DNA from: Apostichopus japonicus
Taxonomy: Eukaryota; Echinodermata; Holothuroidea; Aspidochirotida; Stichopodidae
Assembly (NCBI RefSeq): GCF_037975245.1
Contig: NC_092577.1
Coordinates: 671,001 to 735,000 of the forward strand
Reading direction: 5' to 3'
Length of the DNA stretch: 64,000 bases
This document shows, in pieces, positions 1-64,000 of this stretch (positions within the stretch are counted from its first letter, which is position 1; the number at the start of each line of letters is the position of its first letter). Made by a program: the position numbers and the translations under genes. The notes beneath the pieces are model-generated. The model worked only from the letters and a program-made list of their open reading frames with translations, made no database searches and was not told the DNA's origin.

Positions 1-402
1 CTTTTTAGCTTCATTTCTCGCCTACCATAAACGCAGTGCGATCTTTTCAAATAAAGCGTCTTTATAAAGCAAAAATAGTTGACTGTAGGCTTCATTGGCC
101 CTATAACAACAAAATGTATTATTGCGCCCACGGTATTGATATAGTACATATATGCACCCTCATAGTATTCATATAGGGCCTACACACGCACATGTTCCCT
201 CGAACAATCTCATGTAACCAGGGTAATGCTTAATACACGTTTCACCTGGATGCCCTAGCAATCGGTACCTAGGAATGTAACTATGTGTAATTGTGTATTG
301 CATGTGTATAGGCCTGTAATAGCCTGCATGAGGCCATTTTCTTCATCGAATAATATAAAAGAGCTCTCGAACATTCTAACGTTGCGCCTGAAACAAGATT
401 GA
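1..402. other. Intergenic, nothing recognised
   Basis: AT-rich sequence without a credible reading frame, RNA motif or repeat that I can name. Confidence 0.5.
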
Positions 403-812
403 CAGGGGCAATTTTCCCAAAATAACACCCGAAATTAAAAAAAAAAGTATTTTGGATCCTGATTATGAGATATTTCGGACATGACATCCCTATTTTAAAA
501 TTGGGTATATGCCGCTTGGAAACCTCGGGAAGTGCCGTTTCCGGCCATCTAGAGGGTTTGTTAATCCCAAAATTTTCTCGTACGCTTCGCGCCAACTCAT
601 GGTGGCGCTACGCTTAGATAGTCAACAAGGTCACACCCCCCCCCCCACTCGGAAGTACGGATCGCCGCCCATGCATATGACACCATTTTGCATTTCAGCC
701 CTTCTTCGAAAGCAAAAATTGTACACCCCTCCCCTTAGACCCATCCCCCAGGACGGCGATCATTCATGCCTGGCGCCCCCCCCCCTATTGGAAAATCCTG
801 GATACGCCCCTG
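403..812. mobile_element. Decayed short non-autonomous DNA transposon (hAT-like MITE remnant)
   Basis: The right end reads CCTGGATACGCCCCTG, which as a reverse complement (CAGGGGCGTATCCAGG) resembles the terminal repeats of the MITEs at 44.5 and 53.1 kb. The left end (CAGGGGCAATTTTCCC) matches only in its first bases. The interior shares a block with those two elements, including the words TACGCTTCGCGCCAA and GGTGGCGCTACGC. No target site duplication is visible, so the exact borders are uncertain. Confidence 0.5.
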
Positions 813-3548
813 GCATGGTAGCTAGAGTACTGTTTATAAACATTACACAATATAGCCTACGTTGGTCTTCGTTCAAGATCAAACACCGAAGGTTACTTCC
901 TTAACGAAATTACATCGAAGGTGTTGCAGTAACAAACATGTTTTTTCTTTTCTTTTCTTTTCTTTCTTCAGGGAGTCTTCCACATTGTTAAGCTTTTAAG
1001 CTTTATGGAAGACTTCCTCCACTTTGTACTTTTGTGGCAAACAAATAAATATATAATAACAAAGCCCTCCATCGAATATGATTAACTGACTAACTTTGTA
1101 CTTCAACACGCAATACAATGACATGCGTTTGTATAATAGAAATACTGTTTACTCTGATTTGGAATTTCTAAAGCGGTTAAGCCACATGTTCCGCGCAGTT
1201 CTTTGTGTATATAGGACTTGCGAGTGATACATGACACCATTTCTATTTGTGGTTCATTGCGTACTGTGTAGCTATAAAATTTGTCGCAAGCTACAAGATA
1301 TATATTTATAAGTAGAACTTGCCTCCCTTTGGCAAGTAGGCAGTTGTTTGACTTCCTTCAAATGCAGACGGAATACGGAGAGAAAAACATGCAACTAAAT
1401 GGAAAAGTTATTAAAATCTTTTTCTATATTAAAAACTAAGTTCGAGCGGTTTCTGCCTGCGCCCCTAGAAACACGCCCTAAAAAGTCTAGCTACGCCCCT
1501 AATTTTAATAAATAATGTATCAAGTGACTGCAATGTTACTTTTTTCTTTTACATGACAAGAGACAGAGTAGAAGACCTGGCATTTCCTAGCAGGATTATG
1601 TTTTTGGAGTAGACTAATGAACTCATGTTTATTGAAACATTGAACATTGAATTAGATACATATAATGTACAATGAGATGAAAGCAAGCAGGTGAAGAAAG
1701 GGCAGCTGTTAGAGGTGACGGGGGGGGGGGGTGTAGGATACAAACTACGTAGAGAACTGTTACAGATAAAGAGAGAGTTATTGACACGTTGAGGTCACTT
1801 CCCCCCCCCCACCCCCGTGCAGTCCTCGTCCTAGCACCCCTCCCCATCCTTCCGAATCTTGATTAGTTGAGTGGAATTGCTTTGTTTGCGCCACGTTTCC
1901 AATCTATATCTTCACTGCACCCAATTGCATTATCATCCACACTAGCAAACCTTGAGTTAAACTTTTGTTTCGACATGAAGGGTCCATGCCATGCGCATCT
2001 CTCACCTCGGACACGAATGTGTTAGGGGTGCAAAACCTTGACCTAAAAACAAATAGGAAAAGGTTGGGTGGTTGGACTGTGGGATGGAGTTGCTGTTATA
2101 AACTAATACAGTCCTGTGCCAGGGCTTGAGAAGGGGTAGGGGGTGGGGTAGGGGTGGGGTAGGGAGGGAGGGAGGGGAAGACCAGGGACAGGTGCTTTAT
2201 AGAAGTATATATATATATATATATATATAAAGAGGGAAAGAAAATTCAACGGTGCAAGCAGGGCATTAATTGAATCCCACTGAATCCAATCATTTCAATG
2301 TGAATCATGCAGAATTAGGTATATTCCAAAGATAACAAGGAAGTACCTTTGTGAGGTCACCTGTCCGTGCGAGGCTCCTAGACGAGTAGCTTCCTTCACC
2401 TGTAACCACTTCTGTCAGTTCTTAAGATCCTTTCACCTTTGTCATTCGAGTAGTGAGTTAAAGGACGCAATAGAGCGGAAATGTGGTAGTTAGATTAATT
2501 GTTTGGCTTAGCTTTGATTGTTTCCTCTATTCTCAATCGTCCTTCTCTACCAAGGTAAAAATGTTCTTCAAATAAAAATGAAGAAAAAAACAGATTCGCC
2601 TTACAAATGTGCTGCAGTCTTATACAATAATAAAGTAAATAGTCCAGCCCAGTCTACTGAGCATGCGCATAAGAGCGTATATTTGAAAGTTTTATGCACC
2701 ACGTGATTTTTCAACTCAATGTACCTATATGTTAGGCTTCGTGTAGTACAGACCACAATATAGTCAAACGTGGGGGTGGGGTGTCTCCCCCTCCCCCCCC
2801 ATAATTTACTTGAATCTTCAATTGTTGGAAATTCGTTGGTCAAAACTATGACAGAAGGACAATATTTTCTATGTAAAATCTCTTAAAATAACTTAAGTCG
2901 ATCCACTCTTGACAGGATGATTTCATTTCTGGCTCAATCATATTAGGGTATTTCGGATATTTCTAATTTAAGGCTTACATTAGTACATGATTTGACGAAA
3001 TTTGAATTTAAAATTGACCGAAATCATGTTTCTAACTCCTTGTGCAACCCATAATAATGTTGAAAATACTACAAACTAACTTCAAAATTGTCTGAATACG
3101 GCCAATTGGCGTTCGATCTAGCACCTTAACATATTACTAAGTACCCGGTATAGCGTATTTAAGGTACATTGACAACCTGCTCGTGCTATGCTGCTGAAAA
3201 TTTCCAACTTGCGGTACGACACCCCTCCTTACGAATTAACCCAGTTGGAAAGTTATGATTCTAGTTGGAATATTATGATTCTACACCCCCCCCCCCCTCC
3301 CCCAATCACAAGACCCTAGCAACGTCCCTGGTTGTAGTCCATACGAAACGAACTAATTACATGAACGAGTGATTGAATCTGAGTGTGGCCATTATTTGAC
3401 TTTTCATAGCATACTTTGTCCATAGTTAGTAAATTTGGTGGTCACTGGACTGCTAGCAGGACTTGTGTGGCTCCGATAGGCAGAGGCAAGTGATATCGTT
3501 TTAGATATCACCTTAAGTATCAGCAATCAAGGAAACGTTGATAAGCTT
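813..3548. other. Intergenic stretch with simple repeats only
   Basis: No gene is supported. It holds a pyrimidine run near 941-969, an imperfect hairpin at about 970-1017 (arms around TCTTCCA and TGGAAGA with an AAGCTTTTAAGCTT centre), poly-G/poly-C runs near 1720, 1800, 2780 and 3285, a GGGTAGGG-rich stretch near 2130-2180, and a (TA)n run near 2205-2230. The short open frames here overlap homopolymers and look fortuitous. Confidence 0.5.
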
Positions 3549-3555
3549 TGACATC

Positions 3556-4932
3556 TGTATACTCGTACTCATGTCTTCATCCTCGTCCTCATGTCTTCAG
3601 CCTCGTACTCATGTCTTCATACTCGTACTCATGTCTCTATCCTCGTACTCATGTCTTCATCCTCGTACTCATGTCTCTATACTCGTACTCATGTCTTCAT
3701 ACTCGTACTCATGTCTCTATCCTCGTACTCATGTCTTCATCCTCGTACTCATGTCTTTATCCTCGTACTCATGTCTCTATCCTCGTACTCATGTCTCTAT
3801 ACTCGTACTCATGTCTTCATACTCGTACTCATGTCTCTATCCTCGTACTCATGTCTTCATCCTCGTACTCATGTCTTTATCCTCGTACTCATGTCTTCAT
3901 CCTCGTACTCATGTCTTTATACTCGTACTCATGACTTTATACTCGTACTCATGTCTTCATCCTCGTACTCATGTCTTCATCCTTGTATTCATGTCTTTAT
4001 ACTCGTACTCATGTCTTCATCCTCGTACTCATGTCTTCATCCTCGTACTCATGTCTTCACCCTAGTTCTCATGTCTTCATCCTCGTACTCATGTCTTCAT
4101 ACTCGTACTCATGTCTTCATACTCGTACTCATGTCTCTATCCTCGTACTCATGTCTTCATCCTCGTACTCATGTCTTTATACTCGTACTCATGTCTTCAT
4201 ACTCGTACTCATGTCTCTATCCTCGTACTCATGTTTTCATCCTCGTACTCATGTCTTCATACTCGTACTCATGTCTTCATCCTCGTACTCATGTCTTCAT
4301 CCTCGTACTCATGTCTTCATTCCCGTGCTCATGTCTTCATCCTCGTACTCATTTCTTTATCCTCGTACTCATGTCTTTATCCTCGTACTCATGTCTTTAT
4401 CCTCGTACTCATGTCTTCATCCTCGAACTCATGTCTTCACCCTAGTTCTCATGTCTTCATCCTCGTACTCATGTCTTCATACTCGTACTCATGTCTTCAT
4501 ACTCGTACTCATGTCTCTATCCTCGTACTCATGTCTTCATCCTCGTACTCATGTCTTTATACTCGTACTCATGTCTTCATACTCGTACTCATGTCTCTAT
4601 CCTCGTACTCATGTCTTCATCCGCGTACTCATGTCTTCATACTCGTTCTCATGTCTTCATCCTCGTACTCATGTCTTCATCCTCGTACTCATGTCTTCAT
4701 TCCCGTACTCATGTCTTCATCCTCGTACTCATTTCTTTATTCTCGTACTCATGTCTTTATCCTCGTACTCATGTCTTTATCCTCGTACTCATGTCTTCAT
4801 CCTCGTACTCATGTCTTCACCTTAGTTCTCATGTCTTCATACTCGTACTCATGTCTTCATACTCGTACTCATGTCTTTATCCTCGTACTTATGTCTTCAT
4901 ACTCGTACTCATGTCTTTATACTCGTACTCCT
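3556..4932. repeat. 20-bp minisatellite with 380-bp higher-order period
   Basis: About 69 head-to-tail copies of a 20-bp unit of the type CCTCGTACTCATGTCTTCAT. Variants occur mainly at the first base and in the last six bases (CTTCAT, CTCTAT, CTTTAT). A distinctive variant with CCTAGTTCTC or CTTAGTTCTC recurs at 4061, 4441 and 4821, exactly 380 bp (19 units) apart, showing block duplication. All three plus-strand frames stay open because 20 bp times 3 gives a 20-codon period. I regard those frames as artefacts rather than a protein. Confidence 0.95.
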
Positions 4933-5769
4933 GTCCGTATACTTTGTACATTGTACATAGAAAACAAGTATGTCGTGTATCCTATACTAGCCTCTATAGG
5001 AAAGTAACGGGAATTGTTAACTTCATTTGAAAAGTGATAGCATTCTGCAAGTTTTTGAAGACTTTGGTATTTTAAACTTATAATACCTAAGAGATATGAC
5101 TAGGATAAGTTCAGATGTATTAAAAGAAGATATGATGCAGTTTATAGAGAAGTAAGTAATTTCATTTATTTTCACACGGCATCTTTCCCTCGAGTATGAT
5201 TATTATGCCTGTCGTGTGTTAGTTTCATTTTCGATGTCCGGCAACGAACCATCTTAGTTTCCTCGACGTCAGTCTATTCCACTCATGAATGTCAAAAATT
5301 CTGCTTCCTGCATTAGGATGAAGAGGTCTCGATTAGGATGAAATAGTTCCGATTGCTACCGAAGTTATTACCCCAGATGGCCTCGATTAGTCCTGGGACT
5401 GCCCCACTCCGACGAAATGAATCAAAACACCCTCCTATATAGTCAACTAATAGCTCATATCATGCAGGGCTTTAACCTTACAAATATGTTACTTTCAGTT
5501 CTAAAATAGAAATGAAAATATTGAGATTCGTGTCTTCTCTAAATAAAACAAAAAAACACGGACGGCTTCCTCGCTCTTTTCCCTATCTCTCTTTTACCTT
5601 TACACTTTCCCCTCAAACTGCCGACTCATCATTCTCTCAAATTTCCTTTACCCGTGCCCTCAACTCTGACATCTTCACATACGGTACCACTCATCAGGGC
5701 GTACCGAACCTTTTATTTGCTCATATAAGATATCAATCTCATATCTAAGTTGATTATTTTTTATGATAA
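4933..5769. other. Intergenic, nothing recognised
   Basis: Sequence between the minisatellite and the left edge of the gene array. The only open frame of note (5512-5748, plus) has low complexity and no recognisable domain. Confidence 0.45.
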
Positions 5770-6041
5770 ATCCTTATTTACATCAATAAATCATTTTCAA
5801 TTAAATTAAGTAGTGGTAGCCCTTCACCAACTTGCAAAAAACATATTCCATTCAAAGTTTATAAGCTTAACGCGAAGGAATCTTGTGATCAAAAGTTCCA
5901 TAAACAATCGTTTTGTAGCGAAATGACCCCGACCTTTGATCTTTCTTGCCCTTTTTTTTAACAACCTCTTAAACGAATACGCAGCCAATAGAAATATCAT
6001 CGAAATGTTTCATCATAAAGACACATATTTTTTCGTATCGT

Positions 6042-7170
6042 TTATTTCGGCCGTTAAATCACAATGATGTACATTTGTTAATACATAGTTAAATAGCTAT
6101 GAGGCAGCGGGACCAGAAGCAAGATACTTTTCGAGTCTGGTCCCCTGCAAAGTAAATCGAGAAAATACAATTTTATATAGAGAAAAGAAAATACCAAGAA
6201 AACACAAAGCAAAAGGACACACAAAGGGGTTTAACAGAACTGGGAAAGGAAACAGTAATACAAATCTTATAACACGGCAGAACTATACGAAAAAAAGATT
6301 CATTGATTAGATAATGTTTAAGATGTCTTTTATAAGATCAAATTTATTTGCTATTTCTAATGTTTTCACTTAGAGAATTTCAGAGGGCGACACCAGACCA
6401 TCTAACCTGAGAATGATAAAGAATGATAGGTGTTTGTAACATATTAAAAGAACGAGTGTTGTATGAATGAAATATATATCATTATTATCATAAAAAAAAG
6501 TATGAAAAACATCTGGGAGTAACCCATTATAAAACTTAAAGAGAAAAAAATCATATTTATATGTATAGAGCTCATTTAGGGTAAGCAAGTTAAAGTTTTT
6601 GAAAAGGGTGCAGAATGTGAGATAAAAGAATAGTTTAAACCTGTTAATTGTACTACTTACATATGCAACATGTTTGCTGATGATAGAAACATGTTTTGTT
6701 TTCACTTTAGTTTTAAGTCAATATACAATCCTAGAAATTTAGCATAATCGAAGAGTTCATATACACTCCATCACTAACTACTGAGACTTTTGATTAGTCA
6801 CAAAAACTGTTGTCAAACACCATTAATGTTCTTTTACCTATAGTAAGTGACAATCGATTCGATTTTAGCCGGTCAGAAAGTTGGAGGAATTCGTTACTGA
6901 TATTTTGAAGAGCATTCTCTAAAGTTAGTGTTGGATAAAAAGAGTAGTGTCATCAGCAAACATGATAAAGGAAACTTTATGCAAAGACGTGTAAATATCA
7001 TTTATATACATAATAAAAAGTAGTGGTCCTAAAATGGATCCTTGTGGAAAGCCAATATTGCAAGAAATACGTGAAGAGCTTACACCATTATACGACACAA
7101 ACTGAAAACGAAGCATAAACAACTCTGGAACCAGGTTCAAGAAATTGTTTCGTCCGACAACTCAAGAAAA
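6042..7170 (-). mobile_element. LINE fragment (CR1/L2-like RT 3' part), unit A
   Basis: Broken reverse transcriptase on the minus strand. The segment 6925-7140 contains GFPQGSILGPLLF and the catalytic FADDT motif, and 6370-6705 encodes a thumb and C-terminal part with LNELYTYKYDFFLFKFYNGL. Frameshifts and stops separate the pieces, so it is not functional. Related copies lie at the same place in units B, C and D, and a shorter one in E, so it was part of the ancestral unit. Confidence 0.82.
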
Positions 7171-7574
7171 ACCAGAGTAAATGATAATTTCCATTCTATT
7201 CACCAAACCTTTTCCAATAGTGACCTCTCTACATCTGGTCAAAATGGTGCAAAGTAGAGTAACCATGGCAACAATATATTTCATTCATGCAACGCTCGTT
7301 CTTAAAACATGTTACAAACACTATCATTCTTTATCATTCTCAGTATAGATGTTCTGGTGTCGCTTTCTGAAATTCTCTAAGTGAAAACGATCTCTCTACA
7401 TCAGGTCAAAATGGTTCAAAGTAGAGGAACCATGGCAACGGATATGTCATTTCATTTTAATTTGTTCAAACGTCTTGTGTTGATCATCGCGCTCAAAATT
7501 CAAGTAGGAGACTGCAATCTCTTGTCCGAAACAACAGAGGGCGAGAATGAATATTGAATACTAACTGAAAGAGG

Positions 7575-7800
7575 CATTGGGGAAGAGGGGAAGGAGCAGA
7601 GTAGGAGCAAGGAAGGTGTAATGAAGATGTAGGGATGGTTTAGTGAAGATGCAGGGAAGATGCAGGGAAGACGCAGGGAAGGTGCAGGGAAGGAGCAGGG
7701 AAGGTTTGATGAAGATGTAGGGAAGGTGCAGGGAAGATGCAGGGAAGATGCAGGGACGATGTAGGAAAGATGCAGGGAAGACGCAAGGAAGACACAGGAG
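7575..7800. repeat. GCAGGGAAGAT-type minisatellite, unit A
   Basis: Imperfect tandem copies of an 11-13 bp word (GCAGGGAAGAT and variants). Homologous shorter runs lie at about 14335-14420, 20930-21015, 27215-27370 and 34770-34890. Copy number differs between units, so it is a fast-changing part of the array. Proline, serine and leucine-rich frames read from the minus strand are artefacts. Confidence 0.8.
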
Positions 7801-8647
7801 GTGGATTCCGATTATAGTAGGGAAGGGACTGGAGTGAGATAGCTATCCTGGTCCTTGTACCGTTTTTTATATTATTTCTAAACTTTACAAATCTAACTTT
7901 GCTTAACCCCCCCCCCCCCTCCCACCCACCCACCCACCCTAACTCACCCACCCACTCTTCTTCCCGACAAATCCTTCTCTAACACAAAAGACGATTTTCA
8001 AGAAAAAGTAATACTTCTATTTCATTTTGATTGTTTTATATTAATAAACAAATACTATATTGATATTACATGATACAACATGTGGTTATAAAGGTGATAT
8101 TTGAATCGAGAATATAAAATATAGGAGCTTTCTCAGACATTTCACTCACATTGTTAACATTAGATTATAGATAAAAAGAGATCTAATAAATTAATTCACT
8201 TCGCTGAAATATATACCAACAATACATTTCTATTGGATCACTAACAATATAAATAAAATAAATAAATAAATAAATAATGATAAAATCTCAAATAACGCAC
8301 AATATTTTTCTTGCTACAGTTTCACTATTCTACTGTAAAATAATGTCACGTGAACAGCCACATTTAATTTTTGACAGGAAGTCATCATCAAGCTTATAGC
8401 TATTTTAAAAAGCTTTCGACGAGTATGGTCACGTGACTAGCCGACATGCACACTCAGCACTGGGACTGTTAACTGCAGGCATGCGCAAAACTGTTGTTGC
8501 CTAGAAACGAAAGTTCAAAAGGTCAGACATACATCTGTGACAAAGATGTTACGCGCTTCACCATCAAATGACCTTCGGCCTCAACTGGTTAAGGCATCAA
8601 ATCGGTGTTCAATGATGCCGATGTTGGCTATGCATTACTGAGAGTCT

Positions 8648-10317
8648 TTATTCAACAGTCTCTTTAATTTCATTCACAGATGGAATAAACTCTCTTAGTT
8701 TTCTTGCTATCCTTGTCGCTGTTTCTTTCTTCTCACTTGTTTTTGATTCGAAGAATATGAACTCGTTTAAAGACAGAAGCTCATTATCTAGAAAGAAGGA
8801 AAAGAATACAAAAATCGTCAATATTCAAATAATTATGATAACTAGTTAAAATAAATAACACATCTAAGAACATGACTAAATAAAATGATCATAAATACAA
8901 TTAGTTAATAATTACAACAGGTCAAAGGTCATTTGGGAAGAATCAACATCTCATTGCAGTAAAAGAACAAAATAATTTCAAAATCCAATCAGCACAATTA
9001 TTGCGCATGTGGGTTTGTGTGTGTGTATTAGCCTAAAAATGGTAACTACAGTGTATAGGTTAAGGTCAAGGGTATACTGTTGACTAAGTTGTAAAGGAAA
9101 TGAAAATGGTCATTTGGATTGGCGAGGAATGCGCTGGTACTTTAATAAATAACTAATTTATAAAATGTTACATTCCTAAGAAGTCGACCCTCATCACAGA
9201 AACTTACTCTGAGAGACTACATATTATTCATAATATACACTTGGTACATGTGCCTACAACAAAATGGCTATTAGTGTACTCCAACGAGAAACTTCCAGGC
9301 GAAATAAGCTCGTCTTGTGAAAACTTTTAAATATTTAAGAATCAAAGTGGTTGATACATTTGAGCTCTTTACACACACCAAAGAAAAACATACACTCACA
9401 CACACGCACACAAACATATACAAAATGAAAATGTAGTAATTGAATATATTATCTTACCATCCAAATCTGCTTGATCTAGAAGCCTTACAAATTCTCTGAC
9501 ACTATTGTTGTTGAATTGCACCATTGTCCATTCACACGCATCTATAAAACCATCTTCATTTATATCGAATCTGAGGAAGTCTTCTTCTGGTGTCATTCCT
9601 TCGAGATGATCGAACAAAGATCTGGAAATAAGTGAACACAATAAATAAGCTAAATGGACACAATAAATAACTTGAGGCAATCGGCTTCACTCTTCAAGAG
9701 CATCGTTCAGTTCTTAAATTGTAATGTTATTGTCACAGAACTTGTCAACAGTCTCCAAAACGTCAGTTGATTAAAACAATAAGTTCCTGCATTAAGTTTA
9801 CACCCACCATACTCTCTTGAAGGACGTTTCTAGCTTTGCCTACTTTGCATAAACGAAACTGGACGGAAGCCATTGTTGTTTATGATATTTTTAACGGTTC
9901 ATAGATATATGCAAATCGAGACTTTATGGTTTAAAAGGAAATAAAATCGTAGACACCATTTGTCAGGTTAGCTGACATAAAAACAACTTTGCATCCAAAC
10001 TAGGTGTAATGCTTCATGAAGAGCCATCCAGTGTCTTAGGGGTAAACAAAGGGTAACAAAGAAACCACCCACACATACTGGAACTTTCGGCTGATATAAG
10101 CCATAATATTGTAACATGCGGACACATAAACAAAGAAAATACGTTACCTTTTAGATTTGCTGTTGTAGTGCGATGCCGGAGGTATATAATTAGCTCCGAG
10201 AAATCCTTTACTAGGATTACTCTTCTTATCTGTAGACTGGCTTTGTGGGCCACACCCTAGCACAACTGAAGTAATACCTAAGAGAAGTAAAAGAGTCTGA
10301 GAGAGGAACGATTCCAT
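8648..10317 (-). CDS. Secreted paired EF-hand precursor, array copy 1
   Basis: Minus-strand gene with exons 10317-10148, 9621-9458 and 8787-8648, predicting 157 residues. Residues 1-21 are a signal peptide (MESFLSQTLLLLLG then TSVVLG, cleavage before C22). Residues 22-57 are polar and end in KSKR. EF-hand 1 loop is D76-E87 (DINEDGFIDACE) and EF-hand 2 loop is 109-120 (DLDDNELLSLNE), both with good Ca2+ ligand positions. The C-terminal tail is charged. Introns are phase 2 and phase 1 with GT..AG borders. The start is chosen because the signal peptide follows directly and a TATA box lies about 90 bp upstream. Relative to copies 2 and 3 it has N at loop-2 position 11, V in EFVRLL and G in HLEGM. 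The family is not recognised; a secreted calcium-binding role is inferred from the domains. Confidence 0.82.
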
Positions 10318-10392
10318 CGTTATCAGGTTCTTGTTTGATGAGCAGAGCTGAGCAATAGAGTGGACGTTTGATGACAATGATAATTGTTGGAA

Positions 10393-11030
10393 CAGAACAG
10401 GAGTTTATAAAGGGTACAATTTCCTTCATTATATCAAACAAGAAGGATTTAACACATTACGCTCGTTTACGTCATGGTATCTCCGACGTTGCTATACCCT
10501 TTCCCTTTTTTAATATGCGTCATATGACTATAGTTATCTAATACTGGGAACTACCATTAATAATCAGGAAAAGACACTATTCGATTGTTTGTTTGAATAG
10601 GAGTTTGAACAGGAGTTTATAAAGGGTACAATTTCCTTCATTATTTCAAACAAGAAGGATTTTAACACATTACGCTCGTTTACGTCATGGTATCTCCGAC
10701 GTTGCTATACCCTTTCCCTTTTTGAATATGCGTCATATGACTATAGTTATCTGATACTTGGGAAGTGCCATTAGTGATCAGGAAAAGACACTTTTCGATT
10801 ACTTGTTTGAATAGGAGTTTGAACAGGAGTTTATAAAAGGTACAATTTCCTTCATTATATCAAACAAGAAGGATTTTTGCACATAACGCTCGTTTTACGT
10901 CACGGCTTCTCCGACGTTGATATATCTTTATTCCTTTTTTAATATGAGTCATATGACTATATTTATCTAATACTGGGAAATGACACTAGTAATCAGGAAA
11001 AGACACTATTCGATTGCATGTTTGAACCTT
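10393..11030 (-). promoter_or_regulatory. Promoter of copy 1: three tandem repeats of about 210 bp
   Basis: Three direct repeats start near 10393, 10607 and 10823. Each holds a minus-strand TATAAA (proximal one at 10404-10409), a TTTACGTCA word (CRE-like TGACGTAA on the minus strand; the third repeat reads TTTTACGTCACGG) and a GCGTCATATGAC or GAGTCATATGAC word. The proximal TATA would place transcription start roughly 55-65 bp before the start codon. Whether the outer repeats act as enhancers or alternative promoters cannot be told. Confidence 0.7.
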
Positions 11031-12689
11031 TGCATTGTCAGATCATTTAAACTGTCACCCTCTTCCTAACTTTACTTCTAAAAGTAGCACTGTCGACCAG
11101 GGGGGTAGGAGCCGGGCACCAGGGGCACGTGCCCACCCCCACTTTTTTTTCCAAAATAGCAAATGTGCCCTACTGGTAAATAAAATGTGCCCCTTTGATG
11201 AAAACCTGTCTTTTGGATATCTTAAGCCTTTATTCATTTTAATATTTTATCTTAATTATTTATTTTTAGACTGCACATGCTATTTTTAAAATGGCATCCT
11301 ATATCTTTCTGTAGCACGGTTAACAATAAACAATCTCAATAAATAAAAAATCAGTGTTGCAGCGCACCATTATAGTATTGATAGCATACTAACACATCAT
11401 ATATATTTTAGTGATGTGGCCGGTGTGTATCGGTTTATAGCATAACGAGTGGTGGCTGTGGAATGAGGAAGTGCCACTCTGATGTTGTGTCCCCCACTTT
11501 TTGGACAATTTCCCACCACGATTCCATTGGTGACGTCGGGGAAACCCCGCGTTTGTCATACCATACGTGGTTATTTTTTTCAGGTTAAGATCAAGTCAGA
11601 AGTTGCAAAGTGTCTTTCGTTACTTGGGGAACTTCTTATTTACGTTTTATTCACGAATGTACCACACCAATCAAATAAAACTCCAGTCAAACTTCGGAGG
11701 AGTAGGAGGAGAGTAGGAGGGCATAGGAGAAGGGGTGGAGGGGGAGCAGGAACAAGGGGAGGGGTGAAGGAGGGGAAAGAGGGAGCAGAATTGTTGGGGT
11801 ATTTCCTAAAATTACTGTAATTCTTGTCAACTTTAAGGCCACTGGCAGGCTTTTTGTGTTCTTTCGTTACGCGTTATTGAACTTTTTTCACATATTCATC
11901 AAGAGCGGATGTCCAACACAGATTTTGTGGCACCTATACAAGCCTGGTAGAATTTAAAAGGATATGTTAGCCAAACAATGTGCTTAGTTCATCAAACTGT
12001 GCAAACCAACCAACTTCTGAGCAATCGAGGACATGTTTCCGTTAACTGCTGTGACAATGGAATGAATTGAAAGGTCAATATTCTATATATCTGTAAATCC
12101 TGTCAATCTCCATGATTTGTAATGGGTCTTTTGTATTTAGATGTAACTAAAAATTTTAAGGACATTTTAGTGTTTACAAGGAAACATGAATATACTGTTA
12201 AATTAATTTAAAGCAAACCTGTCATGTGAGGTCCTTCCGAAATATTTTAATAGGAACCAGGAAATGAAGTCGTGTTAAGTAGTCCTTTGTTAATTCACTC
12301 AAGGCGAATATCGCTGTTCGTCTGTTTCTCGACTGATTAAACTTCAATTACCCGCTGAATGCACCTTTTTTCTGGGTACCTTAATGTTACTCTTAGGAAA
12401 CAGATGCAGTATCTTGCTACTTGAGTGGGACAGCGATTCTGGAAACCGCCCATTAATTGAGTTTCTATTATATTTTGGCGATCATACCGAATGAGGATAA
12501 TTAATGAAATGTTTCACAAACACTTTTTTCAACTTTACTAATATGTTTTAGCAAAAGAGACAATGTACCATAAATCATTGTGCCATATTCAATTAAATCA
12601 AGTAGTTGAAGCTCTCCAACAACTTGCAAGAAACATATTCCCTTCAAAAGTGTGTTAGTCTAAAGCGAAGAAATCTTGTTTATTTCTGC
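11031..12689. other. Spacer between units A and B
   Basis: No gene seen. From about 11100 to 11515 lies a block starting AGGGGGGTAGGAGCCGGGCA that is also in units B and C (about 17700-18110 and 24285-24695). Units D and E have a different sequence of about 600 bp at this place. A GTAGGAGG-type purine-rich run follows near 11695-11790. The remainder is AT-rich and conserved between units. Confidence 0.6.
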
Positions 12690-14110
12690 CATTAAATCAC
12701 AATGATGTACATTTGTTAATACATAGTTATAGCAATGAGGCAGCGGGACCAGAAGTGCGATACTTTTCGAGTCTGGTCCCCAGCAAAGTAAAACGAGAAA
12801 ATACAATGTTATATAGAGAAAAGAAAATACCAAGAAAACACAAAGCAAAAGGACACACAAAGGGGTTTAACAGAACTGGGAATGGAAACATTAATACAAA
12901 GCTCATAACAAGGCAGAACTATACGAAAAAAGAGTCATTGTTTAGATAATGTTTAAGATGTCGTTTATAAGATGAAAGTGATTTGCTATTTCTAATGTTT
13001 TCACTTAGAGAATTTCAGAGGGCGACACCAGACCATCTAACCTGCGAGAGATACATATGAGTCCTTGATATAGGTGTTTGTAACATATTATAAGAACGAG
13101 TGTTGTATGAATAGTATTTATTATACTATTATAATGAAAAAAGTATGAAAAAAATCTGGGAGTGACCCATTATAAAACCTAAAGAGAAAAATCCTATTTA
13201 TATTTATAGAGCTCATTTAGGGTAAGCAAGTTAAAGTTTTTGAAAAGGGTGCAGAACGCGTGAGATAAAAGAATAGTTGTAATAATAATAAATGAACTTA
13301 TAAAGCGCTAAAATCTACGAAGTATTCAATAGCGCTGTACAACCCTAATAGAACGCCAACTTGAAAAATGAGTCTTCAAGCAAGACTTGAACTGACTGAG
13401 AGTGGGAGAACTCCGCACAGATATGGGCAGACCATTCCAGAGCTTGGGCCCGGCTTATGGAAAGGCACGGTCGCCATAGGTTTTCAGTTTAGTTCTGGGA
13501 AAAGTGAGAGTGAGTGTATTTCTAGAACGCAAGGTATAACGAGTATTGACCTGGAAGGACAGATCGTCTGACAAATAGGCGGTTGTAACCTATTAATACA
13601 TATGCAACATGTTTGCTGATGATAGAAACATGTTTTTCACTTTAGTTTTAAATCAATATACAATCCTAGAAATTTAGCATAATCGGATACACATTCCATC
13701 ACAAATTACTGAGACTTTTTATTAGTCACAAAATCTGTTGTCAAACACCATTAATGTTGTTTTACTTATTAAGTGACAATCGATTCGATTTTAGCCGGTC
13801 AGAAAGTTTGAAGAATTCGTTTCTGACAATTTGAAGAGCATTCTCTAAAGTTTGTGTTGGATAAAAAGAGTAGTGTCATCAGCAAACATAATAAAGGAAA
13901 CTTTATGCAAAGACGTGTAAATATCATTTATATACATAATAAAAAGTAGTGGTCCTAAAATGGATCCCTGTGGAAAGCCAATATTGCAAGAAATACGTGA
14001 CGAGATTACACCATTATACGACACAAACTGATAACGAAAAGTAAATAACTCTGAAACCAGGTTAAAGATTTTTTCGTCCGACAACCAAAGATAAAACTCG
14101 GTAAATGATA
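12690..14110 (-). mobile_element. LINE fragment, unit B
   Basis: Same element as in unit A. The RT palm part at 13845-14084 contains GFPQGSILGPLLF and FADDTTLF. It is interrupted by a separate insertion at 13283-13581 and by stops, so it is a relic. Confidence 0.82.
13283..13581 (-). mobile_element. Retroposed 3' end with (TTA)n tail, unit B
   Basis: A 299-bp insertion in the LINE relic, flanked by GTTGTAA at 13276-13282 and 13582-13588. Read on the minus strand it ends in AGCGCTTTATAAGTTCA followed by TTATTATTATT, a tail typical of CR1/L2-type LINEs and of SINEs that use them. It occurs in units B and C only; A and D show the uninterrupted site. An open frame on the plus strand is incidental. 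Confidence 0.7.
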
Positions 14111-14876
14111 ATTTCCATTAAATTCACCAAACCTTTCCAATAGTGACCTCTCTACATCTGGTCAAAATGGTGCAAAGTAGAGTAACCATGGCAACGGATA
14201 TGTCATTTCATAGTAATTTGTTCAAACGTCTTGTGTTGATCATCGCGTTCAAAATTCAAGTAGGAGACTGCAATCTCTTGTCCGACACAACATAGGGCGA
14301 GAATGAATATTGAATACTTATTGAAAGAGGCATTGAGGAAGAGGGGAGGGCGCAGGGAAGGAGCAGAGGAGGTGTAATGAAGATGTAGGGAAGATGCAGG
14401 GAAGACGCAGGGAAGGAGCAGGAGGTGGATTCCGGTTGTAGAAGGGAAGGGATTGGAGGGAGATACGTATAGGTTTTTTATTATTTATAAACTTTGTTAT
14501 CCCCCCCCCCCCCACCAACCAACCCACTCTCCTTCCCGACAAAGCCTTCTCTAACACAAAAGACGATTTTCAAGAAAAAGTAATACTTCTATTTCATTTT
14601 GATTGTTTTAATATTAATAAACAAATACTATATTGACATTACATGATACAACATGTGGTTATAAAGGTGATATTTGAATCGAGAATATTCACGTCAGTGA
14701 GCATTTACTAAAGAATCTGAATAATAAAATAAAATATAGGAGCTTTCTCAGACATTTCACTCACTCACATTGTTAACATTAGATTATAGATAAAAAAGAT
14801 CTAATATATTAATTCACTTCGCTGAAATATATACCAACAATACATTTCTATTGGATCACTAACAATGTAAATAAAA

Positions 14877-14928
<52 letters not shown>

Positions 14929-15295
14929 GATAAAATCTCAAATAACGCACAATATTTTTCTTGCTACAGTTTCACTATCCTACTGTAAAATAATGTCACG
15001 TGAACAGCCACATTTAATTTTTGACAGGAAGTCATCATCAAGCTTATAGTTATTTGAAAGAGCTTTCGATTATATGGTCACGTGATTAGCCGACAGGCAC
15101 ACTCAGGTCTGGGACTGTTAACTGCAGGCATGCGAAAAACTGTTGTTGCCTAGAAACGAAAGTTCAAAGGTCAGACATACATCTGTGACAAAGGTGTTAC
15201 GCGCTTCACCATCAAATGACCTTCGACCTCAACTGGTTAAGGCATCAAATCGGTGTTCAAGGATGCCGATGTTGGTTATTTATCAAAGAGAGTCT
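14111..15295. other. Spacer downstream of copy 2
   Basis: Holds a short GCAGGGAAG-type run near 14340-14420, a 13-base poly-C near 14501 and a (TAAA)n microsatellite near 14872-14927. The poly-C and (TAAA)n differ in length from unit C. No gene is seen. Confidence 0.7.
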
Positions 15296-16916
15296 TTATT
15301 CAACAGTCTCTTTAATTTCATTCACAGATGGAATAAACTCTCTTAGTTTTTTTGCTATCCTTGTCGCTGTTTCTTTCTTCTCATTTGTTTTTGATTCGAA
15401 GAATATGAACTCGTCTAAAGACAGAAGCTCATTATCTAGAAACAAGGAAAAGAATACAAAATTCTTCAATATTCAAATAATTATGATAACTAGTTAAACT
15501 AAACAACACATCTAAGAACGTAACTAAATATCATGATCATAAATACAAGTAGTTACTAATTACAACAGGTCAAAGGTCATTTGGGAAGACTCAACATCTC
15601 ATTCCAGTAATTAAAAAAACTAAATAATTTCAAAATCCAATCAGCACAAATATTGCGCTTGTGTTTGTGTGTGTGTGTGTGTGTGCGCGGGATAGCCTAT
15701 AAATAGATTAGGTCAAGGGTAATTAACTTTCATTAATCACTAATTAAAAAAATGGTATATTGCCAAGTCGTAGACCCTCATCACAGGAATCTTACTTTGA
15801 TGTTTGTTTGTTATTCATAATATACACTTGGTACATGTGCCTACAACAAAATGGCCGTAAGTGTACTCCAACGACAAAATTACAAGCGAAAAATAAGCAC
15901 GTCTTGTGAAGTCTTTTTAATATTAAAGAATCAATTTAAGTGGTTGATACATTTGAGCTAACTCTCTGATCCCTTTACACACACAAACGAAAAAACATAC
16001 ACTCACACACAAACATATACAAAATAAAAATGTAGTAATTGAAGATATTATCTTACCATCCAAATCTGCTTGATCTAGAAGCCTTATAAATTCTCTGACA
16101 CTATTGTTGCTGAATTGCACCATTGTCCATTCACACGCATCTATAAAACCATCTTCATTTATATCGAATCTGAGGAAGTCTTCTTCTGGTGTCATTTCTT
16201 CGAGATGATCGAACAAAGATCTGGAAATAAGTGGACACAATAAATAAGTTAAATGGACACAATAAATAAATTGAGGCAATCGGCTTCACTCTTCAAGAGC
16301 ATCGTTCAGTTCTTAAATTGTAATGTTATTGTCACAGAACTTGTCAACAGTCTCCAAAACGTCAGTTGATTAAAACAATAAGTTCCTGCATTAAGTTTAC
16401 ACCCACCATACTCTCTTGAAGGACGTTTCTAGCTTTGCCTACTTTGCACAAACGAAACGGGACGGAAGCCATTGTTGTTTATGATATTTTTAACGGTTCA
16501 TAGATATATGCAAATCGAGACTTTATGGTGTAAAAGGAAATAAAATCGTAGACACCATTTGTCAGGTTAGCTGACATAAAACCAACTTTGCATCCAAACT
16601 AGGTGTAATGCTTCATGAAGAGCCATCCAGTGTCTTAGGGGTAAACAAAGGGTAACAAAGAAACCACCCACACATACTGGAACTATCGGCTGATATAAGC
16701 CATAATATTGTAACATGCGGACACATAAACAAAGAAAATACGTTACCTTTTAGATTTGCTGTTGTAGTGCGATGCCGGAGGTATATAATTAGCTCCGAGA
16801 AATCCTTTACTAGGATTACTCTTCTTATCTGTAGACTGGCTTTGTGGGCCACACCCTAGTACCACCGAAGTAAGACCCAAAAGAAGTAAAAGAGTCTGAG
16901 AGAGGAAAGATTCCAT
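15296..16916 (-). CDS. Secreted paired EF-hand precursor, array copy 2
   Basis: Exons 16916-16747, 16220-16057 and 15435-15296 on the minus strand join into 157 residues. The order is signal peptide 1-21, polar segment 22-53, basic KSKR at 54-57, EF loop 1 at 76-87, EF loop 2 at 109-120 (DLDDNELLSLDE) and a lysine/glutamate-rich tail to E157. There are only two cysteines, C22 just after the signal cleavage and C86 inside EF loop 1. Intron 1 is 526 bp and intron 2 is 621 bp. The stop codon lies within AATAAA. Exon sequence is identical to copy 3. SNNS replaces NNNS between the hands compared with copies 1, 4 and 5. Confidence 0.84.
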
Positions 16917-16990
16917 CGTTATTAGGTTTCTTGTTTGATGAGCAGAGCTGAGCAATAGAGTGGACGTTTGATGAGAGTGATAATTTTGGG

Positions 16991-17627
16991 AACAGAACAG
17001 GAGTTTATAAAGGGTACAATTTCCTTTATGATTTCAAACAAGAAGGATTTTAACACGTTACGCTCGTTTACGTCATGGTATCTCCGACGTTGCTATACCC
17101 TTTCCCTTTTTGAATATGCGTCATATGACTATATTTATCTGATACTGGAAAATGCCATTAGTAATCAGGAAAAGACACTATTCGATGGTTTGTTTGAATA
17201 GGAGTTTGAACAGGAGTTTATAAAGGGTACAATTTCCTTCATTATTTCAAACAAGAAGGATTTAACACGTTACGCTCGTTTACGTCATGGTATCTCCGAC
17301 GTTGCTATACCCTTTCCCTTTTTGAATATGCGTCATATGACTATATTTATCTAATACTGGAAAATGCCATTAGTAATCAGGAAAAGACACTATTCGATGG
17401 TTTGTTTGAAGAGGAGTTTGGACAGGGGTTTATAAAAGGTACAATTTCCTTCATTATATCAAACAAGAAGGATTTTTGCACATAACACTCGTTTTACGTC
17501 ACGGCTTCTCCGACGTTGATATATCTTTATTCCTTTTTTTAATATGCGTCATATGACTATATTTATCTAATACTGGGAAAGTCCATTAGTAATCAGGAAA
17601 AGACACTATTCGATTGCATGTTTGAAC
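16991..17627 (-). promoter_or_regulatory. Promoter of copy 2: three tandem repeats
   Basis: Repeats begin near 16991, 17210 and 17420. The proximal minus-strand TATAAA is at 17004-17009, about 90 bp before the start codon. The first two repeats keep the TTTACGTCATGG word; the third has TTTTACGTCACGG and a GGGGTTTATAAAAGG variant of the TATA region. Confidence 0.7.
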
Positions 17628-19281
17628 CTTTGCATTGTCAGATCATTTAAACTGTCACCCTCTTCCTTACTTTACTTCTAAAAGTAGCACTGTCGACCAG
17701 GGGGGTAGGAGCCGGGCACCAGGGGCACGTGCCCACCCCCACTTTTTTTCCAAAATAGCAAATGTGCCCTACTGGTAAAGAAAATGTGCCCCTTTGATGA
17801 AAACCTGTCTTTTGGATATCTTAAGCGTTTGTTCATTTTAATATTTTATCTTAATTATTTATTTTTAGACTGCACATGCTATTTTTAAAATGGCATCCCA
17901 TATCTTTCTGTAGCACGGTTAACAATAAACAATCTCAATAAATAAAAAATCAATGTTGCAGCCCACCATTATAGTATTGATAGCATACTAACACATGATA
18001 TATATTTAAGTGATATGGCCGGTGTGTATCGGTTTATAGCATAACGAGTGGTGGTTGTGGAATGAGAAAGTGCCACTCTGATGTTGTGCCCCCCCCACTT
18101 TTTGGAAACTTTCCCACCACGATTCCATTGGTGACGTCGGGGAAACCCCCGCGTTTGTCATACCATACGTGGTTATTTTTTTCAGGTTAAGATCAAGTCA
18201 GAAGTTGCAAAGTGTCTTTCGTTACTTGAGGAACTACTTATTTACGTTTTATTCACGAGTGTACCACACCAATCAAATAAAACTCCATTCAAACTTCAGA
18301 GGAGTAGGAGGAGAGTAGGAGAGCATAGGAGAAGGGGTGGAGGGGGAGCAGGAACAAGGGGAGGGGTGAAGGAGGGGAAAGAGGGAGCAGAATTGTTGGG
18401 GTATTTCCTAAAATTACTGTAATTCTTGTCAACTTTAAGGCCACTGGCACGCTTTTTGTGTTCTTTCGTTACGCGTTATTGAACTTTTTTCACATATTCA
18501 TCAAGAGCGGATTTCCCACACAGATTTCGTGGTACCTATAGAAGCCTAGTGGAATTAAAGTGATTATGTTAGCCAAACAATGTGCTTAGTTCATCAAAAT
18601 ATGAAACCCAACTTCTGAACAAGCGAGGATCTGTTTCCGTTAATTGCTGTGACAATGAAATGAATTTAAAGGTTAATATTCTATATAACTGTAAATCCCG
18701 TCAATCTCCATGACTTGTGGTGGGTCCTTTGTATTTAGATGCAACTAAAACTTTTAAGGAAATAATACAAGGAAACATAAATATATACTGTTAAATTAAT
18801 TTAAAGAAAACCTGTCATGTAAAATCCCCCCGTGACATTTTAATAGGAACCAAGAAATAAAGTCGTGTTGATTAGTCCTTTATTAATTCACACAAGGCGA
18901 ATATCTCTGTTCGTCTTTTCTCGACTGATTAAACTTCAATTACCCACTGAATACACCTTTTTCGGGGTACCTTAATGTAACTCTTAGGAAACAGATGCAG
19001 TATCTTGCTACTTGAGTGGGACAGCGATTCTGGAAACCGCCCATTAATTGAGTTTCTATTATATTTTGGCGATCATACCGAATGAGGATAATTAATGAAA
19101 TGTTTCACAAACACTTTTTTTCAACTTTACTAATATGTTTTAGCAAAAGAGACAATGTACCATAAATCATTGTGCCATATTCAATTAAATCAAGTAGTTG
19201 AAGCTCTCCAACAACTTGCAAGAAACATATTCCCTTCAAAAGTGTGTTAGTCTAAAGCGAAGAAATCTTGTTTATTTCTGC
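17628..19281. other. Spacer between units B and C
   Basis: Same layout as the A/B spacer, including the block shared by A-C and the GTAGGAGG-type run near 18300-18390. The near-perfect B/C duplication has its second copy beginning at 18980. No gene is seen. Confidence 0.6.
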
Positions 19282-20702
19282 CATTAAATCACAATGATGT
19301 ACATTTGTTAATACATAGTTATAGCAATGAGGCAGCGGGACCAGAAGTGCGATACTTTTCGAGTCTGGTCCCCAGCAAAGTAAAACGAGAAAATACAATG
19401 TTATATAGAGAAAAGAAAATACCAAGAAAACACAAAGCAAAAGGACACACAAAGGGGTTTAACAGAACTGGGAATGGAAACATTAATACAAAGCTCATAA
19501 CAAGGCAGAACTATACGAAAAAAGAGTCATTGTTTAGATAATGTTTAAGATGTCGTTTATAAGATGAAAGTGATTTGCTATTTCTAATGTTTTCACTTAG
19601 AGAATTTCAGAGGGCGACACCAGACCATCTAACCTGCGAGAGATACATATGAGTCCTTGATATAGGTGTTTGTAACATATTATAAGAACGAGTGTTGTAT
19701 GAATAGTATTTATTATACTATTATAATGAAAAAAGTATGAAAAAAATCTGGGAGTGACCCATTATAAAACCTAAAGAGAAAAATCCTATTTATATTTATA
19801 GAGCTCATTTAGGGTAAGCAAGTTAAAGTTTTTGAAAAGGGTGCAGAACGCGTGAGATAAAAGAATAGTTGTAATAATAATAAATGAACTTATAAAGCGC
19901 TAAAATCTACGAAGTATTCAATAGCGCTGTACAACCCTAATAGAACGCCAACTTGAAAAATGAGTCTTCAAGCAAGACTTGAACTGACTGAGAGTGGGAG
20001 AACTCCGCACAGATATGGGCAGACCATTCCAGAGCTTGGGCCCGGCTTATGGAAAGGCACGGTCGCCATAGGTTTTCAGTTTAGTTCTGGGAAAAGTGAG
20101 AGTGAGTGTATTTCTAGAACGCAAGGTATAACGAGTATTGACCTGGAAGGACAGATCGTCTGACAAATAGGCGGTTGTAACCTATTAATACATATGCAAC
20201 ATGTTTGCTGATGATAGAAACATGTTTTTCACTTTAGTTTTAAATCAATATACAATCCTAGAAATTTAGCATAATCGGATACACATTCCATCACAAATTA
20301 CTGAGACTTTTTATTAGTCACAAAATCTGTTGTCAAACACCATTAATGTTGTTTTACTTATTAAGTGACAATCGATTCGATTTTAGCCGGTCAGAAAGTT
20401 TGAAGAATTCGTTTCTGACAATTTGAAGAGCATTCTCTAAAGTTTGTGTTGGATAAAAAGAGTAGTGTCATCAGCAAACATAATAAAGGAAACTTTATGC
20501 AAAGACGTGTAAATATCATTTATATACATAATAAAAAGTAGTGGTCCTAAAATGGATCCCTGTGGAAAGCCAATATTGCAAGAAATACGTGACGAGATTA
20601 CACCATTATACGACACAAACTGATAACGAAAAGTAAATAACTCTGAAACCAGGTTAAAGATTTTTTCGTCCGACAACCAAAGATAAAACTCGGTAAATGA
20701 TA
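19282..20702 (-). mobile_element. LINE fragment, unit C
   Basis: Copy of the unit B relic with the same RT motifs (palm part 20437-20676) and the same internal insertion. The translated parts are identical to unit B. Confidence 0.82.
19875..20173 (-). mobile_element. Retroposed 3' end with (TTA)n tail, unit C
   Basis: Same insertion at the same site as in unit B, so it was present before B and C separated. Confidence 0.7.
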
Positions 20703-21469
20703 ATTTCCATTAAATTCACCAAACCTTTCCAATAGTGACCTCTCTACATCTGGTCAAAATGGTGCAAAGTAGAGTAACCATGGCAACGGATATGTCATTT
20801 CATAGTAATTTGTTCAAACGTCTTGTGTTGATCATCGCGTTCAAAATTCAAGTAGGAGACTGCAATCTCTTGTCCGACACAACATAGGGCGAGAATGAAT
20901 ATTGAATACTTATTGAAAGAGGCATTGAGGAAGAGGGGAGGGCGCAGGGAAGGAGCAGAGGAGGTGTAATGAAGATGTAGGGAAGATGCAGGGAAGACGC
21001 AGGGAAGGAGCAGGAGGTGGATTCCGGTTGTAGAAGGGAAGGGATTGGAGGGAGATACGTATAGGTTTTTTATTATTTATAAACTTTGTTATCCCCCCCC
21101 CCCCCCACCAACCAACCCACTCTCCTTCCCGACAAAGCCTTCTCTAACACAAAAGACGATTTTCAAGAAAAAGTAATACTTCTATTTCATTTTGATTGTT
21201 TTAATATTAATAAACAAATACTATATTGACATTACATGATACAACATGTGGTTATAAAGGTGATATTTGAATCGAGAATATTCACGTCAGTGAGCATTTA
21301 CTAAAGAATCTGAATAATAAAATAAAATATAGGAGCTTTCTCAGACATTTCACTCACTCACATTGTTAACATTAGATTATAGATAAAAAAGATCTAATAT
21401 ATTAATTCACTTCGCTGAAATATATACCAACAATACATTTCTATTGGATCACTAACAATGTAAATAAAA

Positions 21470-21513
<44 letters not shown>

Positions 21514-21880
21514 GATAAAATCTCAAATAACGCACAATATTTTTCTTGCTACAGTTTCACTATCCTACTGTAAAATAATGTCACGTGAACAGCCACATTT
21601 AATTTTTGACAGGAAGTCATCATCAAGCTTATAGTTATTTGAAAGAGCTTTCGATTATATGGTCACGTGATTAGCCGACAGGCACACTCAGGTCTGGGAC
21701 TGTTAACTGCAGGCATGCGAAAAACTGTTGTTGCCTAGAAACGAAAGTTCAAAGGTCAGACATACATCTGTGACAAAGGTGTTACGCGCTTCACCATCAA
21801 ATGACCTTCGACCTCAACTGGTTAAGGCATCAAATCGGTGTTCAAGGATGCCGATGTTGGTTATTTATCAAAGAGAGTCT

Positions 21881-23501
21881 TTATTCAACAGTCTCTTTAA
21901 TTTCATTCACAGATGGAATAAACTCTCTTAGTTTTTTTGCTATCCTTGTCGCTGTTTCTTTCTTCTCATTTGTTTTTGATTCGAAGAATATGAACTCGTC
22001 TAAAGACAGAAGCTCATTATCTAGAAACAAGGAAAAGAATACAAAATTCTTCAATATTCAAATAATTATGATAACTAGTTAAACTAAACAACACATCTAA
22101 GAACGTAACTAAATATCATGATCATAAATACAAGTAGTTACTAATTACAACAGGTCAAAGGTCATTTGGGAAGACTCAACATCTCATTCCAGTAATTAAA
22201 AAAACTAAATAATTTCAAAATCCAATCAGCACAAATATTGCGCTTGTGTTTGTGTGTGTGTGTGTGTGTGCGCGGGATAGCCTATAAATAGATTAGGTCA
22301 AGGGTAATTAACTTTCATTAATCACTAATTAAAAAAATGGTATATTGCCAAGTCGTAGACCCTCATCACAGGAATCTTACTTTGATGTTTGTTTGTTATT
22401 CATAATATACACTTGGTACATGTGCCTACAACAAAATGGCCGTAAGTGTACTCCAACGACAAAATTACAAGCGAAAAATAAGCACGTCTTGTGAAGTCTT
22501 TTTAATATTAAAGAATCAATTTAAGTGGTTGATACATTTGAGCTAACTCTCTGATCCCTTTACACACACAAACGAAAAAACATACACTCACACACAAACA
22601 TATACAAAATAAAAATGTAGTAATTGAAGATATTATCTTACCATCCAAATCTGCTTGATCTAGAAGCCTTATAAATTCTCTGACACTATTGTTGCTGAAT
22701 TGCACCATTGTCCATTCACACGCATCTATAAAACCATCTTCATTTATATCGAATCTGAGGAAGTCTTCTTCTGGTGTCATTTCTTCGAGATGATCGAACA
22801 AAGATCTGGAAATAAGTGGACACAATAAATAAGTTAAATGGACACAATAAATAAATTGAGGCAATCGGCTTCACTCTTCAAGAGCATCGTTCAGTTCTTA
22901 AATTGTAATGTTATTGTCACAGAACTTGTCAACAGTCTCCAAAACGTCAGTTGATTAAAACAATAAGTTCCTGCATTAAGTTTACACCCACCATACTCTC
23001 TTGAAGGACGTTTCTAGCTTTGCCTACTTTGCACAAACGAAACGGGACGGAAGCCATTGTTGTTTATGATATTTTTAACGGTTCATAGATATATGCAAAT
23101 CGAGACTTTATGGTGTAAAAGGAAATAAAATCGTAGACACCATTTGTCAGGTTAGCTGACATAAAACCAACTTTGCATCCAAACTAGGTGTAATGCTTCA
23201 TGAAGAGCCATCCAGTGTCTTAGGGGTAAACAAAGGGTAACAAAGAAACCACCCACACATACTGGAACTATCGGCTGATATAAGCCATAATATTGTAACA
23301 TGCGGACACATAAACAAAGAAAATACGTTACCTTTTAGATTTGCTGTTGTAGTGCGATGCCGGAGGTATATAATTAGCTCCGAGAAATCCTTTACTAGGA
23401 TTACTCTTCTTATCTGTAGACTGGCTTTGTGGGCCACACCCTAGTACCACCGAAGTAAGACCCAAAAGAAGTAAAAGAGTCTGAGAGAGGAAAGATTCCA
23501 T
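21881..23501 (-). CDS. Secreted paired EF-hand precursor, array copy 3
   Basis: Exons 23501-23332, 22805-22642 and 22020-21881 on the minus strand. The predicted 157-residue product equals copy 2 at every position I compared: signal peptide, KSKR at 54-57, two canonical EF loops and the tail ending KETVE. Introns also match copy 2 in length. The unit around it differs from unit B only in run lengths (one T, one C, two TAAA). It could be a very recent duplicate, a gene-converted copy or an assembly duplicate, so its existence as a separate locus is less certain than its coding structure. Confidence 0.76.
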
Positions 23502-23575
23502 CGTTATTAGGTTTCTTGTTTGATGAGCAGAGCTGAGCAATAGAGTGGACGTTTGATGAGAGTGATAATTTTGGG

Positions 23576-24212
23576 AACAGAACAGGAGTTTATAAAGGGT
23601 ACAATTTCCTTTATGATTTCAAACAAGAAGGATTTTAACACGTTACGCTCGTTTACGTCATGGTATCTCCGACGTTGCTATACCCTTTCCCTTTTTGAAT
23701 ATGCGTCATATGACTATATTTATCTGATACTGGAAAATGCCATTAGTAATCAGGAAAAGACACTATTCGATGGTTTGTTTGAATAGGAGTTTGAACAGGA
23801 GTTTATAAAGGGTACAATTTCCTTCATTATTTCAAACAAGAAGGATTTAACACGTTACGCTCGTTTACGTCATGGTATCTCCGACGTTGCTATACCCTTT
23901 CCCTTTTTGAATATGCGTCATATGACTATATTTATCTAATACTGGAAAATGCCATTAGTAATCAGGAAAAGACACTATTCGATGGTTTGTTTGAAGAGGA
24001 GTTTGGACAGGGGTTTATAAAAGGTACAATTTCCTTCATTATATCAAACAAGAAGGATTTTTGCACATAACACTCGTTTTACGTCACGGCTTCTCCGACG
24101 TTGATATATCTTTATTCCTTTTTTTAATATGCGTCATATGACTATATTTATCTAATACTGGGAAAGTCCATTAGTAATCAGGAAAAGACACTATTCGATT
24201 GCATGTTTGAAC
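23576..24212 (-). promoter_or_regulatory. Promoter of copy 3: three tandem repeats
   Basis: Same arrangement as in copy 2, with the proximal minus-strand TATAAA at 23589-23594. Confidence 0.66.
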
Positions 24213-25866
24213 CTTTGCATTGTCAGATCATTTAAACTGTCACCCTCTTCCTTACTTTACTTCTAAAAGTAGCACTGTCGACCAGGGGGGTAGGAGCCGG
24301 GCACCAGGGGCACGTGCCCACCCCCACTTTTTTTCCAAAATAGCAAATGTGCCCTACTGGTAAAGAAAATGTGCCCCTTTGATGAAAACCTGTCTTTTGG
24401 ATATCTTAAGCGTTTGTTCATTTTAATATTTTATCTTAATTATTTATTTTTAGACTGCACATGCTATTTTTAAAATGGCATCCCATATCTTTCTGTAGCA
24501 CGGTTAACAATAAACAATCTCAATAAATAAAAAATCAATGTTGCAGCCCACCATTATAGTATTGATAGCATACTAACACATGATATATATTTAAGTGATA
24601 TGGCCGGTGTGTATCGGTTTATAGCATAACGAGTGGTGGTTGTGGAATGAGAAAGTGCCACTCTGATGTTGTGCCCCCCCCACTTTTTGGAAACTTTCCC
24701 ACCACGATTCCATTGGTGACGTCGGGGAAACCCCCGCGTTTGTCATACCATACGTGGTTATTTTTTTCAGGTTAAGATCAAGTCAGAAGTTGCAAAGTGT
24801 CTTTCGTTACTTGAGGAACTACTTATTTACGTTTTATTCACGAGTGTACCACACCAATCAAATAAAACTCCATTCAAACTTCAGAGGAGTAGGAGGAGAG
24901 TAGGAGAGCATAGGAGAAGGGGTGGAGGGGGAGCAGGAACAAGGGGAGGGGTGAAGGAGGGGAAAGAGGGAGCAGAATTGTTGGGGTATTTCCTAAAATT
25001 ACTGTAATTCTTGTCAACTTTAAGGCCACTGGCACGCTTTTTGTGTTCTTTCGTTACGCGTTATTGAACTTTTTTCACATATTCATCAAGAGCGGATTTC
25101 CCACACAGATTTCGTGGTACCTATAGAAGCCTAGTGGAATTAAAGTGATTATGTTAGCCAAACAATGTGCTTAGTTCATCAAAATATGAAACCCAACTTC
25201 TGAACAAGCGAGGATCTGTTTCCGTTAATTGCTGTGACAATGAAATGAATTTAAAGGTTAATATTCTATATAACTGTAAATCCCGTCAATCTCCATGACT
25301 TGTGGTGGGTCCTTTGTATTTAGATGCAACTAAAACTTTTAAGGAAATAATACAAGGAAACATAAATATATACTGTTAAATTAATTTAAAGAAAACCTGT
25401 CATGTAAAATCCCCCCGTGACATTTTAATAGGAACCAAGAAATAAAGTCGTGTTGATTAGTCCTTTATTAATTCACACAAGGCGAATATCTCTGTTCGTC
25501 TTTTCTCGACTGATTAAACTTCAATTACCCACTGAATACACCTTTTTCGGGGTACCTTAATGTAACTCTTAGGAAACAGATGCAGTATCTTGCTACTTGA
25601 GTGGGACAGCGATTCTGGAAACCGCCCATTAATTGAGTTTCTATTATATTTTGGCGATCATACCGAATGAGGATAATTAATGAAATGTTTCACAAACACT
25701 TTTTTTCAACTTTACTAATATGTTTTAGCAAAAGAGACAATGTACCATAAATCATTGTGCCATATTCAATTAAATCAAGTAGTTGAAGCTCTCCAACAAC
25801 TTGCAAGAAACATATTCCCTTCAAAAGTGTGTTAGTCTAAAGCGAAGAAATCTTGTTTATTTCTGC
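24213..25866. other. Spacer between units C and D
   Basis: Same content as the B/C spacer and without a gene. The stretch that matches the start of units B and C continues into unit D up to 26150 and then diverges, which marks a likely crossover region. Confidence 0.6.
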
Positions 25867-26985
25867 CATTAAATCACAATGATGTACATTTGTTAATACA
25901 TAGTTATAGCAATGAGGCAGCGGGACCAGAAGTGCGATACTTTTCGAGTCTGGTCCCCAGCAAAGTAAAACGAGAAAATACAATGTTATATAGAGAAAAG
26001 AAAATACCAAGAAAACACAAAGCAAAAGGACACACAAAGGGGTTTAACAGAACTGGGAATGGAAACATTAATACAAAGCTCATAACAAGGCAGAACTATA
26101 CGAAAAAAGAGTCATTGTTTAGATAATGTTTAAGATGTCGTTTATAAGATCAAATTTATTTGCTATTTCTAATGTTTTCACTTAGAGAATTTCAGAGGGC
26201 GACACCAGACCATCTAACCTGAGAATGATAAAGAATGATAGGTGTTTGTAACATATTATAAGAACGAGTGTTGTATGAATGAAATATATATCATTATTAT
26301 CATAAAAAAAGTATGAAAAACATCTGGGAGTAACCCATTATAAAACTTAAAGAGAAAAAAAATCATATTTATATTTATAGAGCTCATTTAGGGTAAGCAA
26401 GTTAAAGTTTTTGAAAAGGGTGCAGAATGTGAGATAAAAGAATAGTTTAAACCTGTTAATTGTACTACTTACATATGCAACATGTTTGCTGATGATAGAA
26501 ACATGTTTTGTTTTCACTTTAGTTTTAAATCAATATACAATCCTAGAAATTTAGCATAATCGGAAGAGTTCATATACACTCCATCACTAACTACTGAGAC
26601 TTTTGATTAGTCACAAAAACTGTTGTTAAACACTATTAATGTTGTTTTACCTATAGTAAGTGACAATCGCTTCGATTTTAGCCGGTCATAAAATTTGAGG
26701 AATTCGTTACTGATATTTTGAAGAGCATTCTCTAAAGTTTGTGTTGGATAAAAAGAGTAGTGGCATCAGCAAACATAATAAAGGAAACTTTATGCAAAGA
26801 CGTGTAAATATCATTTATATACATAATAAAAAGGAGTGGTCCTAAAATGGATCCTTTTGGAAAGCCAATATTGCAAAAAATACGTGAAGAGCTTGCACCA
26901 TTATACGACACAAACTGAAAACGAAGCTTAAACAACTCTGGAACCAGGTTCAAGAAATTGTTTCGTCCGACAACTCAAGAAAAAT
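25867..26985 (-). mobile_element. LINE fragment, unit D
   Basis: RT relic without the (TTA)n insertion found in B and C. In the palm part (26732-26953) the motifs have decayed: GFPKGSILGPLLF and FADATTLF, so the second catalytic aspartate of FADD is lost. Confidence 0.82.
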
Positions 26986-27214
26986 GATAATTTCCATTCT
27001 ATTCACCAAACCTTTTCCAAGAGTGACCTCTCTACATCTGGTCAAAATGGTGCAAAGTAGAGTAACCATGGCAACGGATATGTCATTTCATTTTAATTAG
27101 TTCAAACGTCTTGTGTTGATCATCGCGTTCAAAACTCAAGTAGGAGACTGCAATCTCTTGTCCGGAACAACAGAGGGCGAGAATGAATATTGAATACTTA
27201 TTGAAGAGGCATTG

Positions 27215-27370
27215 AGGAAGAGGGGAACGCAGGGAAGGAGCAAGGAAGGTGTAATGGAGATGTAGGGAAGACGCAGGGAAGGAGCAGGGAAGGAGCAAGG
27301 AAGGAGCAGGGGAGGTGTTATGGAGATGCAGGGAAGGTGCAGGGAAGGTGCAGGGAAGACGTATGAGGTG
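27215..27370. repeat. GCAGGGAAGG-type minisatellite, unit D
   Basis: Homologous to the run at 7575-7800, with different unit variants and length. Confidence 0.75.
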
Positions 27371-28231
27371 GATTCCGGTTGTAGTAGGGAAGGGACTGGG
27401 GTGAGATAGCTATACTGGTCCTTATTAGGGGTCACATATACGTTTTTTTTATATTATTTATAAACTTAACTAATTCCTCCCCCAACCAACCCACTCTTCT
27501 TCCCGGCAAATACTTCACTAACACAAAAGACGATTATCAAGAAAAAGTAATCCTTTTATTTCATTTTGATTGTTTTATATTAATAAACAAATACTATATT
27601 GACATTACATGATACAACATGTGGTTATAAAAGTGATATTTGAATCGAGAATATTCACGTCAGTGAGCATTTACTAAAGAATCTGAATAATAAAATAAAA
27701 TATAGGAGCTTTCTCAGACATTTCACTCACTCACATTGTTAACATTAGATTAGAGATAAAAAAGATCTAATAAATTAATTCACTTCGCTGAAATATATAC
27801 CAACAATACATTTCTATTGGATCACTAACAATGTAAATAAAATAAATAATTGATGAAATAATGATAACATCTTAAATAATGTACACTTTTTTCCTTGCTA
27901 CACTTTCACTATCCTGTTGTAAAATAACGTCACGTGAACAGCCACATTTAATATTTGCAAGGAAGTCATCATCAAGCTTATAGTTATTGTAAACAGCTTT
28001 CGATGAGTATGGTCCCGTGATTAGCCGACAGGCACACTCAGGTCTAGGACTGTTAACTGCAGGCATGCGAAAAACTGTTGTTGCCTAGAAACGAAAGTTA
28101 AATGGTAAAGACACAAATCTTTGACAAAGATGTTAAGCTCTTGACCATCAAATAACCTTCGACCTCAACTGGTTAAGGCATCAAATCGATGAGCAAGGAT
28201 GTATATGTTGTTTGTTTATCAAAGAGAGTCT

Positions 28232-29886
28232 TTATTCTACAGTCTCTTTAATTTCATTCACAGATGGAATAAACTCTCTTAGTTTTCTTGCTATCCTTGT
28301 CGCTGTTTCTTTCTTCTCATTTGTTGTTGATTCGAAGAATATGAACTCGTCTAAAGACAGAAGCTCATTATCTAGAAACAAGGAAAAGAATACAAAAATC
28401 GTCAATTTCAAATAATTATGATAACTAGTTAAAATAAACAACACATCTAAGAACATGACTAAATATAGTGATCATAAATACAAGAAGTTACTAATTACAA
28501 CAGGACAAAGGTCACTTGGGAAGACATTTCAGTCCAGTAATTAAGAAACCAAATGTCAAAACTCATATAAGCAGAATTATTGCGCTTGTGCTTGTGTGTG
28601 TGTTTAGCCTGAAAATGTTCACTATAGTGTAGTTTGAGGTTAAGTTAGATTGACTAAGTTGTGAAGGAAATGAAAATGGTCATTTTGGATTGGCGAGGAT
28701 TTCGCTGGTACTTTAATTAACCACTAATTTAAAAAATGGTCCATTGTTAAAACGTCGACCCTCATCACAGGAAACTTACTATGAGAGACTACATATTATT
28801 CATAATATACACTTGGTACATGTGCCTACAACAAAATGGCTGTTAGTGTACTCTAAAGAGAAACTTCCAGGCGAAATAAGCTCGTCTGGTGAAGTATTTT
28901 TAAATATTTAAGAATCAAAGTGGTTGATACATTTGAGCTCTTTAAACACACCAAAGAAAAACATACACTCACACACACGCACACATATACAAAATGAAAA
29001 TGTAGAAATTGAATATATTATCTTACCATCCAAATCTGCTTGATCTAGAAGCCTTATAAATTCTCTGACACTATTGTTGTTGAATTGCACCATTGTCCAT
29101 TCACACGCATCTATAAAACCATCTTCATTTATATCGAATCTGAGGAAGTCTTCTTCTGGTGTCATTTCTTCGAGATGATCGAACACAGATCTGGAAATAC
29201 GTGGACACAATAAATAAGTTAAATGGAAACAATAAATAAATTGAGGCAATCGGCTTCACTCTTCAAGAGCATCGTTCAGTTCTTAAATTGTAATGTTATT
29301 GTCACAGAACTTGTCAACAGTCTCCAAAACGTCAGTTGATTAAAACAGTAAGTTCCTGCATTAAGTTTACACCCACCATACTCTCTTGAAGGACGTTTCT
29401 AGCTTTGCCTACTTTGCACAAACGAAACGGGACGGAAGCCATTGTTGTTTATGATATTTTTAACGGTTCATAGATATATGCAAATCGAGACTTTATGGTG
29501 TAAAAGGAAATAAAATCGTAGACACCATTTGTCAGGTTAGCTGACATAAAACCAACTTTGCATCCAAACTAGGTGTAATGCTTCATGAAGAGCCATCCAG
29601 TGTCTTAGGGGTAAACAAAGGGTAACAAAGAAACCACCCACACATACTGGAACTATCGGCTGATATAAGCCATAATATTGTAACATGCGGACACATAAAC
29701 AAAGAAAATACGTTACCTTTTAGATTTGCTGTTGTAGTGCGATGCCGGAGGTATATAATTAGCTCCGAGAAATCCTTCACCTTGATTACTCTTCTTATTT
29801 GCAGACTGGTTTTGTGGGCTACACCCTAGCACCACCGAAGTAAGACCCAAAAGAAGTAAAAGAGTCTGTGAGAGGAAAGATTCCAT
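28232..29886 (-). CDS. Secreted paired EF-hand precursor, array copy 4
   Basis: Exons 29886-29717, 29190-29027 and 28371-28232 on the minus strand give 157 residues. The N-terminal peptide is the most changed among copies 1-4: CSPQNQSANKKSNQGEGF against CGPQSQSTDKKSNPSKGF. The KSKR site and both EF loops (DINEDGFIDACE and DLDDNELLSLDE) are intact. Exon 2 begins SVFDH instead of SLFDH. Intron 1 is 526 bp as in copies 1-3 and intron 2 is 655 bp. The last sense codons differ by one base (GTAGAATAA) without a protein change. No disabling change is seen, so it should be functional. Confidence 0.82.
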
Positions 29887-29962
29887 CGTTATTAGGTTTC
29901 TTGTTTGATGAGCAGAGCTGAGAAATAGAGCGGACATTTGATGACAATGATAATTGTGAGAA

Positions 29963-30395
29963 CAGAACAGGAGTTTATAAAGGGTACAATTTCCTTTATT
30001 ATTTCAAACAAGAAGGATTTTAACACATTACATTCGTTTTACGTCATGGCATCTCCGACGTTGCTATACCCTGTTCCTTTTTTTAATATGCGTCATATGA
30101 CTATATTTATCTGATACTGGGAAAATGTCATTCGTAATCAGGAAAAGACACTATTCGATTGTTTGTTTGAACAGGAGTTTGAACAGGAGTTTATAAAAGG
30201 TACAATTTCCTTCATTATATCAAACAAGAAGGATTTTTTCACATAACGCTCGTTTTACGTCACGGCTTCTCCGACGTTGATATATCTTTATTCCTTTTTT
30301 AATATGAGTCATATGACTATATTTATCTGATACTTGGGAAATGCCATTTTAATCTGGAAAAGACACTATTCGATTACTTGTTTGGACATTCATTT
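29963..30395 (-). promoter_or_regulatory. Promoter of copy 4: two tandem repeats
   Basis: Only two of the roughly 210-bp repeats are present, near 29963 and 30181. The proximal minus-strand TATAAA is at 29974-29979. The CRE-like word here reads TTTTACGTCATGG. Confidence 0.7.
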
Positions 30396-31703
30396 AAATT
30401 TTCGCCATCTTCATAACTTCACTTTTAAAAATAGAACTGTCGACCGTCTGATGCGAGATTTTACCATAACTGAAAAATATTATCCTCATCAGATTAATTT
30501 CGATTTATTGTAGGGGAACAATAACAGATCGGTAGCTTAGCGCTTATAGCCCTGTCCCAATTGGTCGACAATGGGTCCCGGTCCGGCCGAAACAGCAATA
30601 AACGTGCCCATGTTACATACATATCAGGGTGTCATCATGTGGGAGGGTTGTCTTAAACGCTGAATGACTTTTCGTCTTGTCAGAGCGACTGTTGACTGAG
30701 GAAAAGTCTTGCTTACGGTTTGTCGTTAATTCATGACGTTTGTCGGCGGGAACATTTTCCATTATCCGTGAAAATGTTAAATCTCTTTCGGTGGGGTGTG
30801 GAGGGGAGGGGGATCAATCGTAATCCCCCTCACCCCATTTCCACGTTTTGTCTCAGAATTTCGATATTATATTTTGACTGGAATAAGGCAGTACTTATTT
30901 CGCAATTTCCAAGGTTTTACTTTTCCTCCAATCCAGAATTCCGCATAATCATCAGTTGGGAACTAATAGTTTCCGTCAAGTGTTTATATTATAGTCTATA
31001 TTTATATTCAAGTTTCACTTTGCGCATCAATTTTCGAGCCGAACTTTCCCACCACGATTTCAAGTGTGACGTCGGGGAAACCCCGCGTTTGTCATACCAT
31101 ACGTGGTTATTATCAGGTTAAGATCAAGTCAGAAGTTGCAAAGTGTCTTTCGTTCCTTGAGGAACTACTTATCTACGTCTTATTCAAGAGTGTGCCACAC
31201 CAATCAAATAAAAACCCCGTCAAACTTCAGAGGAGTAGGAGGTTAGGGTATTTCCTAAAGTTACTGTCGTTGCAGACGACCTCAATAAAATTAAGTAATT
31301 ACTTCTTGTCAACTTTTAGGCTACTGGCATGCTTTTTGTGTTCTTTCGTTACGCGTTATTGAACTTTTTTCACATATTCATCAAGAGCGGATGTCCAACA
31401 CAGATTTTGTGGCACCTATACAAGCCTGGTAGAATTAAAAAAAATTATGTTAGCCAAATAATGTGCTTACCAACCAACTTCTGAACAAGCGAGGACCTGT
31501 TTCCGTTAATTGCTGTGACAATGGAATGAATTGAAAGGTCAATATTCTATATAACTGTAAATCCCGTCAATCTACATGACTTGTGATGGGTCCTTTGTAT
31601 TTAGATGTAACTAAAAATTTTAAGGACATTTTAGAAGGAAACATGAATATACTGTTAAATTAATTTAAAGCAAACCTGTTTTGTAAGGTCCTTCCGAGAC
31701 ATT
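30396..31703. other. Spacer of unit D, upstream of copy 4
   Basis: Contains about 600 bp (30430-31040) shared with unit E (37810-38390) but not with A-C, then sequence common to all units from the word GTGACGTCGGGGAAACCC onward. No gene is seen; open frames at 30720-31362 match parts of the repeated spacer and show no domain. Confidence 0.55.
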
Positions 31704-31707
31704 TTAA

Positions 31708-32264
31708 AGGATTTCTTCAGGTGTCTGACATGTCTATCTTGTATGAAAGAGCTTAAAAGACAACAGAATAGTGAAGAAACTACCATGATAGCATTCCCCG
31801 TTAAGGAGATATCACACTTTGAAGATTCCAAAATTTCTTTGCAAATGACTGGTGTAGAAAGACTAAATGTGAGGGTGTGATGTCACATCCTCACTTTCTT
31901 AACATGTGTCAATATATTTCATTAAAAAATAATTACATTTTTTCACAAATCTAAAAAAAATATAATCAAACATTCTTCAGATGTTAAATCTCAAATACTT
32001 CCCTTGACACATATGAGATCTCCTGACGTATCTTTTGGTTGTAAGTCATAAAATCTTACAAAATATTTGAATCAAATAACAAAGACTTTTTAGGAATGTG
32101 AGGATATGACGTCACAGCTAGTCTGATTTCAGCAGTTTTTACACAATCAGATACAACTTTAAACTTGAATATCTCCTAAACGGAAAAGATATTTGAATAA
32201 TTTCTTCACTATTAGGTTTCTTTCATTGTCCTCTTTCATATAAAATAAACATTTGTGACATCCT
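31708..32264. mobile_element. 557-bp MITE with TTAA target duplication, copy 1
   Basis: Flanked by TTAA at 31704-31707 and 32265-32268. Units A, B and C show the empty site (CATTTTAATAGGAACC). Terminal inverted repeats are imperfect over about 75 bp (AGGATTTC against AGGATGTC, then TATGAAAGAG and AATAGTGAAGAAA in both arms). It has no coding capacity. TTAA suggests piggyBac-type mobilisation, although a TA duplication with a slightly longer terminus would also fit. A second copy lies at 56441-57000. Confidence 0.85.
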
Positions 32265-32546
32265 TTAATAGGAACCAAGGAATAAAGTCGTGTTGAGTAG
32301 TCCTTTCCTATCGCTGTTCGTCTGTTTCTCGACTGATTAGACTACAATTACCCGCTGAATGCACCTTTTCGGGATACCTAATTGTAGATCTTAGGAAAAC
32401 AAATGCAGTATCTTGTTACTTAAGTGGGACAGCGATTCCCTCCTGCCCATTAATTGAGTTTCTATCATATTTTGACGATACTGAATGAGGCTGATTAATG
32501 AAATGTTTAAAAAAAAAAACTTTTTTCAACTTTAAATATGTTTTAG

Positions 32547-33224
32547 CACCCGATACTCATAGCTAGTACAGTAACTACTGTTCATGTTCCACAACCGTCT
32601 ATCAGTTACTACTGCGCTGTGTTCGCAACACGGTAACATGTGTTACAGGTGGCACAGTAATTACTGCAAAGCTGTTACACGTTCCCATGTAAGACAAAGA
32701 ACTGCGCGACTGGACAAGGAGTCTATGAGTATTTGACGTGGTAAACTATTACTATATTAAGGCCTAATTTAGACGTGGACTACTCATAAGGCTAATCTAG
32801 CTTCCCCCTACCCCACCTTAGGTCCCAGTTTGTGTATCTGTTTTGTATATATTTGAGCTTGCACACAATCACCTGTCCGTGAAGAATGTTTAAATCAAAT
32901 GGATTTACTAATACGATTAGAAAAAAGATAGGCTACCATCTTAAGTTCGAATGCAGTACAAAATAACCGCCGCAGTGTGTCGGCTACGTGTTGTGCCAGC
33001 GCCGACCATGCACTCCGTATTGTACGGCTAAGGAGTAGTCTTCGTTACCCAGCCGCCTCGCATTTTCACCTTTCGGACTTGTAGTTCAACGTGTAACAGC
33101 TTTGCAGTAATTTCTGTGCCACCTGTCATACATGTTACCGTGTTGCGAACACAGCGCAGTATTTACCGATGCACAGTTGTGGAACATGAACATTAGTTAC
33201 TGTACTAGCTATGAGTATCGGATG
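32547..33224. mobile_element. 678-bp fold-back element with about 137-bp inverted repeats
   Basis: Ends are CACCCGATACTCATAG on the left and CTATGAGTATCGGATG on the right. The arms (32547-32683 and 33088-33224) match closely over about 137 bp. Flanking GTTTTAG at 32540-32546 and 33225-33231 is a 7-bp, possibly decayed 8-bp, target duplication. Units A-C and E keep the empty site (ATGTTTTAGCAAAAGAGAC). No open frame is convincing, so this is a non-autonomous element. The CA start and 7-8 bp duplication hint at a hAT relative. Confidence 0.88.
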
Positions 33225-33369
33225 GTTTTAGAAAAAGGGACAATGTACCATAACTCATTGTCCCATTTTTAATTAAATCAAGTAGTGGAAGCCCTTCCAA
33301 AAACTTGCAGAAAACAGATTCCATTCGAAGTGTGTAAGTCTACGTGAAGAAATCTTGTTTATTTCTGCC

Positions 33370-33840
33370 ATTAAATCACAATGATGTACATTTGTTAATA
33401 CATAGTTATAGCAATGAGGCAGGGGTCCAGAAGTGCGATACTTTTCGAGTCTGGTCCCCTGCAAAGTAAAACGATAAAATACAATGTTATATAGAGAAAA
33501 GAAAATACCAAGAAAACACAAAGCAAAAGGACACACATAGAGGTTTAAAAGAACTGGGAATGGAAACATTAATACAAAGCTCATAACAAGGCAGAACTAT
33601 AAGAAAGATTCATTGTTTAGATAATGTTTAAGACGTCTTTTATAAGATGAAAGTGATTTGTTATTCCTAATGTTTCACTTAGAGAATTAGAGGGCGACAC
33701 CAGACCATCTAACCTGAGAATGATAAAGAATGATAGGTGTTTGTAACATATTAAAAGAACGAGTGTTGCATGAATGAAGGTGTTTGAAAAGGGTGCAGAA
33801 TGTGAGATATATGAAGCAATACAAATATTTCTAACAGTCA
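33370..33840 (-). mobile_element. LINE fragment, unit E (3' part only)
   Basis: Only the 3' section of the relic seen in A-D remains. The RT palm part is missing and is followed by a different LINE piece. Confidence 0.7.
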
Positions 33841-33939
33841 ATTTCTGGATGTTCTATATAAGCTATAAAGTGTTGACATGTGGGCATTACACCACACGAG
33901 GATGTTGTAGTTGAATGAGGCAGAGCAAGTTCATCACAC

Positions 33940-34425
33940 ATTGTTAACAATGGGATTCCCGATCAAAGACCGTATTATTTTTAAAGTATTGAATTTCACA
34001 TAAAGCTCTTTTGTTAGAACTTCGCCATTCTACTTGTCAGAACTTCTGCAACCATATCACGCAAATCGCAGTTTCACGAGATCACACAATAAATTACTTC
34101 TGTGTGAAGATCGCTCAAATCGATCATGGGGCAAAGAGCTTTTGCTGCTGCTGCCCCTTCTCTGTGGAACAGCTCCTTCCAGAACATGTAAAACACAGTC
34201 CATCTCTTGCTTCTGTTAAACACTCTCTCAAGACTCATCTGATGAAAACTGTTGAATTAATTGTTCACTGTTGCCCATTATACTTGTATTTTTGTCTTGT
34301 ACTATGTTTACTGTTTTTGGTTTGCTGTCGCACTGTTTGTGTCACTGGGCCATGAGCGTCTTTTTGACGCATACCGGCGCAATACATATGTCCTTTATTA
34401 TTATTGTTATTATGCATTTTTAAAA
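33940..34425 (+). mobile_element. 3' end of a second CR1/L2-like LINE
   Basis: Plus-strand frames carry a typical LINE ORF2 C-terminus: HGAKSF, then a frameshift to PSLWNS (seen as codon shifts around 34150-34175), then LPEHVKHSPSLASVKHSLKT. The 3' tail reads GGCGCAATACATATG followed by TCCTTTATTATTATTGTTA, the classic L2/CR1 ending. It replaces part of unit E. Confidence 0.82.
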
Positions 34426-34764
34426 TTTCTGGCGATTTTACACTAACTGTAAAATAGAAAGATAATTAGATCTCTTTATCTCTCTAACCCCACTCCTCCC
34501 TTCCTGGTTATAGCCCTAACATCCAAATGTATCTCACTGGGTTTTTTTAAACTTAACTTTGAATTCCAAGGCTTTTAGTACAAAATTATGTAAGATGGTG
34601 CAAAGTAGACTAACCATGACAATGGATATGTTATTTGTTTTTTCAAACGTCTTGTGTCGATCATCTCGTTCAAAATTCAAGTAGGAGACTGCAATATCTT
34701 ATTCGACACAACAGAGGCGAGAATGAATATTGAATACTAATTGGAAGAGGCATTGAAGAAGAGG

Positions 34765-34890
34765 GGAATACGCAGGGAAGGAGCAGAGAATGTATACTTG
34801 AGATGCAGGGAAGATGCAGGGAAGATGCAGGGAAGATGCAGGGAAGATGCAGGAATGACACAGGGAAGATGCAGGGAAGACGTGGGAGGT
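34765..34890. repeat. GATGCAGGGAA minisatellite, unit E
   Basis: Regular 11-bp copies of GATGCAGGGAA with a few longer variants. It corresponds to the minisatellite position in the other units. Confidence 0.8.
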
Positions 34891-35763
34891 GGATTCCGGT
34901 TGTAGTAGGGAAAGGATTGGAGTGAGATAGCTATCCTGGTCCTTATAAGGGGTCATGTATACGATTTTTTAAATTATTTCTAAACTTTACAAATCTAACT
35001 TTGCTTAACCCCCCTCCCTAACCCAACCAACCCATTCTCCTTACCGATAAATCCTTCTCTAACACAAAAGACGATTTTCAAGAAAAAGAAATACTTCTAT
35101 TTCAGTTTGATTGTTTTATGTTTAAAAACAATACTATATTGACAATACGTGATACAACATGTGGTTATAAAAGTGATATTTGAATCGAGAATATTAACGT
35201 CAATGAACTTTAACTAAAGAACCTGAGTAATAAAATAAAATAAAGGAGCTTTTTACTCACTCACATGGTTACCAATAGAACAAAGATAAAAAAGATCTAA
35301 TAAATGAATTCCATTAGCTGAAATATATACCAACAAAACATTTCTATATTGGATCACTAACAATATAAATGAAATAAATAATTGATGAAATATTGAAAAA
35401 CTCAAATCATGCATACTATTCTTTCTTGCTACAGTTTCACTATTCTCCTGTAAAATAATGTCACGTAAACAGCCGCATTTAGTATTTGACAGGAAGACAT
35501 CATGAAGCTTATAGTTATTTTAAACAGCTTTCGATTAGTATTGTCACGTGATTAGCCGACAGGCACACTCGGGCCTGGTACTGTTAACTGCAGGCATGCC
35601 CAAAACTGTTGTTGCCTAGAAACGAAAGTTAAAAACGTCAGACAAACATCTGTGGCAAAGATGTAAAGCGCTTCACCACCAAAATGACCTTCCATCTCAA
35701 CTGGTTAAGGCATCAAATCGGTGTGCAAGGATGCCGATGTTGGCTATGCATTACTGAGAGTCT

Positions 35764-36785
35764 TTATTCAACAGTCTCTTTAATTTCATTCACAGATGGA
35801 ATAAACTCTCTTAGTTTTCTTGCTATCCTTGTCGCTGTTTCTTTCTTCTCATTTGTTGTTGATTCGAAGAATATGAACTCGTCTAAAGACAAAAGCTCAT
35901 TATCTAGAAAGAAGGAAAAGAATACAAAAATCGTCAATTTCAAATAATTATGATAACTAGTTAAAATAAACGACACATCTAAGAACGTAACTAAATATAG
36001 TGATCATTAATACAAGTAGTTACTAATTACAACAGGACAAATGTCATTTGGGAAGACTAAACATTTCAGTCCAGTAATTAAGAAACCAAAAAAATGTCAA
36101 AATCCAGTCAGCACAATTATTGCGATTGTGTATGTGTGTGTGTGTTTAGCCTGAAAATGTTAACTACAGTGTAGGTTGAGGTTAAGAGTATAATGTTGAC
36201 TAAGTAGTGAAGGAAATGGAAATGGTCATTTGGATTGGCGAGGAATTCGCTGTTACTTTCATTAATCACTAATTTCAAAAATGGTACATTGCTAAGACGT
36301 CGACCCTCATCACAGGAAACCTTCTTTGATGTTTGCATGTTATTCATAATATACACTTGGTATATGTCCCTACAACAAAGTGGCTCTAAGTGTACTCTAA
36401 CGACAACAATTATGGAGAATTATGCTCGTCTTGAAAGGTATTTTTAATATTAAAGAATCAATTTAAGTGGTTGATACATTTGAGCTAACTCTCTGATCCC
36501 TTTACACACACAAACGAAAAAACATACACTCACACACACATATACAAAATAAAAATGTAGTAATTGAAGATATTATCTTACCATCCAAATCTGCTTGATC
36601 TAGAAGCCTTATAAATTCTCTGACACTATTGTTGTTGAATTGCACCATTGTCCATTCACACGCATCTATAAAACCATCTTCATTTATATCGAATCTGAGG
36701 AAGTCTTCTTCTGGTGTCATTCCTTCATGGTGATCGAACAAAGATCTGGAAATAAGTGGACACAGTAAATAAATAATTTATATAC

Positions 36786-36881
<96 letters not shown>

Positions 36882-36883
36882 AT

Positions 36884-36921
<38 letters not shown>

Positions 36922-37435
36922 CAACAATATAACAATATATAGATAGATGGGGGAGAATAAAATAGGGAAATATGGTACGCTGAATGTAAATCTTAACCAG
37001 CATAAGCGTTTTACTTAGCTGTTGGCAATTTTACCAGGCCTACCAAGAATTCCTGAGGTAAAAACAACTTTGCATCCAGACGAGGTCTAATGGGTAATTT
37101 ATCAAGCAATTCATAGATGTGTTTTGGATCTGAAGAGCAATTCAGTGTACTAGTACTAGTAGTAAACAAAGGGTAACAAAGATACCACCCACACATGCTG
37201 GAACTATCGGGTGATATAAGCCACATTGTTATAACATGCGGAAAGAAAACAAAGAAATAAGTTACCTTTTAGATTTGCTCTTGTAGTGCGATGCCTGACG
37301 TACATCATTAGCTCCAAGAAATCCCTTACTAGGATTACTCTTCTTATCTGTAGACTGGCTTTGCGGGCCACACCCTAGTACCACCGAAGTAAGACCTAAG
37401 AGCAGTAAAAGAGTCTGAGAGAGGAACGATTCCAT
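35764..37435 (-). CDS. Secreted paired EF-hand precursor, array copy 5
   Basis: Exons 37435-37266, 36745-36582 and 35903-35764 on the minus strand join to 157 residues with signal peptide, KSKR and two canonical EF loops. The N-terminal peptide differs in a block before the cleavage site: ANDVRQASHYKSKSKR where copies 1-4 have ANYIPPASHYNSKSKR. Exon 2 reads SLFDHHEGM. Intron 1 is 520 bp but much of it is replaced by a (TA)n tract. The core promoter reads TATATAAG instead of TATAAA and only one promoter repeat is present. It is the most diverged array member, yet no frame damage is seen. Confidence 0.8.
36789..36915. repeat. (TA)n microsatellite in intron 1 of copy 5
   Basis: Nearly pure TA with a TTATTATTATTA interruption near 36878. 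It replaces several hundred bases of intron found in copies 1-4. Frames of alternating I and Y are artefacts. Confidence 0.95.
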
Positions 37436-37510
37436 CGTTATCAGGTTCTTGTTTGATGAGCAGAGCTGAGCAATAGAGTGGACGTTTGATGAGAATGATA
37501 ATGGTTGGAA

Positions 37511-37730
37511 CAGAACAGAACAGGAGCTTATATAGGATACAATTTCCTTTATTATTTCAAACAAGAAGGATTTTAACACATTACATTCGTTTTACGTCAT
37601 GGCATCTCCGACGTTGCTATACCCTGTTCCTTTTTGAATATGCGTCATATGACTATATTTATCTGATACTTGGAAATGACATTATAGTAATCAGGAAAAG
37701 ATAATATTCGATTACTTGTTTGAACCTTGG
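37511..37730 (-). promoter_or_regulatory. Promoter of copy 5: single repeat
   Basis: One copy of the promoter segment, with minus-strand TATATAAG at about 37527-37534 and the words TTTTACGTCATGG and GCGTCATATGAC. Confidence 0.66.
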
Positions 37731-39356
37731 CCTTGACTGAGCGCTGACAGATCATTTAAACTGCCTCCCTCTTCCTGACTTCACTTTTAAATATAGAACT
37801 GTCGACCGTCTGATGAGAGATTTTACCATACCTGAAATATATTATACTCAACAGATTAATTTCAATTTATTGTAAAGGAACATTGTAGCTAAGCGCTTAT
37901 AGCCCTGTCCCAATTGGTCGTCAATGGGTCCCGTTCCGGCCGATAATAACAATTACGTGCTCACATTAAGATAAATGTGAAATGCTTATTGGGTATCATC
38001 ATGTTGTGTGGGCCATGGGAGGGGGGATCTTGACAGAGCATCTGTTGACTTACTAGTGAAGTCTTGCTTTCGGTTTATCGCTAAATCATGACGTTTGTCG
38101 AGAATATTTTCCATTATCCGTGAAAATGTAAAACATTTATGAGTGGTGGGGGAGGGTGGGGGACGGGGTGATTTAGCAATCTCTCAATCTCCACGTTTCG
38201 TCTTATTATTTCGATTTTTTAGTTTGACTAGAATAAGGCAGTACTTATTTTCCAAGATTTTATTTCCTCTCCAATCAGAGTTCAGCATGATCATCAGTTT
38301 GGAACAGTTAATTGTTTCCGTCTTTATTTATATTATAGTCTATATTTAAAATTCAAGTTTCACTTAGCGCTTTAATTTTCGAGCCGAACTTTCCCAACAC
38401 GATTCCAAGTGTGACGTCGGGGAAACCCCGCGTTTGTCATACCATACGTGGTTATTTGTATAAAAACTCCCGTCAAACTTCTGAAGAGTAGGAGGAGAGT
38501 AGGAGGGTGTAGAAGAGGGGTTGGAAGAGGAGAGCAGGAGCGAGAGAAGGGGTGGAGGAGGGGACAGAGGGAGCAGAATTGTTAGGGTATTTCCTAAAAG
38601 TACTGTAGTTGCAGAGAACGAAAAAGATCTGGTAATTAATTTTTGTCAACTATTAGGCTACTGACACGCTCTTCGTGTTCTATCTTTACGCGTTATTGAA
38701 CTTTTTTCACATATTCTTCAAGAGCGGATGTCCTTCACAGGTTTCGTGGCACCAATAGTTATAGCAATTAAGTGGTTATGTTTGCCAGACAATGTGCTTA
38801 GTTTATCATATTATGTTCAAAACAATTTCTGAACTAGCGAGGACCTGTTTCCGTTAATTGCTGATGAACTAAAAGGTCAATGTTCTAGATAACTGAAAAT
38901 TCAAGTCAATCTCCATCGCTCTTGGATCACTTGTGGTGGGTCCTTTGTATTTAGATATAACTAAAGATTTTAGGAAAATATTTTACAAGGATTCTTTCGT
39001 ATAGAAAATAGAAAAACATGAATATACAGTCAAATGAATTTAATGCAAACTTGTCATGTAAGGTATTTCCGTGACATTTTCATAGGAACCAGGGAATAAA
39101 ATTGTGTCAATTCATTCTAGACGAATATCGTTGTTCGTCTGTTTCTCGACTGGTTATACTACAATTACTCGCTGAATGCACCTTTTTCGGGGTACCTAAA
39201 TGTAGCTCTTAGGAAACAGATGCAGTATCTTGTTATTTGTGTGGGACAGCGATTCCCTACTGCCCATTAATTGAGTTTCTATCATATTTTGGCGATACTG
39301 AATAAGGATAAGTAATAAAATGTTTGAAAACCCCCTTTGTCAACTTTTCTAATATG
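37731..39356. other. Spacer of unit E upstream of copy 5
   Basis: Shares the D-type block at 37810-38390, then a purine-rich GTAGGAGG-type run (38490-38575) and the common spacer up to the Penelope-like insertion. No gene is seen. Confidence 0.55.
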
Positions 39357-39372
39357 TGTGTAAAAGTAAGTT

Positions 39373-39413
39373 GGCCTGACGTTTCGATCCTAGCAGGATC
39401 TTCTTCAAAGGCT
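39373..39413 (-). ncRNA. Hammerhead-ribozyme-like motif of the Penelope element
   Basis: On the minus strand the order is GCCT (stem I), TTGAAGA (core; consensus CUGANGA), GATCC-TGCTA-GGATC (stem II and loop), GAAA, the minimal stem III ACGT, cleavage triplet GTC, and AGGC (closing stem I). Penelope-like elements are known to carry minimal hammerheads with palindromic stem III in their pseudo-LTRs. Here core position C3 is T, which probably reduces or abolishes cleavage. Confidence 0.68.
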
Positions 39414-39428
39414 AAATGACAAGTAACA

Positions 39429-39622
39429 GTAACAGAAGGGACAAAAACACGCACAGAATACAGACAGGTTAATGAGCATGGTGAACACAAAGAGACAGAT
39501 GTAAAGGGATTAGTTGACAAGGGATGGAGAGAAGAAAGAAACCAACAGGGGAAGAGGATAGTTAGGCGATAAACAGTGGAGGGACAATGAGAGGATTAAG
39601 GGAAGAGGGTAGGGAATAAACT
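39429..39622 (-). repeat. Pseudo-LTR, 3' copy
   Basis: Direct repeat of 40810-41006, differing by scattered substitutions and small indels. It lies downstream of the GIY-YIG stop codon on the minus strand. Confidence 0.8.
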
Positions 39623-39740
39623 GGGGAAGGACAAAGACAGAAAGGTGTGGAGAAAAAAAGGTGGAAGAGAGCTATGAGAAGAGGAGAGATGGGGGGGGGG
39701 GGTGGGACAAGGGGAGAAGCAGGGGGAAGCAGAAGAAAAG

Positions 39741-40679
39741 TTAATCATGTCCTTCTGGAATGTTGAGCCCATGAGGTTGAATGGTGCGAATGCGTTGCAT
39801 CCACAGCCTCTCTCTGCTGATTCGTACTAGGTCAGGATGGCTACCTAAGGATTCAATCCCCTGTAGGGACATGTCGTTAATGGTATGGTTGGGAAGTTTA
39901 AGGTTTTCTCCAACTGGGGTCTCAGTCTTCATGGTGTTGACTCTGGATCTGTGACCATAGAATCGCTACTTGAGGGTGGTTTTGGTTTCGCAAACATAAT
40001 GGATGCCGCAAACTCTACAAGATATCAGATATATATTACATTGGTGGTTGTGCAAGTTAGTCTTGTGTGTGAGCTGCATGCTGTGGCTGGTGATGGAATT
40101 GGATTCAACAATGTTGTGGCTGCAGATGATGCATCTCGAAGTACGATCACATTTGAAAGTACCATGCTGAATGGGTGTAGGATTAGAAGTTAGAGGTGGA
40201 ACAGCAGCACGCACAAGAAGGTCTCGTAAGTTACGGGGTCGTCTGTAGGCGAATATGGGGTTTTCAGGGACGGCTCGTTGGAGTCTATCTGAAGTGAGAA
40301 TGTTGTGGTTGTGCTGAAGAGGAGGAGGATTTGGGTGGAAAGTAACAACCAGGGGCAGCTTGTTGTCGCAATCTCGTCCCTTTTTGTTCTTCACTGCCAA
40401 AGTAGATGATCTGGAAAGGGAGCGGAGTCTCTGAATGGCTTCACGCACCCTTCTGGCACTATGGTCCCTGGCAGGAAGGTGATTTCCCAAAGCATCTGTA
40501 TGACGAGTCAAAGAGGAATTGTTAGAGTAAATGCTACGAAGACGAAGTGCTTGACTGTAGGCAGTTCCAGACTTGCAGTGACGGGGATTGCAGCTTGAAG
40601 AATTGAGATACTGGTGTGTGTCTGTAGGCTTGGTGTATAAGTCTGTAGAGAGAGAACCCTGTTCCTTGCGAACAGTCAC
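39741..40679 (-). pseudogene. Penelope-type RT C-terminus plus GIY-YIG endonuclease, interrupted
   Basis: The N-terminal part has the Penelope RT C-terminal signature LSTDLYTKPTDTHQYLNSSS. Next comes a linker with CDRTSRCIICSHNIVES, then the endonuclease region with NIYLISCRVCGIHYVCETKT and, after a TAG stop at about 39966, RFYGHRS and the C-terminal part to GLNIPEGHD. The glycine usual in YVGETK is a cysteine, and one in-frame stop separates the halves. Most of the RT is missing. It is a retroelement relic, not a host gene. Confidence 0.85.
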
Positions 40680-40809
40680 ATCGGGAAAGTGAATTTGATG
40701 GTGCTGTGGAAAGAATTGATGTGATTGATTTTTATTTTCATAATATGTGTTAGAAAAATTACGTTAAAATAAAACTGTTAGCAAACTGCTCATCCACTGG
40801 AGAGCCTGT

Positions 40810-41006
40810 GTAACAGAAGGGACAAAAACATGCACAGAATACAGACAGGTAAATGAGCATGGTGAACACAAAGAGATAGATGTAAGGGGATTAATAGACA
40901 AGGGATGGAGAGAAGAATGAAAGAAACCAACAGGGAAAGAGGAGAGGTAGAAGATAAACAGCAGAGGGACAAAGAGAGGATTAAGGGAAGGAGTAGGGAA
41001 TAAACT
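40810..41006 (-). repeat. Pseudo-LTR, 5' copy (partial)
   Basis: Matches 39429-39622 but lacks the hammerhead-containing part, which suggests truncation or a tandem-derived structure. Confidence 0.78.
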
Positions 41007-41050
41007 ACATGTTTTAGCAAAAGAGACGATGTACCATAACTCATTGCCAC

Positions 41051-42330
41051 ATGTCTCACATGTTCAGTGCTTATGGTAATGGAGTAACCATTGCCATTAT
41101 TCGACAACGCTGTCAGAGTCATATAACGACTGCCAAAAGGGACATTATTTCCATATTACACTATATAGTCAGATATATCACTCATCTTTATATTCAAATA
41201 GCAGCTTTTTGTGCTATCTGGTTTTGTGACTGTGATTTCCTGACACTTTACGTGATGACATGTCACGGAATGCAGGGATGCCAGAGTTAATGCTAGAGTT
41301 AATGCTAGTATTTGAGCTAGAAATAATGGTATTTATCCCGTTACACACCAGTAGCCACTGCAGGTGATATCCAAGAGCCCGTAGGGTTATTGCTGTAATT
41401 CGTTCCTCTATTACTAACATACTTCCTATCTCCTATCTGTGACATGAATTTGCTAATCGTCAGCACGACTTTGATCGCTTCCCCACTATTTCCTTTCTTT
41501 GTTATTGGATCAGCGTTCACACGAATGTGACACTGTTCATCTCGTCTTCACGAGACTGTTTAGGACTCTATTTCCTTTATTTCCTTTATACTCTGAAGTG
41601 AAACAGATGCTTTCGATTTGTTGGTGAATTTGATTTGTTAACTTGCTAGCGCCCAGCCGGCTAAAGTTTTGAATATTTCGCCATGCTAAGTTTGGTCTGA
41701 TTCACTGTAGGTAACCAGGGAGCTGCTTGAACGGATATATCAGTTTTGTTTCGGGTACACCCGACGCGTCCACCGGATATGCAAATATGTTTTGGGTACA
41801 CCCGTCCACACTGATTGTTCCCTCTCCAATGATGTCAACTACGTATTTTACATATTCACAACAATTCGTTATACTTCGATTGTGCTAGCTACCCTTGGGG
41901 GATGGCTAGGGACAGGAACGGTGGGGGGGGGGGGAGCGGGTGCAGAAAATGTATACACTTTTTAGTTAAATGATGAGTGCGTGTTCAGAATTATTGTGAT
42001 ATGAGATGTTGTTGCTTGTAGTCACAGGAGGGAGCGATGCCCTAAAGACTTGGTTCGATTGGCCTATAATGTATCAGTGCATGTAGGCAGATAGAAGATG
42101 ACATCGTGGAATGCGTATAACAAGCACGATAGTATATACCTAACGGAAAGATGCGAAACAAAATTAAAGCAGCCTACATCACTTGTACACGACCAGATGG
42201 ATGAATATATTTGACCTGATTCAGATTCAATCACTGGGACAAAGAATTTAGTTTTATCGATTCCTCTTTAATTTGATAACATCCTTACCTTCATTATAAC
42301 GTCCATGGTTTCGGATATGAAATACATAAA
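41051..42330. other. Intergenic right of the array
   Basis: Unique-looking sequence with no supported gene. A poly-G run lies near 41922. Short open frames show no domain or exon partners. Confidence 0.45.
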
Positions 42331-42540
42331 CCTACACTGTAGATAGGACTACTGCTTTTAGGTAGCGTTGATCAGTACAAGACTGTTGTAGTGGCCCCGT
42401 ACATGAAACAGTTGCTGTCGTCTGTACGTAAACCTATACACTGTAGATAGGCCTGTACTATACTGTATGGTAGCGTTGATCTGCACAACACTGCTGTCGT
42501 GGACCCGTACATAAAACAGATGCTGTAGTCTGTGTTTTAG
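42331..42540. repeat. Imperfect direct duplication of about 115 bp
   Basis: Two successive copies share the words CACTGTAGATAGG, GGTAGCGTTGATC and CCCGTACATGAAACAG (second copy CCCGTACATAAAACAG), then CTGT. Purpose unknown. Confidence 0.75.
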
Positions 42541-42859
42541 TGTTCTACTGGATGTGACTAGTGCTTCTGAGTTAGATTTATCCTCGTCTACCTTGGTCTG
42601 AGCAACTAAGTAAATACATCTTCTGGGCTCCCTGTCTATAAAGCATGGAGGTGCTTTAGAATACAAACAACTAAAGTGATTCAATGAGAATTTCTCTGAC
42701 AAATCCAATATGTATCTGATTACGATAGTTTACAAAGGACACATGCTTTGAATTACAGCAGAATATAATGGAGGTTAAAAAACGATATCACATTTTTAGA
42801 TTAAAATGGTATATTTGGTTATATTTTATATGTCAATTGTAATACATAGAACAGGATGC

Positions 42860-43360
42860 CTTTGTTCTACATATGGGGCGCCGTTTGTATCATTTTATGT
42901 TGGTATATTTGATGGTATGAAAATGTAACTTGGTGGTGTAAATTGACAACCTGATGGTTTGACTTTATTTTTGATGGTATATACAAACTAACTTGATGGT
43001 TTCTTCATCGATAACTTTTCATTCCAAAATGTAGTTCATGGACTGCAAAAGTAACATGACGATAGATTTTTCTTACTTCATCGCAGGGATATAAATCCAA
43101 TGGTATGCAAATTACTTAATTGGTGGTGAATACTTTGCTAATTTGGCAATATGAAAGATATTTGATAGTGTGTGTTACCAAGGTCGTTGTGGACTTGGAT
43201 ACAAATTGATCGTATGAAAAACTAAATTGCCTTGAAAAGAAACTTGATGGTCTTGAAAGAAGGTGCATTTTCCTAACGAAATCATATGAAATAGGTAGGC
43301 AAAACTAATATCATGATATCCCATGATAAGTCAGTCGTATGAAAATATACTGGTTGCTCG
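42860..43360. repeat. Degenerate TTGATGGTATG-type repeat field
   Basis: The words TTGATGGT, TTGGTGGT and GATGGTATG recur irregularly every 25-40 bp, interspersed with ATGAAAA. It looks like a decayed minisatellite. Confidence 0.5.
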
Positions 43361-43384
43361 CAGTTGCATTCGGTGAGAAATATA

Positions 43385-43444
<60 letters not shown>

Positions 43445-43480
43445 TATATATATTGGTATATTTATATATATATATATATA
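43385..43480. repeat. (TA)n microsatellite
   Basis: Long TA tract with short TTCATATA and TTGGTATATT interruptions. Confidence 0.95.
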
Positions 43481-43580
43481 TTGGTGCAGAATTGCTTGTT
43501 TCTATTTGTCATTCATCTTGGTATGAACTTGTGCACTCGTACGTTTACAAACATCTTCGTCGTGTCAAGTCATGCGGTGG

Positions 43581-44507
43581 TTGTTAAATTTATTTGATGG
43601 TAAGTTTTGTCGAACTATCGGATCGATTGATCGATTGGTGGATATGTCTGCACTGTGCATCTATTGCCTAATCCACAAGATAAGTTTACAAATTTGGCAG
43701 GTGGTTCAGTTTATTCTGAGCTAGATTTATATCAAATACCTGACCTATATATGTACTCATAAAGGATGATATTAATACAATTGACTTCCTTTTGATATTT
43801 CTATGCTCCAGTTATCTTCCATTTCAGTTATGGACCAATTGTTTTAGAGCATTTCACGCAGACTGGAGACAGTTCTTCACAGACAAAAAACACACAGATT
43901 ACGCTTGAAATCATCCAAAACGTAAAACTGTAAATTAATGGAAACGTTACTGTGAATGTCAAAACAATGAGTACAACATTCATTTTCCGGTTCGTTTCCA
44001 GAAAAGTTCTCTAATTGCGCTAGACGCGTTGGCGATTCTTCCGAAAAGACAACAAATGACATGATATAAGGAAGTGGTCGCGTGTCGGAATTGCGACGTC
44101 TGACATTCCCGTGGAATTGCTTTTGCAGAGCCTATACCTGGAAATCTTTCGGAAATATCAACATACGCGTATGTAAAAACCCCATTAAGACTAGCTAATT
44201 AGAGTGAGTTTTGTCTTGAAGTTATCAGAGTTACATACTTGGCTTGTTGCACTTTGATACCTGCATGTGGCCGCCTTAGCGAAGTTTGTTAAGCTGTCTA
44301 TGTTAATAGTTGAATAAATCCTGCAAGGTTCTATATCCTAAATGTACTCATTTGCAGCTCCGTTGTGGTATGGGTGTGCCTGGCGTTGCGTTCCCGTCTT
44401 CACCATACATAATCCCTTGAGATTCGAGACATGACGGAACAGTACTTAGGGCATGTTGTAGATTCAGCGAGACTTTATCCATCGATGGGTATGATCCAAT
44501 ACTATGC
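43581..44507. other. Intergenic, nothing recognised
   Basis: No supported gene or repeat. Confidence 0.4.
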
Positions 44508-44515
44508 AAGAGTTG

Positions 44516-44857
44516 CAGTGGCGGAGCGTCCATACAGTCAGGGGGGCGGATGCCCCCCCCCCCTGACGGACTCAAATGGACTGCTGGCGCCCTTTTCAGC
44601 TTTTTACCACTTTTTAGTTATTCGCGGTTATTGACTTTTTTATTGAGCTCCCATCTACCTATTGACATTTGTCACATTATCTGCAAATTAGCAAGGCCCG
44701 GAGAGGGTCATTTCCGGTGATCTAGGGGGGTATCTTTACTCAAAAAAATCCTGTACGCTCCGCGCCAACCTATGGTGGCGCTCCGATCAGATAGTGTCGA
44801 AAGCGCCCCTACAGACCATTCTCGCCTGCCTGACCAAAACCCCTAGCTCCGCCACTG
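44516..44857. mobile_element. 342-bp hAT-type MITE with perfect 8-bp target duplication
   Basis: Terminal inverted repeats are CAGTGGCGGAGC on the left and GCTCCGCCACTG on the right. AAGAGTTG flanks both sides (44508-44515 and 44858-44865). The interior contains GTACGCTCCGCGCCAACC and GGTGGCGCTCCG, shared in diverged form with the elements at 0.4-0.8 and 53.1 kb. It has no coding capacity. Confidence 0.92.
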
Positions 44858-45037
44858 AAGAGTTGTAACAATTTTATCTACTATTTTTACACCCTCTTAC
44901 TGAATTGTTATAACCTTCCAAACATTTGGGTTTGTCAGAGGAGTGTGAAAAATGCTTGTGTAGACGGAGAAGGCTAAAGTCAAAATTGTATTCAGTCGAT
45001 GTTTTTGCTCATTATAATGTCAACTTATACCAATTAA

Positions 45038-45390
45038 AGGTCTCCTGTATAGACCCCAACTATAGCACACTATCATGGAAAAGTGTCTTGAGATTACGTA
45101 ATCGACCTGCCTTGGTCGAAAAATGACCTCTTTTTACAAATTAGTCTGCAACGCCTGCCACATATTTTTTCTTGTAAGGGGGACTTCGTGTGAACGTTGT
45201 ATGATTAACTACACTGTAGACATGAACATATTTCCACACAGTGTTTACACCAAGTGCCTAATGGTGTTAAGAAGCTATGCAGGCTAATCTTAGAGCCTGG
45301 GATGGATTTACGACCGTGGCAGGTCGATTACGTAATCACAAAACTTTCCTAGCTATATGCGTGCTATAATTGTAGCCAATAAGTAGATCT
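45038..45390. mobile_element. 353-bp palindromic MITE flanked by TTAA
   Basis: TTAA flanks it at 45034-45037 and 45391-45394. The arms are long and imperfect: AGGTCTCC against AGATCTAC at the tips, and a strongly matching inner part, GATTACGTAATCGACCTGCC on the left with its reverse complement near 45321-45341. The sequence differs from the MITE at 31.7 kb, so it is a second TTAA family. Confidence 0.78.
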
Positions 45391-45939
45391 TTAAGCTACC
45401 ATGCGATGCAGCAGCATATATGGTACCGTATTTAATTTCTCATATTTTACCTAATGGTGATGAGAGTTTAGATCTTCGACTGGGCTAAGATGAACAAATG
45501 TACCAGTTTACTCTTTGAATGAATTGTCAGTATATTCAAGGGAGTTCTGGAGTGTACTGGGAAAGACCAAATCTTGCCAAAAGCTACAATTTTTATCACA
45601 AAAGGATGCCCTCAATTGGAGGACAACTTATAGGAATAGGAAGAATACGGTCACGTCATCCACGGCAAGTCTAGGACTAATTACAGGATGTCACTGTCGT
45701 TCATTATGCTCATAAATTATAAACATATTATATTTGAATACGTATATAAGGCTATTATGGATTTCCTGGGTGATATCTTATAAACACACTTATACCATTC
45801 TCAAGATATACATATATTTCCTGTTGCTATATGAGGGACTTTTTTGCATGTTGTGAATTATGAGGGCCACGTCATCGTCTTACTTTAGGTCGTGTTGAGA
45901 AAGATTAAATTATACCGTTATGTATGCTGTTGCTGTCTT

Positions 45940-45947
45940 TATAAATA
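45940..45947 (+). promoter_or_regulatory. TATA box of the plus-strand divergent EF-hand gene
   Basis: TATAAATA about 95 bp before the start codon at 46041, at the same distance as in the array genes. Transcription would begin near 45970. Confidence 0.6.
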
Positions 45948-46040
45948 CCTGGTCCATATTAAGTTCATTCATTCTAACTTCAATAAGCCTCTCAACTTCC
46001 AACTGTCCAGGAGAATATTCAAGAAGACTCAACATCGAAT

Positions 46041-47439
46041 ATGGGTAGATTAAGACTTGCGCTTCTTATCTTCGTGTCAATGGTGGTGATAACTTGCTTA
46101 GTACAGGCAAGACCTAGTAGAAGTAAACACCATTGCAACAGCAGACAGGGCAAATATACAGCAAATTGTATAAGAACTAACGCACGGAGGAATAAAAATC
46201 GCAGAAAGGGAAGGTAAGGGACATTTTCTTAATTTATCTATCCATCTGTCCATCCATCCATCCGTCCGTCCGTCCGTCCGTCCGTCCGTCCGTCCGTCCG
46301 TCCGTCCGTCCGTCCGTCCGTCCGTCCGTCCGTCCGTCCGTCCGTCCGTCCGTCCGTCCGTCCGTCCGTCCGTCCTTCCGTCCGTCCGTCCGTCCGTCCG
46401 TCTGTCTGTCGGTCGGTCTGTCTGTCTGTCTGTCTGTCTGCCTGTCTGTCTATCTATCTATATATCTATCTATCTGTCTATCTATCTATCTATTTTGTTT
46501 TTATATCCATCTATCCATCTATTCATCTATCAATGTGTTCGTACGGGCCTATGCACTTGTTGTGTTTCTACTGAGAAACGTAGTTCGTTATCTGCTTTCC
46601 ATAACAATATGTCCCTTATTTTCAGATCTATCGTGGAAGAATCCCTTGAGTCCAGCTTTGCAGATAACATTTTAGCCAAACTACACAACAACACCAATGG
46701 AGTTTTGAATGAGAAAGACGTACATGTGGCGCCTTACACCAGCGAAGAAATTCAAGACTTTTCCAAAATGTTGGCTGAATCTGATATTGATGGTAAGCAC
46801 AAGTTTACAAAACGTTCTATTCAATCTGTTCAATCTGTTCAATCTATTCAATCTGTTCAATCTATTCAATCTATTCAATCTGATATTGATGGTAAGTACA
46901 AGTTTACAAAACGTTCTATTCAATCTGTTCAATCTGTTCAATCTGTTCAATCTGTTCAATCTGTTCAATCTATTCAATCTATTCAATCTGTTCAATCTAT
47001 TCAATCTATTCAATCTGATATTGATGGTAAGTACAAGTCTATTCCATACAATCTCAAAAGATGGACTGAAATTAAAGGTTAGTACAAAGGATCACTTATA
47101 TAAATTACGTTTGTGTTATTCAATCATAGGGCTGAATATATCCGTAATAGGAGTACTTAAAATGAAGAAATGAATATGGTCTGTTTTTGTCATTGATTCC
47201 TCTTATCAGAGTAAATATCTGTCTCAACAAGAGATATCGATCCCATATATACCCCTCCCATTCTCCCTCACCCTCACCCCCACCCCACCCTCACCCTCAC
47301 CCTCACTCTCACTCTCACTCTCACCCTCACCCTCACCCTCACCCTCTCCCTCACCCTCACTCTCACCCTCACCCTCACCCTCACTCTCACCCTCCACACC
47401 CGGCCCACACCCTCACCCTCACCCTCACCCTCTCCCTCT

Positions 47440-47486
<47 letters not shown>

Positions 47487-47749
47487 TCCCTCCACATCCG
47501 GCCCACACTAACATTCACACATCATCACCCTTTCACTGAACCCCTACCAATACCCATTTACACGTTTCCTGGTGGTCCTCAAACCCTCCGCCATCGTCAC
47601 ATTCAACCCAATCCTTGCTCCTAAATCCATCCATAATCTGAAAAGGTTAATTTACTCCTGTATGAAATATGATCTTATTAATGTTATTGTTTCTTCACCC
47701 CTCTTCTTTTCATACAGGTGACAATTGGGGATATTTGAAAGGAACTTAA
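46041..47749 (+). CDS. Divergent secreted EF-hand-like precursor (plus strand)
   Basis: Exons 46041-46213, 46626-46792 and 47718-47749 predict 123 residues with the same intron phases (2 and 1) as the array genes. Residues 1-23 are a signal peptide (MGRLRLALLIFVSMVVITCL, then VQA). A very basic segment with two cysteines follows, ending NRRKGR at the exon junction, then SIVEES as in the family's SLFDHL or SVMEEQ. EF loop 1 is degenerate (HNNTNGVLNEKD, 78-89). Loop 2 starts well (DIDGD) but runs into NWGYLKGT and stops, so the 12th-position glutamate is missing. It therefore probably binds calcium weakly or not at all. Two duplicated splice donors downstream of exon 2 could lengthen the protein in frame. 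Confidence 0.72.
46232..46512. repeat. (GTCC)n/(GTCT)n/(ATCT)n microsatellite in intron 1
   Basis: Long tetranucleotide tract grading from ATCC through GTCC to GTCT and ATCT, inside intron 1 of the plus-strand gene. Confidence 0.95.
46793..47036 (+). repeat. Duplicated exon end and splice donor with 9-bp coding-frame repeat
   Basis: The last bases of exon 2 plus its donor (TCTGATATTGATGGTAAG) recur twice downstream, giving donors at 46793, 46892 and 47027. Between them lie TTCAATCTG 9-bp repeats. The insertions are 99 and 135 bp, both multiples of three, and the frame stays open, encoding S-V-Q or S-I-Q tripeptides and two more SDIDGKY stretches. All three donors are phase 1, so any could join exon 3 in frame. 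Confidence 0.85.
47268..47500. repeat. (CCCTCA)n hexamer repeat in intron 2
   Basis: Hexamer CCCTCA with CTCTCA and CTCCCT variants. It resembles but is not the metazoan telomere repeat CCCTAA. Confidence 0.95.
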
Positions 47750-47899
47750 ATCCGGAAATGACGTCAACAGCTTGCAGTGTGACATGAGAAATACATTGAC
47801 CTCTAATACAGCAGAGCATCAAGCTGGTTAAGAAACGCACACACAGAGGTATGGGAGCCATTAATACCAGATCAGTACTAATAACCATGAACCGATTGA

Positions 47900-48090
47900 A
47901 GTCGCTATGTGTTCATTTAAATCGACCTGTGCCAGTTTAAATTGACATATACCGATTTATTTCAAATTGGGCATTTTCTAAGTTGCTTATATCGATTTAA
48001 ATGGACATCAATCGATTTAAATCGGTATATGTCCATTTTAATCGGTATATGTCAAACTAAACCGGTAGATGTCTATTGAAATTGACATGT
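47900..48090. repeat. Degenerate ATCGATTTAAATCGGTATATG repeat field
   Basis: The words ATCGATTTAAAT, CGGTATATGTC and GACATATACCGATTT occur in both orientations. Related words (TGTCGATTTCAGGAC) occur near 62500-62600. Confidence 0.5.
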
Positions 48091-48274
48091 AAATTGTTAT
48101 GTATTGATACTCTCAAACGGCCCGCCATAGCATAGTTTTCAAGGAACTTTGCAGACGCTCTCTGGATGGATGTGCCTTATCCCCAACAGCCTTGTGGACC
48201 AAAACGAATACAGAGCTGCATTCTGCCGACTGCCGACTGCCTCCCACCTCCTACATTGGCGTTGATCAAATACA

Positions 48275-48860
48275 TACATAGGGAGTGAGCAAGCCTTAAA
48301 GAACAGCAGAAAGTTATCAACGTTGGATGCCATACATAGTAAGTGGGCAAACTCTAAAGAACAGCAGACAGTTATCAATGTTGGATTCCATACATAGGGA
48401 GTGAGCAAACTTTAAAGAACAGCAGACAGTTATCAACGTTGGATTCCATACATAGGGAGTAAGCAAACTCTAAAGAACAGCAGACAGTTATCAATGTTGG
48501 ATGCCATACATAGGGAGTGGGCAAACTCTAAAGAACAGCAGACAGTTATCAATGTTGGATACCATACATAGGGAGTGGGCAAACTCTAAAGAACAGCAGA
48601 CAGTTATCAATGTTGGATACCATACATAGGGAGTGGGCAAACTCTAAAGAACAGCAGACAGTTATCAACGTTGGATGCCATCCATAGGGAGTGAGCAAAC
48701 TCTAAAAACAGCAGACAGTTATCAACGTTGGATGCCATACATATATAGGAAGTGAGCAAACTTTAAAGAACAGCAGACAGTTATCAATGTTGGATGCCAT
48801 ACATAGGGAGTGAGCAAACTCTAAAGAACAGCAGACAGTTATCAACGTTGGATGCCTGTA
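48275..48860. repeat. 60-bp minisatellite, about ten copies
   Basis: Each unit contains GGGAGTGAGCAAACTCTAAA, GAACAGCAGACAGTTATCAA and TTGGATGCCATACAT. Units differ by a few substitutions. A minus-strand frame running into it (48784-49254) is probably accidental. Confidence 0.95.
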
Positions 48861-49760
48861 TAGAAGGCTTGAAAGTTACTAAACAAAATCCATAGATTCC
48901 ACGATAGTATAAACTTGTATACCTCTGACTAATTTTTTTTTGGCTTTCGAATGTGAAGGCTAATAAAAACCTACTTTCCTGATATTTATCGAGATAAATA
49001 CCTTGATCGTAAAACAGCTCACAAAGTGGATTGTTTTTGCAATAGGCTTCATTACTTCTATCGGGTTTTTTCCATTTATAATATCCTATGAAATCACGCA
49101 AGTGGTGCAATAAGTTATTAAGATGCTGCAACAGGTAATTACAATACATTAAGCTCAGCCCTGGTTGCATTACGTAAATTCTGCTAAGCTCCGCCCACCT
49201 GATACACGAAGGTAAAGTAATTTCTTTGTTTTGAGAGGCAAGAGCCTTCATCAATTTGATTTAAGGTTGTTGTGACTATAAATACCATATATGCAGCTGA
49301 TTCATTTTACGGAAGAAAGGTGTATATATGGTGCGAGAGGGGACGGGAGGGGTAGGGAGGGACGGGAGAGGAAGGGAGGGGACGGGAGGGTCAGGAGGGA
49401 CGGGAGGGGACTGGAGTGTGAAGGGAACTTTGGTATCGGCGATACGAGTCGCTGCGCTGTCCTTGGTTACTTTACACAATTTGTTGATTACTTGTTATGT
49501 AACGTTTTAGTGTAGTGAAACAAAACAGTAGTTTATGTTCTATTTGTTTCCTCAAATATTATTTTAATTATTCGTTAAATTAAATTGTAGATACTTATAA
49601 GTTGTTAGAGATTTGGTACAAGAATAAAATAGACACAAGGAAACAGATAGCAAAAAAAGAAACCAAAGAAAGATAGAACAAAAGCCTACTTTTTAAGGAA
49701 CTAATTTAAGAAAATAAAAATTTACTGAAAACTGGTTTGTTTTTGTTTCAGTTGAGAGGA
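48861..49760. other. Intergenic, one unexplained open frame
   Basis: A 156-codon minus-strand frame (49254-48784) begins with MMKALASQNKEITLPSCIRW and ends inside the minisatellite. I recognise no domain, signal peptide or splice partner. A GGGAGGGACGGGAGG-type purine-rich run lies at 49336-49412. Confidence 0.35.
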
Positions 49761-49800
49761 ATGTTTCGATCCTAGCAGTATCTTTGTTAAAAGGAACTTG
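49761..49800 (-). mobile_element. Penelope hammerhead-region remnant
   Basis: TGTTTCGATCCTAGCAGTAT matches the hammerhead region of the Penelope-like element at 39380-39400 (GTTTCGATCCTAGCAGGAT). The surrounding sequence is too decayed to extend the match. Confidence 0.5.
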
Positions 49801-50232
49801 GCCAGCGAAAACTGAGTCTCAGAAACATTACATATAGTTCAGTGTCCTATGTGTCCGTTAACCTCTTCATGAAATGTGTAATGATATGTCGTTAAATTTG
49901 GGAGGATTGTTCAGGTAATTTAAGGGAATAATAAACATTCCTAAGCTTAAGCTTGTAAGGAAACAATTTCTTGAATCTATTTCAATGAGGTATTATCAAC
50001 GGTTGTGGCTGCATGTTTCAAGGGATTTATCATACAACCACTTCTTTTGTATCGCTAGATAGGTTTATTATGCTATATATTTTCCTTATTGTTGGCTACT
50101 GGTGATGAAGATGTTGACAGTTAAGACTATTCAAGGAAAGCAGTCCAGAATGCAAGAACTAGGCAAGTACTAGGCTAGGCTAGTAGCCACCGCTGATGAT
50201 GCATATTTGTAATGTTATGTACTATTATATAA

Positions 50233-50450
50233 CTGAGGATATACAAGTTATTTTTTATGTCAGGCCGTGGGGGGGGGGGGGGGGGCTTGGTCTGCACCTA
50301 ACTAAGCGTTTCTGATGTGAATAGCACTAATATACTGTTTCAAGCTTAAAGACTATACTCTATTTATTTATGATATACAAGTTATTTTTTATGGCAGGCC
50401 GCTAAGGGTCTTATTGTCTGCACTTAACTAAATGTTCTGATGATAGAGTC
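50233..50450. repeat. Two direct copies of an about 80-bp segment
   Basis: GATATACAAGTTATTTTTTATG begins both copies (near 50230 and 50373), each followed by CAGGCCG and by CTGCAC with a TAACTAA word. The first copy contains a long poly-G run. Confidence 0.7.
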
Positions 50451-53117
50451 CCTACTCTCACTGCTTTTCATTGCTTATTGTTTTGAAGTATCGTTTGTCC
50501 CGTGGCCCAGTGGATATGGAGAGAGCAGCCGCGGGCAAAAACCAACTGCCGAAGACTAAGATGATAGCTCATAAATAGGTTTACCAGTTCCCCTATGCCC
50601 CCCCCTCTCACCCTCTCCCTTTGTTACGGAATGACAACAGAGAAAGTATGCAAATAACTTACGTACCCATGGAAAAATAGGGTCGTTTATTGTTTCGATC
50701 AAATATAATTCTCGTGGAATTACCTTCTTTCATCAAATCTGTACAATTTTTAATTGTTAGGGTAAACTCAATTAATTAGTTCGACACTTTACTTAAGCTT
50801 AGATACATGATACGTTCATTAAAAGCATCTTACTAAGTACCAGGTTAGGGGATGCTATAGAACTTCTGACAACGCCTTGCGAAGACTTGAGATCCTTGCG
50901 AAATGGGTTCCAACGACTGCTAACTTCTGTTTCACCGATTCTGGCGAACCACAATCAGCGTGTCCAACCGGTCGCTGAAAATATATATACGAATCGGCTA
51001 CGGTTGAGTCTATTGATGCTGAACAGCAGTATAGCAATCATGCTTAGGTTAAGTAACAATAACACGAGGCTATATGTCCGATATACTAGTGACAATACAA
51101 ATAAAGTATATAGGGCTACTAAACGCAGGAACGGCAACGTTACGATCTTCTGCATGGAGGTGATCCAAATTCCTTCTGGCTTGCGTGAAGATGCAAGCAT
51201 CTGTACCAGTTCAGCTTTGTTCTGGATATTTCTTGCATAATTCTAAAACTAGCAGCACTGTGTGCCTCGAGAAGTTTCCAGCATCTTCTTAGAAGTTATT
51301 CCCAGCATAGTGTTGTAGTCTGACGACATAGAACACCTTCTCACCATACCCCCTCCCCCCCCCCCGCCCCATTCCTTCCCTTGAGAACTTACTCTCCTCC
51401 CGTGGAGATTCAGTCTCCTAACCATCTTCTGTGTAATCTTCATTCCTTTTCCAACTATTCTCTCATTTAAATAAAAAATTAAACTCCATCCACATCACCC
51501 TTCAATACCGAGCCGACTATACCAACTTCACCCCCCCCCCCCTCCACCTTACTCCCCCACTCAACCCCAGGAACACCCCTCGTGAAATAATCCCTCACAT
51601 TTTAACCAGCAATCGCATACAATGCCAATCTCCTCCCATTTCCTTTGCCCGTCCTTCGCTATTGGTTTTTGTCTTACAACCCCGTCCCTCCCCCTGCCCC
51701 GCCCCCAAACACTTACCCATTAGTCACTTCAGGCCGAATACCTCAGGCCAGGTATTTCTTATTAACAATTAACAACACTTAATAAGTAGTTTACGTGTCT
51801 ATCAACAATGGAAATGCTTGCGGGAAAAATATCACAATTGCTTGTACTCAAATCTCCGTTCCTCCATATACACCACAGGTTTGATACAAACTCTGATTCT
51901 CCATTTGTACCTCCCGGGAAGGGTGTACGTCATTCGAGTGCAGGCCTGACAGGAAGGCGGTGATGGGGATACAGCCAGGGAGGGCTGGGGTGAGGAAGCC
52001 CTTTGAAATATTAAGGGGGACCGAAGAAAATATGACTTACTGAATAGTGCCTTCTCATATTTATATTATCAATGCAAGAGTTGAAATGCAAATATGAAGT
52101 CCTGTGACATACATATATTACATATAGCAATTGGCTTGTATTCATTTGAGAATTCCCGTCAATTACGGGTTAACATCAACTGCAAACTTGTTTAACTGAG
52201 CCTTCAAATGTAGTTTATCATTTTCGTCAACGATTTTTTGCTCATCAATGTCATAGGAGCAAAGGTAGGGGGGGCAAGACATTTGACTGCGGGGGGGGGG
52301 GGGGGGTCTCACCCCTTGCATCCCGCAGGAGGCTGTTTAAACAAAGAGGGTCGATTATAATTGTAATGCACAATTACAAAATAGAATATAACCTCCAATA
52401 AAAGTGAAGGCTAACGGCGTAGAGAAAAGTAACGCTATGGTGATGGAATTATAAAGAGAAACTAGACATAATTGAACTTGCAGGTAAGTACACCGAAGCC
52501 CAGTAATTATGTTATATGGGTATCAGATTCCCACTGATGTGACGTCGTTTAGGGCGGATGTTGATATTGTTCAGGAAGCTGTGTCAGTCATACAGGGTAA
52601 TAATGATCCATTGTTATAAAGTACTTTATAATTCATCCGAAAGTTGAAACTTTCGATAGTAGATGGCAGCATATATGCAGTTCCTGTGGTCGTAAGTGTT
52701 AGAGGGATATTAAATATGGTGACGTTTTTTGAGCACAGTCAACATCAGTCTCCACGGGCAAAGTTAGATGTTCATTTATGACTGATTGTCGCGAGCCACT
52801 AATTTGGAAAGCTCATTGCACCATTTGCACTATATATATATTTAGTGTGAATTAATAATATAGTTGGCTAGAGGAGTTAAACTTAGTGATGGGACCTGTC
52901 TCAAACTCGGAACCGGCTACCCATCTCCGCGGTTCCGTCAGGCCATATAGGTACCCGTTCATTACGTGTTAAAACCCAACTCGGCCTATACTATAACATA
53001 GGCCTAATGTTACTACGTATATAGGCTATGCCAGGCCTTAAGTCACGTAACGGTAAGACTGTAAACAACTGTTCGTTTTGGTAAATTAACCTGCGAACTT
53101 ATTTATACGGCAAGGCT
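50451..53117. other. Intergenic, no supported gene
   Basis: Overlapping open frames on both strands at 50887-51240 are unexplained. The minus-strand one (51200-50955) is hydrophobic but has no partner exons. Poly-C runs lie near 51350 and 51531, and a poly-G run near 52290. Confidence 0.4.
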
Positions 53118-53428
53118 CAGGCGCGTAGCCAGGAATTTGCCAAGGGAGGGGCGAAAATGCAGGCAAATTATCAGAGCCGTAGATTCGGCATTGCAAACTA
53201 TCTAAGCGTAGCGCCACCATAATTGGCGCGAAGCGTACAAGAAAATTTTGGCTGAAAATGCCTCCCAGATCGCCGGAAATGGCACTTCCCAGGCCTTGTA
53301 AGTTGCATCTTAGCATTTTCTTTTTTGAAATTACTAGCGATATCATAAAAACTTTAAAAAAAAATTAAAAAATATGCTCAAGGGGGGGCGGCTGCCCCCT
53401 TCGCCCCCCCCCCCTGGCTACGCGCCTG
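53118..53428. mobile_element. 311-bp hAT-type MITE with perfect 8-bp target duplication
   Basis: Terminal repeats are CAGGCGCGTAGCCAGG and CCTGGCTACGCGCCTG. GCAAGGCT flanks both sides (53110-53117 and 53429-53436). The interior holds, in reverse orientation, the same block (AAGCGTAGCGCCACCAT, GGCGCGAAGCGTAC) as the elements at 0.4-0.8 and 44.5 kb. Confidence 0.92.
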
Positions 53429-53436
53429 GCAAGGCT

Positions 53437-55104
53437 GCATATTGATATCAACTTCGTATATCAACTACTAAAATGAATTCTTCAAACCAACACATGCGAT
53501 GGTTTTCCCCAATCATGTGTTTTAGTGATCTATGATAAAGTTTCGTAACGTGCAAGTGTGCAACTCTACGCCTTAAAAGCTTAATAGTGTGAACTCATTG
53601 AACTAGAACTATAACTTTTCGATTGTTCATATATGTTATTTTCTTGGGCGGACAGCACACCAGGGAGTACAGTCACATAGGTACTTACAAAGGGAGGGAG
53701 CTTGTGAGCGTCGAGACAGGCTCAGAATAAGCTGGCTACGTAGCTAGCCTCTGAAACTGCAAATGTACAGAGGCTATATGAAACTTTAAGTATCAACGTC
53801 CTGTCAAGTAGGTATCTCACTTGACCATTAATGTCAATATTGAAGCGCGCACGCACACTACAATAACGAATTACTTATGAAAATGTGGTTTGAGTAACAA
53901 TTGTAAACTGCCGAGTATATTTTGCAACCAAAACTTTCTTACTAAAAAGTAATTGGGCAAGGCCTATCCAACTCCTGTTACTTATTTGACTGCCCTATAA
54001 GTCGCGGCTATTTATAGATTACCTGGAAAATCCGTAGAAACTGTTACAACAATCAACCCTTATTATTAAGTGGTTTATGTCCATTGTATAGTTACAAGCC
54101 AATCGGATGTTGCCTGATTCTTACAAATATTCTGTTTATTTTTTGTGGGACCGTTTCACTTAAACAACGGTGGGCTAAACTTCTGAGCGTAAAGAATCCC
54201 GTCCGCACAACACTGACACACAGCGTGCAATTGGCGACCGTCTCGCAGTGAACAATCCAATCTAAGGTGGCATACTCCTTTTAGAGTCTATATCCATCCG
54301 CCCGATTGTTCTCCTATTTCAGGAAAAGTGCCAAAAAGCAGCAGGAGAACATCTTTTTTGACCTGTTATCAATCATGATCTAGTTTTTTTGTGGCTTGCA
54401 TGTTAAAGAACATGAATGGAAGTACATGTGGTGAAAAAATGGGTCAATTGAGGCAATTTTAGACCCCTTTAGGCCTCCCAGGAACAGCGTAGGAAAATTG
54501 TTTCCTACTGAGTGAAGAGGTTTGTTTTCGAGTGGAGAAACTTCAGGCTCTGATAGCAAAAACTCTGCGCGGTCGTGATACAAAAATATGATGGTGCCAT
54601 GAAAGGCCAACTACTTGTCAGCTATCCGGTGATGGGTAGCGTTTAGCTAGTAAGAACTTCTATCTAGACTTAGAGACCACAATACTTTTGTAATTTAGTT
54701 TGTAAGTCAATGGGGCATTTAATAGGCATATGCTACTTTAAGGCCAAGTGATTGTTCAATGCGGGAGGCAGGAATTGCATAAACATTTTGGGGAAGTGGG
54801 CCCAATTGGCAAACCTGATTGGCTTCTTCGCTTTTCCGAAGCAAATCTGCCAAAATCAAAGGAAAACATAAAATAGCTTGGGAGAAATGTGCAAGACCCT
54901 AGTATCAATCTAAAGCGTTGCCGCCGGCGTTCTCTGGGCAGTACAGCAAATAGATACGGGAAAATAGCTTTGTGAAAAAGAAAGGTACACTAGGCTGTAC
55001 ATAGTAGGGTCTTAACAAGACTAACCGAGCGTGTGTTACTGTAATTGAAGTATTCGAACTTTACTGTTATATTCATACGCAAGCAAACATAAGAAGGCGC
55101 AAAA
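53437..55104. other. Intergenic, no supported gene
   Basis: No reading frame with a recognisable domain and no clear repeat. Confidence 0.4.
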
Positions 55105-55205
55105 CCACGCTTGCCGGCCTTTTGGCTAAGATCATGTGTAGTATCTGTTCTTTTCAGGGGAATAGTGATACAGGTCTCTTACCAATATTACTGTTAACAC
55201 ATATA
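55105..55205 (+). pseudogene. U2 snRNA-like sequence, probably a pseudogene
   Basis: The 5' part matches U2 snRNA closely: CACGCTTGCCGGCCTTTTGG, CTAAGATCATGTGTAGTAT and CTGTTCTTTTCAG, including the branch-site-pairing GTAGTA. After that only traces remain (AATAGTGATAC for AATATCTGATAC), and I see no proper Sm site. A truncated copy or snRNA-derived repeat is likelier than an active gene. Confidence 0.7.
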
Positions 55206-55494
55206 TTTATATTTGAAGGAATTCACTCTAAGCCCCGCCTACTTATTAATATGGATGAGATTCAACAAAAGAAATAGGATTCATCAATTCACTATGTGGA
55301 ATCTACCTACTAAGTCTTAGAATGATCCCACTTACCAATTCTGAGTTTGCCTCATTAAAAGTTAATTTTTATTAAAATAGTGTTTAAGCCCCGCCCCTTA
55401 TGAATAGTAATGAGGCCGTAGTCATGTCACATATGGACATATATATATTCGTACCACGGGGTTCACCAGCTAAAGGTCCGCTTGGTTCACGGGC

Positions 55495-55880
55495 TCGGGG
55501 GGGGGGGGGGGGAGGGGGACCGGGCGTATTCTGGTTGAGTTCGGGTAGTAACCTGGTGATCGGTATCTGTGCCGGTGTATTTGCGCGGGTAAAGTTTTCC
55601 CGGAGGTAATTGCCTGGGGGGGTGGGTAATTATCCTCGGGGGCAAATGTCAAGGGGTATTTGTCCGGGGGGTTATTGTCTGGGGGGGTACTTATCCTCGG
55701 GGGTATTTGTCCTCGGGGGTGTATGTCCGGGGGGTAGTTGTCCCGGGGGTAGTTGTCCTCGGAGGTATTCGTCCTCGGGGTTTTTGTCCGAGGGTGATTG
55801 TCAGGGGGTACTTGTCCCGGGGGTCATAAGTCCGGGGGGTATATGCCCGGGGGTATTTGTTTGGGGTGTAGTTGTCCGGC
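55495..55880. repeat. G-rich minisatellite (GGGGGTATTTGTCC type)
   Basis: A poly-G run near 55498 is followed, from about 55590, by irregular 15-30 bp copies such as GGGGGTATTTGTCCTCGG and GGGGGTAGTTGTCC. The G-rich strand has many closely spaced G-runs. The glycine-rich plus-strand frame looks like a by-product. Confidence 0.85.
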
Positions 55881-56440
55881 AACCAGTTGCGAAGCCATTA
55901 TATTTTGACCATATACAGCTCACACGTCTAAGCCATTTACTGGAGAGTTGAGTTCGTTAATTGAAATAGTCAGAGGGGCGACTGGGTCGTCGGAGGATCA
56001 TTTAGAACATAGTTGTCGAGAGTAAGTTTAACTTAAAACTATATTTAAGCACTTCAAGTGATTACTATATCTCTTTGTTCGTTGTAATCATTCCTGATTT
56101 GTATCAAGAATCATGCTGGTCACGTGATGGTACCATAAGTAATTTAGACTTTCACTAACGCTGGGTGAAATGAACACACCATAATATATTGAATAAACAA
56201 CAAGGCATTTTAAATTCACGTTCAAATAGTTGATATATTTTGATTTATTTACATAATTACAGATGCAAATATCCAACCTATGAAAATGTCAACACAAATA
56301 ATAAAGAAACTACAGCTCAACGATTTAACATACATTGTGGTCTTGTCTTTCGTAAACAAATTGTGCCACAATGGCTGTCACACTACACATTCTCGAACCA
56401 ACCAACCAGCGTAGCATGCTCAGTCACGTGATACATTTAA

Positions 56441-57000
56441 AGGATTGCTTCAAGTGTCTGACATGTCTATCTTGTATGAAAGAGCTGAAAAAGACAAACA
56501 GAATAGTGAAGAAACTACCATGATAGCATTCTCTGTTAAGGAGATATCACACTTTGAAGATTTCAAAATTTCTTTGCAAATGACTGGTGTAGAAAGAGTA
56601 ACTGTGAGGGTGTGATGTCACATCCTCACTTCCTTAACATGTGTCAATATATTTCATTAAAATATAATCACATTTTTTTTAACAAATCTAAAAAAATATA
56701 ATCAAACATTCTTCAGATGTTAAATCTCAAATACTTCCCTTGACACACATGAGATCTCCTGACGTATCTTTTGGTTGTAAGTCATAAAATCTTACAAAAT
56801 ATTTTAATCAAATAACAAAGACTTTTCAGGAATGTGAGGATATGACGTCACAGCTAGTCTGATTTCAGCAGTTTCTACGCAATCAGATAGAACTTTAAAC
56901 TTGAATATCTCCTAAACGGAAAAGGATATTTGAATAATTTCTTCACTATTGGGTTTCTTTTATGGTCCTCTTTCATATAAGATAACCATTTGTGACACCT
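56441..57000. mobile_element. MITE of the unit D family, copy 2
   Basis: Collinear with 31708-32264 over its whole length. It keeps TTAA on the left (56437-56440). The right end reads GTGACACCTGAACTAATCC with no TTAA, so the terminus there is altered or lost. Confidence 0.88.
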
Positions 57001-57773
57001 GAACTAATCCTTCCATGGTAACTCAGAGCGTTCGGCTTGCCTTATACCATCATTTATAACAAATGGATACTGTTTTCTCAGAGTTACTGCAGTTACGGAA
57101 TTTAATGGACAGGAGATATTTTTGTATGGAGATGTGTTTATGTAATTCTGGCCAAAAAAAAATCAATCATGCACAAGATAACAAGTTGAGACATCTGCTT
57201 ATGAATATGCATAGCTCCCAGCATCATAACCACTAATCACTACAAGGTGTGTATAGTAGGCCATGTGCGTATCTCAACTGCTTGTCTTACATGCACAATT
57301 ATGCTGAATATACATTTTGGATACATTTCTCATCTGTTGTACGGAAATATTAAACAGAACTGAGATTAATTCATTACTATCGTACCTTCCTTTCCCCCGG
57401 TTGCACAAGTCTCGGGTCATTTACGGTCCTCGTACGCCGAGACATTTGACCGTTGTTGTTAGGTAATCACTCACTCATCCTGTGAATTCACGGAACTGGC
57501 GGTGGTGAAGGGAACAGCTAATCCCCACCATGGGTGTGTATGCATTGTGTAATAGTGTTAGTTCGGCGCATCGGCTTCCCCTTACGAGAATTTGCAATTT
57601 GTACACGGATGTTAGACGTTGATTTCACCACTCCTCAACGAGGGAACAAATGTAAAAAGTAGGCTATATTGGGTAATATGGAAGCTGAAATCTGGCTTGG
57701 GAAGGATTTATGGACGGTTTCATTCAGCTCCAAATTTCTTCCAGGACTCAGACCTCGGTAGTTTGTGATTTGG
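57001..57773. other. Intergenic, no supported gene
   Basis: Sequence downstream of the minus-strand divergent gene. No AATAAA is close behind its stop codon. Confidence 0.4.
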
Positions 57774-60700
57774 TTAATACTCTTTTGACGTCAGATCTGG
57801 GATGAAATTGTCGATTTTAAATTCATTGAAAGATATCTGTTTATCACCTGAAAATGGAAAACATGAAAACTTTCGTAAAACATCAAACATTTGTCACAAG
57901 TCAAACAAAGTGTGCACAAGTCAAACAGTCGCTCCAGGGTCACCACACAGCGCCACATGTGCGTGTACCCTGGGGTACTATAAAGAGTGCTGCCATAAAT
58001 CAGGGCACGCAACTATAGTTTCAAGTTACCTCGTATATTTCCACATTAACACGAAGAGGGGCAATGGAGTTTAAGTGTCTTGCTTGCAGACACAACGTAA
58101 TGATGATATTGTCATAAACTCATTTCTTAGATCTCAAGTCTATTTACTTCGCCATTGGGCCACAATGTCCCTCCGTTTTACAAAGTGTTACACATTAACA
58201 TGTATAACACAAAGGGCAGGGTGGGGGAGGAGGGAGGAGGGGAGGATGGGGAGGGGAGGAGGGGAGGGGGAGGGGAGGATGGGGAAGGGGAAGGGGAGGG
58301 GAAAGGGGAGGGGCGGTGTAAGGGAGAGCGCACTAGAAAGCACGTCGGTGAAAGTTCGAGCTACTTTACAATCCTAACTGAGTCTCTTTGTTTGTATTTC
58401 AGGTTACAATTGCATTCAATTTAAGACAGCGCTTTCCAAACTTCATCATGAACTGAATGTAATACAGAGAAAAGTATATATAGAGAAAATAAATCTACGG
58501 AACTAGACAAACTGGGGATATCTATTTTTAAATATAGGTTATGATAGTTTTACAATTTAGTACAATACAACTATCTGTGGTCTAAATATTACAATATTAC
58601 ACAATTTCTTCTATCAAAAACAAATCAACCTGTTTTGTTTATTGATATTAATCTCGAGTAGTTTTTATAAATTTATTTCATTTCCGTCTTTTAATTAATA
58701 GCCAGCCCCCCTCCCCCCCCTCCCCCTCCCCCTCCCCACATATAAACACCGTTCACCACTTACCCTCTATACTATGATTTCGATTTCAATACTTTGAACT
58801 AGACGGGTATTTTTTTATAGTTTTAATGGTTATTTTCGTGACGTCATCCGAAATCTATTAAATGTTCTTACCATCAATATCAAGTTCATCCAACAGTTTG
58901 ATAAATCCCCGGATGTTGTTGCCGTATGGCGAACTCAACCATTCCAAGTCATCTATGAAACCATCTTCGTTGTGGTCTAGCAGGATAAATGTTTCTTTAG
59001 AGATAACTTGTTCCTCCATCACAGATCTGAGAATAAAGGAAAAGTTCAATTAAGCTAGCGAGAAACTTCAAATCCCTTATCTATGGGATTATAGGCAACA
59101 AAATCATATTCTAAGTCTGTGGGCCATTTACCCCAGAAGAAGGCATAAGCATTCATATTCCCATGCAAATCGTACGTATATTGGACATTTCATTTTTGCA
59201 TTTTTCTATTGAGGCTGGGTGGGGGATTGGGGATCAAATATCATGTCGTATTGGAGAAAGGGTGTAAGGGAACATTTTTGTAAAATTGAGGGTGCTATAT
59301 TTTGCAACTTTTCAACTGTTTAGTTTGTACCATATTTACATGTTGTATGGACTATTTACATTTGTTCTTTACGCACTAGTTATTCTTTACGTAATGTTTG
59401 TTTGTAATTGGGGTGGGGGAGGGATAAACCACATGTTTTTATTCTGGGCGACTGAAGTCCCCTATAGGTATACATGGTTGCTACCCGGTTTTTAACCTTT
59501 GCCTGCGAAGCCCAAGGCCGAGCAAGCCAACAATCCCGACCCCCCTCCCCCTCCCCTCCTCAACAGAAAAAACATTGGCCTATAAGAATGATAATGTTTC
59601 CACAGCAATAAACTTCTTTTTTGAGGGAGGGGGAGAGGGGGGGATAATTTAAGTCTTACTTGTGATCTACATGACTACATAATCATCCTAAAGAAGTGAC
59701 AAGACCAGGAAGTTTAACATAAACTGTGGCATGTATCTCACGACACAGCGTTGCCACGGTGATACAACCTGACCAGCACAGTCGTTCACTGTTCAATTCG
59801 GTTTCCTACTACTACACAATAGAGCTGGATTAGTTATTGTAGGTCATGTTTATAAAATGAAATGCATAATAACGCTTTAAACTTGATATCAAACCGTCTA
59901 CTTTTGGATTTTTCTTGCTATTAATTTAATAACCGCCTTTTTTATCTCACGGTTTAAGCCCGAATAGCATGCAACGATTTTTAACTGTGAGCCATTGACC
60001 GCTTCCGAATGCAATTCAAGAAGTGTACACATTACAAATTTAATCGCAAATGAACACAAAAATATATTTCGTATCAATTTTGTCGAGTAGGTCACTGACC
60101 CCAGTCTTCATGGTTAAGTTAAGATTTAGCATTTGTTCCCTTCATAATTCGTATGTTTACCAACAAATTTGTTAATAATCCATTAACCTATGCGGTTTAG
60201 TATTAAATTCTATAGGCGTAAAAGGACATAGTCTATGCTTACCACGCAAATATTTTGATCATTGTTTACAACTTTATTTTTATATACAATTGTATTATTA
60301 CTATAACGATGCTATAACGTGACGTCACAAGAACATTTGTAGATACATTCGATGATGCGAAAATGAAGGATACCGATCATATAGTGCACGTAGAGGCTGT
60401 ACAGCCGAATTATATCTGACGTCACTAAGAACAAGTTAAGTATGTGTGATAATGTACAATCAAGATACAAATCACATATTGCATGTACGGACTGAGCAGC
60501 CGAATTATATCTGACGTCACTAAGAACAATTAAGTTAACTATGTGTGATAATGTACAATCAAGATACATATCACATAGTGCACGTAGAGACTAGGCAGCC
60601 GAATTATATCTGACGTCACTAAGAACAAGTTAACTATGTGTGATAATGTACAATCAAGATACATATCACATAGTGCACGTAGAGACTAGGCAGCAGAATT

Positions 60701-61023
60701 ATATCTGACGTTACTAAGAAACCAATGTGTATAACATTCGACTAAGTACATTCATATGAACGCTGTACAGCCGCACATAGACATTGTGCATGAGTACGCC
60801 AGATTTTTCGGATATCTAACATATCAGGACTACAAAGAAATATTATAAATTTGTCAAAATCTTACCGTTTAGGCTTCTTCTTTGGAGCCAAAGTGGGGAC
60901 GTGATTTCCACCTTGGAATACGCCTTTCTTGGAAGAATGCCCGGCTCGATTATCACAGCCATACACCACAACAACAATTGTGATCATCAAAAACAGACTA
61001 AGGCGAATAATACCAGTTGCCAT
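57774..61023 (-). CDS. Divergent secreted paired EF-hand precursor (minus strand)
   Basis: Exons 61023-60866, 59026-58872 and 57847-57774 predict 128 residues. Residues 1-22 are a signal peptide (MATGIIRLSLFLMITIVVVV, then YG). The segment CDNRAGHSSKKGVFQGGN then leads to KKKPKR at 48-53, the same place as KSKR in the array genes. EF loop 1 is DHNEDGFIDDLE (70-81) and loop 2 is DIDGDKQISFNE (102-113), both canonical. Intron phases 2 and 1 match the family, and the second intron again cuts EF loop 2. Intron 1 (1839 bp) carries CRE-bearing tandem repeats and intron 2 (1024 bp) a G-rich run. The start was chosen because it opens the signal peptide; an upstream in-frame ATG would add a non-hydrophobic leader. 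Confidence 0.82.
58210..58320. repeat. GGGGAGG-type purine-rich run in intron 2
   Basis: Irregular GGGGAGG and GGGGAAGG copies. A matching C-rich run (CTCCCC) lies at 58705-58738 in the same intron, so the two could pair in the transcript. Confidence 0.8.
60312..60722. repeat. About 95-bp tandem repeat with CRE palindromes in intron 1
   Basis: The unit contains ATAGTGCACGTAGAGACT, CAGCCGAATTATATC and AACTATGTGTGATAATGTAC. The perfect CRE TGACGTCA occurs at 60320-60327, 60417-60424, 60512-60519 and 60611-60618, and a variant TGACGTTA at 60706-60713. The spacing is 95-99 bp. The array lies 140-710 bp from exon 1 inside intron 1, a plausible place for a regulatory element. Confidence 0.82.
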
Positions 61024-61136
61024 CTTTGCTGTTGCTCTTGAGATGTTTCTCTGGAGTCGTTGGTTTCTTGACTTTAAATTGTTACCTGCAGCAGAAACTC
61101 TGGAGCTGGAATGAGTCCACTGTCTGCCGATTCGAC

Positions 61137-61146
61137 ATTCATATAG
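61137..61146 (-). promoter_or_regulatory. Possible TATA box of the minus-strand divergent gene
   Basis: Minus-strand CCTATATGAA about 115 bp before the start codon. It is a weaker match than the TATA boxes of the other family members. Confidence 0.4.
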
Positions 61147-62480
61147 GCTGCTGGAACGGAAAATCCCAAACGATCCCAACACCAACCATTACGTAGTGTC
61201 GAAAAGTTCAATTTCATTCAGCGTTCTTAATATGTTTCGTCAAGGAAGTCATTCGATACGTCAATAAAGGTAAGAATTTCCAAAATCGAAACTCTTTATT
61301 AAACTTAAATATTGAAAATGAAATCCTATATTTTGCTGGTAAAGTAATAATGGAAATTCCGAAAGTAGGCAAGTGGAATTTCCCGGAAAAGAAATTATTG
61401 AGAAACTTGATCAGTTCCAAATATCCATTATTAGCACAGAAAGTCACTGGTGAAAGTAATAATCTATTCATGGGCATCTTATCATCACCCTCGAGGTCAG
61501 TAGCATAATGCATTTCGAGCTTGAGTCAATATTTTCACACTTCCTGTATTTAGCCCCAAGGGTTCCAGGTATCGTTTACAATGCGATAGACGTTTACAAG
61601 AGCATGACATATATAGGCAATGTGAACATATAGCGCAACATTAAAGTTACTTATGAACACCACTATTCGTAAAAAGTTAACCTTCACACCCCCCCCCCCC
61701 CCAATGACAATGACGCCATGGTCACCCTTAGATCATGCTAAACGTTTCAATCATTGCAAAAAATTAATTTAAAAAATTTAATTTAAAAAACAGCAGAAAA
61801 AGATGCTTCAATGACGTCTTCATTACACTTGATCAAGCTCTCAGCCTTGTGTGTGTGTGTGTGTAGGGGGGGGGGGGGGACATTAAATCTGCGTTGTCTC
61901 CCAAATTGACTAAGGTTTTTTTCTATAGCTATTTGGGGAATTTGTTTCACATGAAATTTCTCTATCACATATATAGACCTAACGATGTTGGTTGTCTTTA
62001 TCATCTCCAGAATCTGAACACAGGGGTCAAATGAAGGGTGTACCGCCTTGCACGGAGAGAGCTGGCGGTTGGGTACTCGGAGATAAAATCGTCTTGCCAT
62101 CACTATTGTTTCAGAAGGTTCGTGTTATGAATATTGAATATAATAATATGAATAAAAAAAAAATCTAAAAGTTAGTTCCCATTGATTAATTTCATTCTTA
62201 ATAATCCCATGCATTGACTCCCACCGCAAACTATCGTTGGAAATTTGAAACCATGTCAACCAGCAACTAAGACCTGCAGTATCTTGATATGCATTTTAAT
62301 TGCTTGTGTAAGTATCACTATCTTTACAAGACTAGGATGACCTATCCGGGCACCTTTGCTTTTTGTCAATGTCAATGCCAACATAGTCTCATAGCTATAG
62401 GCTTGTCGATTTCTTCCAATCAGAGCCCCATAAAACAGCATGTGACACCGGTCGTCCAATGAGAGCACGAGAAACCGACA
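61147..62480. other. Intergenic, no supported gene
   Basis: Open frames at 61214-61513 and 61783-62103 (both minus) lack domains and splice partners. Poly-C near 61688, a (TG)n run near 61851 and poly-G near 61866 are present. Confidence 0.4.
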
Positions 62481-62837
62481 CATGTCAATTTCATTAGACC
62501 CATGTCGATTTCAGGACATAATACACATCGATTTTATCCAATCAGAGCAAGAGAAGTGACATGTTAATTTCACTCAATATATGTCGATTTCAGGACTACT
62601 GGCACACCACGCGCACCATAGAAGTCCCTCTGTTGTTTCTACTGGCTGGTATGCTAGACATCTCGACTGCTCACTTAAATCGGTATCATCTATTCATTCA
62701 CTACTAACAAACTATGCTGAAACATTTTACTTTCATTTTGTCATTCACCCACTATAGTTGTAGTACCAGGACAACAGCTCATGTGAATACAACATCTTTT
62801 ATACGAGTACAAGTCCTGTTTCCATGGGTGCAGACCA
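62481..62837. other. Intergenic with repeated TGTCGATTTCAGGAC words
   Basis: CATGTCGATTTCAGGAC occurs near 62501 and ATGTCGATTTCAGGAC near 62580. CCAATCAGAGC occurs three times within about 150 bp (first near 62417, the others as close variants). It is too irregular to define a unit. Confidence 0.4.
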
Positions 62838-63735
62838 TGGTTCTAATATCCATGGGTAGGCCTATGTGCAGGCTATAATTCCCATAGGTATGTGTAGGCT
62901 ATGATTCACATTTTCCATGGATATGGGTAGAAGGTTCTAATTTTCATTGGTCTGTGTGGGCTATGATTCAAACTTCCCTGGTTATGTGTGAGCAATGGTT
63001 CTTATTCCCTGGGTATGTGTAAGCAATGGTTCTAATTTCCCTGCATGGTTAAGTGTGAGCAGTGGTTCTAATTTCCCTGGTTAAGTTTGAGCAATGGTTC
63101 TAATTTCCCTGGGAATGTTTAGGCTATAATTCAGAGTACAAGAGTCAATCTGGCAAAGGGCGTGTAAGAATACTTAACATTACAAGATTTCAAAATGGCC
63201 CCGAATACGAGTACAGAGTAGCCTACAGACAGCTATGTGTAGGCTATGATTCGTATTCCCATGGGTATGTGTTGGCTGTGATTCATATTTCCATTGGTAT
63301 GTATAGGCTATGATTCGTATTCCCATGGGTATGTGTAGGCTATGATTCACATTTCCATGGGTATGTGCATGTAGGCTAAGATTCACATTTCTATTGGCAT
63401 GTGTAGGCTATGATTCACATTTCCATTGGTATCTGTAGGCTATGATTCACATTTCCATTGGTATGTGTAGGCTATGATTCACATTTCCATTGACATGTGT
63501 AGGCTATGATTCACATTTCCATTGGTATGTGTAGGCTATGATTCACATTTCCATGGGTATGTGCAGGCTATGATTCTTATTTCCATTGGAATGTGTAGGC
63601 TATGATTCACATTTCCATGGGTATGTGTAGGCTATGATTAACATTTCCATTGGTATGTGTAGGCTATGATTCACATTTCCATGGGTATGTGTAGGCTATG
63701 ATTCACATTTCCATGGGTATGTGTAAGCTATGTTT
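62838..63735. repeat. 32-bp minisatellite, regular on the right, degenerate on the left
   Basis: From about 63229 the unit is GGTATGTGTAGGCTATGATT followed by CACATTTCCATT, repeated about 16 times with few changes. From 62838 to 63130 the same words are diverged and irregularly spaced. Histidine- and tyrosine-rich minus-strand frames are artefacts. Confidence 0.93.
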
Positions 63736-64000
63736 CAGTACAGGTAGTTACGATAGAATACGAACCCACTTGAAGTATTTCAACCATTAAACATAACACC
63801 GGCAATCACTCCAGCCTGAGCCCACTTTGATATAGTGTCTGGAGGCCTATTAAATATTTAAATGCCTAACGTGTGGATTCCATATGTCTGTAGGAAACTA
63901 TTTACTTATGTATCCTAGCAGAGATATGCATTTAGAACTGGGCAACCTCCTTTACTGGTTTCCCACCCCTCCAATCCTTTTTTTCAAGAGATTCTAGCAA
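63736..64000. other. Intergenic, nothing recognised
   Basis: No gene or repeat seen up to the end of the window. Confidence 0.4.

What the first reader, a model, noticed from the sequence alone, without database searches (positions are those of the whole stretch)
8648..61023. A clustered family of secreted EF-hand precursors with a basic cleavage site at the first exon junction
Seven three-exon genes share signal peptide, short polar peptide, basic site (KSKR, KPKR or RKGR) and paired EF-hands, with identical intron phases (2 and 1). The basic site sits exactly at intron 1, so exon 1 encodes a separable peptide and exons 2-3 a calcium-binding module. I do not know a named family with this plan. 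Release of an N-terminal peptide is inference from the motif.
Basis: partly seen in the sequence, partly recalled or inferred. Interest (0 to 1): 0.78.

Follow-up and report, generated by a model that had tools for sequence, protein, structure and literature searches.

The report
Orpin gene array with basic cleavage sites
A sea cucumber carries a large cluster of genes related to Orpin, a known secreted calcium-binding protein linked to gut regrowth, and most of these relatives have a likely cutting site that could free a short, usually positively charged peptide, which has not been tested.

Summary
The anatomy is real. Seven three-exon genes (window 8648-61023) encode a signal peptide, a 31-36 residue peptide, a basic site split by a phase-2 intron, and an acidic EF-hand module split by a phase-1 intron. 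Exception: gene 6 (46041-47749) keeps the plan but has lost both calcium loops. The window fits Apostichopus japonicus. The family is not unnamed: it is Orpin, a secreted two-EF-hand family reported only from echinoderms and an acorn worm. I located the published Aj-Orpin gene on C18; it has the same three exons and phases and the motif ID[AV]CEW, which matches 16 times in 671 Mb, each time in this family. Searches find at least 27 family exon-2 copies (20 on C17, 7 on C18), against a published 'two-copy' count. Arg at the junction occurs in 19 of 19 C17 genes with an exon 1, and KR or RxxR in 18; Aj-Orpin itself lacks it. The predicted peptide is basic in 15 of 17 C17 genes measured; the module is always acidic. 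Cleavage is inferred only. The plan resembles NUCB2/nesfatin-1; kinship was not tested. Best reading: a processed, tandemly expanded branch of Orpin; a new variant of a known family.

The parts
10148..10317 (-). g1 exon 1: signal peptide + peptide CGPQ...KSK(R)
9458..9621 (-). g1 exon 2: S-L-F...EF1 DINEDGFIDACE and first part of EF2
8648..8787 (-). g1 exon 3: rest of EF2 (DLDDNELLSLNE) and C-terminal tail, stop
16747..16916 (-). g2 exon 1
16057..16220 (-). g2 exon 2
15296..15435 (-). g2 exon 3
23332..23501 (-). g3 exon 1 (identical to g2)
22642..22805 (-). g3 exon 2
21881..22020 (-). g3 exon 3
29717..29886 (-). g4 exon 1
29027..29190 (-). g4 exon 2
28232..28371 (-). g4 exon 3
37266..37435 (-). 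g5 exon 1
36582..36745 (-). g5 exon 2
35764..35903 (-). g5 exon 3
46041..46213 (+). g6 exon 1: cationic two-Cys peptide ending RKGR
46626..46792 (+). g6 exon 2: degenerate EF1 (HNNTNGVLNEKD)
47718..47749 (+). g6 exon 3: truncated EF2, stop
60866..61023 (-). g7 exon 1: signal peptide + CDNR...KKKPK(R)
58872..59026 (-). g7 exon 2: EF1 DHNEDGFIDDLE
57774..57847 (-). g7 exon 3: EF2 DIDGDKQISFNE completed, stop

Best explanation
[quoted passage not shown] Each makes a secreted protein: the signal peptide is removed, leaving an N-terminal peptide (Cys-led in most types, not in g6 and P823) joined to an acidic two-EF-hand module. In this C17 branch a proprotein-convertase type site (KR or RxxR, followed by Ser, Ala in one) sits at the exon 1/2 junction, so the precursor is probably cut in the secretory pathway into a small, mostly cationic peptide and a mature anionic calcium-binding module of about 7-12 kDa that acts outside cells, as Orpin is proposed to do in regenerating tissue. 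Shown: gene anatomy, kinship to Orpin, conservation of the site within the branch, charge split, minimum copy number. Inferred: splicing, secretion, cleavage, calcium binding, and any function.
For: Species: the mitochondrial contig reads better with the echinoderm code than with table 5, the two codes tried; COX1-ND4L-COX2 order and ND1/ND2 on the COX1 strand, named by eye. The 671.58 Mb, 35-contig assembly matches a published A. japonicus one (671.60 Mb, 34 scaffolds). Kinship: a 33-base pattern for DEKISWQEFPD of the Aj-Orpin antibody peptide has one genome match, C18:17061493. The gene there has the published features: SEA|CS, loop starts 30 residues apart, end EFPDMNV (paper text). Its introns have phases 2 and 1, intron 2 at the same place inside EF2. 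ID[AV]CEW: 16 genome matches, 14 C17 copies and 2 C18 copies; 6 of 20 C17 and 5 of 7 C18 copies are not among them. Exon-2 searches both ways: A1 query, 20 C17 + 2 C18 of 22 matches; Orpin query, 7 C18 + 14 C17 + 1 other of 22. Site: P1 Arg in 19 of 19 C17 genes with an exon 1, KR or RxxR in 18; a rerun without demand on the end residues gave the same exon 1 for 6 of 6 genes; background at donor-like phase-2 sites 42/645, 25/150 or 5/16 by donor score. Charge: peptide pI 9-12 in 15 of 17 C17 genes, module 4.05-4.56 in all 17.
Against: Aj-Orpin, the only member with protein data that I read of, lacks the site (junction Pro; FRRD follows) and A2 has only a single Arg. Arg at a phase-2 junction is partly expected from the splice consensus. 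For genes outside the window the exon searches imposed phases 2 and 1, so their agreement in phase is not independent. Peptide codons between signal and site are near neutral among eight tandem copies (5 synonymous, 15 non-synonymous), so the peptide may be a mere propeptide. g6 and its duplicate differ by 0 synonymous and 6 non-synonymous changes in exons 1-2, so that type may be decaying. No RNA or mass-spectrometry data. EF profile score alone does not separate Orpin from generic EF-hands (41.7 bits; 36.6-43.5 bits among the 60 best of 427 PDB matches), and the cross-chromosome E-values are weak (0.03-1.4).
Confidence: 0.75

Rival explanations
1. The exon-1 stretch is only a propeptide or spacer: the basic site matures the secreted calcium-binding module and the released peptide has no function of its own. 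(This is a form of the best explanation, not an alternative to the cut.)
For: Peptide codons evolve at a near-neutral ratio (5 syn/15 nonsyn) while the signal peptide is tightly kept (10/1); difference p=0.0006 by Fisher test. In g1 versus P667 exon 1 shows 4 syn/17 nonsyn. Peptides differ in sequence and charge among paralogues.
Against: Blocks inside the peptide (Cys22, KK, GFLGAN, ASHY, KSKR) have no amino-acid change among the eight tandem copies; the two-Cys peptide of g6 keeps C-x10-C with ANCI(R/K) and RRKGR in the distant P823.
Confidence: 0.45
2. The site is not cut at all; the basic residues follow from splice-site sequence at a phase-2 junction and the protein works whole, like Aj-Orpin.
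For: At strong donor-like phase-2 sites Arg is common (9/16) and KR/RR or RxxR not rare (5/16). Aj-Orpin and A2 lack the motif.
Against: Arg is kept with CG|A and CG|G codons that depart from the donor consensus, and P2 or P4 is basic in 6 of 7 C17 sequence types.
Confidence: 0.25
3. A prohormone or antimicrobial-type precursor: the cationic peptide is the active product and the acidic EF module is its carrier or neutralising partner.
For: Charge split (peptide +2 to +14, module -7 to -16 in the KR/RxxR types listed, B1 excepted); g6 keeps exon 1 while its EF loops are degenerate; Gly before the basic residues in IGKR and RKGR would permit amidation (recalled rule).
Against: Near-neutral peptide codons in g1-type copies; no purifying signal between g6 and g6b; B1, A2 and Orpin peptides are acidic.
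Confidence: 0.2

Closest known systems
Orpin family (Aj-Orpin of A. japonicus; Orpin A and B of Holothuria glaberrima)
   Same: With the located Aj-Orpin gene: hydrophobic signal-like start, Cys right after it (not in g6 and P823), three exons with phases 2 and 1, intron 2 at the same spot inside EF2, ID[AV]CEW motif (in 14 of 20 C17 copies), EF2 loop with a non-Gly sixth residue.
   Different: C17 branch has a basic site at the junction, basic instead of acidic peptides in most genes, longer tails in g1-g5, and a larger tandem expansion; the Aj-Orpin junction residue is Pro. The H. glaberrima sequences were not seen.
NUCB2 / nesfatin-1 precursor
   Same: Precursor with an N-terminal peptide freed by PC1/3 and PC2 and a C-terminal part with two EF-hands, at least one with a non-Gly sixth position (passages of PMC10308643).
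   Different: NUCB2 is 396 residues, gives three products and has DNA-binding, acidic and leucine-zipper regions; the window proteins are 123-157 residues. Kinship was not tested.
SPARC/osteonectin
   Same: Extracellular EF-hand pair; named as closest cluster to Orpin in PMC9501386.
   Different: SPARC_Ca_bdg matches 3 of 12 family members and only weakly (best E 0.0096); the scan showed no follistatin-like domain.

Membership tests
Orpin family | Secreted protein with signal peptide | tested here: inconclusive
   Hydrophobic N-terminus by a Kyte-Doolittle window in the models scored (g6 not scored) and constrained signal codons in g1-type copies; no trained predictor was available, cleavage points were set by eye.
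Orpin family | Two EF-hands | tested here: met
   Both loops in g1-g5, g7 and the other C17 types listed; not met in g6. EF-hand Pfam models match 11 of 12 members at E<=0.1.
Orpin family | Gene structure of Aj-Orpin (three exons, phases 2 and 1, intron 2 inside the EF2 loop) | tested here: met
   Seven window genes and the located Aj-Orpin gene; for genes outside the window the phases were imposed in the search.
Orpin family | Shared private sequence motif and similarity both ways | tested here: met
   ID[AV]CEW 16 of 16 matches in the family; g6, g7, P630 and P823 types lack that exact motif. Exon-2 searches, weak E-values across chromosomes.
Orpin family | Restricted to Ambulacraria and clustering in a phylogeny | not testable with these tools
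   No eukaryotic protein collection; distribution taken from PMC9501386.
NUCB2/nesfatin | Nucleobindin regions beyond the EF-hands (DNA-binding region, leucine zipper) | tested here: not met
   Pfam scan of 12 members finds only EF-hand models, weak SPARC_Ca_bdg and one DUF at E<=0.1; proteins are far shorter.
NUCB2/nesfatin | N-terminal peptide released by prohormone convertases | not testable with these tools
   Site present; cleavage needs experiment.
SPARC | SPARC extracellular calcium-binding domain | tested here: inconclusive
   3 of 12 members at E<=0.1, best 0.0096.

The most novel reading that the evidence does not exclude
A branch of the Orpin family has become a multigene set of peptide precursors: each tandem gene delivers the same calcium-binding module with a different, fast-changing, mostly cationic N-terminal peptide that convertases release during injury or regeneration, so that the EF-hand module is a carrier and the exon-1 peptides are the signals or defence molecules.
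Probability: 0.18. Interest if true: 0.65.

Novelty: new variant of a known kind. Interest (0 to 1): 0.42.

Why it matters
The gene later named Aj-Orpin is among the ten most induced genes at 3 and 7 days of sea cucumber gut regrowth (tables seen as passages of PMC3735544; identity given in PMC9501386), and was described in A. japonicus as a two-copy gene, with no processing step in the parts I read. This shows at least 27 exon-2 copies on two chromosomes, most of the C17 ones with a convertase-type site. If cut, earlier antibody and expression work followed only one part of one branch, and the N-terminal peptides are untested candidates for regeneration or defence signals.

Tried and rejected
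Solved-structure and Pfam searches give only generic EF-hand relatives and do not name the family. Searches used a g1 protein with one extra residue at junction 2, from my first reading; one search also mis-set some exon ends of g1-g7. These were corrected. With the corrected g1 protein no Pfam model reaches its curated cut-off (member 1).

A disulphide that always tethers peptide to module was rejected: g7, P803, P630 and g6 have no module Cys. Exon shuffling of the g6-type exon 1 to C20 was rejected: two weak hits (E 0.28, 0.40) did not recur with the P823 query. A neuropeptide-family identity was sought in papers: two listed, of which I opened only PMC5627052, where the one EF-hand passage is a reference title. 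In the main text of the 2017 genome paper (PMC5638244) the terms EF-hand, calcium-binding and orpin do not occur (term search). No exon 1 was found for the copy at C17:28475519.

Bias: the first exon-1 finder asked for basic residues near the junction and the second for AG/CG ends; one search repeated six genes (P630, P803, P823, A1, A2, P667) without either filter, still with phase 2, donor score 6 or more, a hydrophobic start and at most 5 kb upstream, and found that exon 1 alone in all six (P823 with two starts).
Full report
What was checked. I rebuilt the seven genes from the window sequence. Five (g1-g5) are near-identical tandem copies on the minus strand at 8.6-37.4 kb, one (g6) is on the plus strand at 46.0-47.7 kb, and one (g7) is on the minus strand at 57.8-61.0 kb. 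All seven have three exons with GT..AG introns, intron 1 in phase 2 and intron 2 in phase 1. Exon 1 ends two bases into the Arg codon of KSKR (g1-g5), RKGR (g6) or KPKR (g7). Exon 2 starts with the last base of that codon and then Ser. Intron 2 falls inside the second EF loop. A TATAAA lies 92-93 bases before the ATG in g1-g4 and 101 in g6; g5 has a TATATAA variant, and none was found within 220 bases of the g7 ATG.

Corrections to the observation. g6 has lost the calcium ligands in both loops (HNNTNGVLNEKD, DIDGDNWGYLKG), so paired EF-hands hold for six of seven. g2 and g3 are identical across exons, introns and 500-base flanks. The genes g1-g5 are spaced 6.4-7.5 kb apart; one stretch of about 10.7 kb covering parts of two units recurs at 97.6% identity.

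Where it comes from. The assembly has 671,581,487 bases in 35 contigs and the window is C17:671001-735000. COX1 on the small contig C35 was read with table 5 and with table 9; table 9 (AAA as Asn) gives the familiar protein (comparison from memory). The order COX1-ND4L-COX2 with ND1 and ND2 on the same strand, genes named by eye, fits sea cucumbers or sea urchins (recalled). A published A. japonicus assembly has 671.60 Mb, 34 scaffolds and 23 chromosomes (PMC10344927, abstract and passages); with a mitochondrial contig this makes 35. I take the species as A. japonicus.

What it is. A paper search for sea cucumber EF-hand signal-peptide proteins led to Aj-Orpin (PMC9501386; search; text parts 1-4 of 5 read). 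Aj-Orpin is described as a 164-residue secreted protein with two EF loops at 117-128 and 147-158, signal cleavage SEA-CS, and homologues only in echinoderms and an acorn worm. The founding paper on Orpin (PMC9648499) is not held. I located the Aj-Orpin gene by a pattern for eleven residues (DEKISWQEFPD) of its antibody peptide: one match in the genome, C18:17061493. The gene model reads MARFLIFCLFLVITVVNLSEA|CSGS..., has loop starts 30 residues apart and ends EFPDMNV, as published; from the second Met it has 141 residues, and the published length and both loop positions are each 23 higher. It has three exons, phases 2 and 1, with intron 2 at the same place in the EF2 loop as in the window genes; its exon 1 was sought with phase 2 imposed.

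Kinship tests. (a) The pattern for ID[AV]CEW matches 16 places in the whole genome; 14 are exon-2 copies of the C17 family and 2 are C18 copies, one of them the located Aj-Orpin; the reversed control pattern gave 1. Six of 20 C17 copies and five of 7 C18 copies do not carry it. (b) Exon 2 of the C17 paralogue A1 finds 22 places: 20 on C17 and 2 on C18. (c) Exon 2 of Aj-Orpin finds 22: 7 on C18 (17.049-17.115 Mb), 14 on C17 and one elsewhere (C2, E 0.42). The cross-chromosome E-values are weak on their own (0.03-1.4 for one genome). A profile of nine C17 modules scores the Orpin module at 41.7 bits against 6.1 for the best of 200 shuffles, but the best 60 of 427 PDB matches to the similar profile A2, mostly calmodulins, score 36.6-43.5 bits. 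So the EF score shows only an EF-hand pair; gene structure and the private motif carry the family claim.

Size of the family. Together the searches give 20 exon-2 copies on C17 (16 of them at 630-824 kb, then two at 5.92 Mb and two near 28.5 Mb) and 7 on C18, 27 in all, a lower bound by the tool's own statement. Exon-2 copies are not all proven genes. PMC9501386 calls Aj-Orpin a two-copy gene. For the g1-type, 10 exon-1 copies pair with 10 exon-2 copies. I built 18 full C17 models, one of exons 1 and 2 only (g6b at C17:791 kb), and found no exon 1 for the copy at 28475519. Of the 7 C18 copies I modelled one.

The basic site. Among the 19 C17 genes with an exon 1, the junction reads KSKR in 10, KPKR in 2, RKGR in 3, IGKR, SIKR and PEKR in one each, and VAIR in one. 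Arg is therefore present in 19 of 19 and a KR or RxxR in 18 of 19. The split Arg codon takes four forms (AG|A, AG|G, CG|A, CG|G), two of which depart from the splice consensus. Aj-Orpin has CC|T, Pro, then FRRD. My first exon-1 searches were filtered towards basic or AG/CG ends; a rerun without those filters on six genes returned that exon 1 alone for each. A background estimate from open phase-2 donor-like sites in 214 kb of this DNA (family sites included) gave KR/RR or RxxR in 42 of 645, 25 of 150 and 5 of 16 sites at rising donor score. Six of eight sequence types, Orpin included, is above that, though the types share ancestry.

Composition. With signal cleavage set by eye, the predicted peptide has pI 9-12 in 15 of 17 C17 genes measured, and 4.05 (A2) and 4.95 (B1) in the others; modules are 4.05-4.56; the Orpin peptide is 4.05 (P773, whose peptide equals that of P766, and g6b were not in that call). 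By charge count in twelve representatives, KR/RxxR types have peptides of +2 to +14 and modules of -7 to -16, except B1 (peptide -2); A2 and Orpin peptides are acidic. g6 and the distant P823 share a strongly basic two-Cys peptide (net +13, +14); P823 has intact EF loops.

Selection. Among eight distinct g1-type copies (g3 left out as identical to g2, P667 left out as diverged): signal peptide 10 synonymous and 1 non-synonymous change (p 2.5e-5 for constraint), peptide 5 and 15 (p 0.37), module 8 and 12 (p 0.026). Signal versus peptide differ, p 0.0006; module versus peptide do not, p 0.50. g6 and g6b differ by 6 non-synonymous and no synonymous changes in exons 1-2, while the 5' flank and intron 1 differ at 5 of 140 and 51 of 384 positions, the intron being partly simple repeat. 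So exon 1 looks translated, with its signal constrained, but the peptide itself changes almost freely in the tandem copies.

How it probably works. The best-supported account is a secreted Orpin-like calcium-binding module made from a precursor that is cut at the exon junction. Whether the peptide is a discarded propeptide (which I hold most likely) or a product in its own right is open. NUCB2/nesfatin-1 shows that such a plan exists: PC1/3 and PC2 free an N-terminal peptide from an EF-hand protein (PMC10308643, passages). That is a likeness of plan; kinship is neither tested nor claimed.

Novelty. The family is known; the C17 array, its size, the exon-junction site and the cationic peptides are not mentioned in the parts of PMC9501386 that I read, nor did the paper searches list a paper whose title or abstract start points to them (most listed papers were not opened). 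Since the founding Orpin paper was not readable, I cannot exclude that it notes a similar site in Holothuria.

Changes on checking. The share of basic peptides was recounted (15 of 17). Confidence in the best explanation went from 0.80 to 0.75, because the phases of genes outside the window were imposed in the search and so are weaker support than first written, and to agree with the 0.25 given to an uncut protein.

Noticed in passing
window 46778-47017: A minisatellite in g6 repeats the end of exon 2 with its splice donor (DIDG|GTAAG) three times; the frame stays open through FTKRSIQSVQ-type repeats to 47082, so alternative donors could lengthen the protein.
   Followed up: partly
window 10395-11026, 16995-17626, 23580-24211: A 212-214 bp unit holding a TTTATAAA stretch is tandemly repeated three times just upstream of g1, g2 and g3.
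   Followed up: partly
C18:17.049-17.115 Mb (G000): A second array of seven Orpin exon-2 copies, two of them with the same exon-2 protein; the copy at 17115399 looks by eye to have a disrupted frame.
   Followed up: partly
window 39966-40679 (-): ORF that looks, from memory, like the end of a Penelope-type reverse transcriptase with the start of a GIY-YIG domain.
   Followed up: no
window 3562-4935: A 20-bp minisatellite of about 69 copies, open in several frames.
   Followed up: no
C17:729870 and C17:803542; C17:717645 and C17:791850: g7 and g6 each have a close second copy about 74 kb away, suggesting that a large block of the array was itself duplicated.
   Followed up: partly
G000:C29: A 31 kb contig carries five COX1-matching pieces alongside the full mitochondrial contig C35.
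   Followed up: no
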